A stretch of DNA of 64,000 nucleotides from Pigmentiphaga aceris. GTDB lineage: Bacteria; Pseudomonadota; Gammaproteobacteria; Burkholderiales; Burkholderiaceae_B. The stretch spans positions 4,526,001 through 4,590,000 of the forward strand of contig NZ_CP043046.1 in the NCBI RefSeq assembly GCF_008119665.1. Reading direction: 5' to 3'. The position numbers were made by a program, and so were the translations under genes. Under the pieces are notes generated by a model, which was not told the DNA's origin, did no database searches, and worked only from the letters and a program-made list of their open reading frames with translations. Numbering within the stretch: position 1 is the stretch's first letter; each line of letters opens with the position of its first letter. Positions 1 through 64,000 of this stretch are shown in pieces.

Positions 1-227
1 AGCCGCCTGACCGAGGCCAGGTTCTCACGCCGGCGCAGCAGCTCATGTCCTTCGATCACCCTGGGTGCAGGTGGCCGTGCCGGATCAAGCTGCCGGGCAA
101 CGCAGCGCGCCCAGCTGTCGAGCACATCGGGCGATGCGGGGCTTGACGCAAACCCAGTCGGACATGCCTGACCGTTCGCGCGCGTAGCCGGTGTCTGGGC
201 GAACGAACGCGCGGTAGGGGGTGCCAT
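1..227 (-). CDS. Sigma-54-dependent (AcoR-type) transcriptional activator, N-terminal part only
   Basis: The reading frame starts at an ATG at 227 and stays open to the window edge, giving 75 residues of a longer protein. A GAGGAG ribosome binding site lies about 6 bases upstream. Residues about 33-75 (SPDVLDSWARCVARQLDP, then ELLRRRE) match the start of AcoR/Fis-family enhancer-binding proteins, in which a GAF-type sensor precedes an AAA+ sigma-54 activation domain and a Fis-type helix-turn-helix. Those later domains lie outside the window. The first 30 residues are Ala/Thr/Pro-rich and look unstructured. The gene is divergent from the PQQ dehydrogenase at 549, whose upstream region carries a textbook sigma-54 promoter and a dyad, so this protein is the obvious candidate activator. 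The family call rests on a short segment. Confidence 0.72.
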   Translation of the reverse strand, partial: MAPPTARSFAQTPATRANGQACPTGFASSPASPDVLDSWARCVARQLDPARPPAPRVIEGHELLRRRENLASVRR

Positions 228-383
228 GCTGCTCTCCTCGCGAGTGCGGTGACCGCACCCGTCGCATTTCTTATTTTTGTGCGGCGTTTCACTGGGTGTT
301 AATCACCGCCTGCTCAGCCAAGGTAGCAGGCAGCCCTGGCGTCGGCAACTGCACAGAAACTGGACAGTGCACCGCCTGCTTGA

Positions 384-407
384 GCTGGAAATGAACGATT
401 TCCCAGC
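384..407. promoter_or_regulatory. Dyad, candidate enhancer site for the sigma-54 activator
   Basis: The arms are GCTGGAAAT and ATTTCCCAGC around a 5-base centre, differing by one inserted G. It lies about 85-105 bases upstream of the transcription start predicted from the -24/-12 promoter, the usual distance for a sigma-54 upstream activator sequence. The assignment to the neighbouring activator is inference. Confidence 0.5.
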
Positions 408-463
408 GCAGACCGGCTTGGTTGCCCAGGCAATCGCGTGATCGTATTCGGGTAAGTCCCGGA

Positions 464-480
464 TGGCACAGGCGTTGCAT
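464..480 (+). promoter_or_regulatory. Sigma-54 (-24/-12) promoter
   Basis: The sequence TGGCACAGGCGTTGCAT has the invariant GG and GC exactly 10 bases apart and matches the TGGCAC-N5-TTGCA consensus at every conserved position. It would start transcription near 490 and give a leader of about 60 bases before the ATG at 549. Confidence 0.8.
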
Positions 481-548
481 CGATCGCATCGCCGGTCACG
501 CGGTCACTGCCGGCCACACCGACATCACAACATCACGGGGACATCAGC

Positions 549-1826
549 ATGCTTCACGGAATCACCAGGCATCTTGGCGCGGGCGTGGCCGCCACGCTTC
601 TCATTGCAGCCGCCCTTCCGGTTGCCGCACAGCAGCAAAATATCGAAAAGCTCAAGCAGATGAAAGTGTCGGGCACCGACCCGAACATCCCCACGGTGGC
701 CCAGGACGGCAAGGACGCCGCCCAACTGCGCGAGAACCTGAAGCGCATCAAAATGCCGCCAGGGTTCAAGATCGACCTGTATGCCGTGGTGCCGGACGCG
801 CGTTCGATTGCCGTGGCTCCTTCAACCAATATGCTGTTCGTCGGCACACGCAAGACCAAGGTCTGGGCCGTCACCAACCGCACGGGCGGGGCCACCGCAA
901 CCGAGGTCAAAGAGTTCGCGCCCTCGCTCAAGTTCCGCAATCCGAATGCGGTGTGCTGGACCCGTGACGGCTTCCTGATCGTGGTGGAAAGCAACCGCGT
1001 CTATACCTTCCCGGCAGCCGAATTCTTCTACGAAGGCGCAGACGTCGCGGTCGGTGAAGTGGTGGCCCAAGGCGCGCTGATTCCGCCAGAAGAAGAATCC
1101 TTCAACCACAGTGGACGCGTCTGCCGCATCGGCCCCGACAACAAGCTCTACATCACGCTTGGCCAACCCTTCAATGTGCAGCCGCGTGAAAAGCTCGAGC
1201 TGTATACCAAGACCGGCATTGGCGGCATCGTTCGCATGAACCAGGATGGCACCGGCCGCGAAGTCTTCGCCACCGGCATCCGCAATTCCGTGGGCATGGA
1301 CTTCAACCCCAAAGACAAGACACTCTGGTTCACCGACAACCAGACCGATGGCATGGGTGACGACATCCCACTGGGCGAAATCAACCGCGCCACTCAGGCG
1401 GGCCAGTTCTTCGGCTACCCCTACATCGTGGCCGACACCCGCATCACCGAGAACGGCTACGACAAGGACACGATCCCCGCTGATGCGGTCAACCCGCAGG
1501 TCAAGACCGACGCCCACGCCGCCGACCTGGGCATGGCCTTCTATGTCGGCAAGCAATTCCCCGCCGCATATCAGAACGGCTTCTTCTCGGCGCAGCACGG
1601 CTCGTGGAACCGCACCAAACCCATCGGTGCACGGGTGCTGTTCACGTCTCTGAAAGCCGATGGCACTGCCGACAAGACCGAGGTGTTTGCCGAAGGCTGG
1701 CTTGATGATGAAACCGGCATCTATCGCGGACGCCCGGTCGACGTGGCCATTGCCAAGGACGGCTCGCTGCTGGTCTCGGACGACTATGCGGGTGCGATCT
1801 ATCGCATCACCTACAGCGGCCAATAA
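549..1826 (+). CDS. PQQ-dependent sugar (sorbosone-type) dehydrogenase, secreted
   Basis: A 425-residue protein with a Sec signal peptide (about residues 1-27, ending ALPVAAQ). The mature part is a six-bladed beta-propeller of the soluble aldose-sugar/L-sorbosone dehydrogenase family; diagnostic stretches are SFNHSGRVCRIGPDNKLY (about 184), TGIRNSVGMDFNP (about 240) and the QHGSWNRT motif (about 350) that lines the PQQ site. It should oxidise a sugar or aldehyde in the periplasm and pass electrons to a cytochrome c. The cytochrome gene follows after 9 bases, so the two form an operon. The start at 549 fits the signal peptide and a weak GGGGA upstream. Expression is probably sigma-54-dependent. 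The true substrate cannot be read from the sequence. Confidence 0.85.
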   Translation: MLHGITRHLGAGVAATLLIAAALPVAAQQQNIEKLKQMKVSGTDPNIPTVAQDGKDAAQLRENLKRIKMPPGFKIDLYAVVPDARSIAVAPSTNMLFVGTRKTKVWAVTNRTGGATATEVKEFAPSLKFRNPNAVCWTRDGFLIVVESNRVYTFPAAEFFYEGADVAVGEVVAQGALIPPEEESFNHSGRVCRIGPDNKLYITLGQPFNVQPREKLELYTKTGIGGIVRMNQDGTGREVFATGIRNSVGMDFNPKDKTLWFTDNQTDGMGDDIPLGEINRATQAGQFFGYPYIVADTRITENGYDKDTIPADAVNPQVKTDAHAADLGMAFYVGKQFPAAYQNGFFSAQHGSWNRTKPIGARVLFTSLKADGTADKTEVFAEGWLDDETGIYRGRPVDVAIAKDGSLLVSDDYAGAIYRITYSGQ

Positions 1827-1835
1827 GGACAGGCG

Positions 1836-2156
1836 ATGCGACAGCGACGTTTTCTGATCGCGCTGACGCTCGCCGCCTGTGCGACATCACCGGCCTTCGC
1901 GGGTGATGTCGTGCTCGGCAAGCAGAAAGCCATTTCGTGTGCTGCCTGTCACGGACAACAAGGTCTGTCGACCGTGCCCGATGCGCCCAACCTGGCAGGC
2001 CAACCAGAGCTTTACGTGGTTACGCAGTTGAAGGCCTACCGAAGCGGTACACGTCGACACGAGGTCATGAACCTGATGGCCAAGCCGCTGACCGATGACG
2101 ATATCGACAACCTGGCAGCATGGTTCGGGTCGCTGAAGATTCAGGTGGTGCAGTGA
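1836..2156 (+). CDS. Small periplasmic class I cytochrome c
   Basis: A 106-residue protein with a signal peptide ending near ATSPAFAG (residue 23) and one haem-binding CAACH motif at residues 35-39. Methionines in HEVMNLMAKPL (about residues 75-85) can supply the sixth haem ligand. Length and layout are those of cytochrome c553-like electron carriers. It begins 9 bases after the PQQ dehydrogenase stop with an AAGGACAGG ribosome binding site, so it is probably the direct electron acceptor of that enzyme. A strong bidirectional terminator follows. Confidence 0.87.
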   Translation: MRQRRFLIALTLAACATSPAFAGDVVLGKQKAISCAACHGQQGLSTVPDAPNLAGQPELYVVTQLKAYRSGTRRHEVMNLMAKPLTDDDIDNLAAWFGSLKIQVVQ

Positions 2157-2197
2157 ACGTGTGGTGAGTGCAACGCAAGCCAACATGCAACCCAGAT

Positions 2198-2244
2198 AAA
2201 AAAACCGCCCCTGACGAGCGCTCGACAGGGGCGGTTTCTTTTTT
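2198..2244. terminator. Bidirectional rho-independent terminator
   Basis: A 12-bp perfect stem (AAACCGCCCCTG at 2202-2213 with its complement at 2226-2237) encloses a self-complementary CGAGCGCTCG centre. It is flanked by an A-run on the left and a T-run on the right, so it can stop both the cytochrome transcript and the convergent PQQ dehydrogenase transcript. Confidence 0.9.
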
Positions 2245-2275
2245 CTGGCTTTGCTTGTGCTTACGTCAGCGCCAC

Positions 2276-4741
2276 TTACTTCGCCTCTGGCAATGCCCAG
2301 GCAATGATGCTGTCGCCCCGTTTGGTCGGGATGCGATCATGGCCGCCGACCACCATCACGATGTACTGGCGTCCACCGCTCATGTAGCTCATCGGCGCGG
2401 CTTGCGCGCCAGCCGGCAGGCGGGTTTCAAACAACATCTCGCCAGTCTCGCTGTTGAATACACGCATGAATTGGTCAAGCGCTGCGCCGATGATGGTCAC
2501 CCCACCACCAGTGATCAAACCACCACTGGCGCTGGGCGTACCGACCTCGAACTTGGTGCGGGTGGGGATGCCCATCGGGCCGCTGTCGTAACCAGTACCG
2601 AAGGGGCGGCTCCACATCACTTCCGTGGTGCGCAGATCAATACCCGAGATGAAGCCCCAGGGCGGCGCGATGCACGGCTGATTGAACACCGACATCCACG
2701 GCCCCTTGGTGGCACCGTAGGGCTGGCCCACCTGCACGCGATAGCCCTTGCTGTTGCCCGGCGCTTCTTGGAAAGACTTGGCACCCAAGGCGTCGAGTTC
2801 AGCGCGCGGTACCAGGCTCTGCATGTAGGGCAGACGCTGGGTGTTCATGATCAGCAGGCCGCGCTGCGGATCGACCATCACACCACCCCAATTGGAGGCA
2901 CCGTGGTGACCAGGGAAGATCACGCTGTTCTGGTTGACCACTGGCGGCGTGAAGATGCCGTCGTAACGCGCCTGCACAAACTCCGTGCGGCAAATCATCT
3001 GATCAAAGGGCGTCAGGCCCCACGCGTTGGCTTCCGTCAGGACTTCGAATTCCTTGCTCGGGCGACCGGCGGTATTGGGCATCTGCAGCGACAGCGGCTG
3101 CGTCGGTGCCGTGTAATCGCCCGGTGCGGTGCCCTGGGGCACGGCGACTTCGGTTACCGGCAGGACCGGCTCGCCGGTCTTGCGGTCGAGCACATAGATC
3201 TGACCCGACTTGGTCGCCTGGATCACCGACGGACGCGGCCCGTTGGGCGACGGGAAGTCCACCAGCGCAGGGGTCGGGCTCAGGTCGTAGTCCCACAGGT
3301 CGTGGTGGACGGTCTGGAAGTGCCAGCGCACGTCGCCAGTGGCGGCGTCGATGGCAACCAGTGCAGAGCTGTACTGCTCTTCCAGCTTGCGGCGGGTGCC
3401 GCCGTAGAAGTCGCCCGCCGAGTTGCCGGTGGTGACGTAGACCAGACCGAGTTCGTCATCGGCGGACAGTGGTGCCCACGAATTGGGCGTACTGTCGGTG
3501 TAGAACTCGCCGGGCGCGGGTTGCGTCTTCACCCCCGGACGTTCCATGTCCCATGCCCAGCGGAAAGCACCGGTGCGGGCGTCGAAGCCACGCACCACAC
3601 CCGACGGTGCCGGACGCACATCCGAGTCGATCACTTGCTGGCCCGTGATGATGGTGCCACGAACGATGGTCGGTGCCGAAGTGATGGCGGTCGATCCAGG
3701 GCGGAAGTTGCCCAGGCCGCCTTTCAGATCGACAAAACCGGCCACGCCGAAGTCTTCGCACGACTTGCCAGTCTTGGCATCGACAGCGCCCAGACGCATG
3801 TCGGTGGTGCCCCAGATGATGCGCTGTGCGCACATCTGGCCGGCAGTGGCACCGGGCACTTCGTAGTACGACACGCCACGGCAATTGGCACCGCCACCAG
3901 CCAGGTAGACCGGGTCGACCTTGGAGTCGAAGCGCCAGTTTTCCTTGCCACTGCGCGCATCAACGGACACGATGATCTGCTTGGGCGTGCAGGTATAAAG
4001 CGAGTCACCAATCTTCAACGGCGTAGAGGCGTTGATATACGAGATTTTCTCGCCCGGCTTCTTGACGTCACCGTGGTGATATTCCCAGACCTTTTCAAGC
4101 TTGCCAGCGTTGGCGGGCGTGACTTGTGCCGCAGCCGAGAAATGATTGCCCAGGTTCGACCCAGCGTAGGACGTCCAGTTGGTGTCGTCGTGGCTGGCCG
4201 CGACGTTGCCATCGGGCGAGACCACGGTAGACCGACTGAATGTGTCTTTGGGGCGCGCCGATACCAACTCCGGCTTGGCGAGATGAACGGTGTTCGGGAA
4301 GAACAGCGGCACCAGGATCAACCCCGCCATGACACCGGGCAAGCCAAGGGTGATGCCGAAGTAACTGGCGATGCCAACCCCGGCGAAGCGACGGCGTACC
4401 ACCGGCCAGAACAGCGCCAGCAGGCCACCGACGATGGCCAGCCAGCCCAGGCGCGGGATGTACGCCCAGCCGTTGTAGCCGGACTCCCAGATGGCCCACA
4501 GAATGGTCACCAATGAGGCCGCACCGAACAGCCACAAACCGGCACGGCGGGCCTTGATGAACAGAACGCCGGACACGATAAGTGCCAGACCCATTGCCAC
4601 GTAATACGGCGAGCCACCCGCCACCAGGAGCTTGCCGCCCCAGAATGCCAAGGCGGCACCCAGTATCACTATCAGCCCTGCGTAGAGCGCAAAAAGCCAT
4701 CCCCCCACCCGTGATGGAGGGTGCTGTTTTTCAGAAGTCAT
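2276..4741 (-). CDS. Membrane-bound PQQ-dependent dehydrogenase, glucose/quinate/shikimate family
   Basis: An 821-residue quinoprotein with about five transmembrane helices in residues 12-145 followed by a large periplasmic eight-bladed propeller beginning at WTSYAGSN (about 190). Stretches such as NCRGVSYYEVP, SAPTIVRG, GVVRGFDARTGAFRWAWD and GGLITGGGVTIIGA are hallmarks of the Gcd/QuiA family. It oxidises glucose or a related polyol or quinate at the membrane face and feeds ubiquinone directly. The ATG at 4741 is preferred over the longer frame because the upstream 33 residues have no membrane or signal character and the family starts just before the first helix. A LysR gene is divergent. 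Sequence alone does not separate glucose from quinate/shikimate as substrate, so no symbol is given. Confidence 0.88.
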   Translation of the reverse strand: MTSEKQHPPSRVGGWLFALYAGLIVILGAALAFWGGKLLVAGGSPYYVAMGLALIVSGVLFIKARRAGLWLFGAASLVTILWAIWESGYNGWAYIPRLGWLAIVGGLLALFWPVVRRRFAGVGIASYFGITLGLPGVMAGLILVPLFFPNTVHLAKPELVSARPKDTFSRSTVVSPDGNVAASHDDTNWTSYAGSNLGNHFSAAAQVTPANAGKLEKVWEYHHGDVKKPGEKISYINASTPLKIGDSLYTCTPKQIIVSVDARSGKENWRFDSKVDPVYLAGGGANCRGVSYYEVPGATAGQMCAQRIIWGTTDMRLGAVDAKTGKSCEDFGVAGFVDLKGGLGNFRPGSTAITSAPTIVRGTIITGQQVIDSDVRPAPSGVVRGFDARTGAFRWAWDMERPGVKTQPAPGEFYTDSTPNSWAPLSADDELGLVYVTTGNSAGDFYGGTRRKLEEQYSSALVAIDAATGDVRWHFQTVHHDLWDYDLSPTPALVDFPSPNGPRPSVIQATKSGQIYVLDRKTGEPVLPVTEVAVPQGTAPGDYTAPTQPLSLQMPNTAGRPSKEFEVLTEANAWGLTPFDQMICRTEFVQARYDGIFTPPVVNQNSVIFPGHHGASNWGGVMVDPQRGLLIMNTQRLPYMQSLVPRAELDALGAKSFQEAPGNSKGYRVQVGQPYGATKGPWMSVFNQPCIAPPWGFISGIDLRTTEVMWSRPFGTGYDSGPMGIPTRTKFEVGTPSASGGLITGGGVTIIGAALDQFMRVFNSETGEMLFETRLPAGAQAAPMSYMSGGRQYIVMVVGGHDRIPTKRGDSIIAWALPEAK

Positions 4742-4976
4742 CGATGTTTTTCCAGATCTCGTAGCGGACGTGCAAAACCCAAGTCTTATATATGACTGGG
4801 CGTGCCGGCATTTTTCCACAGGCACTCTGACGAATAACAAGACTGTGCGAAACCGGCGTGCTTATTGGAGATGGAGTCCATCTCGCTTAGGCAGGCATTA
4901 CCCAAGCAGATAATCGGCATCACGATCCACACACGCAAAAAATCTCTAAATCCAGATACTCGGGTGATAATCCTGC

Positions 4977-5903
4977 ATGTCCTGGAAAACCGATCCCGTC
5001 ACGCTGCGTTATTTTGTTGCCGTCTGCGAAGAAGGTGCGATCGCCCACGCCGCCGAACGCGAATTCATCGCGGCGTCGGCCATCAGCAAACGTATTGCGG
5101 AAATGGAGGCCGACATCGGCACGCCCCTGCTGTTGCGCAGCCAGCGTGGCGTGGTGCCCACCGTGGCTGGCAAAGCCTTGCTGCGCCATGCGCGCCACGT
5201 GCTGCAAGGCATCGACCACATGCATGCCGAGATGCGGGAACACGGTCAAGGAGCGCGCGGCGTGGTCAGGGTATTGGCGAATATCTCGTCAATAGCCGGA
5301 AGCCTGCCTGACACACTGACGGCCTTTTTGCTTGCGCATCCGAAGATCCGCGTGGAAGTCGATGCGCCGGTCAGTGCAGAGATCGTGCGCGGCGTCGCGG
5401 AAGGTGAAGCTGACATCGGCATCTGCCGCGACGTGGTCGATACATCAGGCCTGGAGGTCTTCCCGCATCACCCTGACCACCTGATGCTGGCGGTGCTCCG
5501 CACCCACCCGCTGGCGTCGCAGACACAGGTCGATTTTGTCGACACGCTGCGCTACGAACAGATCGGCGTAAACACGAATTCGCCGATTACCGCCATGCAG
5601 GTACGCATGGCAGCAAACCTGGGCCACGAACTGCAATTCCGGCTGCGTGTGGCAACCATCGATGCGGCACTGCGCGCGGTCAAGGGTGGCCTGGGGCTTG
5701 TCTTGCTGCCGCGCGAAACCTTGCGGCACTACGGCGGCATCGAAGATCTGCGCATCATCGCCTTGCGCGACGAATGGACCCGTCGGCATCTGCTGCTGTG
5801 CGTGCGCCGGGTCAACGACCTGAGCCCGGCTGCGCGCTTGCTGTTCGATGCATTACGGGCAAGCGCAGCCCAGGACGAACCCGAGCTTGGCACGCAGGGA
5901 TAG
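4977..5903 (+). CDS. LysR-family transcriptional regulator
   Basis: A 308-residue protein with the N-terminal winged helix-turn-helix (about residues 8-66, LRYFVAVCEEGAIAHAAERE then SAISKRIAEMEADIGTPLLLR) and a C-terminal substrate-binding-type effector domain (about 90-295). The 235-base region shared with the divergent PQQ dehydrogenase suggests that gene as a target, and autoregulation is usual for the family. It converges on the M20 peptidase gene with only 3 bases between stops. The effector is unknown. Confidence 0.9.
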   Translation: MSWKTDPVTLRYFVAVCEEGAIAHAAEREFIAASAISKRIAEMEADIGTPLLLRSQRGVVPTVAGKALLRHARHVLQGIDHMHAEMREHGQGARGVVRVLANISSIAGSLPDTLTAFLLAHPKIRVEVDAPVSAEIVRGVAEGEADIGICRDVVDTSGLEVFPHHPDHLMLAVLRTHPLASQTQVDFVDTLRYEQIGVNTNSPITAMQVRMAANLGHELQFRLRVATIDAALRAVKGGLGLVLLPRETLRHYGGIEDLRIIALRDEWTRRHLLLCVRRVNDLSPAARLLFDALRASAAQDEPELGTQG

Positions 5904-5906
5904 GCG

Positions 5907-7034
5907 TCAAGCCAGACACCAATCCCTGATGATGCGTCCGTAGATATCCTTCGACGCCAGCAACAGATCCACACGGCAATATTCGTCCGTCTGATGTGCC
6001 ATGTGCGCCTCACCCGGCCCCAGAATCACCGTTGGCGGATATCCCAACGCGCTGCGCAAAATCGCCGCATCGGTGAAATACGCTTCGGACCCCGCCGTCT
6101 CGCCGTCGATGCACATCTCGCACAGATAACGAATCCAGGGATCGTCCTTGTTGGTGTAGACCGCCGGTAGATCAAGCAACACTTCCAGACTGATGTCCGG
6201 CCCCAGCGCCGCGCGCAGTTGCTCGACAATTTGCTGGTGATCCTGTCCGGGCACACTGCGGATATCGATGGTGAAAGACGCCGCATCAGGCACTGAATTG
6301 ACGTTGATGCCACCGATGATCGTGCCGACATTGAGTGTTGGCTTGCCCATGATGTCGTGCGGCGCAATGCCGAAGTCGAAATTCTCCATCGCCTGAAGCG
6401 CGGGCAACAGCTTGTAGATGGCGTTCTCACCATGCTGGGGCATCGATCCGTGTGCCGTCACACCTTTGCTGCTGGCACGCAGCCAGAACGCCCCCTTGTG
6501 TCCGGCCAGCGGACGGTTTGAGGTCGGCTCGGCCACCACCAATGCACCGGCCTGCCCGAGCATGGCGGCGATATCGGGCTGACGCACCAAGTGCGCCGCC
6601 CCTTCGCAGCCCGTTTCTTCGCCTGCGGTGATGATCAGGATGAGTCCTGCGGAGCTTTTCAATTCCTCGGCCAGTTCAATCGCAGCAGAGGTAAAAGCAG
6701 CTACCCCTGCTTTCATGTCGGTGGTGCCACGGCCGTACAGCTTGCCGTCCACAATGTCGCCGCCGAACGGCGCTTGCGTCCAAGGCTTGCTGCCCAGTGG
6801 AACCACATCGACATGTCCGGTGAAGACGAGCGGCAGTTTGTCCGGGCTGCTGCCGATACGCGCCACCAGGCTGGTCCGATGCGGCGCGAAGTCCACCAGC
6901 TTGCATTCGAAGCCCGATGCCGTCAGCAAGGCGGCCAGGTGATGCGTGCACTGATCTTCGTTGCCTGGAAGATTGATCGTGTCCATGCGCACCAGCGCCT
7001 GGGTCAATGCGATCGGGTCACAAGCAAATTGCAT
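5907..7034 (-). CDS. M20-family deacylase (ArgE/DapE-like)
   Basis: A 375-residue dinuclear-zinc amidohydrolase. It carries the metal-site motifs TGHVDVVP (His and Asp, about 72-79) and GRGTTDMK (about 100-107), the catalytic EETGCEG (about 137-143), the Asp/Glu ligand in VVAEPT, and the C-terminal metal His in GPGEAHMAHQTDE. The dimerisation domain (KGAFWLRASSKGVTAHGSMPQHGENA) sits in the middle. Such enzymes remove acetyl or succinyl groups from N-acyl amino acids, as in arginine or lysine synthesis, but many paralogues are catabolic and this one stands alone rather than among arg or dap genes. A GAGG ribosome binding site precedes the ATG. Confidence 0.82.
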   Translation of the reverse strand: MQFACDPIALTQALVRMDTINLPGNEDQCTHHLAALLTASGFECKLVDFAPHRTSLVARIGSSPDKLPLVFTGHVDVVPLGSKPWTQAPFGGDIVDGKLYGRGTTDMKAGVAAFTSAAIELAEELKSSAGLILIITAGEETGCEGAAHLVRQPDIAAMLGQAGALVVAEPTSNRPLAGHKGAFWLRASSKGVTAHGSMPQHGENAIYKLLPALQAMENFDFGIAPHDIMGKPTLNVGTIIGGINVNSVPDAASFTIDIRSVPGQDHQQIVEQLRAALGPDISLEVLLDLPAVYTNKDDPWIRYLCEMCIDGETAGSEAYFTDAAILRSALGYPPTVILGPGEAHMAHQTDEYCRVDLLLASKDIYGRIIRDWCLA

Positions 7035-7317
7035 GGCAGCCTCAGCGGTAGAAATCGGGAATCTTCCGACACTTTATATCGGCGCATTCAGACGCATCGT
7101 GTCGCTTGGCGACCATCGGTCAAATGGACACAAACCACTGTCTGCAGGCCTTGAACACTTGTTCGATATTGTCTCGTTCGGCAACAAATCCCCAGTGCTG
7201 ACAGGCCACCGCTGAATGCTTGGGCTACAGTCTCGAAGCCCCCGATCGGCCCGTGGGCGCATGCTTTTTGCATCGCGCGCACACCGATGACCGTCAACAA
7301 AAACAAGGACAGAACCC

Positions 7318-7875
7318 GTGTCTATCTCCGCCTGGATTGCCATTGCAGTCGTCGCAGTCGTGCTGGTCTATGCGATCAAGATCTATAACCAGCTGGTTCG
7401 CAATCGCAATATGACCAAGGAGGGCTGGAGCGGCATCGACGTGCAATTACGTCGTCGCTACGACCTGATTCCCAATCTGCTGGAAACGGTCAAGGGATAC
7501 GCCTCGCACGAGAAAGGCGTCTTCGAGGAAGTCACCAAGCTGCGTGCGGCCGGCATGAATGCGGGATCGATCACCGATCAGGTGCAGGCAGAAAAAGCAC
7601 TGACCGGCGCGCTGGGTCGCTTGTTTGCCGTGGCCGAGGCCTACCCTGACCTGAAGGCAGACGCCAATTTCCGCAGCCTGCAGGAAGAACTGTCGGAAAT
7701 CGAAGACCACCTGCAGATGGCCCGCCGTTATTACAACGGCACCGCACGCGAACTCAATATCCTGGTCGAATCTTTTCCCAGTGTGCTGGTTGCGAAGTCC
7801 TTCGGTTTCAAGACCGAGCCCTATTACGAGATTGGCGACCCCGCCGCCGCAGCCGTCCCGAAAGTTGCTTTCTAA
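7318..7875 (+). CDS. LemA-family membrane protein
   Basis: A 185-residue protein with one N-terminal transmembrane helix (about residues 4-22) followed by the all-helical LemA domain. The family signature runs from NMTKEGWSGIDVQLRRRYDL through IPNLLETVKGY to ARRYYNGTARELN. The start is GTG at 7318, preceded by AAGGACAG; no ATG in frame gives the complete helix. It lies 10 bases before the DUF2207 gene, a pairing repeated in many Gram-negatives, where both proteins are thought to act at the envelope. The molecular function of LemA is not established. Confidence 0.9.
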   Translation: MSISAWIAIAVVAVVLVYAIKIYNQLVRNRNMTKEGWSGIDVQLRRRYDLIPNLLETVKGYASHEKGVFEEVTKLRAAGMNAGSITDQVQAEKALTGALGRLFAVAEAYPDLKADANFRSLQEELSEIEDHLQMARRYYNGTARELNILVESFPSVLVAKSFGFKTEPYYEIGDPAAAAVPKVAF

Positions 7876-7885
7876 GGAGAGCAGC

Positions 7886-9844
7886 ATGATGCGCAAATGC
7901 TTGGCGGTACTGCTGCTGGCAGTCAGTCTGATCGGTGTTGCTCGTGCAGACGAACGGATTCTGGATTACTTCAGCGATGTGAAGGTCGAGCAGAACGGCG
8001 ATCTGCTGGTGACCGAAACCATTCGGGTATTCGCAGAGGGCAGATCCATCAAGCGCGGCATTCTGCGCGACTTCCCGACCACCTATCAGAATCGCAATGG
8101 CACCACGACCCGGGTGGGGTTCGATGTGCTGGGCGTCAAGCGTGACGGCAGCATTGAGCAGTACGCGGAAAAGTCCATCAGCAACGGTGTGCGCATTCAG
8201 ATCGGATCGGCGGACACCACCCTGAATCGGGGCGAACACACCTACGAGATCCGCTACCGAACCACGCGCCAGATCGGTTTCTTCGAGAATTTTGACGAGC
8301 TGTACTGGAATGCCACTGGCAGCAGCTGGACGTTCCCGATCGATCGCGCCCGCGCACGCATCACCCTGCCCTCGCCAGTCGACATCATTCAGCAGGCCAG
8401 CTACACCGGGCCGCAGGGATCTACGGCGAACAACGCGCGGGTCACCAACAAGGCCCCTGGCACGATCAGCTTCGAGACGACGCGCCCGCTGGCAGCAGAA
8501 GAAGGCTTGACCGTGGCGGCAGGCTGGGCCAAGGGCCTGATTGCCCCGCCCTCGCAAGCGCAGACCGCGCTGCTGTTCATGCAGGACAATCTGACCACGA
8601 TCGTGTCGGTAGGCGGCTTCGTGCTGCTGGCGCTGTATTACCTCAACGCTGCCCGCAAGACCCGCCGACGCAGCACGCCTATGGTGGTGCCGCTTTACGA
8701 AGCACCAGACGGGCTGACCGCATCGGCCGTGCGTTACATCAGCCGCCAGGCTTATGACCAGCGCACCTTTGTGGTGGGTGTGCTCGAATTGATTTCAATC
8801 CGCGCGATGCGCATGCAAAGCACTGAACGCGGGGTTCAGTTCATCCGGCTGCACGACCGAAAACATGGTTTCCCGATGGCGCAGTCGCTGCTGGGCATGC
8901 TGACCAAGCTGTTCGGCAAGGAAGAAAAATTCCTGCGTGAAGATGTCTCGGCCGGCTCCCGCTTCGTGGACGCCGAACAGGCGCTAGAAAAGACACTGGA
9001 GAAGGAATACCAGGACCGTCTGTTTGCCAAGAACCGGTCAGTGGCAAACCGTGGGGTATTGCTGTGGTTGCTGTACACCGCAGTCTCTATTGGCGCAGCC
9101 TGGTGGCATAACCCCGATAACGCAGGCTACGTCAGCTTCAGCCTGCCCTTCGCGATCCCGGCAATTCTGGCGTTCACAGGCCTGTACGGCGCGATGCGGC
9201 GTGGCAATGCCAGCTGGAAGGTGGTGTTGTTCACTCTGTTCTTCGTCGGCCCGTTCCTGGCGGGTGGCCTGGTCACCTTGCTGGTGTTCACCCGGCCAAC
9301 CGGTATCGGTGCGCTGCCTGCGCTGCTGCCCTTCATTCTGTTGCCCGTGGTCGTGCGCGCCTACACCTTCCTGCGCGGCTACACTGAGGAAGGCTATCGG
9401 GTCATGGACCAGATCAATGGTCTGAAGCAATACCTGACGCTGGCCGAAAGCCCGCGCCTGCAGGCCCTTGCCACGCCACAGGAAAAGCTCGGCGTCTTTG
9501 AAAAATGCCTGCCTTACGCCGTGGCGCTGGATGTAGGCAAGGCCTGGGCGGCCGCATTCGCCGGAGCGTTTACCGGGATTGCAGGCATAGCGGCAATGGA
9601 TGCCATGCAGCAGATGTATGGCGGCCATGACTTGCTGAGCGGCAATCCGGACCGCGCAGTGCGCGACATGTCCAATGACATTGCCCCGCGTGCGTCCGAT
9701 CACGATTCCAGTTCCAGCTCCACCAGTTCCTCAGGTGGCAGCGGCGGCTGGAGCAGCAGCGGTGGCAGTTCTTCGTCCAGCGGTTCTTCTGGCGGTGGTT
9801 CTTCGGGCGGCGGCGGCGGTGGCGGGGGTGGCTCGGGCTGGTAA
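7886..9844 (+). CDS. DUF2207 membrane protein with Gly/Ser-rich tail
   Basis: A 652-residue protein. A signal peptide (about 1-20, ending GVARA) precedes an extracytoplasmic DUF2207 domain (about 22-220, starting ILDYFSDVKVEQNGDLLVTE). Transmembrane segments follow at about 235-253 and a cluster at about 385-500. The last 45 residues are almost only Ser and Gly, ending in a Gly run and SGW, a tail typical of this family and of TPM-domain partners. The ATG at 7886 has an AAGGAGA ribosome binding site and starts the signal peptide; the frame is open farther upstream, but that overlaps lemA and is not used. It forms an operon with the LemA-like gene. Confidence 0.9.
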   Translation: MMRKCLAVLLLAVSLIGVARADERILDYFSDVKVEQNGDLLVTETIRVFAEGRSIKRGILRDFPTTYQNRNGTTTRVGFDVLGVKRDGSIEQYAEKSISNGVRIQIGSADTTLNRGEHTYEIRYRTTRQIGFFENFDELYWNATGSSWTFPIDRARARITLPSPVDIIQQASYTGPQGSTANNARVTNKAPGTISFETTRPLAAEEGLTVAAGWAKGLIAPPSQAQTALLFMQDNLTTIVSVGGFVLLALYYLNAARKTRRRSTPMVVPLYEAPDGLTASAVRYISRQAYDQRTFVVGVLELISIRAMRMQSTERGVQFIRLHDRKHGFPMAQSLLGMLTKLFGKEEKFLREDVSAGSRFVDAEQALEKTLEKEYQDRLFAKNRSVANRGVLLWLLYTAVSIGAAWWHNPDNAGYVSFSLPFAIPAILAFTGLYGAMRRGNASWKVVLFTLFFVGPFLAGGLVTLLVFTRPTGIGALPALLPFILLPVVVRAYTFLRGYTEEGYRVMDQINGLKQYLTLAESPRLQALATPQEKLGVFEKCLPYAVALDVGKAWAAAFAGAFTGIAGIAAMDAMQQMYGGHDLLSGNPDRAVRDMSNDIAPRASDHDSSSSSTSSSGGSGGWSSSGGSSSSSGSSGGGSSGGGGGGGGGSGW

Positions 9845-9899
9845 GCGTTGCAACGAGACCACTGCCCGCATCGACTGCGCAGTGCCACTCTGCAAAAAT

Positions 9900-9918
9900 G
9901 CGAATGATTGCTATCCTC
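9900..9918. promoter_or_regulatory. Candidate Fur box upstream of the sigma factor gene
   Basis: GCGAATGATTGCTATCCTC matches the 19-bp Fur consensus at 11 positions, with an intact left arm AATGAT. Its place just before a FecI-type sigma gene is where Fur sites are expected. The match is moderate. Confidence 0.45.
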
Positions 9919-9987
9919 GATTCCGGGCGGCCTTGTGCCGCCCGATTTCGTGTTGACGCATGTCGCATCTCTTGCCTGGTTGGTGTC

Positions 9988-10506
9988 GTGGTCGTCCGCT
10001 ATTACCGAGAACTGCTGAACCACTTCGCCAACCGGCTCAGAAACCGGGACGGCGCGGCCGACCTGGTCCAGGAGGCCTACGTGCGTCTGCTGTCCATGCA
10101 GCACGCCGGGCAGTCCGTACAGGAGCCCCGCGCCCTGCTGTACAGAACCGCTCATAACCTGATGATCGACCAGCACCGTCATGCCGAGGTACGCGATCAT
10201 GAAGACATTGATGGTCTGGCTGAATCGGAACAGCCGGCTGCGCCTACCCATCTGCAGCCGGACGAGGCCTATGCTTTTGAGCAACGCGCCCGCGCCATGC
10301 ACGCGGTCATCGATGCGCTGCCGCCGCGTTGCCGCGAGGCCTTTGTGCTCAATCGTTTTGAAGGCCTGTCGCACCAGGAAGTGGCCGAACACATGGGCAT
10401 CTCGCGCAACATGGTCGCGCAGCATGTGATTCGCGGCGTGCTGGCCTGCAAGGCGTGTGACGATGCACTGCGCGTTCAGCAGCCGATCTCCGAAGGACAG
10501 TCATGA
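9988..10506 (+). CDS. FecI-like extracytoplasmic-function sigma factor
   Basis: A 172-residue ECF sigma factor of the iron-starvation type. Region 2 (YYRELLNHFANRLRNRDGAADLVQEAYVRLL) fills the first 40 residues and region 4 (LPPRCREAFVLNRFEGLSHQEVAEHMGISRNMVAQHV) the last third. The frame is open from an ATG at 9898, but that start overlaps the candidate Fur box and adds 30 residues unlike the family. The GTG at 9988 gives the usual short N-terminus and is chosen, though its ribosome binding site is poor. The stop overlaps the FecR start by 4 bases (ATGA). It should direct RNA polymerase to the TonB receptor gene at 11763 after a ferric-siderophore signal. Confidence 0.85.
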   Translation: MVVRYYRELLNHFANRLRNRDGAADLVQEAYVRLLSMQHAGQSVQEPRALLYRTAHNLMIDQHRHAEVRDHEDIDGLAESEQPAAPTHLQPDEAYAFEQRARAMHAVIDALPPRCREAFVLNRFEGLSHQEVAEHMGISRNMVAQHVIRGVLACKACDDALRVQQPISEGQS

Positions 10507-11600
10507 ACCGGTCTGCCCGCTTGCCGATACCGGACGAGGATGCGCGTGACACCGCAGCATTCCTGGCGACTCAGGACCCCATCGACACCCAGGCCGCGAT
10601 GTGGCTGCTGCGCCAGCAAGACGGCTGGTCGACTGAGGACGCAGCCGCGTGCGAGGCGTGGTTGCAGACGGACCCGGCACACCGCCGCGCGTTCGATCGT
10701 CTGCGTGACGTCTGTCAAACCCTGGCGCAGTTGCCGGCTGATCGCGTCGGTCAATTGCGCAAGCAGATCGCGCCCCCTGCGGTGCGGGTGTCGCCCCGGC
10801 CTGTTGGCGTGCGTCGCCAGGTGTCGCCGAAGCGACGCGCCCTGCCCTATGCGCTGGCAGCCCTGGGGCTGGTGGCCATAGTGGGCGGCGGTGGCTGGCT
10901 GCGCTGGTCTCATCTGCAAAACCAGCCGATCTTTGTCGAAACCTACGCCACCGCGCGCGGGCAACAGCTATCCGTCACCTTGCCCGACGGCAGCAGCCTG
11001 CAACTCGACACGGCAACCACCACGGCAGTCAGCCTGTATCGCCATCGACGCGAAGTGCGGCTGCTTGAGGGACAGGCCTTGTTCACCGTCACCCCTGACG
11101 CGGCTAAGCCCTTCGAGGTAGATGCCGGACCGCTGCGCGCTACCGTCGTCGGTACCCGTTTTTCGGTGCGCCATACCCATGCAGGGCTGGGCGGTGACGG
11201 GGTCACCGTGACCGTCGATGAAGGCCGTGTCCACGTCAGTTCACGCGCCGATACGGCGGATGGAAAGGCGCAACCGATGGTGGCACTGAACGCGGACGAG
11301 TCAGTGCACAGTGACGCGGCCGGTCGGCTCGGCCCCAGGCAGGCCTTACCTGCACGTACTGCGATGCTGTGGCGCGAAGGCCGTGTCAACCTGAACAACG
11401 TGCCGCTGTCGCAAGCCTTGGCGGAGTTCGAACGTTACGGCGACACCCGATTGCGTCTGGACCCGGCAGTAGCCGGCCTGCGCATCAGTGGCAGCTTCGA
11501 ACTCGAACAGGCCGGTGCCTTTGCCAAGGCCCTGCCCCGGGTGCTGCCGGTTCGCCTGCGCGCACGCGAGGGCGCGACGGAGATCGTGCCGGCGAATTAA
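10503..11600 (+). CDS. FecR-type anti-sigma/sigma regulator
   Basis: A 365-residue single-pass membrane protein. The cytoplasmic DUF4880 part (about 30-75, QAAMWLLRQQDGWSTEDAAA and AWLQTDPAHRRAFDRL) binds the sigma factor. A transmembrane helix lies at about 116-134 (ALAALGLVAIVGGGGWLRW). The periplasmic FecR domain (about 140-245, ending VGTRFSVRHTHAG and VTVDEGRVHVSS) is followed by an STN-like end (about 285-360). It is translationally coupled to the sigma gene by a 4-base overlap. It senses the N-terminal domain of the outer-membrane receptor and releases or activates the sigma factor. Confidence 0.9.
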   Translation: MNRSARLPIPDEDARDTAAFLATQDPIDTQAAMWLLRQQDGWSTEDAAACEAWLQTDPAHRRAFDRLRDVCQTLAQLPADRVGQLRKQIAPPAVRVSPRPVGVRRQVSPKRRALPYALAALGLVAIVGGGGWLRWSHLQNQPIFVETYATARGQQLSVTLPDGSSLQLDTATTTAVSLYRHRREVRLLEGQALFTVTPDAAKPFEVDAGPLRATVVGTRFSVRHTHAGLGGDGVTVTVDEGRVHVSSRADTADGKAQPMVALNADESVHSDAAGRLGPRQALPARTAMLWREGRVNLNNVPLSQALAEFERYGDTRLRLDPAVAGLRISGSFELEQAGAFAKALPRVLPVRLRAREGATEIVPAN

Positions 11601-11725
11601 GCCGACGGTGCGGGCTGCGGGCCTGGACTCGATGATTCAGGCCCCGGGACGAATCCCCCCAGACATCCCCCAAAAAATAAATTCGCAAGCGACCTCAACT
11701 GTTTGCGTCGTGATCCGTCTTCATT

Positions 11726-11744
11726 GGTAGTGATTCTTATTTCT
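11726..11744. promoter_or_regulatory. Weak Fur-like box upstream of TonB receptor
   Basis: GGTAGTGATTCTTATTTCT matches 11 of 19 Fur consensus positions and is partly bounded by a GGTAG/CTACC inverted repeat. It lies 18 bases before the ATG at 11763. It could equally be chance in a relatively AT-rich leader. Confidence 0.35.
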
Positions 11745-11762
11745 ACCCGGAGATCTTCCTCG

Positions 11763-14105
11763 ATGAACCCTCGCGCGTGTGTTGTGCCTGTCGTGTCTGC
11801 AGCAGTTGCCTGCCTTGCCGTGTTTGCCGCCCCGTCGCAGGCCCAGACCGTGGCCAGCTTCGAGATTTCGTTGTCGGCACAGCCGCTGGGCGACGCGTTG
11901 AACGAACTGGCACGCCAGACCCGGCTGCAGCTGATCGTCCGCCCCGAGCTGGTGGCAGGCAAGACCACCGCTGCGGTCTCGGGCAGACTGACGGCCAGAC
12001 AGGCACTGGATCGCGTGCTTGCCGGCAGTGGCCTGACCGCGTCGCTGGACGGCGGCACCGCCATCATCTCGGCAGCACCCGCCGCGCTGTCGGGCGGACG
12101 CGTGCTCTCGGAAGTCGTGGTCACCGGTTCGGGCAAGGAGCCGATCAACGTATCGCCGCCGGGATACATTGCCCTGCGCGGTGCCACCGCTACCAAGACC
12201 GACACGCCGCTGACCGAAATCCCGCAGTCGATCTCGGTCATTACCCGCGACCAGATGGAAGTCCAGGCAATCCAGACGGTGGAGCAATCGCTGCGCTACA
12301 CGGCCGGCGTACTGACCGAGATCACCGGATACGACCTGCGATACGCCAGCCTGAACATCCGGGGCTTTGACGCCTCGCTTTACCGTGACGGGCTGCGCCT
12401 GTTCAGAACGGGCACCTACGGCGACTGGCTTGCCGACCCGCAGGGCATCGAACGCGTCGAAGTGCTGAAAGGCCCGTCCGCCATGCTTTACGGCCAGGGT
12501 GGGCCGGGCGGTCTGGTGAACCAGGTATCCAAGCGCCCAGTCGCGGAAGCGATCAACGACGTGGGTTTGTCGGTGGGCAACCATCAGCGCTATCAGACCA
12601 ACTTCGACTTCGGCCGTGCTATCAATCAGGACGCGACCGTGATGTTTCGTGTGAACGGTCTGGTGCGCGACAGCAAAACCCAGACGGATCATTCTCAGGA
12701 CAACCGTGTCTTCATCGCGCCTTCGCTGACCTGGAAGCTCACCGACGACACCACCCTGACCTTGCTTGCCGACCACACCCGCGACCGCATGACGCCCAAG
12801 AGCTGGTGGCCGAACCAGTCGCTGCTGCTGAATTACGCAGAAGGCCGAATTCCTGTCGATCGCTTTGCGGGCGAACCTGACTTCGATCGTTATGACCGCG
12901 ACATGAGTTCAGCAGGCTACCTGCTGGAACACCGCGTCGACAACAGCCTGGTACTGCGCCAGAACCTGCGCCATGCACGCTACGACCTGGACTATCAGCA
13001 CGTCTACGCCACCGCCATGGGGCGCGACAACCGCACGGCAACGCGCGCCTCGCTGATCTCGAATTCGAGCAGCCGCGCCACCACGGTCGATACCCATCTG
13101 CAGAAGAACTTCGGCACCGGTCCGCTGCAACACCAGGTATTGGTGGGTGTCGACTACCAGGACTTCTCGGGCGTGGAGAACATCGGCTTCGGCACCGCAC
13201 CGTCGCTGGACGTATTCAACCCGGTCTATGGCCGTAGCTTCGTCAGGCCGGTTACCACGCGCAACACTGCCGAGCTGAGCCAGTTCGGTGTCTACATCCA
13301 AGACCAGATCAAAATCGATCGCTGGATCATCAATGCCGGTTTGCGACACGATCGGGCAGATACCGAACGCGGCGCAGGTACTGCGACCGCCAGCGCGAAA
13401 GACAGCAAGAACAGCGGTAGCGCCGGTGTGCTCTATCGCTTCGACAGCGGCTTTTCGCCCTATGTCAGTTACGCCACCTCGTTCGCACCGGTGGTCGGCA
13501 CCAACTACGGCAGTGCCCCGAAGCCAGAGACCGCCAAACAGGTGGAACTGGGCCTGAAGTACCAGCCGCCTGGCAGTGACAGCTTCATGACCGCGTCCTT
13601 GTTCGACATGAGCAAACAGAACGTGACGACGGTTGATGCAGGCAACCCGCTGCTGCGTACGCAAACCGGCGAAGTACGCTCGCGTGGCCTGGAACTTGAG
13701 GCCAAGACACGCATCGGCCAAGGTCTGGACCTGATTGCAAGCTACACCTGGCTCGATGCCTGGGTGTCAAAGAGCAACGATGCCGCCGAACTTGGCAAGC
13801 GCCCATTCCAGACGGCTCGCAACACCGCCAAGCTGTGGGTCGACTACGCCTTCCAGCACGAAGCGATGCGCGGCTGGGGAATTGGCGGTGGCGTCCGACG
13901 CGTGGGTCCGACCGTGGCCGACACCTACAACCGCTACTTCAACGAGGGCTATACCTTGTTCGATGCCGCGCTTCACTACAACCGCGGCAACCTGCGCTTC
14001 GCGCTCAACGTGGCGAACCTGACAGACAGAGTCACCACGGCCAACCGCGCCCAGTTCTACGGTCAGGATCGAACCATCACGGCGACGGTTGGTTATCGGT
14101 GGTAA
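11763..14105 (+). CDS. TonB-dependent siderophore receptor with N-terminal signalling domain
   Basis: A 780-residue outer-membrane transducer. It has a signal peptide (about 1-28, ending APSQAQ), an STN domain (about 45-100, PLGDALNELARQTRLQLIVRPELVAGK), a plug beginning TDTPLTEIPQSISVITRDQM (about 155) with KGPSAMLYGQGGPGGLVNQVSKRP (about 238), and a 22-strand barrel ending in a terminal Trp (ATVGYRW). The plug motif is that of FpvA/FhuE-like siderophore receptors. The STN domain pairs with the FecR and sigma proteins just upstream, forming one cell-surface signalling unit. The ATG at 11763 (GGAG upstream) starts the signal peptide; an upstream in-frame start is rejected. The siderophore is unknown and no biosynthesis genes are in the window. 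Confidence 0.92.
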   Translation: MNPRACVVPVVSAAVACLAVFAAPSQAQTVASFEISLSAQPLGDALNELARQTRLQLIVRPELVAGKTTAAVSGRLTARQALDRVLAGSGLTASLDGGTAIISAAPAALSGGRVLSEVVVTGSGKEPINVSPPGYIALRGATATKTDTPLTEIPQSISVITRDQMEVQAIQTVEQSLRYTAGVLTEITGYDLRYASLNIRGFDASLYRDGLRLFRTGTYGDWLADPQGIERVEVLKGPSAMLYGQGGPGGLVNQVSKRPVAEAINDVGLSVGNHQRYQTNFDFGRAINQDATVMFRVNGLVRDSKTQTDHSQDNRVFIAPSLTWKLTDDTTLTLLADHTRDRMTPKSWWPNQSLLLNYAEGRIPVDRFAGEPDFDRYDRDMSSAGYLLEHRVDNSLVLRQNLRHARYDLDYQHVYATAMGRDNRTATRASLISNSSSRATTVDTHLQKNFGTGPLQHQVLVGVDYQDFSGVENIGFGTAPSLDVFNPVYGRSFVRPVTTRNTAELSQFGVYIQDQIKIDRWIINAGLRHDRADTERGAGTATASAKDSKNSGSAGVLYRFDSGFSPYVSYATSFAPVVGTNYGSAPKPETAKQVELGLKYQPPGSDSFMTASLFDMSKQNVTTVDAGNPLLRTQTGEVRSRGLELEAKTRIGQGLDLIASYTWLDAWVSKSNDAAELGKRPFQTARNTAKLWVDYAFQHEAMRGWGIGGGVRRVGPTVADTYNRYFNEGYTLFDAALHYNRGNLRFALNVANLTDRVTTANRAQFYGQDRTITATVGYRW

Positions 14106-14438
14106 CACACGGGCGATGACGCTTGGGCAATGACGTTCGGGCAATGACGCCCAGTCCCGATGCTGGCCGGCGCATGTCGGCTCGGGCTGGCAGCAGCCCG
14201 GCAGTCCCGCGTTTGGCGGGCTTGATGCCCCATGTCTTGATGCCCCATGTTTTGATGCCCCATGACCTTGTGCCCATAACCAGATAATAAAAACGTATTT
14301 AACGCAGGCGCATTCGGCTCCTACACTTCGCGGTCCTTATATGTCGCCGTCGCGCGCAAGGACCCGCCTGCGAATGCCCTGGCCCGACGCGTCAACAAGC
14401 GGCTGTGACGCGATCATGGCTGCCTACTATCTGTTTCC
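14106..14438. other. Intergenic stretch with short tandem repeats
   Basis: 333 bases without a supported gene. The left part has repeated GCAATGACG-type units (14115-14150) and the 15-bp tandem repeat at 14221-14265. The right part is AT-richer (14280-14305) and probably holds the promoter of the flavoprotein gene at 14439, although no clean -35/-10 pair stands out. Confidence 0.6.
14221..14265. repeat. 15-bp tandem repeat, three copies
   Basis: CTTGATGCCCCATGT occurs twice exactly, then once as TTTGATGCCCCATGA, with a decayed fourth unit after it. The unit is a multiple of three and reads as a repeat in a minus-strand frame, but that frame has no other gene features. Confidence 0.9.
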
Positions 14439-15593
14439 ATGACATCAACGCACACGCTCGACACTTTGTTGCTCATCTTGCGCGACAGTGCCATTGCTCG
14501 CGACAAGCAAGGCGGGCACGCCGCCCAGGAAAAACAGCTGCTGCGCGAAGCGGGCCTGCTGGCCTGCGCCATTCCCACCATTCACGGTGGCGACGGAAGG
14601 TCCTGGCATGACACCCTGGCCATCATCCGCCGCATTGCCACGGTAGACAGCGCCCTGGCGCATCTGGTTGCCTTCCACGCATTGCAGGTTGCCACGGTTC
14701 TGATCTTCGGCAGCGACACCCAGAAACACAAATGGCTGGATCGCAGCAGCCGTGAAAACGGCTGGTGGGGCAACGCCCTGAACCCGCTCGACAGACGGCT
14801 GGATGCGCGCCGGGTCGAGGGCGGCTATGTGCTGAACGGGGCCAAGCGCTTCTGCTCGGGGGCCACCGGATCGTCCTACCTGACGATTTCGGCAGACTAC
14901 GCGCCCACAGGTGAGGTGTTGCTGTTCGTCGCCGACACGCAGCAGGCGGGCATTCGGGTGCTGGACGACTGGAATGCCATCGGTCAGCGCCAGACCGACA
15001 GTGGCACCGTGGAATTCACGAATGTGTTCGTGCCCACGGAAGACGTGCTGCGCGGGGAAGGTTTTGCGCCGCAACCCTGGCACAGCGTCCGCGCGCCGGT
15101 TGCACAGCTGATTCTGGTCAATCTCTATGCTGGCATCGCGGCGGGGGCACTGGAAGAAGCGCGTCGTTATTCGCTGGAAAAAGCACGCCCCTGGTTGTTT
15201 TCGGATGTTCAGCAAGCAAGCGAAGACCCCTACCGATTGCTGCGTATTGGCGAGATGCATGTCCACAGTGCGACCGCCGCCGTGATGGCAGACCGAGGTG
15301 CCCAGTTGCTGGACCAGAGCTGGCAGCAAGGCTTGGCCTTGAGCGCAGTGCAACGGCAGGAAACCGCTCTGGCGGTGGCCGAGGCAAAGGTCATTGCACA
15401 CCGCGCAAGCCTGTACAACGGCCAGGCACTGTTTGACGCAGCCGGTGCCAGCGCCGCGCACGCCGGACTGGGACTGGACCGCTTCTGGCGCAACGCACGC
15501 ACCCACACCTTGCACGATCCGCTGGATTACAAGCTGCGCGCACTGGGCGATTGGGAGTTGACGGGCAGCATGCCGGTCAACCTGTACAGCTGA
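14439..15593 (+). CDS. Acyl-CoA-dehydrogenase-fold flavoprotein, DszC/SfnB-like monooxygenase
   Basis: A 384-residue protein with the acyl-CoA dehydrogenase fold: helical N-terminal domain (1-110), beta domain (GGYVLNGAKRFCSGATGSSYL, about 130-150; TDSGTVEFTNVFVPTEDVL, about 185-205) and C-terminal helical bundle. The FCSGA and DNVxVP-like motifs resemble the FMNH2-dependent monooxygenase branch (DszC, SfnB) used in organosulfur metabolism rather than true acyl-CoA dehydrogenases, and the usual catalytic Glu of the latter is not evident. No flavin reductase or sulfur transporter is adjacent; the NtaA-type monooxygenase at 23182 is the only other reduced-flavin enzyme nearby. The ribosome binding site is weak. 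Confidence 0.75.
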   Translation: MTSTHTLDTLLLILRDSAIARDKQGGHAAQEKQLLREAGLLACAIPTIHGGDGRSWHDTLAIIRRIATVDSALAHLVAFHALQVATVLIFGSDTQKHKWLDRSSRENGWWGNALNPLDRRLDARRVEGGYVLNGAKRFCSGATGSSYLTISADYAPTGEVLLFVADTQQAGIRVLDDWNAIGQRQTDSGTVEFTNVFVPTEDVLRGEGFAPQPWHSVRAPVAQLILVNLYAGIAAGALEEARRYSLEKARPWLFSDVQQASEDPYRLLRIGEMHVHSATAAVMADRGAQLLDQSWQQGLALSAVQRQETALAVAEAKVIAHRASLYNGQALFDAAGASAAHAGLGLDRFWRNARTHTLHDPLDYKLRALGDWELTGSMPVNLYS

Positions 15594-15757
15594 AGCCAGG
15601 AACGTCAGGACACAAGCTCCTGGCAAACGAAAGAGATTGCCGAGTAAAACCCTGAATCCTGAAATTAGGTTTTGATGCACTTTGCTGGCCTGGTGCGCCA
15701 GATTGCCCGCGTTTCAGCGCTAGGATGAATCAACTTCATCTGGGAACGCAGGCAATC

Positions 15758-16402
15758 ATGGCTTCACGTACGATTTCCAACACCACTTCGACCAAGGCTT
15801 CGACACTTCTTCGTTCGACCACCTTGGCGCTGGCCATTGCAGGGTCGTTGATCCAGGCAAGCGCGTTTGCGCAAGCAGCGCGCACACCCGCCGCCCCCGC
15901 GACCGCACCCGCCAAGGGCGAAAAGGTATCGCTGCTGGCGGGAAAACTCAGCTTCTCGCTTCCGTCCGGTTTCGTCGGCAACAAGCTGCCCCCCGGGTCT
16001 GCCACGGACGGAGCCGCAGGCGCAACCGGCACCATCTATGTCAATCAGGCGCTGCAGCAAGTTGTCCTGAACACCGAGGCCCCGGTGCCGGGCGGTACGC
16101 GCGTTCAGGACAACGATGCAAAATTCCTGGACGGTGCCACAACGAGTTTTGTTGAACAGCAGCGCGCCGCCCTGCCCGACTATCAGCGGCTTGGGGAAAA
16201 ATCCATGACCATCAAGGGTGTGGGCCTGCGTCAGCTCGATGCCATTGGCACCTTTGGCGGCACACCTACACGCAGCACCATGCTGGTGGCCGGTTCGGGC
16301 AACACCATGGCGCTTATCCGCATCATGTCAAAGGCCGATGACGCCGCCAGCCACAACGTGCTGGTATCTACCGTGATCGACAATATCAAGTCGGGCCGCT
16401 GA
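15758..16402 (+). CDS. Secreted protein of unknown function, paralogue 1 of a tandem pair
   Basis: A 214-residue protein with a long Sec signal (about 1-38, ending ASAFAQA) and an Ala/Pro linker before a domain starting VSLLAGKLSFSLPSGFVGNK. The domain recurs in the next gene (same LPPG, LPDYQ..GEK.., IKG.G.RQ, and final TxxDNI/VLQAM blocks), so the two arose by duplication. The pattern loosely recalls DcrB/PsbP-like periplasmic proteins, but I do not recognise a named family. The ATG at 15758 is preferred to 15725 because it has a GAACGCAGG spacer and begins the signal peptide. The neighbours are a flavoprotein and an iron ABC transporter. Confidence 0.75.
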   Translation: MASRTISNTTSTKASTLLRSTTLALAIAGSLIQASAFAQAARTPAAPATAPAKGEKVSLLAGKLSFSLPSGFVGNKLPPGSATDGAAGATGTIYVNQALQQVVLNTEAPVPGGTRVQDNDAKFLDGATTSFVEQQRAALPDYQRLGEKSMTIKGVGLRQLDAIGTFGGTPTRSTMLVAGSGNTMALIRIMSKADDAASHNVLVSTVIDNIKSGR

Positions 16403-16566
16403 TCAAAGCGGGGGCAGTTGGCACAGCAAACCTTGGGGCTCAGTGCGCCGTGGGTCGCTGACTGCTCCCGGTCCACGCAGCAGTTTGCTAGCATGGACCT
16501 TCCCACCCACTCTGCCGGCGGCGCATGTCTTCGCGTACCTTGAGGTCGATCACGTTCAGCATTGCC

Positions 16567-17253
16567 ATGACAAAAATCGCGCTGCGGCTGGCGCTGACGT
16601 CCGGACTCGTGCTCTTGCCCGCGTATGCAAGCGCAAATGCGTCCCGCACTGAACAAACCGTGCTGTCCGGCGATACCGTCACAGGCAAGATCACACGCAG
16701 CGTGCCGCCCGCCGCCGAATCGGCACCGCAAGCACCTTCTGTGGCCACTGCGCCCGCGCCCAAGCCTGTGGTCGAGCGCGCCTCACTGCTGAAAGGCAAA
16801 ATAGGATTCCGCCTGCCGGCCGGGTTTGTTGGCTCCCAATTGCCGCCCGGTGCACGCATGGGCAATGCTGACGTCAAGGGAACCGTCTACGGCGACCCGA
16901 CGCACAAGCAACTGATCATCGCAGCGGAATGGCGTACGCCAAGTGGTGTACGCGTCAAAGATGACGACCACGTATTTCTGGAACGCGCGCGGGCCGATTA
17001 CATCGCGCAAATGCAGAAATCCCTGCCCGATTACGAAATCATCGGCGACAAGGCGCTGCGTATAAAAGGCATCGGGATTCGTCAGACCGAAGGCATTTCG
17101 ACCTTCGGTCAGGTCCGCACGCTCAGCACCAGTTTGTTGGCAGCGTCGGGCACCACCCAGGCGGTGGTGCGGATCATTTCGCGCGCCGACGATGGCCGCA
17201 GTCATGAAGCCTTGGTAGCCAATGTGTTGCAGGCCATGCGCGCTACCAGATAG
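16567..17253 (+). CDS. Secreted protein of unknown function, paralogue 2 of a tandem pair
   Basis: A 228-residue relative of the preceding gene, aligned from ASLLKGKIGFRLPAGFVGSQ to the end. The signal peptide (about 1-22, ending AYASANA) is followed by a longer Ser/Ala/Pro linker. An alternative ATG at 16525 adds 14 residues; 16567 gives the more standard signal peptide, although neither has a strong ribosome binding site. Identity with paralogue 1 is concentrated in the beta-rich core, and the linkers have diverged, so the duplication is old. It converges on the iron transporter operon. Confidence 0.75.
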   Translation: MTKIALRLALTSGLVLLPAYASANASRTEQTVLSGDTVTGKITRSVPPAAESAPQAPSVATAPAPKPVVERASLLKGKIGFRLPAGFVGSQLPPGARMGNADVKGTVYGDPTHKQLIIAAEWRTPSGVRVKDDDHVFLERARADYIAQMQKSLPDYEIIGDKALRIKGIGIRQTEGISTFGQVRTLSTSLLAASGTTQAVVRIISRADDGRSHEALVANVLQAMRATR

Positions 17254-17396
17254 GTCGGCAGCTCTTCACGAAGGTAAACGCGCTGGCCGTTTGTGAAAAC
17301 CGCGCGTGAAAACGGTTTATCGACGCCTTGCTTCAAAGTCCTCACCGTCGTTCATCATTGCTGTCCGCACCGGCTTTTCACATCACCGGCCAGCGC

Positions 17397-18173
17397 TTAT
17401 CTGCCGCGCTGGAACACCTGAGCGCGCTGCTCCATCAAACCTTCCGGGCGAATGAACTCGGCCACCAACGCACTTGCCGGGTGATGGTGCACGTTGTAGG
17501 GCGTGTCCCATTGCGCCAGCCGGCCCGCATGCATCACGCCGATCCGATCGGCAATGGCAAAGGCCTCTGCCTGATTGTGGGTGACCAGCAATGCGGTATG
17601 GCCGGTCTGCTTCAGGATGTCGCGTACCTCGAAAGCCAGACGCTCGCGGGTATCGATATCCAGGTTTGAGAACGGCTCGTCAAGCAACAGCAGGTCGGGG
17701 GCCGGGGCCAGCGCACGAGCCAGCGCCACGCGCTGTTGCTGGCCACCAGACAGCTCATGCGGATAGTTGTCGGCCGATGCCGCCAGGCCAACCAGTTCCA
17801 GCATTTCCGTTACGCGCTGTGCGCGTGCGCCAGACGCCTGCCGGCGCAGACCGAAGCCCACATTGCCGGCCACGGTCAGGTGCGGGAACAGGGCGTAGTC
17901 CTGAAACATCATGCCTACCCGGCGACGTTCCGGCGCCAGGTGCTCCGAAGCGGAGGACAGCAGCGTGTCGTCCAACGCAATACTGCCCTGGCGCACCGGC
18001 TCGAAACCGGCGATGGCACGCAGCACCGTCGTCTTGCCACAACCCGACGCACCCAGCAGGCAACCAATATCGCCCGTACCCAGCGACAAGGAAAGATCGT
18101 CGACCACGGTGCGTCGGCCGGTCGGCGTGTCGTAGGCCAGGCCCAGGCTCTGGATCGATAGCGTTGCGGTCAT
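17397..18173 (-). CDS. fbpC: Iron(III) ABC transporter ATP-binding protein
   Basis: A 258-residue ATPase with Walker A (GASGCGKTT, about 40-48), Q-loop (MMFQDYALFPHLT), signature LSGGQQQR (about 137-144), Walker B (LLLLDEPFSNLD) and switch His (LLVTHNQ). MFQDYALFPH is typical of Fbp/Pot/Mal-type importers. Usual FbpC proteins are about 350 residues with a C-terminal TOBE-like regulatory domain; here the protein stops soon after the nucleotide-binding domain, so that domain is absent. The start overlaps the permease stop by 4 bases. It is the last gene of the fbpA-fbpB-fbpC operon. Confidence 0.85.
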   Translation of the reverse strand: MTATLSIQSLGLAYDTPTGRRTVVDDLSLSLGTGDIGCLLGASGCGKTTVLRAIAGFEPVRQGSIALDDTLLSSASEHLAPERRRVGMMFQDYALFPHLTVAGNVGFGLRRQASGARAQRVTEMLELVGLAASADNYPHELSGGQQQRVALARALAPAPDLLLLDEPFSNLDIDTRERLAFEVRDILKQTGHTALLVTHNQAEAFAIADRIGVMHAGRLAQWDTPYNVHHHPASALVAEFIRPEGLMEQRAQVFQRGR

Positions 18174-20032
18174 GGCGTTCTCGTTACAGCGGGGTTGTCA
18201 GTAGGATGATCGGCGGACTGGGCGGAAACATTGCCAGGCGCATCAGCGACAGCAGCGGTGGCTTGCCCGGCAGGCGTGGTTGGCTGCGGAGCAAAGGCCT
18301 GAACAGCGGACGGCACGGTTGACGGCACAGTTGATGACACCACAGGATTGGAGAATTTTCGCGTGGCCTGCCAGTCGGTACGCGCCAGCAAAATGACCGG
18401 CAGCAGTCCCGCCACCACAATCCCCAATGCCGCCAACGCGCCCTCTTCGTAGGTACCCCGAGCCGCCTCGGCATATAGCATGGTCGCCAGCGTGTCGAAG
18501 TTGACCGGGCGCAGCAGCAGCACGGCCGGCAGTTCCTTCATTGCATCGACAAACACCAGCAACGCACTGGCGGCCAATGCCGGACGCAGCAAGGGCGCAT
18601 GCACGCGCCACAAGGTGCCGGTGCCCGTTTCGCCCAGCAGGCGCGACGCTTGCTCCAGCGACACTGGAATGCGTGTCAGGCCGGATTCGATGCCGCCGAC
18701 GGAAATTGCCAGGAAACGCACGCAGTATGCGCACACCAGGCCAGCCATCGAGCCCATCAGAATCAAGCCAGTCGACACGCCGAAGAAGGTCTCGATGGCT
18801 GCCCCCAAGGCCTTGTCGAACCACGCAAAGGGCGCAAGCAGCCCGATCGCCAACACAGTGCCGGGAATCACATAACCCAGGCTGGCCACCCGCGCCAGGC
18901 TACGCGGCGTGAAACCACCACCTTCACGTACCGAACGCGCCGACCACGCCACGATCAAGCCGGCAGCCACGGTCACCACCGTGGCAGTGCCGGCAAGCGC
19001 CAGGGTATTGAGTGCACTCGCGGTCAACTGCGCGGAAATCTCACCCACCAGGTTCAGGCGCTTGACCGTTTCCACCACCAGATAAGCGGCGGGCAACACA
19101 AAGCCGATTACTACCGGCAAGCTGCCGAGCAACAAGGCAATGCCAGCGGCTGCGCCACGCAAGCGGCGCGGGCTCATCGGCCGCATGCGCTGGGTATTGG
19201 CGTAACGCTGACGCTTGCGGCCATGCCGTTCAAGCAAGATCAACCCCACCGCCAGAATCAGCATCGACAAGGCAATCTGCGCAGCCCCCGCCAGGTCGGA
19301 CCGGGTTACCCAGGTGGTGTAGACCGATACCGTCAGCGTCTGTACGCCCAGGAATTCCGAGGCCCCAACATCGTTCAAGGCTTCCAGCAAGGCCAGGCTG
19401 GTACCCACCGCAATGGCTGGCCGCGCCAGCGGCAATGCCACGCGGAAGAACACTTCAATACGACCGGCACCCAAGGTCCGCCCGGCTTCCAGCAGATTTG
19501 CGGCCTGCGTGGAGAACATCACGCGGGTGCTCAGATAGACATAGGGATACAGCACAAAGCCAAGCACGAAGATCGCACCGGGCAGCGATCGCAGGTCTGG
19601 CAGACGGAACTGGCGAGGGCTGTCATAGCCCAGCAGATCGCGGATCAGCGTTTGAATCGGTCCGATCGGGTGCAGCAGATCCAGATAGGCAAAGGCAATG
19701 ATGTAGCTGGGCACGGCCAGCGGCAACAGCAAGGCCCACGCAACCGTCCGCCGCCCGGGAAAATCAAAGGCAGTCACCAGCCATGCACTACCAGTGCCCA
19801 GACAGACCACCAGTACGCCCACGCCCCCCAGCAGCAGCAAGGTGTTCTTGGCCGAGTTCGGCAGGACGTAGTCCAGCAGGTGCGTCCAGTGCGCAAGGTC
19901 TGCACCGGTTGCGTGAACGATCAGCGAGAACACCGGCGCAAGCACGATCAATGCGATCAACGCAGCACCGATCAACCAGATTTTGCCCACCGGCGCATGC
20001 CGGATCGGAAACAGGAAATTGCGTAAACCCAT
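18170..20032 (-). CDS. fbpB: Iron(III) ABC transporter permease, two fused membrane units
   Basis: A 620-residue inner-membrane protein with about 12 helices in two homologous halves, each with an EAA-type loop contacting the ATPase (EAGRTLGAGRIEVFFRVALPLARPAI, about 200-225; EQASRLLGETGTGTLWRVHAPLLRPAL, about 470-495, quoted in part). The layout matches FbpB/SfuB. The last 55 residues after the final helix are rich in Pro, Ala, Thr and Ser and look disordered, which is unusual for the family. The start is at 20032. It follows fbpA after 105 bases that contain two hairpins, so fbpB and fbpC are probably expressed below fbpA. Confidence 0.87.
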   Translation of the reverse strand: MGLRNFLFPIRHAPVGKIWLIGAALIALIVLAPVFSLIVHATGADLAHWTHLLDYVLPNSAKNTLLLLGGVGVLVVCLGTGSAWLVTAFDFPGRRTVAWALLLPLAVPSYIIAFAYLDLLHPIGPIQTLIRDLLGYDSPRQFRLPDLRSLPGAIFVLGFVLYPYVYLSTRVMFSTQAANLLEAGRTLGAGRIEVFFRVALPLARPAIAVGTSLALLEALNDVGASEFLGVQTLTVSVYTTWVTRSDLAGAAQIALSMLILAVGLILLERHGRKRQRYANTQRMRPMSPRRLRGAAAGIALLLGSLPVVIGFVLPAAYLVVETVKRLNLVGEISAQLTASALNTLALAGTATVVTVAAGLIVAWSARSVREGGGFTPRSLARVASLGYVIPGTVLAIGLLAPFAWFDKALGAAIETFFGVSTGLILMGSMAGLVCAYCVRFLAISVGGIESGLTRIPVSLEQASRLLGETGTGTLWRVHAPLLRPALAASALLVFVDAMKELPAVLLLRPVNFDTLATMLYAEAARGTYEEGALAALGIVVAGLLPVILLARTDWQATRKFSNPVVSSTVPSTVPSAVQAFAPQPTTPAGQATAAVADAPGNVSAQSADHPTDNPAVTRTP

Positions 20033-20042
20033 CTAGTGCCAA

Positions 20043-20123
20043 GAAAAACGAGCGGGGCGGCATGTAGCCGCCCCGAGGGACAATCAATTGCTCACGACGC
20101 CCGCAAGAAAGCCTTGCGGGGCG
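20043..20123 (-). terminator. Two hairpins between fbpA and fbpB, likely attenuator
   Basis: The first hairpin met by the transcript has arms CGCCCGCAAG and CTTGCGGGGCG (20098-20123). The second has a perfect 8-bp GGGGCGGC stem (20054-20061 with 20067-20074) followed on the minus strand by GTTTTTC. Such structures commonly lower expression of the membrane and ATPase genes relative to the abundant binding protein. Confidence 0.65.
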
Positions 20124-20137
20124 CGCGTGACACGTGA

Positions 20138-21181
20138 TCAGTTGTCGAAACCGACCTTGTCGACCAGTTGGCTGGCCTGCTTGCGGTGCTTGGCGATCTC
20201 GGTCAAGGCCAAGGCGTCGACGTTCATCTTGCCGAAGCTTTCCACGATCGGGTCGAGCTTCACGCCACGACGCACCGGGTATTCATAGTTCGCGCCTGCG
20301 TACATGGCCTGCGCCTGCGGCGACACCAGGTATTCAAGCAGCTTCGTTGCGCCAGCCTTGTTGGGTGCAAACTTCGCCAGCGATGCACCGCTGACGTTCA
20401 CGTGCGTACCCGAATTCTTGGGATTGGCGAAGGTCGGACGGATCACCTGGATCGCATCGCCCCACTTGCGCGCGTCAGTACCGGCAGCAGCGCTCTTCAT
20501 CTGACCAGCGTAATAAGCGTTGGCGATGCCGATATCGCAGATGCCACCCAGGATGTCACGCGCCACATCACGGTCACCGCCCGTGGCCTTGCGTGCCAGA
20601 TTGGTCTTGACTGCGCGCAACCAGGTTTCGGTCGCTTCGACGCCGTCGTGTGCGATCTTGGCCGCGATCAGGCCGGTATTGTAAGGATGCTGGCCTGCGC
20701 GAATGCACAGCTTGCCGCGCCACTTGGAATCCGCCAGTTCTTCATAGGTGAAGCTGGTGATCTTCAGGCTCTTGTCGGCGTACAACACACGATCACGCAG
20801 CGACAGCGCGAACCACTGGCCATCGGCGGCACGCAGATTGGCCGGGATCACCTTTTCCAGCTCGGCCGACTTCAAAGGCTGCGTCACGCCGCCTTCGACC
20901 AGGTCGATCATGTTGCCGATGTCAACCGTCATCAAGATGTCGGCAGGCGACTTGTTGCCTTCTGCCTTGACGCGCTCCAGCAAACCGTCTTTCACGAAGA
21001 CCGTATTGACCTTGATGCCGCTTTCACGCGTGAACGCGTCGAGCAAAGGCTGAATCAGCTTGGCTTCACGGGTCGTATACAGATTCACTGCATCTGCCGC
21101 CAGCGCCTGGCTGCCGATACCGGCCAATGCGGAAAGGGTGACGATGCGGAGCAGGGAAAGCGTGGGTTTGCGAAGAGTCAT
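20138..21181 (-). CDS. fbpA: Iron(III) ABC transporter substrate-binding protein
   Basis: A 347-residue periplasmic ferric-binding protein with a signal peptide (about 1-27, ending SQALAADA). The mature protein starts VNLYTTREAKLIQPLLDAF, typical of the FutA/FbpA (IdiA) group. Motifs KGKLCIRAGQHPYNTGLIA-like (KWRGKLCIRAG) and ANAYYAG carry Tyr residues that bind iron in the family; GGICDIG supplies part of the cleft. The ATG at 21181 is used because the longer frame adds 49 non-signal residues. A weak Fur-like box lies about 80 bases upstream. It delivers Fe(III) to the FbpB/FbpC pair encoded downstream. Confidence 0.88.
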   Translation of the reverse strand: MTLRKPTLSLLRIVTLSALAGIGSQALAADAVNLYTTREAKLIQPLLDAFTRESGIKVNTVFVKDGLLERVKAEGNKSPADILMTVDIGNMIDLVEGGVTQPLKSAELEKVIPANLRAADGQWFALSLRDRVLYADKSLKITSFTYEELADSKWRGKLCIRAGQHPYNTGLIAAKIAHDGVEATETWLRAVKTNLARKATGGDRDVARDILGGICDIGIANAYYAGQMKSAAAGTDARKWGDAIQVIRPTFANPKNSGTHVNVSGASLAKFAPNKAGATKLLEYLVSPQAQAMYAGANYEYPVRRGVKLDPIVESFGKMNVDALALTEIAKHRKQASQLVDKVGFDN

Positions 21182-21261
21182 TGCGAGTCCGAAGAGAAAA
21201 GGACAGTGGCGCGGTGCACGATGCAAAAGCACAAGGCACCCGTCGAAGATCAGTGCAGGAT

Positions 21262-21280
21262 GGGAATGATTCACATCACG
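21262..21280. promoter_or_regulatory. Weak Fur-like box upstream of fbpA
   Basis: GGGAATGATTCACATCACG matches 11 of 19 positions of the Fur consensus (AATGAT arm intact, second arm poor). Location relative to fbpA is plausible, but the match alone is not strong. Confidence 0.3.
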
Positions 21281-21417
21281 ATCATCCAGGCGCGCCCACT
21301 CTACGTCACTTTTCGCCGCAATTGGCAAACTACTTACAAAATTCTGAAGCCATCAGGGTTTGCCCTGAAATCAGTTCGGCTGGCGTGGAACATGGCACCA
21401 CGCCGCTGAAGAACCGA

Positions 21418-21849
21418 TCAGACCTGGTCCCACATGCCCGCGCGATGGAAAATTTCCATGGGGCGAGGCACCGGTGGCGGGGGCGGCCATCCCCCGTTCA
21501 GCAGGCATTGCGCAACCAGCACGCTATCAACCAGATCGGCCGGCTCGAAAGGCTTGCGCAGCAGGCCCAATGCGGCGTCTTGATGCTCAGGTGCAACGCC
21601 ATCGGCGGTGCTTACGAAGACGGCGGGCAGACCATGACGGCCATGCAACTGGCGCGCAAGCTCGATCCCGGCACGCTGTCCACCGAACTCCACGGCGACC
21701 AGGGCAAGCTCCAGATTCTCGCTGGATGCCCACTGGAAAGCCTCGTCCGAGTTCAGTGCCGGGCCAAAGACCTCGTGTCCTTCGGCTTCCAGCGTGGCCA
21801 CTGCCTGATAGGCGTGGGCGGGGTCGTCTTCTACGATCAAAATGCGCAT
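21418..21849 (-). CDS. CheY-like receiver protein lacking the phospho-acceptor Asp
   Basis: A 143-residue single-domain protein. The start MRILIVEDDPAHA contains the acidic pair, AVFVST the conserved Thr/Ser position, and RKPFEP the conserved Lys-Pro. The strand that should end in the phosphorylated Asp reads LALVAVEFGGQRAGIELA, with Ala where Asp is expected, so classical phosphorylation looks impossible. A Pro-rich stretch (WPPPPPVPRP) and 15 residues follow the fold. The frame is open far upstream but only the ATG at 21849 begins a receiver domain. No histidine kinase or output-domain gene is adjacent. Confidence 0.8.
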   Translation of the reverse strand: MRILIVEDDPAHAYQAVATLEAEGHEVFGPALNSDEAFQWASSENLELALVAVEFGGQRAGIELARQLHGRHGLPAVFVSTADGVAPEHQDAALGLLRKPFEPADLVDSVLVAQCLLNGGWPPPPPVPRPMEIFHRAGMWDQV

Positions 21850-22080
21850 TGCGGTGCCTGCACGTGAATAAATCTGGTTTGCCGTGAATGCACAGCCTCT
21901 TGAAGCGCCACCGCCAAGACCCCTGTCTTCAGGGGCTTCCATGCATGGTCCATACATGGGGTCGGCCGTTTTTCCGCCCCGATCATAACTGATGACGCTT
22001 ACATTTATACGCACTTTCCAGGTCGAACACGTGACAGCAGCACTTACGTAAAATTGCGCTTTTGCTCGGAAACACGACCC

Positions 22081-23154
22081 ATGTTTCTCATTTCCTGGTG
22101 CCGACGGTTGACCGGAGCCACGCTGCTTGTGATGGCGGGTGCGGGCACGGCCGCCACGCCGTTGAGCCAGCCGCCAAGCTCGGTGTATCGCCCCATCAAA
22201 GACTGGACGCTGGTCTGCGACAACACCCGGTACTGCGAAGCCAAGGGCTTGGTGGAAGGCAACCACGCCACCATGCGAATCGAGCGGGAAGCAGGCCCGA
22301 ATACCCCCATCAATCTGGTGATCGACGCGTTGGGCGAGCTGCACCCAGACTTGCTGCGCGTCGATGACAAGCCAAGCGTGCTGCAGACCCTGCCCTGGCA
22401 CATCGGGGGCCGACGCGACCTGAGCGAAACCCAGCTTAGTCTGTCGCGCGACAACGCAAAACGCGCGTTGGCGGCAATGATTGAAGCCAACAAGTTATCG
22501 CTGGGCGCATCTGCACAGAACGCGACCATCTCCTTGATCGGGCTGAAGGCCGTGCTCTTGTCGATGGATGAATTGCAGGGTCGGCTGGACACCCCTGGTG
22601 CATTGGTCCGTACCGGACCTCTATCCGAAAACCGCGTCGCACGAAGCGTCCCCCTGCCCTATCTGCCCGTTCGCACGACAGTTGCCACGGCTATCCCGCA
22701 GGGTTTCCTCGCCACCGTTCGCACAGCGCGCAGCGCTGCCATTGCAAGCGAATGCGAACAGGACCTGCAAAAGCCTAACGACGAAGCGAAATCCTTGAGC
22801 GCCAAAGAAGTGCTGGTGTTCCTGGAATGCCGGCGCGGTGCGTATCAAAGCCAGTACCTGTCCTATCGCGTCAACCGCGACAAACCGCAGGAAGTACAAG
22901 GCCTGGTACTGCCCGTGATGGCAGGCATCGACAAGCGCTTCGAGAAAGTGTTGTCGCAGCCAGAATGGGATCTCGACACCGGCACCTTGACCGTGGGAGC
23001 CAAAGGCCGGGGCGTTGCCGACTGCGGATACTGGGCAAAGTGGCGCTTCGACGGCGACGCCTTCGTGATGGCCGAGTTTCACGAGCAGCGCATATGCGCA
23101 GGCCGGCCCTGGGACTGGCCAGCGCTGTATCGCAGCAAGGCAAGCAAGGATTAG
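22081..23154 (+). CDS. DUF1176 secreted protein
   Basis: A 357-residue protein with a signal peptide (about 1-26, ending GAGTAAT). The mature part matches DUF1176: KDWTLVCDNTRYCEA at its start, paired cysteines in SECEQDL and FLECRRGAY, and the C-terminal GVADCGYWAKWRFDG...FVMAEFHEQRICAGRPWDWPALY block (given in pieces). The six or more conserved Cys suggest disulfides in the periplasm. The function of the family is not known. The ATG at 22081 with GGAAA upstream is preferred to 22054. It converges on the monooxygenase gene with a 27-base gap. Confidence 0.85.
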   Translation: MFLISWCRRLTGATLLVMAGAGTAATPLSQPPSSVYRPIKDWTLVCDNTRYCEAKGLVEGNHATMRIEREAGPNTPINLVIDALGELHPDLLRVDDKPSVLQTLPWHIGGRRDLSETQLSLSRDNAKRALAAMIEANKLSLGASAQNATISLIGLKAVLLSMDELQGRLDTPGALVRTGPLSENRVARSVPLPYLPVRTTVATAIPQGFLATVRTARSAAIASECEQDLQKPNDEAKSLSAKEVLVFLECRRGAYQSQYLSYRVNRDKPQEVQGLVLPVMAGIDKRFEKVLSQPEWDLDTGTLTVGAKGRGVADCGYWAKWRFDGDAFVMAEFHEQRICAGRPWDWPALYRSKASKD

Positions 23155-23181
23155 GAAGGGTGCGCCTTTGTCCTTGTCTGA

Positions 23182-24504
23182 TCAGAAGAACTGGTTGGCG
23201 GGCCGTGCAAGCCCAAGATGATCGCGCAAGGTCGTGCCTGAATATTCGCGACGGAACAGACCCCGTCGCTGAAGCTCGGGCACTACCCGGCCCACGACAT
23301 CATCCAGGCCACCCGGCAGCCACGGGAACATCACGTTGAAGCCGTCCGAGCCTTCTTCCAACAGCCAACGCTCCATGTCATCGGCAATTGACTTGGGCGT
23401 ACCCACAAAGGCCAGACCGGAATAACTCCCCGCCTTCTGCGCCAACTGGCGGATCGTCAGATTGCCCTCGCGCGCCAAGTTCAACATGCGCTCGCGCTGG
23501 CTCTTGCTGGCATTGGTTTCCGGGATCTCCGGCAACGGACCGTCTGGATCGAAACCCGACACGTCATAACCCAGCGCACTGTTCAACGACCCAATCCCGC
23601 TGTCGTAATGCACCAGGCTGTCCAGCTGCGCGCGCTTGGCCTGGGCCTCTTCCACGCTATCGCCCACCACCACCAGCAATGCCGGCAATATCTTCAGCGC
23701 AGCCGGGTCACGACCGACCGTACGCATGCGCTGCTTGATATCCGCATAGAACCGCTTGGCCCCGTCCAGCGACGCCTCCGCCCCGAAGATCACCTCGGCA
23801 GTTTCCGCCGCCAGCTGACGTCCCGGCTCAGACGCCCCCGCCTGCACGATCACTGGCCAACCCTGCACCGGTCGCGCAATATTCAGCGGCCCGCGCACCG
23901 ACAGGTTCGGCCCCTTGTGATTCAGCACATGCATGCGCGACGGATCAAAGTACACGCCCTGATCGACATCACGCACAAACGCGTCGTCCGCGAAGCTGTC
24001 CCACAGCCCCGTCACCACGTCATAGAACTCCCGCGCGCGCACATAACGTGCATCGTGATCCATCTGGCTCTCGTAGCCAAAATTCAGCGCCGCATCCGGA
24101 TTCGCCGTGGTCACGATATTCCAGCCCGCCCTGCCCCCACTGATGTGGTCCAAAGACGCAAAACGCCGGGCGATGTGATACGGCTCATCGAAGGTGGTGG
24201 ACGCCGTCGCCACCAGACCAATGCGCTCGGTAGCACCCGCCAGCGCCGACAACAACGTAAAGGGCTCGAAAGAAGTCACCGTATGACTACGCTTCAAGGC
24301 ATTGACCGGCATGTCCAACACCGCCAGATGGTCTGCCATGAAAAATGCGTCGAACTTTGCGGCTTCGAGCTTGCGCGCGAAGTCTCGCAGGTGCTGGAAG
24401 TTGAAGTTGGCGTCTGGGTAGGCACCGGGAAAGCGCCAGGCACCGGTGTGGATGGCCACCGGGCGCATGAAGGCACCCAGGTGCAATTGGCGTGCTGATT
24501 CCAT
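23182..24504 (-). CDS. NtaA/DszA/SnaA-family FMN-dependent monooxygenase
   Basis: A 440-residue luciferase-like protein. Typical blocks are GAWRFPGAYPDANFNFQHL (about 22), FDAFFMADHLAV (about 50), ISGGRAGWNIVTTANPDAALNFG (about 122, cited in part), QAGASEPGRQLAAETAEVIF (about 222) and GTPKSIADDMERWL near the C-terminus. These enzymes use FMNH2 from a separate reductase to attack chelators, sulfones or similar compounds. No reductase gene is nearby and the substrate cannot be assigned. An AAGGA ribosome binding site precedes the ATG. It borders the phage-derived block. Confidence 0.88.
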   Translation of the reverse strand: MESARQLHLGAFMRPVAIHTGAWRFPGAYPDANFNFQHLRDFARKLEAAKFDAFFMADHLAVLDMPVNALKRSHTVTSFEPFTLLSALAGATERIGLVATASTTFDEPYHIARRFASLDHISGGRAGWNIVTTANPDAALNFGYESQMDHDARYVRAREFYDVVTGLWDSFADDAFVRDVDQGVYFDPSRMHVLNHKGPNLSVRGPLNIARPVQGWPVIVQAGASEPGRQLAAETAEVIFGAEASLDGAKRFYADIKQRMRTVGRDPAALKILPALLVVVGDSVEEAQAKRAQLDSLVHYDSGIGSLNSALGYDVSGFDPDGPLPEIPETNASKSQRERMLNLAREGNLTIRQLAQKAGSYSGLAFVGTPKSIADDMERWLLEEGSDGFNVMFPWLPGGLDDVVGRVVPELQRRGLFRREYSGTTLRDHLGLARPANQFF

Positions 24505-24638
24505 ATTGATCCTTGAAAGCGGCAGTCGATTAGCGCCAAGCGCGGCGACGATGCATGCAACCTTACAAGATCAAAATGGACAGACGGGGGAAAGGCTTGT
24601 CGGGGAAGGGGATTTGCAGAAGGGGGTTTGCAGAAGAA

Positions 24639-24926
24639 CTACGACATGACGTGGGCCGGCAAGCACCCCGCAAGCACTGCCTCAAGTTCGCCAACATAGG
24701 CCAACAGCACATTGTGCTGCGTCATCAGCGCAAGCGCGGCGTCGGCGTTTCGCAGCGCAAGGATGTCGGCAAGCGTATCGACAGTCGGCCGTAGCGGCAT
24801 GGCTGCGATGCACGGCACGGGCACAGGGATCTTCACCTCTACTGTGCGAACAACCGCTTCTGGCGGCGTGGGCACGGCCGTACATCCCACGCTACAGACC
24901 AGCACGAGCAGCATCAAAGGTCGCAT
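24639..24926 (-). CDS. Rz1-like outer-membrane spanin lipoprotein
   Basis: A 95-residue lipoprotein: signal with lipobox LVCSVGC (Cys at residue 15), then the Pro-rich TPPEAVVRTVEVKIPVPVPC typical of Rz1/LysC o-spanins. Its start lies inside the Rz gene (35-base overlap, different frame), the classic embedded Rz/Rz1 arrangement. Together the pair fuses inner and outer membranes in the last step of lysis. It is longer than most Rz1 proteins, with a helical extension after residue 45. The ATG at 24926 is fixed by the lipobox. Confidence 0.8.
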   Translation of the reverse strand: MRPLMLLVLVCSVGCTAVPTPPEAVVRTVEVKIPVPVPCIAAMPLRPTVDTLADILALRNADAALALMTQHNVLLAYVGELEAVLAGCLPAHVMS

Positions 24927-25272
24927 CGCAAGTCTCCGGGCGGGTGGTCTGGATAATGGTGTGCAGCACGCGATTGCGTTCCAGCAATTCTCGTGTCGCA
25001 CGCTGCGCCACCGACAAGGCATCGGCAGCTTTTTGCTGGCGCAAGTGCGCCTCGGCCTGCCATTGTTCAAGCGCGTGGTTCTGCGCGTCGATGCTGGATT
25101 GCAAGGTCGCCACATTGCCCTGAAGCGTCACGCGATCGACGTTTACGACAGCAAGCTCGCGCAGGGCATCGTCACGCTGCTGGCGCGCTTCATTGCGCTG
25201 TCCGGCAAGCCACACGCACAAGGCCAACATCAGCAGGCTCACCACCAGAATGAGCTTGGACAAGAGCGTCAC
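24892..25272 (-). CDS. Rz-like inner-membrane spanin
   Basis: A 126-residue protein with one N-terminal transmembrane anchor (SKLILVVSLLMLALCVWLAG) and a periplasmic coiled coil (about 28-105), the i-spanin layout. The start is GTG at 25272, which overlaps the stop of the preceding 50-residue lipoprotein gene by 4 bases and has a G-rich ribosome binding site. It partners the Rz1-like lipoprotein whose gene begins inside its 3' end. Confidence 0.82.
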   Translation of the reverse strand: MTLLSKLILVVSLLMLALCVWLAGQRNEARQQRDDALRELAVVNVDRVTLQGNVATLQSSIDAQNHALEQWQAEAHLRQQKAADALSVAQRATRELLERNRVLHTIIQTTRPETCDATFDAARAGL

Positions 25273-25421
25273 TCCCCTGCCCCCGCACAACGCGCATACA
25301 GCGTGGCCAGTATCTCGGCATACGCAACGGGATCATCACCCGCACCGAGTTCCGGCAAGGGCGGACACGGCACATTCGCCGCGCACCCCGCCAACAGAAA
25401 AGATAAAAAAGCGGCCCTCAT
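25269..25421 (-). CDS. Small phage lipoprotein next to Rz
   Basis: A 50-residue protein with a short signal and lipobox LLAGC (Cys at residue 13), followed by NVPCPPLPELG and a short helix. It overlaps its upstream neighbour by 4 bases (ATGA) and the Rz start by 4 bases. The upstream neighbour is itself a membrane-anchored coiled-coil protein, so the two resemble a second i-spanin/o-spanin pair. It is too short for most gene callers, but lipobox, overlaps and context support it. Confidence 0.65.
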   Translation of the reverse strand: MRAAFLSFLLAGCAANVPCPPLPELGAGDDPVAYAEILATLYARCAGAGE

Positions 25422-25894
25422 GGTTGCCCCTCCGCAATCGCACGATTGGTCCGCTCGATTGCCGCATTGAGCGCCTCGCGCGCCGACTCCGGCACATTCG
25501 GCCGTGACGACACCGCCGCCGCCGTCGCCCCCGCCACCTGTGCCGCAGCCGCGGCCTGGCGCGACGCACGCACCGAGGTCTTGGCCGCCGACTCCGAGGT
25601 TCGCGCAGCCGTATTCGCAGACGCCGTCAGTTCCTCCAGCCGCACCGACATCCACGCCAATTGATCCTCCTTGCTATTGAGCAAGGCATCGGTCGTCGCT
25701 TGCAGACGACCGATCTCCGCCTGATGGTCCGCACGCTGCAACGCGAGCACATCATCCGCTCTCAACGCAGCCGAATACCCGGCCAGCCCGCCACCGCCAG
25801 CGATCAACACCAACAGCAAAAAGCCCTCGACCACATGCGCAACGCGACGAAACCGATCGCCATGCCCATGCAGCCAATCAAGAATGTTGGGCAT
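25418..25894 (-). CDS. Phage membrane-anchored coiled-coil protein (spanin- or holin-like)
   Basis: A 158-residue protein with one transmembrane helix near the N-terminus (about 22-42, VEGFLLLVLIAGGGGLAGY) and a long Ala-rich coiled coil (about 45-150). The start at 25894 overlaps the previous gene by 17 bases. The topology equals that of an i-spanin, and a lipoprotein gene overlaps its 3' end. A holin or lysis-control role is the main alternative. I do not recognise a named family. Confidence 0.6.
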   Translation of the reverse strand: MPNILDWLHGHGDRFRRVAHVVEGFLLLVLIAGGGGLAGYSAALRADDVLALQRADHQAEIGRLQATTDALLNSKEDQLAWMSVRLEELTASANTAARTSESAAKTSVRASRQAAAAAQVAGATAAAVSSRPNVPESAREALNAAIERTNRAIAEGQP

Positions 25895-26285
25895 GCTTGA
25901 GCACATCCATAAGTTGAGCGATCTGCGCCTCCAGCGCACGAACGCGGTCCTGCAGCAAACGCACCTGGTCGGTCAGCGTCTCGACCCGAACCTGCTGCGC
26001 CCCCTGCTCCTTCACCGCCTCATTGCGTTCCTTGAACGCATCATCGGCCCGTTGGTTCGCCGTCTTCAGCGCATCCCTGAGATCCTTGATCGTGTCATCC
26101 TTATCATCGAGCAGCTTGTAAAGCTGATCGAAAGAACCGACCGCCCCGGCCGCTTCCGCGTCCGCCACACGGTCGTTACGCCAAACCTTACGAAATGCCC
26201 AGACGGCGCTGGCGATAGCAGTGGCAATCCCACCCAACACGCCCCCCGCCGCACCAAGCGCCTGCCAGTCATCCGGTGTTTGCAT
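25878..26285 (-). CDS. Phage membrane protein with coiled coil, holin candidate
   Basis: A 135-residue protein with a single Gly/Ala-rich membrane segment (about 9-31, LGAAGGVLGGIATAIASAVWAF) then a basic RKVWRN stop and a strong coiled coil (about 50-130). It starts directly after the endolysin stop with no gap, where a holin is expected, and the endolysin has no signal of its own, so some membrane protein here must release it. Single-pass holins with a C-terminal domain are known (T4 t type), but no motif proves this role. Confidence 0.55.
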   Translation of the reverse strand: MQTPDDWQALGAAGGVLGGIATAIASAVWAFRKVWRNDRVADAEAAGAVGSFDQLYKLLDDKDDTIKDLRDALKTANQRADDAFKERNEAVKEQGAQQVRVETLTDQVRLLQDRVRALEAQIAQLMDVLKHAQHS

Positions 26286-26771
26286 CTACATCTCCATGGT
26301 TCCTCCGGCACGCAGGTAAAAGCCCTGCAAAGTGGCAATGCTGTGCTCATACTGGCCATATCCGGCGCCAGGAAGACTGGCCCAGATATTCCGGCACTTG
26401 CTGATTGCCAAAGTGAAACGACCCGCGAGGATGTCGTCGACCGCCCGCCGCTCCTTGATCTGCTGGAGAGCGATGCGGTCCTGGTTGATGGGGGAAAAGT
26501 CTTTCAGGTTCAACTGCTTGCTGTAGGCGTCCCAATACCTGGCCAAGAGTTGGTAGCGACCTGCTGCGGTGGACTTGATGCCCAGACGCGGCAGGTCGAC
26601 CAATACTCGGGGGTGGGATGCGTAGCTGGTGAAGCGAGTGCGGCCAACGATCTGGTCGTAGCCGTCATCGCGGGTTGTGGGGGAGTTGGAGGTGCCTTCG
26701 GAGAAGGCGAGTGTGTCGAGGAAGGGGAGGAGGTTGGGGCCGCCTGCTTCAACGGACGTGACGCGCGGCAT
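26286..26771 (-). CDS. Lambda R-type endolysin (lytic transglycosylase, GH104)
   Basis: A 161-residue cytoplasmic murein transglycosylase. The catalytic Glu lies in LAFSEGTSN (about residue 25), followed by RDDGYDQIVGRTRFTSYASHPR, STAAGRYQLL, YWDAYSKQLNLKDFSP, QDRIALQQIKER and NIWASLPGAGYGQ, which track the lambda R protein block by block. No signal or SAR anchor is present, so it needs a holin. It lies downstream of the fibre genes, separated by a strong terminator at 26785-26809, and starts the lysis cassette. Confidence 0.92.
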   Translation of the reverse strand: MPRVTSVEAGGPNLLPFLDTLAFSEGTSNSPTTRDDGYDQIVGRTRFTSYASHPRVLVDLPRLGIKSTAAGRYQLLARYWDAYSKQLNLKDFSPINQDRIALQQIKERRAVDDILAGRFTLAISKCRNIWASLPGAGYGQYEHSIATLQGFYLRAGGTMEM

Positions 26772-26784
26772 GGAATCTCCGAGC

Positions 26785-26809
26785 GAAAAAAAACCGCCAT
26801 GTGGCGGTT
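26785..26809 (-). terminator. Rho-independent terminator before the lysis cassette
   Basis: A perfect 7-bp stem AACCGCC/GGCGGTT (26792-26798 with 26803-26809) with a 4-base loop, followed on the minus strand by eight or more T. It lies just upstream of the endolysin gene, so tail transcripts would stop here unless read through. Confidence 0.85.
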
Positions 26810-26849
26810 CCGGAAGTTAGTGGAGCTTTTTTGGGACGTCGAACTGGGT

Positions 26850-26954
26850 TCACGTGCGTAGCCACCATCTGGTCAATGCGAAAAGCGGCGCCAGCAGCCA
26901 TGTCAACAGCCTGGCAACGATCAATACAGCCGAATACGGCACGTATGGCAGCAC
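26850..26954 (-). CDS. Possible 34-residue membrane peptide
   Basis: A GTG-started frame of 34 residues: LPYVPYSAVLIVARLLTWLL then APLFALTRWWLRT. It is almost wholly hydrophobic and ends in aromatic and basic residues, like small phage membrane peptides (pinholin or lysis-timing type). It fills the 207-base gap between the fibre-partner gene and the endolysin terminator. The ribosome binding site is poor and there is no family match, so this may be chance. Confidence 0.33.
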   Translation of the reverse strand: MLPYVPYSAVLIVARLLTWLLAPLFALTRWWLRT

Positions 26955-26978
26955 ACCTGAAGGTCAACGCAAGACGAT

Positions 26979-27353
26979 TCACGTGGGTAACTCCAGCGCA
27001 GGAAGGATTGCGATCAGTGCGGCTTCGGTCGGCTCCAGGGCACGACCAGCCTGTACCTCGCCCAGATACCAGTAGCACTTGGCCCAAACCAGACTACGCC
27101 ACTTGCGAAACGCCTGGCCCTCGGCCTGAAACAGTGGCACGGCCGGCTCGTCGGCGTAGGTGATGGCGGTCTTGATGTCGTCGTATCGGCGGACTTGCGC
27201 AGCGGCATCAAGATGCCCCTGAACGAAATTGGTAAGGGCCTTCACGCGGTTGTCGAACGTAGGGGCCACTGCGGCCTGGGCAGCGCGGTGTGCGACATCT
27301 TCTTCGGGTGCCATGTCCAGCAACACCCCATCGATTATGTGCTTAAGAGTCAT
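26979..27353 (-). CDS. Phage protein following the tail fibre, probable fibre partner/chaperone
   Basis: A 124-residue acidic protein that overlaps the fibre stop by 4 bases (ATGA). The C-terminal half (EGQAFRKWRSLVWAKCYWYL) is the most distinctive part and resembles small proteins that follow fibre genes in many tailed phages. By position it may help fold or attach the fibre; no catalytic motif is visible. Confidence 0.6.
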   Translation of the reverse strand: MTLKHIIDGVLLDMAPEEDVAHRAAQAAVAPTFDNRVKALTNFVQGHLDAAAQVRRYDDIKTAITYADEPAVPLFQAEGQAFRKWRSLVWAKCYWYLGEVQAGRALEPTEAALIAILPALELPT

Positions 27354-30300
27354 TTGCGATATCCATAGGTGACGACGCGGGAAAGATTGCCAAGATTGCC
27401 CGAGGACATTTTTAGGGTGAGCCCTCGAATATCTGCCAAGGCCAGCGCCGCTATGCCTGCCGCGGAGTAGGGGCCGGGAGTCGCCCCCGCACTGTTGTTC
27501 ACAATACCCTGCGCCGTGAATGCGGCCTGCCCACCAGCATTCAATGTGACCGCGATACGGCCGCTGATCCAGCGTGTCCCGTCCGTTGTAGTGACGCCAG
27601 GAGAGATTTGAAACATCGAGGTATTTACGGTGGAGTTGTCCAGCCGGCCACCCTGATAACTTTCTCTGGCGAAACTGTAGATGGAGGTTGTTACGTCACC
27701 CGAGCTATTCCTGAACGTCATACACGGAGTCGCGCTCGCGCTTGATCCGTACAGCCCGTCGAAGTGCACCTCGAGGCGCGTCAACTCCGGGTCGTCAAAG
27801 CCGGTGGTAAAAGCCACAGACGCCACATTGCCGATGTTGGAGACGTCTCCTAGCTTGATTACTGCGGCCAGACCGAGGACCTTGATGTTCGTGCCGGTCG
27901 CATAAAAACGGACTTTTTCGCCAGGATATAGACGAAGCGTTGTCGCGCTCCCCGATTGAGTCAGAAAGGGTTTTCCGGTCGGCGCGGCGAATATCGCCGC
28001 ACCTGTACCGGATACGTCGATCTGTACGTCGCACCACCACCCATTCGGGTGAGCTTCTGAGGAACCCATAGCACTCATCGCACCAGGGGCGAACACAAGC
28101 GTCGCGCCGTGGTCGCTGCCCAGAACAGCCGCTGCGGGAGTCACGCGTGAGGTTAGCGGCTCCCAAAGTGTCCAGTTGCCGGTGGTGCGGCTGCGGGTCC
28201 ACCCCATTCCTGTGTTGGAGTTATAGACCTCTTGCAAAATGTCGCTGCCGCGAAGCGACACTCGGATAAAAAGCCCCGCAGATGAAACCGGAGCATTTGC
28301 CGCTGCAACGCTGTTCGAGTACACACCCGGGTTCGTCGCAGAGTTGAGATCTGTGACGTAGGGCGTCTGCGCCGTCACTTGCGATTGACTCTGGCCCTGC
28401 CAAGCATTCCATGTTCCGGCGCTATCCGGGTAAGTGGGATAACCAGTCCGAATCCAAAGGCCGCCCGCCATCGATGACACTTGCTGAGCAACGATATCGC
28501 CAATCGCAGGACTCCCGCTGTACTCGCGGACGACGTCAATAAGGTAAAAGCCAGAACCCCTGCTCTCCGGAGCGTCCACGGCGGCCGTTTGTCCCGAATA
28601 GGTACCCGCCGTTACGACCGAACCAAAGGTGAAGCCAGACGCCAGAGGTGTGCGCCCGCCCCCGCCAGAGGGCTTCGCGTTCACTTCGTTGAGCGCCTTG
28701 ACGATATCGGTCTTGTCGGTCGTTGTGAGAGTTGTCAGATTGCCAATGGCCTTCAGCGCAAAGTCGTCTTGGAGAAAGACGCCCGCGCCGTCACACCACA
28801 CCAGACGACGACCCTGCGCTGGGATAACGATGGATCCAGCGCTGGCGCTTTTGACAGCGACGCTAAATCCGCCCGTGGTTGCGTTAAAAATCGACCAATT
28901 CCCCTGGGCTGCGGGCAAGGTTACAACGACGCTGGCCGTGAGAGCACCGGTGAACGTAAGGCTGGAGCACTCGGTCTGCGCCTGAGTGAGCGTCACGTCG
29001 CCCGTCAGGGCCACCACCCCTTGATTTTTGGTGAGGCGGCGCACGTACTGCGTGTTTGCGATACGAAAGCCAACGTCGCCAGGATCGGCGGTCTGTACCG
29101 CTACATTGCCGACGTTACGCATATCGAGGAGCGCCCCGATCATCGCCACATTTCCGCCGCCATTCGACCCGTTCCCGCCGCTGGCAATCATGCGGAAATC
29201 GTAGTCGACGGTGCTAGCCCCTGAGTGCCAATCGATGTACGGGGTGGTGGCCAGACCGCGGGTTGCGCCCAGCTCGATATTCGCGGCCCCGTTGGTACGT
29301 GGGTTAAGGACTAGCATTCCGCTGTCGAGGTTCAGCGCTGCCGCGATCGCAACGCTTCCTGTGGCGCGATCGATGTACAGAGCCTGGCCAAGATATACGC
29401 CGGTATCCGAAAAGCGGGTGATGGCGAGGTTGCTGCCCGAGTTCGCGCCCGCCTCGGGTGTGGCCGTCATACCGACACGCCAGCGCGAGCTGTTACCCGT
29501 CGTCAGCGCTACCAACCTCTCTGCGCCTGCCGCGCCATTCACAATAAGCGCGCCGTTAGTCTTGACCGAGTCCGCGGTGACGCTGCCGCCCTCTCCCATG
29601 TCGTCGTAGCTGCCGGTAAAAGCGACGGGTGCCAGAGTTTCGCTCAAGGCCTCGACCTCAGTAGCAGCGGTACCCGCTGGGTCTGCGCCAACGTTGTCAG
29701 GACCGAGCGGCACATCACCATTTTCGCCAGGCGCGACCCCAGCGACGGTTTTTACTTGACCAGCAGCGGATAGTGCCTCTTGCAGGCCGGGGATATCGTC
29801 GATGCCAAGCGAAACATTGCCCTCGACGTCCAGAACGTTGTTCACGCTTTTAACCGTACCCGTGCCTTGGCCGTCTGCGCCCGGCGCACCGCGAACGTTG
29901 ATCGCCATGGCTGGATCGGACACCACCCCAGTTTCTGCCAGGTAGCCAGTTGCAGGAGGCGTGCCGCGCCCCCCGGCCCACGAGGTAATACGCAGGACGC
30001 GTCGATTGCCGTCGATGGCCAACGCCACGGTCGGCGTCCAGCCATTACCGTATGCCTCGACGCTTGCCAGAATCGTTGCGGCAGACTGCGCATTTACCTC
30101 GGCTCTGTTGGCCGCGACAAGCGCCTCCGAAGCCCCTTGAATAGCCTCGTCTTTAGCCGTCAACACCACAGCCCGGTCACCCGCGACAACCTGCGTTGAC
30201 TCTCTGACTTCTTCCGCATTCTCTGCCGTAGCGACACGGTCGGCGGCAACGATAGCGGCATTCACTGCTGTTTCATTGGCTTTCCCCGTAGCGACATCTG

Positions 30301-30997
30301 CTGCCGTTGCTGCATCCACTTTAGACGCCGCCGCTGCGATGCGATCGGCTGCCGTGGCCGCAGCATCCAGAGAGGATGATTCGCTGGACGCGCTCGCCTC
30401 TTGCGCCTTTGTCGCGGCGACGCTTGCCGCTGTCGCGGCATCGACCGCGGAGGCCGCAGCTGCATCTTTGGCCGTGGTAGCAGCAAGGCGGTCTGCCTGC
30501 GTGGCTGCTGCGCTAGCCTGGGCCTTGGAAACCTCCAAGCCGATGCTGCTGAGCGCAGACGATAGCTCGGTATTCACGGCCTGGACGCCAGCTGAGATTT
30601 GACCCGCCAAGTCTGCAGCGCCATCGTCGATCTGCTCGGATAGTGCCGCAGTTCCATTAGCCACGATCTGGGCGACAGCCACGCGGTCTGCCGCTGTCGA
30701 GCCGGCTGCAGCCTGCGCGAGAGTCCTGGCCTCAGACGCCTCGGCTGCAGTGTCTTCAACCGCTTGGCGGGTAAGCTCGACCTGCACGGCTTTTTCGGTT
30801 GCATTGATACCGGCTGCTACCGCAGTTGCGCGCGCCTGCTCCGCATCGTTGCGATAAACGAGTGTTGCATCCCGAGCATCTTCTGCTTGGCGGACCGCAT
30901 CCACTGCACCGCTGATTGCACTCTGCGCAGCTTCGTCCAGCTCATTAAGCTTCCGTATAGCATCAGGCCCGCGCATACCTGTAGAAAAACGTCCCAT
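27350..30997 (-). CDS. Tail fibre protein
   Basis: A 1215-residue fibre. Residues about 1-290 form an extremely Ala-rich coiled coil (AADRVAVAQIV-, AATQADRLAATTA-like heptads), followed by a Gly-rich link (NVRGAPGADGQGTG), beta-structured shaft segments, and two knob-like repeats (about 775-930; FYLIDVVREY..., then DLNSATNPGVYSN...RSRTTGNWTLWEPL, cited in parts) that resemble the knob domains of R-type pyocin and phage fibres. The C-terminal 200 residues probably bind the receptor. The ATG at 30997 shares one base with the previous stop (TAATG) and has AGGGG upstream. It would set the host or target range of the particle. Confidence 0.85.
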   Translation of the reverse strand: MGRFSTGMRGPDAIRKLNELDEAAQSAISGAVDAVRQAEDARDATLVYRNDAEQARATAVAAGINATEKAVQVELTRQAVEDTAAEASEARTLAQAAAGSTAADRVAVAQIVANGTAALSEQIDDGAADLAGQISAGVQAVNTELSSALSSIGLEVSKAQASAAATQADRLAATTAKDAAAASAVDAATAASVAATKAQEASASSESSSLDAAATAADRIAAAASKVDAATAADVATGKANETAVNAAIVAADRVATAENAEEVRESTQVVAGDRAVVLTAKDEAIQGASEALVAANRAEVNAQSAATILASVEAYGNGWTPTVALAIDGNRRVLRITSWAGGRGTPPATGYLAETGVVSDPAMAINVRGAPGADGQGTGTVKSVNNVLDVEGNVSLGIDDIPGLQEALSAAGQVKTVAGVAPGENGDVPLGPDNVGADPAGTAATEVEALSETLAPVAFTGSYDDMGEGGSVTADSVKTNGALIVNGAAGAERLVALTTGNSSRWRVGMTATPEAGANSGSNLAITRFSDTGVYLGQALYIDRATGSVAIAAALNLDSGMLVLNPRTNGAANIELGATRGLATTPYIDWHSGASTVDYDFRMIASGGNGSNGGGNVAMIGALLDMRNVGNVAVQTADPGDVGFRIANTQYVRRLTKNQGVVALTGDVTLTQAQTECSSLTFTGALTASVVVTLPAAQGNWSIFNATTGGFSVAVKSASAGSIVIPAQGRRLVWCDGAGVFLQDDFALKAIGNLTTLTTTDKTDIVKALNEVNAKPSGGGGRTPLASGFTFGSVVTAGTYSGQTAAVDAPESRGSGFYLIDVVREYSGSPAIGDIVAQQVSSMAGGLWIRTGYPTYPDSAGTWNAWQGQSQSQVTAQTPYVTDLNSATNPGVYSNSVAAANAPVSSAGLFIRVSLRGSDILQEVYNSNTGMGWTRSRTTGNWTLWEPLTSRVTPAAAVLGSDHGATLVFAPGAMSAMGSSEAHPNGWWCDVQIDVSGTGAAIFAAPTGKPFLTQSGSATTLRLYPGEKVRFYATGTNIKVLGLAAVIKLGDVSNIGNVASVAFTTGFDDPELTRLEVHFDGLYGSSASATPCMTFRNSSGDVTTSIYSFARESYQGGRLDNSTVNTSMFQISPGVTTTDGTRWISGRIAVTLNAGGQAAFTAQGIVNNSAGATPGPYSAAGIAALALADIRGLTLKMSSGNLGNLSRVVTYGYRK

Positions 30998-31821
30998 TAC
31001 CACCCCTGAATAGAAATTTTCTTGGAGTAGGAAAGCGTGCGTGCGGCGATAACGCCGCCGGCAGCGAGCCCTCCGTAGATCATGTGGTCTTGTTCGAGCA
31101 GCGCATCGGTGTCCCCGGGAAATACGCTGACGAATACCTTGCGACCACCGCTCGTGCCACGCATGATCTGCATGACACGTGCGCGGTCTCGCGCATCAAG
31201 CCATTCCAGATCGAGCTCCATTTCGTCGTACTGCGGACCACGATCGGTACGAAGGTCACCAGAATCCGCACGATCGGACGTACTCATGTCGGCGATGTTG
31301 ACTGCCAAACCGTATGAGGCGTTATGCTCGGGTTCCCAGTAAGCCCCTGCCACAATGCGTGCGCAGTCGATATAACCAGCGGGGTTTTCAGGATCAGACA
31401 GTTCAATCTCCACACGACGAGCAGCTACATGTTCAAACCACACTGCCGTCTTGCTTGCGCCGCCATATGCAAATGCGTTTGCATTAAGCGGTTCGGTCCA
31501 GTCCCAAAGTTCCAGCAGCGCGCCCGGGCATGCATAAACGAGTCCGGTGTCAACCAGCAATTCGCCAGCTGTATCTGCGTCGTAAAGTCGAGCGCGGATA
31601 GTTGCCATGGGCGACAAGTTGGTCGCAGGCAATGAAATAGCACCAACACTTTCAAGGTTGGGCCACATCAACGTATATGTCACGGCACTGCCAGATGCCC
31701 TGTGCACAGAACCTTTGATATCAGTCTGCATATGGACTGCGATGGATGCCCCCGCAGTAGAACTTGCGGTAATTACGGCGCGGTCGGCAGCGTTATCATG
31801 AACCAGACGTAGATTAGGCAT
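30997..31821 (-). CDS. Phage tail tip/baseplate protein of unknown family
   Basis: A 274-residue beta-rich protein (start MPNLRLVHDNAAD at 31821, overlapping the previous stop by 8 bases). Segments such as WFEHVAARRVEIELSDPEN, YDEMELDLEWLDARDRARVMQIM and FVSVFPGDTDALLEQDHMIYG suggest a structural scaffold rather than an enzyme. It lies between tip proteins and the fibre, so it may be the fibre-attachment protein. I do not recognise the family. Confidence 0.65.
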   Translation of the reverse strand: MPNLRLVHDNAADRAVITASSTAGASIAVHMQTDIKGSVHRASGSAVTYTLMWPNLESVGAISLPATNLSPMATIRARLYDADTAGELLVDTGLVYACPGALLELWDWTEPLNANAFAYGGASKTAVWFEHVAARRVEIELSDPENPAGYIDCARIVAGAYWEPEHNASYGLAVNIADMSTSDRADSGDLRTDRGPQYDEMELDLEWLDARDRARVMQIMRGTSGGRKVFVSVFPGDTDALLEQDHMIYGGLAAGGVIAARTLSYSKKISIQGW

Positions 31822-32083
31822 CAAAAGATTCCTGTTCAGGAATAATCGGCACCAGTGAAACACCCAGGTAAAGGAGTTGTTCGTTAAATGCCGATAGCAC
31901 GTCCGGTGTGAGGTCTGCGGCAATGGCAGGCATTTGCTGCTGAATCGGATAGCCAATTTGCTGCCCGGCCGCATCGGTCATTAACTGCACGGATGTCATC
32001 AACACATTAAAGGGTTGACCGCCGCCCTGCAGGCTATTGGGAATAGATATCTGAAGCCCAGCGAGTATGGTTTGGCGTTGCAT
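31814..32083 (-). CDS. Small phage tail-region protein
   Basis: An 89-residue protein with no signal or membrane segment, with Gln-rich centre (PIQQQMPAIAADLTPDVLSAFNEQ). It sits 11 bases after the previous gene and overlaps the next by 8. It is part of the tail-tip operon; no function can be assigned. Confidence 0.6.
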   Translation of the reverse strand: MQRQTILAGLQISIPNSLQGGGQPFNVLMTSVQLMTDAAGQQIGYPIQQQMPAIAADLTPDVLSAFNEQLLYLGVSLVPIIPEQESFDA

Positions 32084-32094
32084 AGTTATGGTCC

Positions 32095-32871
32095 TTAATA
32101 GCTAATAGTCATGGTGAAAGATTTGTCGACACCGTCGATATTGATCGAGCCACGAAGGTTATCCCCCCGAAGGACAATATCTTTCCCAAACGCGCCAGCG
32201 GGTCGAGTGTTAAGCGAGAAAGTGCCGTTGCAGGCGAGATCCCAAGCGTCGACAGAAGTCCGAGCAATCAGGCGGGCGGCTTCGATATAGCCAGACGCGG
32301 CAATATTGGTGGCATTCACAACATCGCCAGTTAAGCGGACTCCGTTGAAGGTCCCGCCATTAAAAGTCGTCCCAGTGAAAGTGCCGCCTTCGAAAGAAGT
32401 GCCGCTGAAGTGCCCACCTGAAAACGTCTTACCGATAAAAGAGCCGCTAACAATCTGATTCGCGGCGACCGTGCTTGCAAAAGCGAGGCTGCCAAGGTTG
32501 GTGACCTTCGTAGAAGCGTCCAGGCGCCCGGAAACCTGTGTCGCCAAGTCGATAGAACTCTGCAACGCGAGGTCTCCTAGGCCCTGAACACGCGCTGCTG
32601 AAAGCCTCTGACCGGCCGAAAATACAATGGTCCCCGCCTCGTCTCTGATCGTCAGGCCGCGGCTGTCGATCTGATTAGCAATGACGGTCTGGGCCTGAAA
32701 GTTCCCTTGATGGACGAGCGTGTTGCCGCCCGCCCCCTTGACTGCTTCAGGCAGCGAACCGGCACCGATCTGACCTGGTGGCACAACGACGGTGGGTGGC
32801 AACGTGACCGGCTCGGTACGCACGGTTGCCGCCTGCAGAATCTTGTCGCGAGCATTGATAATCGTGCTCAT
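32095..32871 (-). CDS. Tail tip protein with five-residue repeats
   Basis: A 258-residue protein. The middle holds a short run of five-residue repeats (GHFSGTSFEGGTFTGTTFNG, then GTFNGVRL, about residues 158-185), predicted to form a right-handed beta-helix. The preceding segment (GLTIRDEAGTIVFSAGQRLS) resembles the C-terminal parts of lambda J-type central tail proteins. The start overlaps the previous stop by 4 bases (ATGA). It is probably part of the central spike or hub below the tube. Confidence 0.65.
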   Translation of the reverse strand: MSTIINARDKILQAATVRTEPVTLPPTVVVPPGQIGAGSLPEAVKGAGGNTLVHQGNFQAQTVIANQIDSRGLTIRDEAGTIVFSAGQRLSAARVQGLGDLALQSSIDLATQVSGRLDASTKVTNLGSLAFASTVAANQIVSGSFIGKTFSGGHFSGTSFEGGTFTGTTFNGGTFNGVRLTGDVVNATNIAASGYIEAARLIARTSVDAWDLACNGTFSLNTRPAGAFGKDIVLRGDNLRGSINIDGVDKSFTMTISY

Positions 32872-34334
32872 ACCAACACCTCCACACCAACGCGGCGCGT
32901 CGACCAATCGGTACTCAACCCGATCACTTGCCCCGTCACCCCAGCATCCATCCCATATCGCGGATGCACGATGGTGAGCGCTTGTCCAAGTTCAAGCAGC
33001 AGCAGCGACGCGAACCCAGTAAAGGTGTAAACACTGCGCGGCACGGACCACAATGCAAGCTCACGCGCGGCCTCGGCCTGCGCATCCGCCTCCGTAAGCA
33101 GCAAGGTGTCGACGCGGGTCGGTTCACCGTGCAAGCGATACGTGACGGCGACCGCGGCATCGTTCGCAGTTCGCTCCAAATACTCTTGCTCGTACAACGT
33201 CCGATGCGCCGCCGGAATGCCCGTTTGGAGTGACTGCTGCAAGGTCCAGTTGCGTGCATATCCCAGTCGAACGCCAGCAATGACCGTAGTCCGCCTGGCG
33301 GGCTTGAAACTCCCCGCCACCATGTCAGCCGCCGTGATCACACGAGCAGCCCCCGAAGCAGGCAGCGCAAGTTTGAGCAAGCGCAAACGCCCGTTTCGAG
33401 ACATCGCCACTTGCGCTCCCACGCTGCTCGCCAATTGCTGACAACACGCCAACACATTTGCGCGATCGGGCAGGTAAAGCCCCACCGGTTGAGGGTGCAA
33501 CGTGTCGAAAGCACTCAGGTTTACAGGGTCCAGGTCGTTGGTCGTGAACCGGTCTTCGACCGTGCCATAGGCCGTCGCAAGCCGTTGCACGATGCCCGCC
33601 ACCGTATTGCGGTAACCGCCAACGTTATCCCCTTGCACGCTGGCTGTAATTTGGCCCGCAGGGGACTGGTTAAGCGTGAATCGACCGGTAGACAACTTGT
33701 CGGTACGCAATACCGGCACGCCGTTGTCACGGACTTCGATCACACTCTCGGCAGGACCAGCATGAAACAGATACTCATGATTGGTCCCTACCAAGACAGG
33801 GCTGACGTTAAAACACTCACCGAACACCAGCGGTTGCAAGGCATCCTTGTTGGTACCTGTGCCACCAATCACCATCTCGCTGACCGGCGTGTTCAATCGC
33901 TGCAACTTGTCGCGCAGCGACAGGTTCAACACGCCAGCATCTCGGCTACCGATGTCAGCCACGGTTCCAGCGAAGATCCGCCGGAAAGCACTGCGTGGCC
34001 AGCGCACATCACCAATGAAAACTTCGATGGAACGGTTGTGCCAAACATCGGCGAGCCAATCGTCACGTTCACCGCTGGCGTTGTCGATCTCGATGTTGCC
34101 CGTCGACAGAGACGTCTGACCATCCAGCGGCAGCGATTCATCAAATGAGATCCCGCCACGGATGATGCCGAGGTACGCCAGGTTGGCCGGGGTGTCTGTC
34201 GTCGACGTGGTGTAGTGACGATCAGCCAAAAAGCGCGTAGTTTCCACTCCTTTGCTGAACACACCGACCTCGGCCAACACCACCCGGATTGCTGATGGCT
34301 CATCGAGCCAGACAAGAAACTCTGCGTCTGTCAT
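32868..34334 (-). CDS. Tail hub/tip protein
   Basis: A 488-residue protein that follows the tape measure with a 4-base overlap, the position of tip-hub proteins in siphophage tails. Blocks such as TGNIEIDNASGERDDWL, VFIGDVRWPRSAFRRIFAGTV and LNLSLRDKLQRLNTPVSE recur in tail-tip proteins that are not of the lambda M-L-K-I-J type. The C-terminal region (TFTGFASLLLLELGQALTIVHPRYG) fits a gp27/hub-like fold. Family membership is from general resemblance only. Confidence 0.68.
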   Translation of the reverse strand: MTDAEFLVWLDEPSAIRVVLAEVGVFSKGVETTRFLADRHYTTSTTDTPANLAYLGIIRGGISFDESLPLDGQTSLSTGNIEIDNASGERDDWLADVWHNRSIEVFIGDVRWPRSAFRRIFAGTVADIGSRDAGVLNLSLRDKLQRLNTPVSEMVIGGTGTNKDALQPLVFGECFNVSPVLVGTNHEYLFHAGPAESVIEVRDNGVPVLRTDKLSTGRFTLNQSPAGQITASVQGDNVGGYRNTVAGIVQRLATAYGTVEDRFTTNDLDPVNLSAFDTLHPQPVGLYLPDRANVLACCQQLASSVGAQVAMSRNGRLRLLKLALPASGAARVITAADMVAGSFKPARRTTVIAGVRLGYARNWTLQQSLQTGIPAAHRTLYEQEYLERTANDAAVAVTYRLHGEPTRVDTLLLTEADAQAEAARELALWSVPRSVYTFTGFASLLLLELGQALTIVHPRYGMDAGVTGQVIGLSTDWSTRRVGVEVLV

Positions 34335-37300
34335 ACCAGTTCCACCTTTCGTTCTAATGCGGCGTAGGCACCACGACTAACCGCCTGGCCGACACTACCC
34401 GCCACGTGTTCAGCGCCAGCTGCAACAGTTGACGCGACGGCATTGGCACCATCGCCCGTTGCCTTAACCAACGCCGACTGCAAGCCCACGACATCGGCGC
34501 GCAACGCGCGCACCTCCGCCACCAACTCCGCATTGTTTTCGTTACGGGAAGTGCTGATCGCCGTGGCCGAATACATCTGGCTTTCCGCAGCGGTCAGTAC
34601 GCGTTCGCCTTGATGAAGCTCTGCGACATAACCATCGAACGGCACGTAGCCAAGTCCATGTGCATGAGAACCATCAATCTCAGCCTGGCGAATTTCTGCT
34701 TCGATCTCAGCCTTACTCATGCCGTTACCTAGGGCCGTCAACCAGAAGTCACGCCCACCGGCATCGGCAGTACGACCGAATACAGACTGATATATCGAGT
34801 TCAACCACAGCTCGTTCTGCGCAACTTGCTGGAAGCTCGACTTGGCGCTGTCTACCCCCATATTTTCAGAAGCGTCTGACCAGAATTTCAGGCCGCCGGC
34901 ATCTGCAGTTCGGTTGAGCGTCTCCTGGTACCAGCCTCCAACATTGCTAGGCGTTGCCAGTTGCGACTGAAGGGCTGCAGCAAGGTCCGCCGGCAGACCA
35001 GCAAGAAGTGACGTCACGTCGTCAAGCCGCCCGGCTTTCAGCGCAAGCGCCTCAAGGGCTGCCAGCTCAGACTGCGCGGTAGTTACCGCGTGCTGATACT
35101 GACGATCCAACACAGCGTATGCGTCAGCGGCAACGCCCCGAAGCTCCTGCAACTGCGCTAAAGATGCGCCGCCCACATCAAGTTGCTGTTGGGCATCTTT
35201 CTGAGTAGATGAACCCAGACCGTCCAACGCTCCGGTCACACTACCGAACACTGCGGTGTAGTCGGTCCCTGATGCGCTGTACTCACGCTGAAGCTGTAGA
35301 TAGGTCTGCGCCCTACCTTGCAACTCTTCCAGGGCTTTAACGTCGCCCCCTTGTGCCTTGCCCAACGTATCGCGGTACTGCTTGGCCGCCTCCGCAAGCT
35401 TCTCGCCCAGCGTAAGAGGAGAAAGATCACTGTTCTTCAGATCTTCCACATACTTGCGCAGACTCTTTCCTAACTCGAGCAATGATTCGAGATTGGTCTT
35501 CTCGGTTTGGAAGCGTGCCAGTACCAAGTTGGCAAGTTCGCCTGACAATGACACTTGCTGCTCTAGAGACGCAGTTTGCATCGCGGCCCAAAGCTCTTGC
35601 TCACGTTTGGCACCGAACGCCGCGTCACCATCCAGCGCCTTGTCGATCGAATCCATCGTCGATCCGACAGCATTGCGTGAAGACAGCAAAGCGCTTGCGC
35701 GTTGCGTTGCCTTTTGCACGGCAGCCAGCTGTGTCTCAAACGCAGTCACAACGTCAGCTTTCTGCTGATCTGCCAACTGCTTTTGTTTGGTAGCAGTGGC
35801 TTCGGCAGTGGCGACGGTATAGTCAGACCAAGACTTGAAGGTTCCGTTTATGCCCAACAGCGTTGCCAGTGCTTTTTGGCCTTCTACATCAGTCTCGCTC
35901 AAGCTGTCGATCAAGCCATCAACCAATGATTTGAAGCCCGCCTCCGTGGTGGGCATTACTTGGCCAACGCCTTCAACAGCCTGCTTCATTGACTCGAAGC
36001 TGTTGCCCATTCGATCAGCTTCGGACGTGAAATTCTCGTAGTAGCTGCCTAGATTTGCGGTGAGCGGCTCAACGCCGCCTGCTACTTCTATGAGGCTGGC
36101 CTTGAGGTCATAAGTCAGCCCTTTGAGCTTCTCGAATGGCCCATCAAATGAATCGACGAACTGACTGAAGGTATTGACCCCTGCGACCTGAGCCCCGATT
36201 TTTGCGAGCAATGACGTTGCGGCTTCATCATTTAACGAAACCGCGTCGACACCCTCCACCAATTTGCGCAGCGCGCTTGGGATGTCGTTTGCTGACTGCA
36301 ATACCTCGATTTGCAGGTGTTTGAGATCCGTTGTCAGCAACGCCGCAGCGGCCTCGGTCGTCAGCGTAGTGGGCAATTTACTGTTGTAGTAGCTGCCCTT
36401 ATAGTTACTGCCGCTACCGTCCTCGCCCAGTTGCCGGCCGTCCGAGAGCGTCACCCCGCTCATCACGCCGCCGCGCCCCTTCTCTGAGCCTTCGAACCCA
36501 GCGATCAGGCTGGTGACGCTCAGGCCCGAACCAGCGGCTTTCAGCAGGGCGTTTACACCGCCCGCTGTTGCCGAGATCGCAGCGTTGACGACACTTTCTT
36601 GACCTGCCGTACCGCCAGATGGACCGTGCAGGAACTGGGCTTGTCCGGCCTCCCATTGGAATGTGCCGCCGCTCCGATTTTCGCCTTTGAACGACCCGCT
36701 GAGCATCGTGTAAATAGCGATCGCCGCGCCGATATACGGCATCGCCGTGCCGATCGCGCTCATCGCTCCTGCCAGAGTTCCGCCAGTCGTTGCCGCGGTG
36801 GTGGCTGCTGTTGTGGCAGCCGTCGTCGCTGCTGTTGTGGCCGCGCCGGTGGCAACCGTTCCGCCACCGAGCGACAGACCAAGCCCGCTTCCAGTAGCAC
36901 TTAGGCCAAGTCCACTACCTGTAGCGCTCAATCCAAGACCGGTTCCAGCAGTTCCTGCAAGACCACCGCCAGCCAATCCGCCACCCGCGAGGCCACCGCC
37001 AACACCACCGCCTACCGTCAACCCCCCAGCACTAAGCCCAAGACCACCACCAGCCGTCAACCCAAGTCCGCCACCTGCCGTCAGGCCAACACCGCCGCTA
37101 GCGATTCCGCCGGTCAATCCTCCTGCCATGAATCCACTGGTAGCAGCTCCGCCACCAAGCCAGCCAGCCGCCTGCGCTCCGCGATAAAGCGATGACAGAT
37201 TACTAACAGTGTCCGTCCACGACGGACCGCCCGTAGTGCCGGTGCCCGACCCACTGGTGAACCCCAGCGCGTTCGTCAGGTAGTTCGCAGCCCCCTGCGC

Positions 37301-40078
37301 GATCGGTTGGATGATCGGCCGCAGCACCATCGTCTTGAACATATTGACAAGGGTATTCTTGAATTTCTCGCCAAACCCTTTGCTGTTCTCAAAGCCCTGC
37401 ATTAGGGCATCAGTCAAAGAAGAACCGATTTGTTCGTTTCTACGTTTTACCTCTTGGGTAAATTCGTTATCTGCAACTTTTGCTTCGAGCTCTTTATTGC
37501 TATCAACGGCCTCGCCAGCTGCTTTAGCTCTGCGATTAAGTGCTTCGACTTGCTTTTCGATCAACGCGATTTCTTCTTGCCGAGCACCTGAGGCCACGGC
37601 CGTTTCCAACCTGCTACGTGCACTTGCGGCATCTTCTTCCGCCTTCGCCGCGACCAGTTCCAGAACAGCCCCTTTGGTCTTACCGTACTGTTCAACCTGA
37701 GTGCGCAAGGCCTCTGCCTGCTGCTCAGCAGTCTGTGCTGACATCTGTGCAGCACTCACTGCATCCTGCTGCGGTTTCAGCAGGTAATCGGTACGCGCGT
37801 CCTCAACTTTTTGTTGACTCAGGCTCATGGCCGACTTCGCGTCGGTCACTTTCTCACTTAGCTCGGTAAGCTTGTCCTGCCACACACGCTGCTGTGTCGC
37901 GCCGCCTTTTCCGCTTGAAATGAGTTTTTCAACAGCTGCCTTCTCGTCCTCAGCTGCCTTAACGGCCACCTTACCAGCTGCTGTGGCCAGATTTGCGCGC
38001 TCGGTGAAGTAATCCTCCGCGCTTTTGGCTCCACGGCGATAAGCAGCTTCGTTCATTTCCTCACGACGTGCTATATCCGCTTGCTCCCGCCTTGCAAGCT
38101 TGTCTACCTCTTTTGAAGTTTTTTCGTAGGAGGACTGAAAATCGCTTGGCGCAGCACCGACGGACGGAGGAGTACCGCCAGGAGGATTTGTACCAGGAGG
38201 TTTAGGGGGAGAAATCGGTACAGGCGGTTTAAATCGAGAGTTTATTGCTTGCACGTTCTCTTTATATTTTTCCTCCACCTTTAGATATTCAGCACTTCCA
38301 ATTACCAAACCGACAGTTTCCCGCTTAAACTTCTTGTCCTCTCCAGCAAGGGCGTCGGCCAGTTTACCTGCGGAGGTTCCCCCATCCATATAATTTTGAC
38401 GGCTCAGAGCCGCTGCCTTCTGAATGGACTCGTACAACTTGGCTACAGCTGCAGTCGCAGCCGTAAGTTCATTCTTAATGCGTTCGAAATCCGCCACAGC
38501 GTTGTTATGCTCTAACGCACCCAGATTTGGATCGCGAGCCTTTTCCAACGCAGCCACATAGTCCATTGACAACTGTTTAATTCGAGCCGAATCCGTCTCG
38601 AATTTCTTACGAGCAATATCAAGCTCGTTATCGTCCAAGCCTAGCGCCGCACGTCGCTTCTTGGCGAGATCTTCGTACGTCGCGATGAGGTGGTCCAAGC
38701 CAGTTACCGTCCCATCAGCCGCAGCACGCGCCGCGGCAGCAGCGCGATTGGCTGCAGACTCCTGCTCTGAGGCACTTTCAGTTGCCTTATTACCGAACAA
38801 CTCCCAGGCAGTGGTAGCCGCACCAATAGCAAGCACCGTCCATCCAATGGGACCAATCGTTGTCAGGAACACTCGAGCGGCGGTGGACGCCAGTCCGAGG
38901 CCAGTAACAATGGCGTTGGTGGCTCCACCCGCAGACGTCAGCCAGGCAGCCAGGGGCAACGCTGCCAATGTGGCTCCGGCTGAGGCGGCGGCGCCAATGT
39001 TGTCGGCCAGCGCACTGATTCCGCCCGCCAATACCGACGCAACGCCGCTGTTCTCCCCTGCTGTGCCAACAAACCGCGTCAGCGCGTTCTCCAGTTCAGT
39101 AAATGCTTGACCGACGGTCTTCACACGGCCATCAAGCTGTTCACCCACCGCTTCGTGCGCCTTGGCCAGGGCCGTAACAATGACATCCCCGGTAAGCTCG
39201 CCCTGCGAGGCCATTGCCTTCAGGCCTTCCAGGCTGACTCCCGTGCCGGTCGCCAGTGCCTGAAGCAAGCTGGGCGCTTGGCTGAGCAGAGAATTGAAAG
39301 CCTCCGCGCCGATACCCCCACTGGACATTGCCTCACCAAAGCCCACCATGGCCGCAGAAGCATCCGCAGCGCTTGCACCCGATGCAGCAATCGCCTGCGC
39401 AGCGGTATCGGTAACCATCGCCACGTCTCGCTGACTCAGGCCCAGCGCGCTAGCTTGGAGCCCAAGCTGCTGGTAGAGCTGTGCAACAGTTTCCAACTGC
39501 ATGCTGGTGCGTTGGGCTGTGCTGAAAACCGAGTCTGTGACTTGCGCCAGACCAGCGCTTCCTTCGGCGACCAAGCGAAGACGATTCTCGACACCCTGCC
39601 AGGCATCGGAATACGCAATGATCTTGTCAATATCCAACGAGTTGACCAAAGCACCACCCAAACCGTTCAGTGCCTCGGTTGCACGTGCCGCAGCTGCGGC
39701 TTGGCCATCGAGCCCTTGCGCGATGCCACCGCCCTGCTCGCCAACTTTAGCCATCGAACTGGCCATCTTTTCGGTGGCTGCTTGAACTGCAGCAGCGCGT
39801 TGCATGTTTCCTTCGTATGCAGCAGACAAGCGTGCAACGGAGTCGGCAACGGCTGCGGCCGTTTGCATCGCCTTTGTATTGATGCCTGACAACGCATCCA
39901 TCCGGGCAGCAAGTATGTCGACAGCCGCAACGATTCTCGAGACGTTGTCCGTCCAGGATTGACCGACCCGCTGAGCTGCCGCTTCAGTCCGCTCAGCCGC
40001 CTCTGACATCGCATCGAGATCGGCCTTGGCTGATACAGCTGCCGCGGAATCGATCTTCAGATCAGCGGTTTTTTCCAT
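34331..40078 (-). CDS. Tail tape measure protein
   Basis: A 1915-residue protein, the longest gene in the window. The N-terminal half is helical with a hydrophobic segment (about 375-440, GLGLASTAARVFLTTIGPIGWTVL), followed by coiled coils (about 450-920). Residues about 980-1100 are low complexity: GGGLGL(T/S)A repeats, GSGLGLSAT repeats and an ATT run. The end carries two DUF4214-like repeats (WYQETLNRTADAGGLKFW, about 1712; IYQSVFGRTADAGGRDFW, about 1742) and a Gly-His linker. Length in siphophages sets tail length, so this predicts a long tail. The ATG at 40078 is chosen over a frame start 20 residues earlier because of spacing and the helical start. Confidence 0.9.
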   Translation of the reverse strand: MEKTADLKIDSAAAVSAKADLDAMSEAAERTEAAAQRVGQSWTDNVSRIVAAVDILAARMDALSGINTKAMQTAAAVADSVARLSAAYEGNMQRAAAVQAATEKMASSMAKVGEQGGGIAQGLDGQAAAAARATEALNGLGGALVNSLDIDKIIAYSDAWQGVENRLRLVAEGSAGLAQVTDSVFSTAQRTSMQLETVAQLYQQLGLQASALGLSQRDVAMVTDTAAQAIAASGASAADASAAMVGFGEAMSSGGIGAEAFNSLLSQAPSLLQALATGTGVSLEGLKAMASQGELTGDVIVTALAKAHEAVGEQLDGRVKTVGQAFTELENALTRFVGTAGENSGVASVLAGGISALADNIGAAASAGATLAALPLAAWLTSAGGATNAIVTGLGLASTAARVFLTTIGPIGWTVLAIGAATTAWELFGNKATESASEQESAANRAAAAARAAADGTVTGLDHLIATYEDLAKKRRAALGLDDNELDIARKKFETDSARIKQLSMDYVAALEKARDPNLGALEHNNAVADFERIKNELTAATAAVAKLYESIQKAAALSRQNYMDGGTSAGKLADALAGEDKKFKRETVGLVIGSAEYLKVEEKYKENVQAINSRFKPPVPISPPKPPGTNPPGGTPPSVGAAPSDFQSSYEKTSKEVDKLARREQADIARREEMNEAAYRRGAKSAEDYFTERANLATAAGKVAVKAAEDEKAAVEKLISSGKGGATQQRVWQDKLTELSEKVTDAKSAMSLSQQKVEDARTDYLLKPQQDAVSAAQMSAQTAEQQAEALRTQVEQYGKTKGAVLELVAAKAEEDAASARSRLETAVASGARQEEIALIEKQVEALNRRAKAAGEAVDSNKELEAKVADNEFTQEVKRRNEQIGSSLTDALMQGFENSKGFGEKFKNTLVNMFKTMVLRPIIQPIAQGAANYLTNALGFTSGSGTGTTGGPSWTDTVSNLSSLYRGAQAAGWLGGGAATSGFMAGGLTGGIASGGVGLTAGGGLGLTAGGGLGLSAGGLTVGGGVGGGLAGGGLAGGGLAGTAGTGLGLSATGSGLGLSATGSGLGLSLGGGTVATGAATTAATTAATTAATTAATTGGTLAGAMSAIGTAMPYIGAAIAIYTMLSGSFKGENRSGGTFQWEAGQAQFLHGPSGGTAGQESVVNAAISATAGGVNALLKAAGSGLSVTSLIAGFEGSEKGRGGVMSGVTLSDGRQLGEDGSGSNYKGSYYNSKLPTTLTTEAAAALLTTDLKHLQIEVLQSANDIPSALRKLVEGVDAVSLNDEAATSLLAKIGAQVAGVNTFSQFVDSFDGPFEKLKGLTYDLKASLIEVAGGVEPLTANLGSYYENFTSEADRMGNSFESMKQAVEGVGQVMPTTEAGFKSLVDGLIDSLSETDVEGQKALATLLGINGTFKSWSDYTVATAEATATKQKQLADQQKADVVTAFETQLAAVQKATQRASALLSSRNAVGSTMDSIDKALDGDAAFGAKREQELWAAMQTASLEQQVSLSGELANLVLARFQTEKTNLESLLELGKSLRKYVEDLKNSDLSPLTLGEKLAEAAKQYRDTLGKAQGGDVKALEELQGRAQTYLQLQREYSASGTDYTAVFGSVTGALDGLGSSTQKDAQQQLDVGGASLAQLQELRGVAADAYAVLDRQYQHAVTTAQSELAALEALALKAGRLDDVTSLLAGLPADLAAALQSQLATPSNVGGWYQETLNRTADAGGLKFWSDASENMGVDSAKSSFQQVAQNELWLNSIYQSVFGRTADAGGRDFWLTALGNGMSKAEIEAEIRQAEIDGSHAHGLGYVPFDGYVAELHQGERVLTAAESQMYSATAISTSRNENNAELVAEVRALRADVVGLQSALVKATGDGANAVASTVAAGAEHVAGSVGQAVSRGAYAALERKVELV

Positions 40079-40090
40079 GGAGCACCCAAT

Positions 40091-40115
40091 AAATAAACCC
40101 CGCTCGATGGCGGGG
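40091..40115 (-). terminator. Hairpin upstream of the tape measure gene
   Basis: Perfect 6-bp stem CCCCGC/GCGGGG (40098-40103 with 40110-40115) followed on the minus strand by TTTATTT. It shares the CTCGATGG core with the terminator at 41922-41944, suggesting a repeated element. Confidence 0.6.
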
Positions 40116-40153
40116 CAGAAATTAATTTGTCCCTTCAAGGACGACGAAGTATC

Positions 40154-40207
40154 TGCGGCTAAGGAATGTCCGCAGCATCAATCAAAAATCCCCGCTTTGA
40201 GTCGGGA
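40154..40207 (-). terminator. Double hairpin after the G-T chaperone frame
   Basis: A short CCCG/CGGG stem with a T5 tract on the minus strand (about 40185-40206), then a TGCGG/CCGCA hairpin (40154-40174). The gap between T and the tape measure (40079-40258) otherwise holds only a 21-codon frame that I do not support as a gene. Confidence 0.45.
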
Positions 40208-40258
40208 GAAACTCGATGCAGTACGAATATCAGATGGGAACATCGAAGCGACCAACGG

Positions 40259-40567
40259 TTAGTCGCTCGCCCCCATCCCCATTGCAGACCCGATCTTCCC
40301 TCCCGAGTCATCCGCCAAACTCACCAACCACGCGCCATCCACCTCGCGCAGCGCCTTCAACTCCCACTCCGCAGGCCTGATCCCCCGCTGACGAAACCAC
40401 ACATCGATTTCCCCGTGCATCAACGGATTCGGTGCCATCCCACACTGCCGTCCGGCGGCAATCTCGCAGAACCAGCGCCATAGATACGCCGTCTCTTCAG
40501 GCGGCACAGGGGCGCTGGCCAATTCATCGGCCAGCACGCCGGTCTGCGCATGGATTTCCAACAGCAC
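40259..40567 (-). CDS. Tail assembly chaperone, T part of a probable G-T frameshift pair
   Basis: The frame reads as 102 residues from a GTG at 40567, but it is open without stops for at least 160 bases farther upstream, through the end of the G gene, in the -1 frame relative to G. Read through, it begins FYAGLTDALVAFAEAEFAF and continues into PPEETAYLWRWFCEIAAGRQ and HGEIDVWFRQRGIRPAEWE, which match the helical C-terminal part of lambda gpGT-like chaperones. Translation by -1 slippage near 40650-40660 would make a G-T fusion. No ideal heptanucleotide slippery site is visible; GCTTTTA is the best candidate. Confidence 0.7.
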   Translation of the reverse strand: MLLEIHAQTGVLADELASAPVPPEETAYLWRWFCEIAAGRQCGMAPNPLMHGEIDVWFRQRGIRPAEWELKALREVDGAWLVSLADDSGGKIGSAMGMGASD

Positions 40568-40647
40568 CTTCTTTCTTGAAGGCTGACCATCCTTGCCGGG
40601 CCGAGTAAACGCAAACTCGGCTTCAGCAAATGCGACTAGCGCATCGG

Positions 40648-41055
40648 TCAGCCCTGCGTAAAAGCGGCGCTGTCGGCCGAGGCTTCCAGGATCTGCGTGA
40701 CGAAGCTGGGGTTGCGCGTCAGCAGCTTGCGCAGGTTGGCTTCACCGAAGGGTTCTTTCGGGCCGCGCCAGCCGATGGTGGCGATGACCGCTTTGTCGAT
40801 GGTCAGGGTGACGTCATCTTCGATCGGACGCACGTCGGCGTTTTTGCCTTTGCGGGCATTGGCCAGTTCCTGGCGACGGCGGGTGTTGATGGTGCGGAAG
40901 GTGTGCGAGGACACTTTCTCGGAGTGCTCGCCCAGCACGCGCAGGTGGATGCCGGTGGGCAGGTTGGTTGCGGTAAGCAATTCGATCTCGACGCCTTGTT
41001 CGTTGGCGCCGCGTTCGTCGAAGTTGTCGATGCTGATTTCTTGTGCCTGGGTCAT
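40648..41055 (-). CDS. Tail assembly chaperone, G protein
   Basis: A 135-residue acidic protein between the tail tube and the tape measure, where the tape-measure chaperone G lies in siphophages. The start has AGGA 10 bases upstream. The C-terminal half (GWRGPKEPFGEANLRKLLTRN) is typical of this group. The T frame overlaps its end. Confidence 0.8.
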   Translation of the reverse strand: MTQAQEISIDNFDERGANEQGVEIELLTATNLPTGIHLRVLGEHSEKVSSHTFRTINTRRRQELANARKGKNADVRPIEDDVTLTIDKAVIATIGWRGPKEPFGEANLRKLLTRNPSFVTQILEASADSAAFTQG

Positions 41056-41123
41056 GTTTTTTTGTCCTGTGGGGTCACACCGCAATGCGGCGATAAAGGA
41101 AAAATGTCGGGCTTGAGGAAAAC

Positions 41124-41381
41124 TCAAACGCCGTAAATCGGTGCCAGGTAGTCGTACAGCGCGCGCTGTACCGAGTCGGGCAAGTAGGTGCCCTTGATCG
41201 ATACCTGCGCGTTGCCAAAGGACAAATCCTGGGCAGTGAGGGACAGCGTCAAGCTGACGGTGGATACGCTGTCGGCAACGATCGCGGTGTCTACCGCTGA
41301 CACCGAGGCTGACAGGTCCACGCCGTCTACACGAACCCGTCCGCGGCCGTTGTCGCCGACCGCGATTTCTACGCGCGCCAT
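41124..41381 (-). CDS. Small tail-region protein of unknown function
   Basis: An 85-residue beta-rich protein (VEIAVGDNGRGRVRVDGVDL; YLPDSVQRALYDYLAPIYG at the end). It lies between tail tube and G, where lambda has no gene. It is bracketed by a terminator hairpin on the upstream side. It may decorate or cap the tube; no family is recognised. Confidence 0.65.
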   Translation of the reverse strand: MARVEIAVGDNGRGRVRVDGVDLSASVSAVDTAIVADSVSTVSLTLSLTAQDLSFGNAQVSIKGTYLPDSVQRALYDYLAPIYGV

Positions 41382-41397
41382 ACGCCTGCTCCTTGAA

Positions 41398-41421
41398 GAA
41401 AAAAACCCGGCCGAAGCCGGG
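41398..41421 (-). terminator. Terminator after the tail tube gene
   Basis: Perfect 6-bp stem CCCGGC/GCCGGG with CGAA loop (41406-41421), followed on the minus strand by seven or more T. It would lower expression of downstream tail genes relative to the tube protein, which is needed in many copies. Confidence 0.8.
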
Positions 41422-41441
41422 CTGAAAGACGCTCTGGGCGA

Positions 41442-41903
41442 TCAGCCGCCGTTGGCGGGTGCCGCAACTTCCACGGTGTCGCCAGTCAGGCGGAAGTTGA
41501 AGGTGGCGGACACGACGCCGGACACCTGCGCGTCCCACGAGCGTTGCGAGACCAGGGCCAGGGCCGAGAAGGTCGAGCCGTCGCTGAAGGTGACGCGGAT
41601 CAGGCGGGTCTGCTTGTCTTGTGCAGCGGCTTTGATGACGACTTGCGCTTCGTCAGCCTGGACCCAGTGGCCGGACACGGTCATGGTGCCGGCATCGCGC
41701 AGACCCAGACGGAATTCCTTGGCGCTGGAGGCCAGGACAGTTGCGTCGATTTCGTCGGCGCTGCCGCCTTGGTATTGCACCGATTTGGCGGTGATGTCGA
41801 GCGATGCGAAACCGGCGGGTGCTACCACGGCATTGACGTCGGTGACGGCGGCGGTCGAGATATCGAGCTTGGTGCCTTGAACGAGCAGAACGGGATTGGC
41901 CAT
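41442..41903 (-). CDS. Major tail tube protein
   Basis: A 153-residue protein (MANPVLLVQGTKLDISTAAV at the start). Beta-rich sequence with a typical tube-protein middle (AKEFRLGLRDAGTMTVSGHW, then FSDGSTFSALALVSQ) and a C-terminal FNFRLTGDTVEV strand. Size, place upstream of the chaperones and tape measure, and the terminator behind it (giving higher dosage) fit the tube subunit of a flexible, non-contractile tail. No sheath gene is present, so the tail is not contractile. The ATG at 41903 is preferred over an upstream start inside terminators. Confidence 0.78.
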   Translation of the reverse strand: MANPVLLVQGTKLDISTAAVTDVNAVVAPAGFASLDITAKSVQYQGGSADEIDATVLASSAKEFRLGLRDAGTMTVSGHWVQADEAQVVIKAAAQDKQTRLIRVTFSDGSTFSALALVSQRSWDAQVSGVVSATFNFRLTGDTVEVAAPANGG

Positions 41904-41921
41904 GTATTGACTCCAGAAACG

Positions 41922-41944
41922 AAAAAAACCCACTCGATGGCGGG
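41922..41944 (-). terminator. Terminator directly before the tail tube gene
   Basis: A 5-bp stem (CCCGC with GTGGG on the minus strand, one G-U pair) and a T7 tract. It is the third terminator-like element between the late promoter and the tube gene. Confidence 0.55.
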
Positions 41945-41974
41945 ATTGGGGTGAAACCTGATCGGGTCGGGACG

Positions 41975-42009
41975 AAAAAAAACCCCGACAGCTTTTCGAT
42001 GTCAGGGTT
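41975..42009 (-). terminator. Strong terminator upstream of the tail module
   Basis: An 8-bp stem (ACCCTGAC with GTCGGGGT on the minus strand, one U-G pair) followed by eight T. It stands between the candidate late promoter and the tail tube gene. Confidence 0.85.
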
Positions 42010-42059
42010 GTTCTCTTACCTAGGCGCTGCGACAAACATCGCAAAAAAACGCCGAACGC

Positions 42060-42084
42060 AAAAAAGCCCGCTCATCGGCGGGCT
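42060..42084 (-). terminator. Strong terminator upstream of the tail module
   Basis: A perfect 7-bp stem AGCCCGC/GCGGGCT (42065-42071 with 42078-42084) and a T6 tract on the minus strand. It is the first terminator downstream of the late promoter. Confidence 0.88.
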
Positions 42085-42105
42085 TCATTTCTTTCGGGCG
42101 AATTA

Positions 42106-42126
42106 ATGCAGCCCATCGGGCTGCAT
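42106..42126. promoter_or_regulatory. Perfect 9-bp inverted repeat near the late promoter
   Basis: ATGCAGCCC and GGGCTGCAT flank a 3-base centre. It lies about 40 bases downstream of the -10 element of the candidate late promoter. It has no T-tract, so it may be an operator or an RNA hairpin for antitermination. Confidence 0.5.
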
Positions 42127-42151
42127 ATACTCACACTCGAAAGTGCGGTGA

Positions 42152-42832
42152 TCAAATTGTGGATCTATTATTGCGCACTTTTGCGCGGTAGTCAAGAATA
42201 TTTCCAATCGATGTGACTGCATGGAACATCAACGGATCAAATTGGCGATATGGAATCGCAGCTGCGCGGCACAATGCCGAGGGATGCACGCCATAGCAGT
42301 AGTAGCCAGCCAACATCACTTTGTCTTTCATCGGCAGCGGCTCACCCCGCCATGCGGCTTCTACCAAGGCAGCATCCGATACTTCCGCACCGGACGGTGG
42401 CTGTCGCCATTCTTGGCGCGCCTTGCCTGCCAGCACTGCCAGGTGATGGCAGACCTTGCCGGTCATGCTGATATCGGGGCGACGGCGCTCGCGCATGATC
42501 TCGCCCCAGCGCTCCAGGCGTTCATGCAGCGCAAGCGGCACGCGCAGCCGGAAGTCGACTTCGCGGTGTGGTCGCGGCCCGTTTTGCTTGATGGTCACGA
42601 GCTTGCCGAAGGGGTCGATCACGTTGACCTCTCCGGCACGCGCTGACGCGGCTTCTTTGTGTTCCAACACGGCGGCTGGATCGCGGTATTCCCAACGTTC
42701 ACGAGCGGACATGGTCACTCCCTTGCTGATGATCACGCGGCGCGGCGGCGCAATCTGGTTCGATTCGGCGAGCAAGCTCAAGCCCGCATGATTGACGGCG
42801 GTTACCGCCTGGGTCTGTGTCGAGATATTCAT
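42152..42832 (-). CDS. Unknown phage protein between replication and tail modules
   Basis: A 226-residue, strongly basic protein with an AGGGGAG ribosome binding site. The middle (FRLRVPLALHERLERWGEIMRERRR) is helical and Arg-rich, and a hydrophobic helix-rich part follows (KDKVMLAGYYCYGVHPSALCRAAAIPY). No membrane segment and no family I recognise. Because it is the last gene before the promoter and terminators of the tail module, a late-gene activator or antiterminator role is an attractive guess, without direct evidence. Its 3' end overlaps the late promoter. Confidence 0.65.
   Translation of the reverse strand: MNISTQTQAVTAVNHAGLSLLAESNQIAPPRRVIISKGVTMSARERWEYRDPAAVLEHKEAASARAGEVNVIDPFGKLVTIKQNGPRPHREVDFRLRVPLALHERLERWGEIMRERRRPDISMTGKVCHHLAVLAGKARQEWRQPPSGAEVSDAALVEAAWRGEPLPMKDKVMLAGYYCYGVHPSALCRAAAIPYRQFDPLMFHAVTSIGNILDYRAKVRNNRSTI
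42167..42195 (-). promoter_or_regulatory. Candidate late promoter with operator in its spacer
   Basis: On the minus strand TTGACT is followed after exactly 17 bases by AATAAT, close to sigma-70 consensus. The spacer contains GCGCA-N4-TGCGC, the same arms as the two dyads beside the repressor gene. It faces the tail genes and lies within the 3' end of the 226-residue gene. Confidence 0.68.
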
Positions 42833-42906
42833 CTTGTTGTCTCCCCTGCGCTGTTGGTTTCGGCCACGATTGCGCCCGCCCTTGTCTTGGCACAGGCTGC
42901 TGTGCA

Positions 42907-44274
42907 TCATTCGAAGCCTCTGGTCTTGCGCGGCGCTGGCATCACGTCTGGCGTGGCTGGCAACTCGGTTGAAGCAAGGCTGCTGAAGCGGGTTTGCGCA
43001 CCGACATATGCCAGTCGTACTCGCCCGGGTTCTCCTTGCCGAATCAAGCCCACGTTGATTTCGGCAATGCCGCGCGCCAAGGTGTCTGCGTGGTAGACCT
43101 CATCTCGATAAAGGAACAAGGCCGCGTCGCAATCTTGTTCGATTGCGCCTGAATCACGCAGGTCTGATGGCATCGGTCGTTTGTCGGCACGGCTTTCCAG
43201 CTGGCGATTGAGCTGCGACAGCAGCACGATCGCAATGTCGAGCTCTTTGGCCAGCGCCTTCAGACCGCGTGTGATGCCTTCGATCTGCGCATTGCGGTTG
43301 TCGCCCTCGCCGCTCATCAATTGCAGATAGTCGATGACAAGCACATCCAGGCCATGACGGCGCTTGGTCGAGCGCGCCTTGGTGCGCACGTCGAACAAGG
43401 ACAGGCCACCCTGATCGTCGATCCACAGGCTCAAGGTGCGCAGGCGTTGCAAGCCCGTTGATATGGCCAACCAGATGGCATTGCCACTGTCATCTGCAGG
43501 GATCGTGTCTGCCTGCAGCAGGTAGCGCAGATCGACCCGCCCGAGGCTGGCAATCTGGCGTTGCAGAAGTTGTCGTTTCGGCATTTCCATCGACAGGAAA
43601 AGCGCCTGCCCATGCGTGGCAACATAATTGACCACGCTCATCGCAAACGCGGTTTTCCCCATCTTCGGGCGCGCGGCGATCACGATCAGTTCGCCACGCC
43701 GCATGCCGCCTGACAGCCTGCGATCCAGGTCCGCGAAACCCGTTGAAATGGCTTTGGGCAGCACGCCGGCAGCCTGTCGTTTCATCTCATCGAGAAAGCT
43801 CTGCAGGCCATCGGCCACATGCTCGGGTTCGATCCGGCCGCGCGAGGCAGACAGCTTTTCCAGCTCGCCCTGGCCATAATCGATCAAGCTGGAAATCGGT
43901 TCGCCAATACTGGTGTGCGCACGATCGGACAACTCGGACGCCAGGGCCAAGACCCCACGCCGCTGCGCCCGGTCACGCACCATGTCTGCGTAGTGGCCAA
44001 TGTTGGCCACGCCCGGCGTGTTGCGTGACAAGGCGTTCAGATAGATCAGCAGTTCGGCTGACTGCGCGCCCAGGCGATCGAACACCGTCAGCACGTCGGC
44101 CGCCGCGCCTTCACCGATCAGTCGCAAGACTTCTCGATAGGCCTGCCGGTTGCGCGGGCTGAAGAAGTGTTCCGGCCGAAGCTCACCTACATGATCCAAG
44201 GCCTCGTTGTTCAGCAGCAGCCCGCCCAGTACGGACTGCTCGGCAATGTCGCTGTACAGCTCGGCGCGAGTCAT
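42907..44274 (-). CDS. Phage DnaB-like replicative helicase
   Basis: A 455-residue helicase. The N-terminal DnaB domain starts SDIAEQSVLGGLLLNNEAL; the RecA-like motor carries Walker A (AARPKMGKTA, about 208), Walker B (VLVIDYLQLM), H3 and H4 motifs (IVLLSQLNRQLESR and PSDLRDSGAIEQDCD) and the arginine finger region near YRDEVY. It is a full-length hexameric helicase, not a fragment. The start overlaps the O-like gene by 4 bases (ATGA), so the two form an initiator plus helicase pair as in lambda-like or P22-like phages. Confidence 0.92.
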   Translation of the reverse strand: MTRAELYSDIAEQSVLGGLLLNNEALDHVGELRPEHFFSPRNRQAYREVLRLIGEGAAADVLTVFDRLGAQSAELLIYLNALSRNTPGVANIGHYADMVRDRAQRRGVLALASELSDRAHTSIGEPISSLIDYGQGELEKLSASRGRIEPEHVADGLQSFLDEMKRQAAGVLPKAISTGFADLDRRLSGGMRRGELIVIAARPKMGKTAFAMSVVNYVATHGQALFLSMEMPKRQLLQRQIASLGRVDLRYLLQADTIPADDSGNAIWLAISTGLQRLRTLSLWIDDQGGLSLFDVRTKARSTKRRHGLDVLVIDYLQLMSGEGDNRNAQIEGITRGLKALAKELDIAIVLLSQLNRQLESRADKRPMPSDLRDSGAIEQDCDAALFLYRDEVYHADTLARGIAEINVGLIRQGEPGRVRLAYVGAQTRFSSLASTELPATPDVMPAPRKTRGFE

Positions 44275-45371
44275 GCGCGACGCTCGTGCTGACCGCCGGC
44301 CACGTTGGAGAAGCCCGCCGGGCTGATCATCCAGTCGAAGCCGACATTGGGGGGAAGCGCGCAGTGTTCCCGCACCCAAGCGAAGTAGCGTAGCCAGAAC
44401 TTGGGCTTGTCCGAATATCGAATGAAGGCAGCAATGTTGCCCGCGCGCCGGGTGGAATAGACGCTGACGGAAACCGTACCCAGTTGCTCGCCAAGTGCCG
44501 CGTTGTAGGCTTCGATCACCTCGACGGCAGCCGCGTCGTATTCGCACTGCACTTCGTCTTCCCAGCACGCGCTGTTCAACCAGGTCGATGCATGTTTCAC
44601 ATACTTCACATCGCTCCACAAACCAGCTGCGGTGCTGCGCCGAATCGATTCAAGCATCAAATCCAGCAACGCTTCGTCAGGCATCAGCCGCGCGAAAGCG
44701 TCACGGGCATCTTGCTTGTCGACCTTGCGAGGATAGGCCTGCCAGAAACGATCGAAGCGGTCTTTCAAGGTGTCGCTCATCATCAGATGCGAACGCGCCG
44801 CACGACGAGGTGACACCTGAGTGACAGCGACCGGCCGAGGATAAAGATTTGTCTGTTGAAGTTGGTTTTTGGGCTTGTCTTTTGAGGGTCCCGAGACGGG
44901 ACGCTGCACGTCCTGATCCGGGACCAATACCAGTCCCGAAACCGGACTGGAAGCCGGAGATGCAATCGGCTCCGCGTCGTCCCGATCCGGGACAGGCAGC
45001 AATGCAACATCGGACTGCCGCACTGGCTTCACCCAGGTTGTGTGCCGTTTGTTGATCCCGACGATCAACCCATACCGGCCAGGCTCACAGACCACGACAT
45101 TCATGCGCTCCAACTGCTTGAGTGTCGTCGTCACGTGGTTGCGCGCAATGCCGCACAAGGCCCCAAGTTGCGACGCGGTCACGTCGTCGACTTTCTTGCC
45201 ATAGCCATACGTCTTGCGCACGACTGCCAGCAGCACGTGCAACTGGCGTCCGGAAAAACCGAAGCGCAGCACGGCGTCGTACAGCTCGTTGGCCAGGCGC
45301 AAAAATCCGTCTTCAACCTGCGGCCCTTTGCCACCAAGCTCAACCAACTTCGATGTACTCACCAAAGGCAT
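44271..45371 (-). CDS. Phage replication protein O-like
   Basis: A 366-residue protein. Residues about 15-105 (VEDGFLRLANELYDAVLRFG, SGRQLHVLLAVVRKTYGYGK, LCGIARNHVTTTLKQLERMN) match the winged-helix origin-binding domain of lambda O-type proteins. A Pro/Ser linker (about 120-190) leads to a C-terminal helicase-recruiting domain (DRFDRFWQAYPRKVDKQDAR). A GTG at 45413 with a better ribosome binding site (GGGAG, 7-base spacing) would add 14 residues. The stop overlaps the helicase start. It probably binds iterons inside its own gene, which were not searched for. Confidence 0.85.
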   Translation of the reverse strand: MPLVSTSKLVELGGKGPQVEDGFLRLANELYDAVLRFGFSGRQLHVLLAVVRKTYGYGKKVDDVTASQLGALCGIARNHVTTTLKQLERMNVVVCEPGRYGLIVGINKRHTTWVKPVRQSDVALLPVPDRDDAEPIASPASSPVSGLVLVPDQDVQRPVSGPSKDKPKNQLQQTNLYPRPVAVTQVSPRRAARSHLMMSDTLKDRFDRFWQAYPRKVDKQDARDAFARLMPDEALLDLMLESIRRSTAAGLWSDVKYVKHASTWLNSACWEDEVQCEYDAAAVEVIEAYNAALGEQLGTVSVSVYSTRRAGNIAAFIRYSDKPKFWLRYFAWVREHCALPPNVGFDWMISPAGFSNVAGGQHERRA

Positions 45372-45424
45372 TCCCCCATATCGGACTGCTTGTTGTTCCC
45401 ACAGTGTTCTCACTGCCCTACTCC

Positions 45425-45565
45425 CTACGCGTTTTTGCGAATCACAGGGCCGCGCGTCATGCCCCACCATGAGCGCGCCAGTTCGTCGAGCAACTCAGCT
45501 TGTTTGCGAACGAACGCCCCCGTCGCGCTCGGAAAACGGCTCCGGCGACGTGTCGTCTGATTCAT
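45425..45565 (-). CDS. Small basic protein, first gene of the early operon
   Basis: A 46-residue protein beginning NQTTRRRSRFPSATGAFVRK and ending SWWGMTRGPVIRKNA. It is shorter than usual cut-offs but lies exactly between the early promoter and the O-like gene, with 11 bases to the alternative GTG start of the latter. The Arg-rich start recalls lambda N-type antiterminators, although the rest does not align. A dyad AAGGGC/GCCCTT lies just upstream (45576-45591). The ribosome binding site is weak. Confidence 0.5.
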   Translation of the reverse strand: MNQTTRRRSRFPSATGAFVRKQAELLDELARSWWGMTRGPVIRKNA

Positions 45566-45575
45566 GTTGTTGGTG

Positions 45576-45591
45576 AAGGGCTAGCGCCCTT
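45576..45591. repeat. Dyad in the early leader
   Basis: AAGGGC and GCCCTT with a 4-base loop form a small RNA hairpin in the leader of the early minus-strand transcript. It is of boxB size, but no boxA-like element was seen. Confidence 0.5.
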
Positions 45592-45719
45592 GATCATTTG
45601 AAATCGTTATCGCGATCAACTACGATACGTGGCATCGCGATGCGATCAGCTTGCAATTGCTCGACTTCCGAAGAATTTAGTAGGAGGATTGGCAAAACAG
45701 CGCAAGACTTGATGTATCA

Positions 45720-45748
45720 ATTTAAGCGCATTTGCGCTCAATCAGCAA
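45720..45748 (-). promoter_or_regulatory. Early promoter (PR-like) facing the replication genes
   Basis: On the minus strand TTGCTG (45743-45748) and TTAAAT (45720-45725) are separated by 17 bases. The spacer contains operator site 1. This is the same design as at the late promoter. Confidence 0.55.
45726..45737. promoter_or_regulatory. Repressor operator site 1
   Basis: GCGCATTTGCGC, a near-perfect 12-bp dyad, lies in the spacer of the early promoter. It is 23 bases (about two helical turns) from site 2 and shares its arms. Confidence 0.68.
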
Positions 45749-45760
45749 GCGCAAATGCGC
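45749..45760. promoter_or_regulatory. Repressor operator site 2
   Basis: GCGCAAATGCGC lies directly upstream of the early -35 element and 24 bases before the repressor start codon. Repressors of the CI type bind such paired dyads cooperatively. Confidence 0.68.
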
Positions 45761-45784
45761 GTGCACAACCATTACTTTTGCGAT

Positions 45785-46498
45785 ATGAGCACTCTCAGCG
45801 AACGAATGAAAGAAGCCCGGGTACAAGCCGGGCTGTCGCAGGCGGAGCTGGCCAAGCAGCTCGGCGCAGGACAATCGACGATCGCCAGCATTGAGAACGG
45901 CCGTAACCAGAGTTCTGGCCGCCTGGTCGAGATAGCGCAATTGCTGCAGGTCAACCCAACCTGGCTGGCAAGTGGTCAGGGACCGCGCAAGGCTCAGGCG
46001 GCGATTGACAGTGTCGATGCCAGTGACCAGATCGTGGTGTGGGAAAAGCTGTCTGATCTGCCTCCGGACGAAAACCGCACGTGGATCGATCGCTACGATC
46101 TGCTGTGTTCAGCCGGCACCGGCATCATCCAGTGGGAAATCAGGCAAAAACAGGCACTGCCTTTCACCATCGATTTCTTCAAGGCCATTGGCTCCAAGCC
46201 AGAGCATTGCCGGCTGGCAAGCGCACGCGGCAACAGCATGGAACCGTTTCTGTTCGATCGCGACATGATCATGATCGACATCAGCAAAACTACGGTGCGC
46301 GACGGCAACGTCTATGCAGTGTGCTTCGAAGACGAGACCTTGGTGAAACAGCTGTTCAAGCAGGCGGGGGGAGCCTTGATGCTGCATTCCTACAATGCGA
46401 AATACCCGGATCGCATCGTTCCGGCATCGGAAGAGACCAGCTTCCAAGTGATCGGGCAGGTGATCTATCGATCCGGGTCGGGCTTGCCGGGAGTCTGA
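45785..46498 (+). CDS. CI/LexA-type self-cleaving repressor
   Basis: A 237-residue repressor. Residues about 5-60 are an HTH_3 domain (ARVQAGLSQAELAKQLGAGQ, then STIASIENGR). A linker ends at Ala110-Gly111 (CSAGTG), the expected RecA-stimulated cleavage site, nearly the same residue number as in lambda CI. The S24 peptidase domain has nucleophile Ser151 (RGNSMEP) and general base Lys188 (ETLVKQL). All parts needed for SOS induction look intact. The ATG at 45785 is preferred; the upstream GTG/ATG would overlap operator 2. The gene is divergent from the early operon, and a stem-loop (46535-46570) follows. Confidence 0.92.
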   Translation: MSTLSERMKEARVQAGLSQAELAKQLGAGQSTIASIENGRNQSSGRLVEIAQLLQVNPTWLASGQGPRKAQAAIDSVDASDQIVVWEKLSDLPPDENRTWIDRYDLLCSAGTGIIQWEIRQKQALPFTIDFFKAIGSKPEHCRLASARGNSMEPFLFDRDMIMIDISKTTVRDGNVYAVCFEDETLVKQLFKQAGGALMLHSYNAKYPDRIVPASEETSFQVIGQVIYRSGSGLPGV

Positions 46499-46534
46499 GC
46501 CAGCGCGGGGTTCGGGCGCATCTCCCAAGACGTG

Positions 46535-46570
46535 TCCCGCAGCTTTCCAGTCAATGTGAAAGCTGCGGAC
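46535..46570. terminator. Stem-loop after the repressor gene
   Basis: An 11-bp stem CCGCAGCTTTC (46537-46547) with its complement at 46558-46568 and a 10-base loop. No T-tract follows, so termination would be weak or the element may mark the right edge of the insertion. Confidence 0.5.
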
Positions 46571-46636
46571 TCAAGCCAATCACGTAAGGGTCCAGCGGAT
46601 CGCGACAGGCGGTGAAACCCAGATACTTGCATATAC

Positions 46637-46658
46637 AATGATTGTAGCTACAATCATT
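46637..46658. promoter_or_regulatory. Perfect 22-bp palindrome, MarR operator
   Basis: AATGATTGTAG followed directly by its reverse complement. It overlaps the region just downstream of a TATACA -10-like element (46632-46637) and ends 2 bases before the MarR start codon, so binding would block transcription of the MarR-MATE operon. Confidence 0.8.
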
Positions 46659-46660
46659 AC

Positions 46661-47116
46661 ATGAATGCCACCACCTCCAAAGGCTGTACCAACTTCCGCT
46701 TGCGCAGGGTGTCGCGGGTGATTTCGCGTCATTACGATGCGCACCTGTCTGCCAGCGGCCTGAAAGTGACGCAGTATTCAACGCTGTCCCACTTGGTCAA
46801 GCTAAGCCCGATTCGTCCGGTGGATCTCGCCCGCAAGATGGGCCTGGACGCGTCGACACTCACTCGAAACCTGAAGCCATTGATGCTCGCCGGCCTTGTC
46901 GAACAAGGCGACGGCACTGACGCCCGCAGTCGACAGATCACCATCACCGAGGCAGGACGCAGCAAACATGCTGATGCCCACGCCATGTGGAAAAGAGCGC
47001 AGCTGAGCCTGAACGACTTGCTGGGCCTTGATCGTGTCCTGGCCTTGCACGCCCTGCTGGACGACACGATGGACGTGCTCAATACCGCTGGCCTGACTGA
47101 CGAATCGACGGACTGA
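46661..47116 (+). CDS. MarR-family transcriptional regulator
   Basis: A 151-residue winged-helix protein: LRRVSRVISRHYDAHLSASG at the N-terminal dimer helix, recognition helix region DLARKMGLDASTLTRNLKPL, wing DARSRQITITEAG, C-terminal helix to the end. The ATG lies right after a perfect palindrome with no room for a ribosome binding site, so the mRNA has an extremely short leader. The MATE efflux gene starts 4 bases after its stop, so the regulator very likely represses the pump in response to a small molecule. The next in-frame start would remove the dimer helix. Confidence 0.9.
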   Translation: MNATTSKGCTNFRLRRVSRVISRHYDAHLSASGLKVTQYSTLSHLVKLSPIRPVDLARKMGLDASTLTRNLKPLMLAGLVEQGDGTDARSRQITITEAGRSKHADAHAMWKRAQLSLNDLLGLDRVLALHALLDDTMDVLNTAGLTDESTD

Positions 47117-47120
47117 CTCC

Positions 47121-48524
47121 ATGACCACGCTCGACCCGCGCACGCGCATGCTGTTGGAAGCGCCCATTGCGCCAACCATCGCAAGACTCGCTATTCCCAA
47201 TGTCCTGGTGATGGTCGCGCAAGCGTCCGCCGGGCTGATCGAAACCTACTTCGTCGGCAAGCTGGGGACCGACGCACTGGCCGGCATGGCGCTGGTCTTC
47301 CCGATCGTGATGTTGATGCAGATGATGTCGGCCGGTGCCATAGGCGGTGGCATCGCGTCATCGATTGCACGGGCGCTGGGCGGCGGTAGACGTGACGACG
47401 CCAATGCGGTGGTCCTGCACGCGCTGGTGATCGCGCTTGCCTTTGGTGCAATCTTCACCGTCGGTCTGTGGTTCGGCGGTCGCTGGCTGTATACGCAGAT
47501 GGGCGGATCGGGTGCCGCGCTTGATGCGGCGTTGGTCTATTCCAACTGGATCTTCGCCGGGGCAGTGTTCGTCTGGCTGTTCAACTCATTGGCAGCCGTA
47601 TTGCGCGGCACCGGCAACATGGCGGTACCAGCCAAGATCACGGTGTACGGCGTCATTGGTCTGGTGCCGGTGTCGCCGTTGCTGATCTTTGGCTGGGGTC
47701 CAATACCGGTGATGGGAATTGCCGGCGGTGCACTGGCATTGCTGCTGTACTACATCGTGGGCACGCTGGTGCTGGTTGCGTACATGCGGTCGCCGAAAAG
47801 TCTGCTGAAACTGTCGCTTACCGCCATCCGCCTGCGTGCCGTGTTCTTCCGCGACATCCTGAGGGTCGGCATCGTGTCGGCCATCGGCGTGATCTGCACC
47901 AACCTTGCCGTGGCCATTGCAACCTCGCTGGTCGGGCATTTCGGTTCCGGGGCGATTGCCGGTTACGGCACGGCATCGCGGCTGGAATATGTGCTGATCC
48001 CGCTGGTCTTCGGCCTGGGTGCGCCCTTGCTGACCATGGTGGGCACATGCATCGGTGCCGGCAAGCGCGACCGCGCACTGCAAGCCACCTGGATCGGTGG
48101 TGCCATGGCGTTTGCCATTACCGAGCTTATCGGCATTGCGGCGGCCCTGTTTCCGCGCGCCTGGCTGTCCTTGTACGGTACCGATCCGGTGATGCTGGAA
48201 ACCGGCACGGTCTACCTGCAAACCGTGGGGCCTTTCTACGGATTCCTGGGCCTGGGCCTGGCGATGTATTTCGCGTCGCAAGGTGCGGGACGCCTGCTGT
48301 GGCCAATCACCGCCACCATCGTGCGCTTGGTGATCGCCGCTGGTCTGGGCACCTTGGCAATCTACTTGGGCGGGACGCTTGGCCATGTGTTCCTGGCGCA
48401 AAGTGCGGCGCTGCTGGTGTATGGCGTGGGCATTGCGTTGGCCATTTCTGGAGGGTCGATGTTCGGCAAGATCGGTCGGCCAAGGCGCACGGCAGATGCA
48501 GTGCGCGGCGTGCAAGCCGGCTGA
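47121..48524 (+). CDS. MATE-family multidrug efflux transporter
   Basis: A 467-residue inner-membrane protein with about 12 helices in two MatE halves. Landmarks are LAIPNVLVMVAQASAGLIETYFVGKLGTDALAGMA (cited from 22 on, in part YFVGKLGTDALAG), VLRGTGNMAVPAKI in the first half and IGAGKRDRALQ in the second. It exchanges cationic compounds for Na+ or H+. It is translationally close to the MarR gene (4-base gap). Substrates cannot be inferred. Confidence 0.9.
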   Translation: MTTLDPRTRMLLEAPIAPTIARLAIPNVLVMVAQASAGLIETYFVGKLGTDALAGMALVFPIVMLMQMMSAGAIGGGIASSIARALGGGRRDDANAVVLHALVIALAFGAIFTVGLWFGGRWLYTQMGGSGAALDAALVYSNWIFAGAVFVWLFNSLAAVLRGTGNMAVPAKITVYGVIGLVPVSPLLIFGWGPIPVMGIAGGALALLLYYIVGTLVLVAYMRSPKSLLKLSLTAIRLRAVFFRDILRVGIVSAIGVICTNLAVAIATSLVGHFGSGAIAGYGTASRLEYVLIPLVFGLGAPLLTMVGTCIGAGKRDRALQATWIGGAMAFAITELIGIAAALFPRAWLSLYGTDPVMLETGTVYLQTVGPFYGFLGLGLAMYFASQGAGRLLWPITATIVRLVIAAGLGTLAIYLGGTLGHVFLAQSAALLVYGVGIALAISGGSMFGKIGRPRRTADAVRGVQAG

Positions 48525-48550
48525 CTGCCCACCGCGACCAGACAGGTGGC

Positions 48551-49243
48551 TCAGTCTCGCTTCGCTGCTTGCATTTCCGCGATGTAGGTCCGCAGCAAAC
48601 CCACCCGCTGCGGCCTGAAGCTGGCACCAGTGGCCGTTGTCGCCGATACCCGGTCGGCCCGGAACATGCGGAAAGCCTGGCGCAGGCAGCACCAGGACAG
48701 CAACATCAGCGAGCGGTCCAGGTACACGATGGCCAAGGGCCAGATCTCGCGTTCGGTCTGCTGCCCTTGGCTGTCGGTATAAGAAATCTTCAGCGCCTCT
48801 TCACGCCAGCACGCTTCGCGGATCACCTGCATGTCGGGCAAGGCGGCAAAAGCCTGCTCGCCCCGGTAGACCTGCGACACCGCGTTCAAGACCTGCTGTT
48901 GCCGAACCTGCGGCAGCGTTGCCGATACCTTGGCGAGCACCGATGCTGCGGCCGCAGCCAGCGCCGGATCGCCAATATGGCGCACTTCGGCCAGGCCGAG
49001 CGCCAGCGCCTCGACCTCGATGCGGCTGAACATCTGCGGCGGCAAGGTGCCGTCCTCAACCAGGCAGTAACCGAAACCACGTTCGCCACCGATTTCGGCA
49101 CCCGCGGCGCGCAGGCTGTCGATGTCGCGATAGATACTGCGAACCGACACCCCGGTTTCCTGCGCAAGGCGAGCAGCCGTAACCGGTGCCGGCAGCATTC
49201 GCAAGGCCTGCAAGAGGCGTAGAAGTCGATCAGGACGCGCCAT
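48551..49243 (-). CDS. WYL-domain (YafY/DeoR-like) transcriptional regulator
   Basis: A 230-residue protein: HTH_11 at residues about 5-60 (RLLRLLQALRMLPAPVTAARLAQETGVSVRSIYRDIDSLR, cited from the HTH: VTAARLAQETGVSVRSIYRD), then a WYL-type ligand domain (about 130-225, KISYTDSQGQQTEREIWPLAIVYLD, in part). It is divergent from the GST gene with 70 bases between. That gap has a GGCTGC/GCAGCC dyad (49271-49290) and a doubled TGACAGGA (49247-49268). It probably regulates the GST gene and itself. Confidence 0.87.
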   Translation of the reverse strand: MARPDRLLRLLQALRMLPAPVTAARLAQETGVSVRSIYRDIDSLRAAGAEIGGERGFGYCLVEDGTLPPQMFSRIEVEALALGLAEVRHIGDPALAAAAASVLAKVSATLPQVRQQQVLNAVSQVYRGEQAFAALPDMQVIREACWREEALKISYTDSQGQQTEREIWPLAIVYLDRSLMLLSWCCLRQAFRMFRADRVSATTATGASFRPQRVGLLRTYIAEMQAAKRD

Positions 49244-49270
49244 GCTTCAACTGACAGGAATTGACAGGAG

Positions 49271-49290
49271 GGCTGCCTAGAATAGCAGCC
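49271..49290. promoter_or_regulatory. Dyad between WYL regulator and GST
   Basis: GGCTGC and GCAGCC around 8 AT-rich bases that include TAGAAT, a good -10 for the GST gene. A regulator bound here would cover that promoter element. Confidence 0.5.
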
Positions 49291-49313
49291 ATTCCAACCC
49301 ACCGGCCCCTGCC

Positions 49314-49916
49314 ATGCTGACTGTTTTCCACTCCCCCCAAAGCCGCTCCACCAGTGTCATCGCCTTGCTCAACGCGCTTGATGCCATCGACCAAGTGAAG
49401 ATCGAGATCGTCACCATCACACGCCAGGACGGTACCGGCGCGCGCGATCCGCGCAATCCGCATCCGGACGGCAAGGTGCCCCTGCTGATGGACGGCGAGG
49501 CGGCCATCTGGGAACGCAGCGCCATCTTCCAATACCTGGCGGACCGCTTTCCGCAGGCAGGCTTGAACGTGCCCGTGGGCCACCCGCTGCGCGGTACCTA
49601 CCTGAGCTGGCTGGCCTGGTACGGCGGCGTCATGGAACCGGTGATGGTGCTGGAGGCCGCCGAGCTTCAGCACCCGTTCATCACGGGCACTTTCCGCAGC
49701 AGCACAGAAATGAAGGCGCGTCTGGCTCAGGCGCTGACCGAGCAGCCCTTCCTGGTAGGCGAGCGCCCCACCGCTGCCGATCTGCTGCTGCACTCGCCCT
49801 TCGCCTGGTTCGGCAAGCCGGGCGTACCGGCTATCGACGCATGGGTGGACCGATGCATGGCCTTGCCAGGTGCGGCCTATGCCAAGGCCTTCGACGAGGA
49901 ACATGCCCTGGCATGA
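49314..49916 (+). CDS. Glutathione S-transferase family protein
   Basis: A 200-residue protein with the thioredoxin-like N-terminal domain (LTVFHSPQSRSTSVIALLNA; HPDGKVPLLMDGEAAIWERS, with the cis-Pro in VPLL and the Glu-Arg/Ser glutathione contact) and the helical C-terminal domain (FLVGERPTAADLLLHSPFAW). The catalytic position is SPQSRS, Ser-based rather than Cys. It is divergent from a WYL regulator. The substrate is unknown. Confidence 0.87.
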   Translation: MLTVFHSPQSRSTSVIALLNALDAIDQVKIEIVTITRQDGTGARDPRNPHPDGKVPLLMDGEAAIWERSAIFQYLADRFPQAGLNVPVGHPLRGTYLSWLAWYGGVMEPVMVLEAAELQHPFITGTFRSSTEMKARLAQALTEQPFLVGERPTAADLLLHSPFAWFGKPGVPAIDAWVDRCMALPGAAYAKAFDEEHALA

Positions 49917-49949
49917 ACCGCGTCGAAGGCGGTGTAACCCTCAGGCCGA

Positions 49950-52900
49950 TCAATGCGCCTCGGCTTGCGGGTGCGCCAGCGCAGGCACCGCACCAGGGTC
50001 ACTGTCGCGGCTTGGCTTGATCCGATACCAGATGGCATACAAGGCCGGCAGGAACACCAGCGTCAGCACCGTGCCGCCGATCGTGCCACCAATCAGCGTG
50101 TAGGCCATCGAGCCCCAGAACACCGAGAAGGTGAGCGGGATGAAGGCCAGCACGGCGGCCATTGCGGTCAGGATCACCGGTCGCGCACGTTGTACGGTGG
50201 CTTCCACCACGGCGTGATACGGGTCCAGGCCGTCCTGCTCGTTGGTGTGAATCTGGCCAACCAGAATCAAGGTATTGCGCATGATGATGCCGGCCAATCC
50301 GATCAAGCCCAAGATGGCGTTGAAGCCGAAGGGTTGATTGAAGATCAGCAAGGTCGGAACGACACCCACCAGGGCCAGCGGCGCGGTCAGCAAGACCATG
50401 GCCATCGCAGACATCGAACGTACCTGGAAGATGATCACCAACATCATCAAGGCCAGCATGATAGGGAAGACGGCAGCCAGTGCAACATTGGCCTTGGCAG
50501 ACTCTTCCAGGTCGGCGGCCGTCTCGATCTTGTAGCCAGCGGGGAGCTTGTCGATGATCGGCTTCAGTGCGGCGAGCACTTGCACAGAGACTTCGGGTGG
50601 CTGAACACCCTCGGCCACATCGCCGCGTACGGTGATGGTCGTCAGGCGGTCACGACGACGCAATATCGGATCTTCCATGCGGATTTCCGAACGGCCGATC
50701 TGGTCCAGCGGAATGCGCTGTCCATTGCTGCCGGTCAGCGTGAAGGCACCCAACTTGGCAGGGTCCAAGCGGTCTGCGCCCGCACTGCGCGCCACCACTT
50801 CGACGGCACGAATGTCTTCGCGAACCTGAGTAACCGGCGCGCCGCTCAGCAGGAATTGCAGTTGCTCGGCCGCGTCTTGTGAACTCAGGCCAAGGGAGCG
50901 CAGGCGGTCCTGGTCAAGCACGAAGTGAACGGTCGGCACACGCTCGCCCCAGTCGCTATTCACCTGGCGCAACATACTGTTTTTCAGCATCACGCCGCGC
51001 ACTTCTTCAGCGATGCTGCGTACCGTTTTTTCCTCTGGCCCCATGACCCGGAAGGCCACCGGGAACGGCGAATAAGGCCCGAACACCAGCTGGGTCACGC
51101 GGACTTGCGCTTCGGGTGCCAGGCCTTCGTCGGCAGCCTGGCGCAACGATGCTTTCAGGCTGTCGCGTGCGGCCTCGCTATCGGTCAGGATGATGACTTT
51201 GGCAAAGGACGGATCGGGCAGCTCTGGCGAAATCGCCAGGTAGAAACGCGGCGCACCTTGGCCGATGTAGCTGGTCACCAGTTTGGCTTCGGGCTGCTTC
51301 TGCAACCAGGTTTCGATCTTGGTGACCGCCTCGCCGGTCGCACCGATGCTGGTGCCTGGCGGCATGCGCACTTCCACGATGACCTCTGGGCGGTCGGACT
51401 GCGGGAAGAACTGCTGTTTGGCTGCGCCCATGCCGACCACGGACAGCACCAGCAATGCCAGCACGGCAGCAGCAACCTTCTTCTTGTGCGTGACCGCCAT
51501 ACCCAGCAGGGTGCGCAATCGGCGGTACCCCGGCGTGCCGTAGATGGCAGCGTGGCCACCTTCGATCTTCTTGAATTGCGGCAACAGTTTCACGCCCATG
51601 TACGGCGTGAATGCCACGGCCACCACCCACGAGGTCAACAACGCAAACATCACCACCCAGAAGATGTTGCCCGCGTATTCCCCGGCGGTCGACTTCGCAA
51701 AGCCCACCGGCATCAGCCCGATGGCGGTCACCAGCGTGCCCGACAACATGGGCGCAGCCGTATGCGTCCATGCGTAGGTCGCCGCATGAATGCGGTCGTA
51801 GCCCTCTTCCATCTTCACCACCATGGTTTCGATGATGATGATGGCGTCGTCCACCAGCAGGCCCAGCGACAGGATCAACGCCCCAAGCGTGATGCGGTCG
51901 AAGTCGCGTCCGGTTGCCAGCATGATCACGAACACGCCGGCCAGGGTAAGCGGTACAGCAGCGGCCACCACGATGCCCACACGCCAGCCCAGGCTGACCA
52001 GACTCACGACGATCACCACGGCAAGTGCCACGAAGAACTTCACCATGAACTCGCCGTAGGCTTCCTGGATATTCACGGCCTGGTCGGTCACCTTGGTGAA
52101 GGACAGACCCAGCGGCATCTCGGCAGAGATGGCCTGCGCTTCTTTTTCCAGCGCCTTGCCCAGTTCAAGACCGTTGTAGCGGTCGCGCATGACCACGCCC
52201 AGCAGCAAGGCGGGCTCGCCCTGGTTGCGGATCAGGAAGGTGGCGGGGTCTTCATAACCGCGTGTGACCTCAGCCACGTCCGACAACTTCAATGTGCGGC
52301 CAGCCGCAACAATGGGTGTGTCGCGGATTTTCTGCAGGTTGTCGAAAGCGCCGTCCAGGCGCATCAACACCTGCGGGCCTTTCGTGTCGATCGAGCCGGC
52401 CGGCGTCACCAGGTTTTGCGTGGTCAAGGCCGAGAAGATATCGCGCGCGGACACGCCCAGCGTGGCCAGGTGCGTGTGCGAGAACTCGACAAAGATCCGC
52501 TCGGGTCGCTCGCCGATGATGTTGACCTTCTTCACACCGGGCACATGCAGCAGCCGCTGGCGCAGGGTTTCCGCTTCGCGCACCAGCAGGCGCTGCGGCT
52601 CTCCCTTGGCCTTCAGCGCATACAGCGCAAAGGTCACGTCGGCGTATTCGTCGTTGACGATCGGGCCAATGACGCCACGCGGCAATCGCATGGCTTCGTC
52701 ACTCAGTTTCTTGCGCGCCTGATAGAACTCTTCAGGCACTTCGCCGGGGGGCGTGTCGTCGCGCATCGTCAAGGTAGTGAAAGCCAGCCCAGGCCGCGTG
52801 AACGTTTCGCTTCGGTCATACCACTTCAATTCCTGCAAGCGCTTTTCCAGCGGCTCGGCAACCTGGTCCTGCATTTCCTGCGCGGTTGCGCCTGGCCAGG

Positions 52901-53057
52901 CGCTTACCACGGTCATCACCTTGATCGTGAAGCTCGGGTCTTCGGCCCGGCCCAGCTTCAGGAAAGCAAAGATCCCGGCGATGGTGATCGCGATAATCAA
53001 AAACAGCGTCACGCCCCGCTCGCGCACGGCAAGCGCGGAAAGATTGAAGCCAGTCAT
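49950..53057 (-). CDS. RND-family efflux transporter, inner-membrane subunit
   Basis: A 1035-residue AcrB/CzcA-type transporter. The first helix lies in residues 12-32 (GVTLFLIIAITIAGIFAFLK); the proton-relay segment with GLLVDDAIIIIETMV is at about 400; two large periplasmic loops and a second six-helix bundle ending GGTIGGTVLTLVFLPALYAIW complete the fold. It overlaps the membrane-fusion gene by 4 bases. The pump should export hydrophobic compounds; the split of its sequence from HAE1 multidrug pumps (AEDPSFTIKVM start) resembles VexF/MexD-like or solvent pumps. The specificity is not known. Confidence 0.93.
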   Translation of the reverse strand: MTGFNLSALAVRERGVTLFLIIAITIAGIFAFLKLGRAEDPSFTIKVMTVVSAWPGATAQEMQDQVAEPLEKRLQELKWYDRSETFTRPGLAFTTLTMRDDTPPGEVPEEFYQARKKLSDEAMRLPRGVIGPIVNDEYADVTFALYALKAKGEPQRLLVREAETLRQRLLHVPGVKKVNIIGERPERIFVEFSHTHLATLGVSARDIFSALTTQNLVTPAGSIDTKGPQVLMRLDGAFDNLQKIRDTPIVAAGRTLKLSDVAEVTRGYEDPATFLIRNQGEPALLLGVVMRDRYNGLELGKALEKEAQAISAEMPLGLSFTKVTDQAVNIQEAYGEFMVKFFVALAVVIVVSLVSLGWRVGIVVAAAVPLTLAGVFVIMLATGRDFDRITLGALILSLGLLVDDAIIIIETMVVKMEEGYDRIHAATYAWTHTAAPMLSGTLVTAIGLMPVGFAKSTAGEYAGNIFWVVMFALLTSWVVAVAFTPYMGVKLLPQFKKIEGGHAAIYGTPGYRRLRTLLGMAVTHKKKVAAAVLALLVLSVVGMGAAKQQFFPQSDRPEVIVEVRMPPGTSIGATGEAVTKIETWLQKQPEAKLVTSYIGQGAPRFYLAISPELPDPSFAKVIILTDSEAARDSLKASLRQAADEGLAPEAQVRVTQLVFGPYSPFPVAFRVMGPEEKTVRSIAEEVRGVMLKNSMLRQVNSDWGERVPTVHFVLDQDRLRSLGLSSQDAAEQLQFLLSGAPVTQVREDIRAVEVVARSAGADRLDPAKLGAFTLTGSNGQRIPLDQIGRSEIRMEDPILRRRDRLTTITVRGDVAEGVQPPEVSVQVLAALKPIIDKLPAGYKIETAADLEESAKANVALAAVFPIMLALMMLVIIFQVRSMSAMAMVLLTAPLALVGVVPTLLIFNQPFGFNAILGLIGLAGIIMRNTLILVGQIHTNEQDGLDPYHAVVEATVQRARPVILTAMAAVLAFIPLTFSVFWGSMAYTLIGGTIGGTVLTLVFLPALYAIWYRIKPSRDSDPGAVPALAHPQAEAH

Positions 53058-54217
53058 TTGATCGCACCTGCACTGGCCACATCCGTCCGCGTTGCGTGAG
53101 TCGCTGCTGCTGCAGGGCTGGCGGCACCCGCCTGCTGCTCGCCAGCGATGCGCACGCGCTCGCCGTCGTGCAACAGATGCGCGCCCAGCGCGACAAAACG
53201 TTCACCCGCGTTCAGGCCGCCTGACAAGGCCGCCGTTTCCACCCCCAGGCTTGCCACCTGAACCGGCCGCCAGACGACTTGCGGCGCTTCTCCCTGAACC
53301 ACCCAGACGCCAGGCCCCTGCCCCTTGTCCAACAAGGCAGCCAACGGCACCTGCATGGCAGAAGTACCACGCGTATCAGGCAGATGAATGGTCACGGTCG
53401 TGCCCAGCGGCGCTGTGGCGGCAGCACCGTCGAGCACATAACGCGCCTCGAAGGTGCGCGTGCGGGGGTCTGCCGCATCGGACAACTGCCGCAGGCGAGC
53501 GGCACCGGTAATACGGGCATCGTGATACAGCGTTGCGCGTGCAAGCGACCCCACTTCCGGTCTCAGGGTTTCAGGCAAGCTGACGATGGCTTCACGCGGA
53601 CCGGCATGGGCCACGCGCACCACGGTCTGCCCTGCTGCCACCACCTGACCAGGCTCTGCCAGCGTTTCCACCACGATGCCGTCGGCGTCAGCCAGCAACA
53701 CCGCATACGTCGCCTCGTTGCGCAGTACATCGGCCTGCGCCTGCGCAGCCTTCAACTGCGCATCGGCGGCATCAGCGGCAGCCTTCATCTGGTCATAGGC
53801 CGATGCAGACACCGCACCGGCTTCGACCAAGCCCCGATAACGCTTTTCATCCGATGCCGTCTGCAACGCACGGGCGCGCGCGGCAGCCACGGTGCTGGCC
53901 TGCGCCGCGCTCGCCAGGGCGAAATCGGTGCGGTCAACACGGAACAGCGGCTGACTACGCTTGACGGTCTGACCGGTATCGACCAGTCGTTCGACAATTT
54001 TTCCGCGCACCCGGAAACCGAGTTCGCTTTGCACGCGTGCCGACACGATGCCGGTGAAACCGCGCTCTGTCTGGACAGCACCACCGGCGGTCGCGACGCG
54101 CACCAGCGGCGGACCGGTACGCGGATCGGCTTGCTCGGCATGGGGCTGGCAGGCGGCCAGCGCGATGGCGAGCATGCTCGCCAGAAGGACGGAAATGGGT
54201 TTGCTTGAATAGGACAC
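53054..54217 (-). CDS. RND efflux periplasmic adaptor (membrane fusion protein)
   Basis: A 387-residue lipoprotein: signal with lipobox AIALAAC (Cys at about 23), beta-barrel and lipoyl parts (GFTGIVSARVQSELGFRVRG, about 52), helical hairpin (about 105-165), and a C-terminal membrane-proximal domain. The last residues are Ala/Thr-rich. It lies downstream of a TetR gene on the same strand and is coupled to the RND gene by a 4-base overlap. It links the inner-membrane pump to the outer-membrane factor encoded at 55039. Confidence 0.92.
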   Translation of the reverse strand: MSYSSKPISVLLASMLAIALAACQPHAEQADPRTGPPLVRVATAGGAVQTERGFTGIVSARVQSELGFRVRGKIVERLVDTGQTVKRSQPLFRVDRTDFALASAAQASTVAAARARALQTASDEKRYRGLVEAGAVSASAYDQMKAAADAADAQLKAAQAQADVLRNEATYAVLLADADGIVVETLAEPGQVVAAGQTVVRVAHAGPREAIVSLPETLRPEVGSLARATLYHDARITGAARLRQLSDAADPRTRTFEARYVLDGAAATAPLGTTVTIHLPDTRGTSAMQVPLAALLDKGQGPGVWVVQGEAPQVVWRPVQVASLGVETAALSGGLNAGERFVALGAHLLHDGERVRIAGEQQAGAASPAAAATHATRTDVASAGAIK

Positions 54218-54260
54218 GGTAGCCCTCTCTGACGAGACAGGCTTGCAGTGTCCGATTCAA

Positions 54261-54289
54261 TGACTAGTTTGTCAATTGGTCACTAGTCA
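54261..54289. promoter_or_regulatory. Candidate TetR operator before the adaptor-RND operon
   Basis: TGACTAGT (54261-54268) and ACTAGTCA (54282-54289) form an 8-bp inverted repeat with 13-base centre. On the minus strand it overlaps TTGACA. The AGTGAC/GTCACT half-site recurs in the outer-membrane factor promoter. Confidence 0.6.
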
Positions 54290-54302
54290 CTATTTGGAGA
54301 CA

Positions 54303-54923
54303 TCAGGGTGACAGGCTACGCAGCACCAGGCTGATGACCTCATTGGGTCCATCGGGCAACAGATCCAGGCTGTGCTGCAACATCACCGGATTGGTGAAAG
54401 GCTGCATCGCCTGGGTAATGGCCCGGCAGGTTTCGTCCAGCGGCGTCTTGCGCTCGAACTCGCCCGATTGCCTTCCTTCGACAATGATCTGCTCAAGCAT
54501 GGCGTAGATCTTGTCGCCGTACTGCGTCGACGATGACCACTTCTCGATGACCGAATGCGAGGCGATGTCGTAGAGCTTGCGGTCCGAAAAAAACAGCTCT
54601 GCACTGGCAGTGACGATCGCGCGAAACATGCGTCGCAGCTTGTCTGTCGGGGTTTTTGCATCCGCCATCGACAGGGCGACGCTGGCCAGCACGGCATCCA
54701 GGCACTGGTTGCAGATGGCTTCGCCGATCGCCTGCTTGGAATCGAAGAACTTGTAGATGTAGGCCTTCGAAAATCCGATTTCCTTGGCAAGGTCGGAAAC
54801 CGTTGTCTTGCCGTAACCGTACTTGGCGAAATGCTCGTTGGCGGCAGATACGATCTGCTCGCGGATCGTGTGGTCGGCCGGTCCGCGCTGGCCGGCTGAC
54901 TGATCGTGTGGAAGAGTGCTCAT
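54303..54923 (-). CDS. TetR-family regulator of the RND pump
   Basis: A 206-residue repressor with N-terminal helix-turn-helix (about 25-65, VSAANEHFAKYGYGKTTVSD then LAKEIGFSKAYIYKFFDSKQ) and an all-helical ligand domain. It lies between the adaptor-RND operon (downstream on the same strand) and the divergent NodT gene, and related dyads occur in both control regions, so it probably represses both parts of the pump. Ligand unknown. Confidence 0.9.
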   Translation of the reverse strand: MSTLPHDQSAGQRGPADHTIREQIVSAANEHFAKYGYGKTTVSDLAKEIGFSKAYIYKFFDSKQAIGEAICNQCLDAVLASVALSMADAKTPTDKLRRMFRAIVTASAELFFSDRKLYDIASHSVIEKWSSSTQYGDKIYAMLEQIIVEGRQSGEFERKTPLDETCRAITQAMQPFTNPVMLQHSLDLLPDGPNEVISLVLRSLSP

Positions 54924-54989
54924 GATCGAGTTTTACCATCCCCAGAGAGATTGTTGACGGGAACTGACAACGGTTAATCATTGACATGA

Positions 54990-55015
54990 AGTGACCATAT
55001 TGAATTATAGTCACT
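54990..55015. promoter_or_regulatory. Candidate TetR operator over the NodT promoter
   Basis: AGTGAC (54990-54995) and GTCACT (55010-55015) flank an AT-rich centre containing the probable -10; TTGACA (54981-54986) is a consensus -35. The half-sites match those at 54261-54289. Confidence 0.6.
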
Positions 55016-55038
55016 AAAATATCTTGTGAAGCCATGAC

Positions 55039-56496
55039 ATGCGCGCCGCATCTGCAACCGTTCCCTTCATCCTGGCCATCTCCTTGCTGAGCGCCTGCAC
55101 CGTTGGCCCTGACTATCGCCGAGCTGAACTCACTGCACCAGACACGTTCATGGGCACCCAGGCGGTGGCCCAACGTGCAGCGGCATCCCACGCCGACCTG
55201 GCCAAGTGGTGGGAAGGATTCGATGACCCTTTGTTGACGAAGCTGGTGTTGCGGGCGCTGGACGAAAATCTGGATGTTGCGCAGGCCGTCACGCGTGTCG
55301 CACAGTCACGAGCGTCCTTGCAATCAGCCAATGCTGCGCTGTTGCCAGCGGGTGATGTCAGTGCACAGTCCACCCGCGCCCGCCAGTCACTGGAAACGCC
55401 ACTTGGCCGTGTATTGAATGCCACCCCTGGCTTCGACCGAGACGGTGAATTGCACGAAGCCAACCTAGGGGCGCGCTGGGAAATCGATGTATTCGGTGGG
55501 CTGGACCGCAATCAGGAAGCTGCACGCGCGCAGTTCCAGGCATCCCAGGCAGGTGTGGCCGGTGCGCGTCTGATGGTGGCGGCCCAGACGGCCGATACCT
55601 ATGTCGCGGTGCGCGGCCTGCAGTCGCGCATTGCCATCGCCAGGCAACAGGTCGAGACACAGCGCCGACTGCTTGCCGTCGTGAAACTGCAGTTTCAGGC
55701 GGGCGTCGCGGCGGAACTGCAAATGCGCCAGGCGGAAGGTGCTCTGTCGCAGGTCCAGGCGAGCATTCCCGGGCTGGAAAATGGCCTGGAAGCCGGCATG
55801 AACGCGCTGGATGTATTGCTTGGCGCACAGCCCGGCACCTACCGGGCCGAGCTTCAGACACCTGCGGCAATTCCGTCCGCTCCCGCCATTGCCCATGCAG
55901 GCGGGCCGGCAGACCTGATCCGACGCCGTCCCGACCTGATCATTGCCGAGCGTCGCGTGGCGGCATCCAACGCCCGGATCGGCGCGGCAATGTCCGAGTA
56001 CTACCCGAAGTTTTCCATCAGCGGCCTGCTGGGCTTTGCAGGCACCAGCAGCGGCAACCTGGGTAACGGCAGCACCTTGCAGGCACAAGGCACGTTCGGC
56101 TTGCGCTGGCGCTTGTTCGATTTCGGACGGGTCGACGCCGAGATTGCGGCAGCGCGCGGCCAGAACGCGGAAGCATTGGTGGCCTACCGACAATCTGCCC
56201 TGCGCGCCTCCGAAGATGTGGAAAACGCATTCACTGCCTTGGTCAAACGGGAGACTGAGGAGCGCCTGCTGGCTGATGGCGAACAGGCCTTGGCCCGCGC
56301 CCGGGACGTCTCGATGAAGGCTTATCAGGGCGGCGTGGTCAGCCTTATTGAAGTGTTGGACGCCGACAGCCGGCTTTTGCGGACGCGCGATGCCCGCGCG
56401 CAGGCTCAGGCTGAAGCATCGCGTGCCGCAGTCGCCTCGTTCCGGGCATTGGGCGGCGGATGGAATGTAAACGGTGACACACCAAGTGATTCATGA
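55039..56496 (+). CDS. RND efflux outer-membrane factor, NodT/OprM-type lipoprotein
   Basis: A 485-residue TolC-like channel. Lipobox LLSAC (Cys at about 19) is followed by TVGPDYRRAEL, the family start. Two OEP repeats are visible (about 60-260 and 270-475), with PADLIRRRPDLIIAERRVAA at the second repeat start and LIEVLDADSRLLRTRDARAQ near the end. It completes a tripartite pump with the divergent adaptor and RND genes. The split arrangement around a TetR gene means both halves can be induced together. Confidence 0.93.
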   Translation: MRAASATVPFILAISLLSACTVGPDYRRAELTAPDTFMGTQAVAQRAAASHADLAKWWEGFDDPLLTKLVLRALDENLDVAQAVTRVAQSRASLQSANAALLPAGDVSAQSTRARQSLETPLGRVLNATPGFDRDGELHEANLGARWEIDVFGGLDRNQEAARAQFQASQAGVAGARLMVAAQTADTYVAVRGLQSRIAIARQQVETQRRLLAVVKLQFQAGVAAELQMRQAEGALSQVQASIPGLENGLEAGMNALDVLLGAQPGTYRAELQTPAAIPSAPAIAHAGGPADLIRRRPDLIIAERRVAASNARIGAAMSEYYPKFSISGLLGFAGTSSGNLGNGSTLQAQGTFGLRWRLFDFGRVDAEIAAARGQNAEALVAYRQSALRASEDVENAFTALVKRETEERLLADGEQALARARDVSMKAYQGGVVSLIEVLDADSRLLRTRDARAQAQAEASRAAVASFRALGGGWNVNGDTPSDS

Positions 56497-56631
56497 GCAA
56501 GATTCATAGGGTCATGCGATAAGCAACGCCTAGTAACCCGCCCTCGCGTTCTGTACCTTTTGGTCACTGCGGCATTGACAGCTTCCTGTCAGGATTCCCC
56601 ATTCCCGCCGCAAGTTCCCACAAGGATGTAG

Positions 56632-57999
56632 ATGGTCGCCCCCCAACGATCAGAACCTCAGGCCCAACTGTCGGTCTTCGACGCCGTCATGATCGTGGTG
56701 GGCCTGATCGTCGGCATCGGCATTTTCCGGGCACCGTCCATCGTCGCAGGCAACGTGGCGTCCGAAGCCATGTTCATCGCCGTCTGGTTGATCGGCGGTG
56801 CAGCGACCCTGATTGGTGCGCTCTGTTATGCCGAGCTATCCGCCGCGCACCCGAACGCGGGCGGCGAATACCATTTTCTGTCCAAGGCCTATGGCAAGTC
56901 GGTTGCCATGATGTTCGGCTGGGCACGCTGCGCCGTGATCCAGACGGGCGCGATTGCTGCCGTGGCCTTCATGCTTGGCGACTACCTTGCGCAGATCGCG
57001 CCGATGGGCATTTACGGTCCCGCCATTTATGCGGCCTTATCAGTGGTGGTGCTGACGGCAGTCAATGTAGTAGGCACGACCGAGAGCAAAAACCTGCAGA
57101 TCGTGGTGACCTTTCTGGAAATCGCGGCCGTGCTGGCCATCATCTGGTTTGGTTTTTTCGGCACTCCTGACCTGACACGCCTGACGCCTGTCGTCACCCC
57201 GCCGCAAACCGCTGCACTTGGCATGGCCATGATCTTTGTGCTGCTGAGTTACGGCGGCTGGAATGAAGCCGCCTATCTGACCGGCGAGCTGAAAGATGCG
57301 CCACGCAACATCGCCAAGGTGCTGACGCTGGGCACGCTCATCACGGTAGGCCTGTACGTGCTGACCAACTGGGCCATGCTGTCTGTGCTTGGGCTTGATG
57401 GCCTGCGTAATTCCAATGCGGTTGCGGCTGACATGATGCGCGTCGTGGCCGGTCGCCCAGGCGAAATACTGGTGACGCTGGCGATTGCCGTGGCAGCTGT
57501 CTCGACCTTGAACGCAACCATCTTCACAGGCTCGCGCGTGTTCTACGCGATGGCGCGCGACCTGACAGTCATGCGCTGGGTCGGCACCTGGAATGGACGA
57601 GGCAAGACGCCCGCCAATGCTCAATTGCTGCAAGCGGCGATTGCACTGGCCTTGATCGGCATGGGTGCGGTGACGCGCGATGGCTTCAAGGCGATGATCG
57701 ACTACACCGCACCGGTGTTCTGGCTCTTTCTGTTGCTGGTGGGATTGGCACTGTTCGTGCTGCGGCGACGTTACCCCCAGCGCCCCTTGCCGTACCGCGT
57801 GCCGCTCTACCCGTTCACACCCATCGTCTTCTGTCTGACCTGTGCCTACATGCTTTACGCCAGCCTGGCGTACAGCGGCAAGGCTGCATTGGTCGGGCTG
57901 GTGGTGCTGGCCGCCGGCACGCCGATTCTGCTGTTCAAGTCCAAACATGGGGGCGAGACAAGCTATCGAACGGCCCCCAGCAACACGGCATTGAAGTAG
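56632..57999 (+). CDS. APC-family amino acid permease
   Basis: A 455-residue inner-membrane transporter with about 12 helices. The unwound helix-1 motif GLIVGIGIFRAPS (about 22-34) and the helix-6-like SYGGWNEAAYLTGELKDAPRNI (about 205-226, in part) are typical of the APC superfamily, amino acid/polyamine branch. AAGGA lies 7 bases before the ATG. No metabolic genes next to it hint at the substrate. Confidence 0.88.
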   Translation: MVAPQRSEPQAQLSVFDAVMIVVGLIVGIGIFRAPSIVAGNVASEAMFIAVWLIGGAATLIGALCYAELSAAHPNAGGEYHFLSKAYGKSVAMMFGWARCAVIQTGAIAAVAFMLGDYLAQIAPMGIYGPAIYAALSVVVLTAVNVVGTTESKNLQIVVTFLEIAAVLAIIWFGFFGTPDLTRLTPVVTPPQTAALGMAMIFVLLSYGGWNEAAYLTGELKDAPRNIAKVLTLGTLITVGLYVLTNWAMLSVLGLDGLRNSNAVAADMMRVVAGRPGEILVTLAIAVAAVSTLNATIFTGSRVFYAMARDLTVMRWVGTWNGRGKTPANAQLLQAAIALALIGMGAVTRDGFKAMIDYTAPVFWLFLLLVGLALFVLRRRYPQRPLPYRVPLYPFTPIVFCLTCAYMLYASLAYSGKAALVGLVVLAAGTPILLFKSKHGGETSYRTAPSNTALK

Positions 58000-58041
58000 T
58001 CTTTTTGCATCCTTACCTGAACCCATAACCTGGAATCTTCC

Positions 58042-58869
58042 ATGACGACCCTGCGCAAATCCGTGATCGCCATTGCCCTGTGCACGCTTGCTGCGAGCGG
58101 CAGCGCCTGGGCGCAAAGCGCTGCAACCGACACGTCCACCTACAAGCCGACCGTAGGCCAGGCAGGCAAGGACGTCGTCTGGGTACCCACCGCCCAGACC
58201 CTGGTCGACCGCATTCTGGACATGGCCAAGCTGACGCCGGAAGACAAGCTGGTCGACCTGGGATCGGGCGATGGGCGCACCGTCATCACGGCCGCCAAGC
58301 GCGGCGCGACCGCACGCGGGATCGAATTCAATCCCGACATGGTGGCGATCTCCAAACGCGCCGCCGCAGCGGAGGGCGTGACGGCACGCGCAACGTTTGA
58401 ACAGGCGGACATCTTCCAATCCGATTTCTCGAACGCAACCGTCGTCACGCTGTTCCTGCTGCCCGACCTGAACGTGCGCCTGCGCCCCACCCTGCTGGCG
58501 ATGAAGCCAGGCACGCGCGTGGTGTCCAACTCGTTCATGATGGGTGACTGGCAGCCCGACGAGTCGTCGCAGGTGAAAGAGGATTGCACCAACTATTGCA
58601 ATGCCTATAAGTGGATTGTGCCGGCACAGATCGAAGGCGCGTGGAAGCTGGGTGACAAGGACGTGAGCTTCGACCAGCGCTATCAGAAGTTCGAAGGTTC
58701 GCTGCGCCAGGGTGGCCAGGCGACCCCGATCACCGAAGGCAGTCTGGACGGTACGCGCATTGCGTTCACGGCGGGCAGCGACAAGTACGCGGGTGAAGTG
58801 AACGGCAATCAGATCAAGGGCACGATCAACGGCCAGACGGCCTGGACGGCCACGCGCGCAGCGCGTTAA
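58042..58869 (+). CDS. Exported class I methyltransferase-fold protein
   Basis: A 275-residue protein with a clear Sec signal (about 1-25, GSAWAQ) followed by a Rossmann methyltransferase core: motif I LVDLGSGDGRTVI (about 71-83), acidic loop GIEFNPDMV (about 93-101), FEQADIF and ATVVTLFLLPDLN (motif IV-like). Residues 200-275 form an extra beta-domain (GSLDGTRIAFTAGSDKYAGE, then GTINGQTAWTATR). Export is odd because S-adenosylmethionine is cytoplasmic. It may be a repurposed binding fold. Similar proteins occur in other betaproteobacteria, but their function is not known. Confidence 0.82.
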   Translation: MTTLRKSVIAIALCTLAASGSAWAQSAATDTSTYKPTVGQAGKDVVWVPTAQTLVDRILDMAKLTPEDKLVDLGSGDGRTVITAAKRGATARGIEFNPDMVAISKRAAAAEGVTARATFEQADIFQSDFSNATVVTLFLLPDLNVRLRPTLLAMKPGTRVVSNSFMMGDWQPDESSQVKEDCTNYCNAYKWIVPAQIEGAWKLGDKDVSFDQRYQKFEGSLRQGGQATPITEGSLDGTRIAFTAGSDKYAGEVNGNQIKGTINGQTAWTATRAAR

Positions 58870-58894
58870 GCAGCGCGAGAGCCCCCTGTTGTAT

Positions 58895-58931
58895 ACCTTG
58901 GCAGCAGCGCATGTAGTTGCACTGCCAAGGT
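58895..58931. terminator. Inverted repeat between convergent genes
   Basis: A perfect 10-bp repeat ACCTTGGCAG/CTGCCAAGGT with 17-base loop lies between the methyltransferase-like gene and the convergent lipoprotein gene. There is no strong T-tract, so it would be a weak bidirectional terminator. Confidence 0.55.
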
Positions 58932-58964
58932 GTGCTTCACGTATAGCGATGAAAACGGATTAGC

Positions 58965-60218
58965 TCAACGCTGATCGACGATCATCTTCAACGCCGGTAC
59001 ACGCATCACTGCTGCTGCGATCTGCCTGTTCACCTTTGAACGCAGGACATCTACACCTTCAGCAGTTTCTCCGCGACAGCGAGCCAACATATCGTCGTTA
59101 GCTGTGAAGCTGGCAGGCGTTACCCCACCAAAAACATTCTGCACCCTGGCGTTCTGGCAACGGCCACCTTCGCTGCTGATCGTGCCACGAACCACTTCTT
59201 CAAAGATTGGCTTGCCACCAGTGGTTGCGGTAACGACATAACCATATTCAACGCTGGAACCACTGCTGATGAGCTCATATAGATACGAGGCATTTTTGGG
59301 CATCAGCAACGCGGCCTTCAGTATGTCCACCTCGTGAAACGCGTAGATCACCGTCTGCGCACGTTCCGGCTGCACCGTCTCGTTGTGGCGGAGCTTTTCG
59401 ACGGTGACAACGGTGGCACCGCCAGCCACCCATTCGATTCCAGGTTCGATCCCGATAGTCTGGGCAAGATCGTCCTTGAACAAGCGGTCTGCGCCAAGCA
59501 CGACCAAGGTGGCGGTGGTCGTCAATTCATTGCGACGTGCGACAGCGACGTCGTTGAAGACTTCGCCGACCGCATCAAGCTCAGAACGCCGGAGCTTCAA
59601 TTTCATCAGAGCATTGCGGATGAGCGTCTTCTCTTCCATGCTTGTGTCATCAAGCTTATAGAAAGCAATCATCCGTGCAATGGGTCGGCTCGCAGCATCA
59701 GGCTCTCGGGCGAGCCTGCTAATGGTGCGATCAAGGATAAGACGACGCGGTTGTGGCAGTTGCAGCGCGGGCAAATCTGAGATGTCATCAAAGAGCGTGA
59801 TCGGTATCGCGCCGCTCTTGTTTGCCGACGTCATTTCGGCATCGAAGAAGCGATTCAGCCAATCGGTATTGGCAGCAGGCAATACTTCTTCCCGGCGCAA
59901 CGTCTGCAAAGACTCCCGCCGTTGCTGGGAGGACTGCACTCCCCTGAGCGAGGCAATTTGCTGCTCGACATGGTAGGTATAGGCAGCGGCCGCTTCTGGA
60001 TTCGTTGCGAAATAAGCGCGGGCTTGGGCCGGTCCCGTTTCGCGCTCAAGTGCGAAGTCCACACTGCGACTACCGGTGTTGATATCGCCGCTCACGAATG
60101 CCGATCTGGCATCCTCTATTAGCACGGTCGCCCGTTCAGTTTCTGTATAGAACTGCTTGGCACAGCCCGCCAGTAATAGAGCGACGCTTAACGTGATGAT
60201 TCGAGCGGCTATCGACAT
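58965..60218 (-). CDS. Lipoprotein of unknown function
   Basis: A 417-residue protein with lipobox LLLAGC (Cys at residue 19). The N-terminal third is helical (ATVLIEDARSAFVSGDINTG...). The remainder is mixed, with no membrane segment and no catalytic motif I recognise; a conserved-looking Cys pair lies in GGRCQNARVQN and LARCRGE. The DNA looks less GC-rich and its codons less biased than the neighbours, which may mean foreign origin. It is convergent with the methyltransferase-like gene and divergent from the next gene. Confidence 0.75.
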   Translation of the reverse strand: MSIAARIITLSVALLLAGCAKQFYTETERATVLIEDARSAFVSGDINTGSRSVDFALERETGPAQARAYFATNPEAAAAYTYHVEQQIASLRGVQSSQQRRESLQTLRREEVLPAANTDWLNRFFDAEMTSANKSGAIPITLFDDISDLPALQLPQPRRLILDRTISRLAREPDAASRPIARMIAFYKLDDTSMEEKTLIRNALMKLKLRRSELDAVGEVFNDVAVARRNELTTTATLVVLGADRLFKDDLAQTIGIEPGIEWVAGGATVVTVEKLRHNETVQPERAQTVIYAFHEVDILKAALLMPKNASYLYELISSGSSVEYGYVVTATTGGKPIFEEVVRGTISSEGGRCQNARVQNVFGGVTPASFTANDDMLARCRGETAEGVDVLRSKVNRQIAAAVMRVPALKMIVDQR

Positions 60219-60349
60219 ATCTTGTTATTACAACCAGTTACGGGTAGCCAAGCATAGTCTCATCCGTACGTAGGACACGCAAGCATCTGACTTACCATCC
60301 GTTTGCTTCACCACGTTCGGTCATCACGCTTCCAACGCTCAGGCATCGC

Positions 60350-61150
60350 ATGTCGCAACACGACTGGTTCATCTTCCCGACACACCCTCACCTGCCGCCA
60401 CCGGATTGGCCTGCGCTGTCACAGCGGCTGATCGATACCGGCATCTTGTTGCCGGCAGATGGCCAGCATATTGCGCCGGAAGACCTGCGGGAGCTGTCCA
60501 GTGAACTGGCCATACACGGACAAACCTCATGGGTAGATATCGATCCATCGTGGCGAACGACGGCAGATGTCGTTGATGCGTATCGCGCCTCTTCTGAAGC
60601 GATCGCTCGTCTGTCGCTTGCACCTGGCCTGTCGATGGCAGACACCGTGGCCACGATGCGTGAACAAGGGTTCGCCTTTCAGTTCTGGCCCTCGTCCGAT
60701 GCAGAGCGCTGCGCCTGGGGTGGTACACGGCATCGGCTGGGGGATGCGGCAGCAGCACTGTTCGATGACAAGGACGAGTGGGTACGTGAGGCGAACGCCT
60801 TGTCATTCAGCCTGCTGGCCTATGCGGGCAGCCCGAACGTGACGGCGGGCGAGAACCTGTGCGCGCCCTTGCGGCCGGGTACCGACGAGCCGCTTGAACT
60901 GATGGCACCTTTCGGCACGCATGTGGACTTCATCGGCGCAGCCTATGAAGATCCGGCCGTGACCTGGACCGACCCGGACACCGGCAAATCCTTCCACATA
61001 TTTGATCTGGACTGGAGCCAGAGCTTGGGCCTCGGATACCGCTTCTTGAAGATAGAGGGCGGCTGGCATGCCGATTTCTTCGAGCGCTTGCGTGCGCATC
61101 TGGCAGGCCTGCTTGGCCAACCGATGACGATCTCGCACCAGCATCTTTGA
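60350..61150 (+). CDS. Unknown cytoplasmic protein
   Basis: A 266-residue acidic, Trp-rich protein without signal or membrane segment. The distinctive parts are DWFIFPTHPHLPPPDWPALS at the start, FGTHVDFIGAAYEDPAVTWT and SFHIFDLDWSQSLGLGYRFL in the C-terminal half. The pattern resembles small bacterial proteins of unknown function often encoded singly. Codon use is like the surrounding genome, so it is probably a real gene. Confidence 0.7.
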   Translation: MSQHDWFIFPTHPHLPPPDWPALSQRLIDTGILLPADGQHIAPEDLRELSSELAIHGQTSWVDIDPSWRTTADVVDAYRASSEAIARLSLAPGLSMADTVATMREQGFAFQFWPSSDAERCAWGGTRHRLGDAAAALFDDKDEWVREANALSFSLLAYAGSPNVTAGENLCAPLRPGTDEPLELMAPFGTHVDFIGAAYEDPAVTWTDPDTGKSFHIFDLDWSQSLGLGYRFLKIEGGWHADFFERLRAHLAGLLGQPMTISHQHL

Positions 61151-61278
61151 CGGCATCAAGGCAAGCAGCTAGCCAGTACCCCCTAAGAGAGTTTCCATGG
61201 ATGGCAGCGTGCGACGTAAACGGGTGCTGACCGCACACTGGATAGGTGCCGAGGGTGCGACGCTGCCAGCCCGACACA

Positions 61279-61318
61279 CGAAAAAACACCCCGAAGCCTT
61301 GAAGACATTCGGGGTGTT
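61279..61318 (-). terminator. Terminator of the malic enzyme gene
   Basis: An 11-bp stem AACACCCCGAA/TTCGGGGTGTT (61285-61295 with 61308-61318) followed on the minus strand by six T. It lies 124 bases beyond the maeB stop; nothing else is seen in that stretch. Confidence 0.87.
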
Positions 61319-61441
61319 GTCTGGGTACGCAGGTTCAGCACCGACGTTCTGAACCCACGCAGCCCGTGCAGTCATCGCATCACACCGGCAACTGATGGGC
61401 CACCGGTCCGCACACCAAGGCGCGCGGACCGGCTCATGCGA

Positions 61442-63739
61442 TCACTTCGCCGGCGTGGCTTGCGCCGCAGCCAGCGCCGTCATGTTGACGATGCGGCGCA
61501 CGGTCGACGACGGGGTCAGGATGTGCACCGATGCGGCCGCACCCAGCAGGATCGGGCCGATGGTCACGCCGTGACCGCCGATGGTCTTCAACACGTTGAA
61601 CAGAATGTTCGCCGCGTCCAGGTTCGGGCAGACCAGCACGTTGGCCGAGCCGGTCAGCTTGCTGTTGGTCTGGCCGGCTTGTGCACGCACGACTTCCGAC
61701 AAAGCGGCGTCGCCATGCAGCTCGCCATCGGATTCGATGTGCGGGGCCAGTTCCTGGAAGCGCTCGAAAGCTGCGCGCATCTTGCGGGCCGACGGACGTG
61801 TGGAGCTGCCGTAGTTCGAGTGCGACAGGAATGCCACTTTGGGCGGCAGACCGAAGCGTTCGACTTCCTGGGCAGCAGCCAGCGCGATATGCGCCAGTTG
61901 CTCGGCGTCCGGCTCGTCGTTGATGTAGGTGTCAGCGATGAACAGGGTCTGCTCGGGCAACATCAGCGCATTCAGTGCCGCAAAGCCATTGGCACCGTCT
62001 TGCAGGCCGATGATGTTGTTGATGTGCTCAAGGTGATGGTCGTAGCGACCTACCGTGCCGCACAGCATGGCGTCGGCGTCACCCAGCTTGACCATCAACG
62101 ACGCGATCAAGGTGTTCGAGCGGCGCACTGCTGCCTTGGCGGCGTCGGGCGTGATGCCGTCGCGTGCCATCTTCTCGTGATAGGCCTCCCAGTACTGGCG
62201 GAAGCGCGGATCGTCTTCGGGGTTCACGACGTCGACGTTTTCGCCCAGCTTGATGCGCAGGCCAGCCTTGCGTACGCGGGCTTCGATGACAGCCGGACGA
62301 CCGATCAGGATCGGACGTGCCAGTTGTTCGTCGATGACGACTTGCACGGCGCGCAGCACGCGTTCGTCTTCACCTTCGGCGTAGGCGACGCGCTTGGTTT
62401 CGGCCTTGGCGGCAGCGAACACCGGGCGCATGAACATGCCGGTTTGGTAAACGAAACGGGTCAGGCTTTCGCGATAGGCAGCGTAGTCTTCGATCGGGCG
62501 GGTTGCCACACCGGACTCTTGTGCGGCGCGAGCCACGGCCGGGGCAATGCGCAATATCAGGCGCGCGTCGAAGGGCGTCGGGATCAGGTAGTCGGGGCCG
62601 AACACCAGTTCCTGGCCGGGGTAGGCAGCGGCCACTTCGTCGCTGGTCTCGGCCTTGGCCAAGTCAGCGATTTCGCGCACGCATGCAAGCTTCATTTCCT
62701 GCGTGATCTTGGTCGCGCCGCAATCCAGGGCGCCACGGAAGATGTACGGGAAGCACAGCACGTTGTTGACTTGGTTCGGGTAGTCCGAACGGCCGGTCGC
62801 GATGATGCAGTCCGGGCGGATGGCCTTGGCCAGTTCCGGGCGGATTTCAGGTTCCGGGTTGGCCAGTGCCAGGATGATCGGCTGACGCGCCATGGTCTTG
62901 ACCATGTCGGCGGTCAGCACACCAGGAGCCGAGCAGCCCAGGAACACGTCAGCACCATTGACCACGTCGGCCAGCGTGCGCGCGTCGGTCTTCTGTGCGT
63001 AGCGTGCCTTGGACGGATCGAGGTTGCCCGGGCGGCCTTCGTAGATCACACCCTTGGAATCGACCATGAAGATGTTCTCGCGCTTCACGCCGAGACCAAC
63101 CATCACGTCGACGCAGGCAATGGCAGCTGCGCCCGCGCCCGACACGGCGATCTTCACGTCACCGATTTCTTTGTTGACCAGTTCCAGGCCGTTCAGCAGT
63201 GCAGCCGACGAGATGATCGCGGTGCCGTGCTGGTCGTCGTGGAAGACCGGAATGTTCAGGCGCTCGCTCAGCTTCTGTTCGATGTAGAAGCACTCGGGGG
63301 CCTTGATGTCTTCCAGGTTGATACCGCCCAGCGTGGGTTCCAGCGAGGCGATGATTTCGACCAGATTGTCGGGATCGCGCTCGGCCAGTTCGATGTCGAA
63401 CACATCCACGCCAGCAAACTTCTTGAACAGGCAGCCCTTGCCTTCCATCACCGGCTTGCCGGCCAGCGGACCGATGTCGCCCAGGCCCAGCACGGCCGTG
63501 CCGTTGGTGATCACGCCAACCAGATTGCCACGCGAGGTGAACTCGTAGGCCAGCGACGGGTCGGCCTGAATGTCCAGGCACGGATAGGCAACGCCGGGCG
63601 AGTAGGCCAGCGACAAGTCGCGCTGGTTGACCAGCGGCTTGGTCGGCGTGACCGAAATCTTGCCCTTGCTCGGAGAGCGGTGATATTCACGCGCTGCGTC
63701 GCGGAGCGCTTTTTCTGCGTCTGAAAGGGGGGAGGACAC
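61442..63739 (-). CDS. maeB: NADP-dependent malic enzyme with phosphotransacetylase domain
   Basis: A 765-residue fusion. Residues about 1-430 are the malic enzyme: SYTPG-like [31 protein letters not shown], catalytic Lys in the same strand, [11 protein letters not shown] (metal site), and the Rossmann [12 protein letters not shown] nucleotide motif. Residues about 430-765 form the phosphate acetyltransferase-like domain ([48 protein letters not shown]), which in this class is regulatory, binding acetyl-CoA, rather than catalytic. It makes pyruvate and NADPH from malate. The start is GTG at 63739 with AAAGGTAG upstream; no suitable ATG exists. Confidence 0.95.
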
Positions 63740-63847
63740 GATGGACTACCTTTGGTGTTGCTTTCGTAAGGATCAGAAAGATACCCCGAACTGGCCGCTC
63801 CCGCGACGTCAACACCGCTGGCCGGTGATGATTTTTTTATTGAGAAT

Positions 63848-63880
63848 GAAAAAGCCGCGCCGCCTCCCGGCTGCGCGGCT
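63848..63880 (-). terminator. Terminator of the gene at the right edge
   Basis: An 8-bp stem AGCCGCGC/GCGCGGCT (63853-63860 with 63873-63880) followed on the minus strand by TTTTTC. It lies just beyond the stop at 63907 and also isolates maeB from upstream reading. Confidence 0.87.
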
Positions 63881-63906
63881 GCTTGTGCACTTGCAGCAAA
63901 AAGGGG

Positions 63907-64000
63907 TCAATCGTATTTTTCGGGCAGGATGATGTGATCCACATAGCCCAGGCGGTAGATCGTGCGAATGGCGCGATCGGCGTCACAGGCTCGGGGCTGA
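63907..64000 (-). CDS. 3' end of an unidentified gene
   Basis: The last 30 codons of a minus-strand frame that is open to the window edge and ends ACDADRAIRTIYRLGYVDHI then ILPEKYD. Codon use looks normal and a terminator follows 27 bases later, so a real gene is likely. The fragment is too short for me to identify. Confidence 0.6.
   Translation of the reverse strand, partial: QPRACDADRAIRTIYRLGYVDHIILPEKYD

Follow-up and report, generated by a model that had tools for sequence, protein, structure and literature searches.

Why would a bacterial locus that encodes a phage tail and lysis proteins, and no phage head, carry genes for DNA replication? The question is raised by a block of genes in the 6.17-Mb, single-contig genome of Pigmentiphaga aceris (NZ_CP043046.1, GCF_008119665.1), studied within a 64-kb window, the whole stretch of DNA analyzed, whose first letter is position 1. 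Open reading frames (ORFs) and family searches show that the block encodes a CI/S24 repressor, an O-type initiator (O), a DnaB-like helicase, a 226-aa protein, flexible-tail genes and lysis genes. The block is probably an SOS-induced flexible tailocin of siphophage descent that kept its early region, and its 226-aa protein is predicted to be Q-like.

Tail and lysis genes

The original prediction of a headless tail-plus-lysis cluster was borne out, with ORFs and family searches agreeing on gene content. The tail and lysis frames were also claimed to be intact, and each of the 16 translated frames checked has a stop only at its end. In the features below, L010 and L028 are metagenomic contigs, and L070 and L071 are head-bearing siphophage records from IMG/VR.

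24639-46498: headless tail and lysis block (gene content from ORFs and family searches)
41442..41903, minus strand: major tail (tube) protein, 153 aa (phrog_158, E 1.6e-26, longer frame)
41124..41381, minus strand: 85-aa gene between tube and chaperone (94% identical in L010)
40648..41055, minus strand: tail assembly chaperone, G-like (phrog_313, E 5e-8)
40259..40567, minus strand: T-like chaperone frame (phrog_3817)
34331..40078, minus strand: tape measure protein, 1915 aa (17 tape-measure PHROGs, frame from an upstream TTG)
32868..34334, minus strand: tail hub, 488 aa, T5-like
32095..32871, minus strand: tip protein, 258 aa (relatives in L010, L070 and L071)
31814..32083, minus strand: tip protein, 89 aa (54 and 52% to L070 and L071)
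30997..31821, minus strand: tip protein, 274 aa (phrog_8610, E 1.6e-30)
27350..31003, minus strand: 1217-aa protein in fibre position (its first part matches L070 at 53% and L071 at 51%)
26979..27353, minus strand: 124-aa protein (phrog_5844; 63 and 72% to L070 and L071)
26286..26771, minus strand: endolysin (phrog_90, E 2.2e-53; 82% identical to that of L071)
25878..26285, minus strand: holin-like protein (phrog_2658, "hol-like", E 3.4e-12)
25418..25939, minus strand: lysis-set protein in which a stretch resembling a membrane segment is visible by eye (124 residues align to L071 at 65%; no family match at E 0.001)
24892..25290, minus strand: Rz-like spanin, weak (phrog_89, E 0.011)
24639..24926, minus strand: Rz1-like lipoprotein, lipobox by eye (Rz-like match only at E 4.2)

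Judged from its genes, the tail is non-contractile, with a tube and no match to a sheath family among the ORFs tested; no tail-terminator gene was recognized in the block. The T frame is open upstream, in the -1 frame, across the end of G in the window, L010 and L028. Two labels of the original prediction stand in part. Within the "full lysis cassette" the endolysin is strong and the holin-like protein moderate, but the spanins are weak. The "fibre" is present as the 1217-aa ORF, but family searches gave it no match and the name rests on position.

Early region and control DNA

45755..46498, plus strand: CI-like repressor with HTH and Peptidase_S24 domains (phrog_4, E 1.5e-49; PF00717, HTH_3)
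45724..45762, no strand: candidate operators, a pair of palindromic GCGCATTTGCGC sites ahead of the repressor gene
44271..45470, minus strand: O-type replication initiator, Phage_rep_O (PF04492, E 1.1e-24)
44888..44993, no strand: four iterons GTCCNGNNNNNGGAC within O, candidate origin (shuffle test)
42907..44274, minus strand: DnaB-like replicative helicase (PF03796, E 1.7e-77, longer frame)
42152..42832, minus strand: 226-aa protein, proposed Q-like late antiterminator from its position between DnaB and the late genes
42167..42195, minus strand: proposed late promoter, sigma-70-like (10/12), within the 226-aa gene at its 3' end
42106..42126, minus strand: strong hairpin ahead of the terminators (fold of 42098-42140: -21.2 kcal/mol, z -4.64)
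42063..42086, minus strand: terminator-like hairpin 1 (z -2.53; present in L010)
41981..42009, minus strand: terminator-like hairpin 2, then a T run (z -2.19; 91-94% kept)
41929..41944, minus strand: terminator-like hairpin 3, weak fold (terminator scan and fold, z -1.34)

The CI/S24 repressor predicts induction by DNA damage. Sites of the GCGCATTTGCGC type, with at most 3 mismatches, occur 13 times in the window against 4.4 expected, and just 2 of the 8 exact sites listed genome-wide lie at the repressor. The genes for O, DnaB and the 226-aa protein are packed in one orientation, and the first two have dN/dS values of 0.144 and 0.093, respectively, against L010. The iteron count was matched by none of 100 shuffles, for a pattern picked after inspection, and the O gene of L010 also holds four copies.

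The 226-aa protein is proposed to work like lambda Q, a suggestion drawn from layout and conservation. Family, PDB and structure comparisons gave it no informative match, it shows no detectable kinship to known Q proteins, and its structure model (pLDDT 44) is unusable. The order of replication genes, promoter, terminator-like hairpins and late operon was found in the window, L010 and L028. The proposed promoter lies in the same place in L010, and 27 of its 29 nt are kept in both L010 and L028. In two further records with a 226-aa homologue, L225 and L229, a promoter-like site again sits at the 3' end of that gene, as it does in only 8 of 14 homologue loci in total; promoter-like sites overall show no excess (3 seen, 2.0 expected). 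Hairpin 2 was missed by the terminator scan and identified through the RNA fold, and terminator-like sites in L010 are barely above chance (17 seen against 12.0 expected, sd 3.8).

These parts can be arranged into a mechanism. A siphophage ancestor would have shed the genes for head, packaging and integration and retained the early region. On DNA damage, RecA would cleave the repressor, as its domain suggests, and the O-DnaB-226-aa early operon would then be transcribed. O may bind the four iterons in its own gene and load DnaB, such that the locus replicates in place. The 226-aa protein would act at the promoter within its gene's 3' end, so that RNA polymerase passes the terminator-like hairpins and transcribes the genes for tube, tape measure, hub, fibre and lysis. 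Headless tails would assemble, the lysis genes would open the cell, and the tails would, by analogy with known tailocins, kill relatives recognized by the 1217-aa protein. As a tentative extension, the tailocin may be self-amplifying: SOS-induced replication from the O iterons with its own DnaB could multiply the copies of the tail and lysis genes ahead of the Q-like switch, and replication would have been kept as a gene-dosage device.

Comparison with known tailocins

The block has tail and lysis genes without head or packaging genes, as F-type tailocins do. The F-pyocins of Pseudomonas aeruginosa likewise combine a flexible headless tail with lysis genes; they carry a lambda-like M-L-K-I-J tip and are not known to have replication genes.

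Rhizoviticin of Allorhizobium vitis is the closest known system, so the block is no new kind. Rhizoviticin is a flexible tailocin proven by microscopy and killing tests, whose headless locus retains genes for a DnaB-like helicase and a repressor of the LexA family, together with an initiator-like gene (PMC10811719). The original prediction had allowed for a particle of an undescribed type, which in its strong sense does not survive this precedent of a headless locus with a DnaB-like gene. Both are headless flexible-tail loci, roughly 22 kb long, that hold lysis genes, replication genes and a LexA-family or CI-type repressor, and in both the tail part and the early part can be traced to relatives that have heads. 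Rhizoviticin has genes of the DnaA-HTH and RuvC types, tail proteins of the GTA type, and an integrase remnant next to a tRNA gene. The block differs in its O gene with iterons, its Q-like 226-aa gene, which is accompanied by a promoter and terminator-like hairpins, and its T5-like hub; an integrase and tRNA were not found in it. The likeness is drawn from descriptions, with the block known from its genes.

The rhizoviticin report regards the replication region as marking an early step on the way from prophage to tailocin, and describes other tailocin regions as without replication genes (PMC10811719). It also states that five of six deleted region B genes, the DnaB-like gene included, are required for late-gene expression (PMC10811719). 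O and DnaB of the block might no longer replicate DNA, and be kept through their operon position before the late regulator, whose transcription they affect. The packing of O, DnaB and the 226-aa gene in one direction fits this alternative, which is possible but somewhat doubtful, given that polarity alone leaves the conserved protein sequences (dN/dS 0.09-0.14) and the O iterons unexplained.

Relatives, shared junction and selection

The DnaB-226-aa-tube junction is common to the window, L010 and L028, and its intergenic DNA is 89-90% identical. Against L010, the genes for O, DnaB, the 226-aa protein, tube (0.066), 85-aa protein, G, T and hub have dN/dS values of 0.03-0.14 without stops, the purifying pattern that the original prediction had proposed to look for in the tail genes; constraint is weaker on the 258-aa tip gene (0.25, from 193 of 258 codons). 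Values for the tape-measure and 1217-aa genes against L010 and L028 were left out for patchy alignments (the tape-measure row of L010 contains one stop symbol), as were several saturated dS values against L070 and L071. These results indicate that the cluster is kept in headless form by selection, as read from three records of which two are fragments. Because L010 and L028 end before their elements do, head genes could still lie elsewhere in those elements.

Twelve IMG/VR loci have the tube family of the window. DnaB and the 226-aa gene lie upstream of the tube in the three closest, and a tail-terminator relative does so in 8 of the 9 more distant loci (tube 53-63%). Tail relatives were found in head-bearing phages: to L070 and L071, the tape measure, which is mosaic, is 51 and 54% identical in its best segment and the hub 70 and 68%, with the tip genes and the start of the 1217-aa protein also related. 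Unlike the block, both encode a GpA-type terminase and a lambda-type portal upstream; in the four hub-relative records read (L070, L071, G030, G059), terminase and portal genes lie 11-16 kb upstream. The tube, O, DnaB and 226-aa gene had no match in the compared stretches of L070 and L071. An early-region relative is L229, an IMG/VR phage record from an isolate genome, with DnaB (48%) followed by a 226-aa homologue (35% over 132 aa); unlike in the block, terminase and portal genes come next, in the place of the tail genes. The head-side genes that the original prediction thought relatives might carry were seen only in more distant loci (tube 53-63%, hub 45-70%) and not in the closest ones.

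A search of genome contigs with the 488-aa hub found no relative, and the hub alignment as query found 38 loci (41-56%), which entered the tblastn comparison alone. The tube matched in 10 of 399 genomes, its own included, the remaining ones at 24-36% identity. A DnaB search kept 80 of 172 stretches, of which 77 were compared (own record, L010 and L028 excluded): the tube matched in none, the 226-aa gene in two (L225, L229) and the tape measure in one. The last, L210, has O-DnaB followed by a tape measure and, after that, an excisionase-like gene; considered as a second headless case, it lacks the tube and tip genes of the window and is read as a rearranged prophage. A search with phrog_2, presumably the terminase large subunit, gave no match in L070, L071, L010 or L028, and is a poor test because L070 and L071 do carry GpA-type terminases.

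The locus has a patchy distribution, because the hub and 226-aa gene are absent from the 10 other Pigmentiphaga species searched and the flanks are non-syntenic. The headless order that the original prediction sought in relatives recurs at the junction in L010 and L028, but not in these 10 species. Four stretches from congeners (G002, G003, G004, G007) show no synteny with the flanks, so the insertion site is undefined.

Could the block instead be a decaying prophage whose head module was recently lost in one deletion, with intact tail and lysis frames as leftovers? The persistence of replication genes with a full early layout and the lack of the hub in all 10 congeners are consistent with this. 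However, a lone deletion in a single strain, and with it the recently deleted prophage of the original prediction, is rejected because the headless junction is shared with L010 and L028 at dS 0.23-1.2 with low dN/dS; with the 16 open frames, this makes decay quite unlikely. The domesticated alternative of the original prediction is favored by the same two independent records.

Absence of head, packaging and integration genes

None of 18 block ORFs matched head, packaging or integration families at E <= 0.001, in searches that mostly covered ORFs of at least about 80 aa. The sole connector-like match is weak (the 85-aa gene, phrog_9658, E 0.0035). Terminase families PF20454, PF03237 and PF03354 had no match across the whole genome; as a control, each matched 3 to 6 of 14 control genomes. 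Host-type genes border the block, with an FMN monooxygenase on the left and MarR/MATE on the right. No tRNA genes or Rfam matches were found within the window, no pair of flanking attachment repeats stood out among the 20 of 28 direct repeat families listed, and a PADLOC search of seven block proteins had no match. No published literature on the locus was found in a search that left most subscription journals outside its scope.

Phage satellites (PICI, cf-PICI, P4-like) carry an integrase and packaging or helper-capture genes, and the absence of integration and packaging families among the 18 ORFs sets the block apart from them. That it is a satellite or split phage, which makes only tails and has its DNA in helper heads, or whose close relatives have head genes placed elsewhere, is highly improbable: the conserved replication module with iterons and the early ends of L010 and L028 would suit it, but the block is bounded by host-type genes and has no recognized integrase or terminase, and the three terminase families are unmatched genome-wide.

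Implications

Few flexible tailocins are known so far. In the tailocin proposed here, the pattern suggests that selection went on acting on the replication module well after the head was lost, and the replication genes and the iterons in O appear to have been selected since before the three headless records parted. Such lasting selection runs against the view of the module as an early, passing stage. The DnaB-226-aa-tube junction is a sequence marker for finding further loci of this type. Whether DNA replication genes in a weapon that packages no DNA are a leftover or a working part thereby becomes a testable question.

Content and borders of the headless locus

The phage block lies in a genome of 6.17 Mb on a single contig, with these genes at its borders:

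23182-24504, FMN-dependent monooxygenase gene, one border
46661-48524, MarR/MATE pair, the other border

The repressor is read rightward and all other genes leftward, beginning with O, DnaB and a 226-aa gene; next come tube, an 85-aa gene and two chaperones, then a 1915-aa tape measure, the hub and three tip genes, and finally a 1217-aa gene in the fibre position, a 124-aa gene and the lysis genes. The original prediction of a headless tail-plus-lysis cluster is borne out, as tail and lysis genes are present and none of the 18 block ORFs tested matches a head, packaging or integration family at E <= 0.001. The frames had also been described as intact, and each of the 16 translated is open to its final stop. 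Three terminase families gave no match in the whole genome; in a control set of 14 genomes, each of them gave matches in 3 to 6. The sole connector-like match in the block is weak (E 0.0035):

41124-41381, leftward, 85-aa gene between tube and chaperone, 94% identity in the related fragment L010

On this match, the 85-aa gene is a candidate tail end-cap, a part that the block otherwise lacks. L117, another tube-bearing IMG/VR record, showed no such gene between its tube and chaperone. By eye, a small lipoprotein-like frame (25270-25421) stands ahead of the Rz-like gene, giving the lysis set two lipoprotein candidates.

Closest relatives and selection

Besides the record of the window itself, IMG/VR scans returned L010 (11,097 bases) and L028 (6,440 bases), with names that point to two different metagenomes. 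Of the headless order that the original prediction proposed to seek in relatives, the DnaB-226-aa-tube junction recurs in both. L010 aligns to the window in a single alignment of 5,053 columns at 84%, spanning O, DnaB, the 226-aa gene and tube and reaching into the chaperones, and the 248-nt interval between the 226-aa gene and tube is 89-90% identical in L010 and L028 (219 and 220 of 245 aligned bases).

Selection, also proposed as a check on the tail genes, was estimated by the Nei-Gojobori method. Against L010, dN/dS is 0.066 for tube, 0.028 for G, 0.135 for T and 0.043 for hub, with 0.131 for the 85-aa gene, and the early genes give 0.144 (O, 355 of 399 codons), 0.093 (DnaB) and 0.073 (226-aa gene), all with dS of 0.23-1.02 and no stops. 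Constraint is looser on the 258-aa tip gene (0.25 over 193 of 258 codons). In the comparison with L028, values for the early and tube-to-T genes lie at 0.03-0.13, O being represented by 115 codons. A lone deletion in this strain is rejected, given the common junction and the low dN/dS.

The common junction suggests that the head was lost before the three lineages parted, although L010 and L028 are fragments and modules recombine, tape measure included. If so, the low dN/dS suggests that selection has acted on the replication genes ever since.

Identity between L010 and L028 is 96% over 4,328 nt, and the alignment ends where the tape measure begins; they diverge in that gene (5187-8942 in L010, from 4541 in L028). 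The L010 frame spans some 1251 aa and that of the window 1915, which may mean tails of unequal length among headless relatives.

Head-bearing relatives

The tube family occurs in 12 IMG/VR loci. Three, at 92-100% identity (own record, L010, L028), have DnaB and the 226-aa gene upstream, with no neck or tail-terminator match upstream of tube. Eight of the other nine (53-63%) have a tail-terminator relative at most 1.1 kb upstream (within about 110 nt in five, 0.65-1.1 kb in three), and seven of these eight also have a neck protein; both query proteins came from L117, itself among the tube loci, and two of the loci, L258 and L260, look near-identical. L257 gave neither match, with just 581 nt present upstream of its tube. 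Head-side genes, which the original prediction had named as evidence against it if found in relatives, are not seen at this junction in the closest loci but are present in more distant ones.

Terminase and portal genes lie 11-16 kb upstream in four records with a related hub, the siphophages L070 and L071 (hub identity 68-70%) and the genome records G030 and G059 (44-50%). In the phage record L229 the order is DnaB, 226-aa homologue, terminase, portal. Together with the terminator and neck genes upstream of distant tubes, this order makes the headless locus look like an L229-like layout from which the stretch from terminase to tail terminator, both included, has dropped out.

A different arrangement is found in L210 (4008-13351), where O-like and DnaB genes are followed about 2 kb downstream by a 1548-aa tape measure and then an excisionase-like gene; candidate readings are a rearranged prophage or a second route to head loss.

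Proposed late-control DNA and candidate iterons

Late control in lambda uses a Q, PR', tR' layout, and the window has the same arrangement of 226-aa gene, promoter-like site and terminator-like hairpins. The 226-aa gene contains a sigma-70-like promoter (10/12) within its 3' end, and L010 has one at the matching position, although promoter-like sites overall are not in excess over shuffles. Downstream, one hairpin folds strongly (-21.2 kcal/mol, z -4.6), and three terminator-like hairpins then precede tube (z -2.5, -2.2 and -1.3); the promoter-to-tube hairpins are 91-96% kept in L010 and L028. L225 and L229, which are alike in this region, also have a 10/12 promoter in the 3' end of the 226-aa homologue with a terminator-like site behind. 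Such a promoter-like site is present in 8 of 14 loci with a homologue, some of the eight being near-identical to one another, and absent from 6. The 226-aa protein had no informative match in family, PDB or structure comparisons, so the proposed term "Q-like" would describe function rather than kinship. Over 40092-42082, four short hairpins that resemble one another (AAAAAACCCGC...GCGGG type) also lie between genes, with the 226-aa gene at one end of the series and the tape measure at the other.

The lambda origin has its iterons inside O, and candidate iterons are placed likewise here. Four copies of GTCCNGN5GGAC, a pattern picked post hoc after inspection of the sequence, start 22, 23 and 46 bases apart inside O and account for 8 of the window's 9 strand-matches, against 0.64 expected; none of 100 shuffles gave as many as 9. 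The L010 O has four copies at 22-23 base spacing, against 0.13 expected and none in 200 shuffles with as many.

Spread of the locus

A related hub is present in 38 named loci, 30 of them from Janthinobacterium, Massilia, Duganella or another Oxalobacteraceae; the named tube relatives, three in all, belong to Bordetella, Alcaligenes and Variovorax. This company makes it likely that the window comes from a betaproteobacterium. Tube proteins at 94% and 87% have longest contigs of 186,238 and 78,000 bases, as do hub proteins at 91% and 68%, and from these equal sizes each pair (94%/91% and 87%/68%) probably shares a contig. The 226-aa protein, queried as a 252-aa frame, has two matches (91% and 76%) among 5.8 billion proteins in a search that needs short words shared by query and match. 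Among 267 other genomes of the family, 12 encode shorter proteins that resemble the second half of the 226-aa protein, five of them 139-185 aa long at 24-32% identity. Hub and 226-aa gene are absent from all 10 other species of the genus examined; by this distribution the locus is patchy, which would reflect transfer between lineages or frequent loss.

Implications

The gene content is best read as that of a flexible tailocin, a reading we consider quite probable. Rhizoviticin, from Allorhizobium vitis, is a flexible tailocin demonstrated by microscopy and antagonism tests; its headless locus of 22.7 kb retains a DnaA-HTH gene, a DnaB-like gene and a LexA-family repressor, and five of six genes deleted in its region B are required for late-gene expression (PMC10811719). 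By its genes, the window locus has the same logic with different parts. The rhizoviticin authors' reading of the kept replication region as an early stage between prophage and tailocin would be a poor explanation here if the retention of O, DnaB and the iterons predates the split of the window, L010 and L028 lineages. In that case a working role, in gene dosage or late-transcription control, is likely. The main interest of the locus lies in its conserved replication module.
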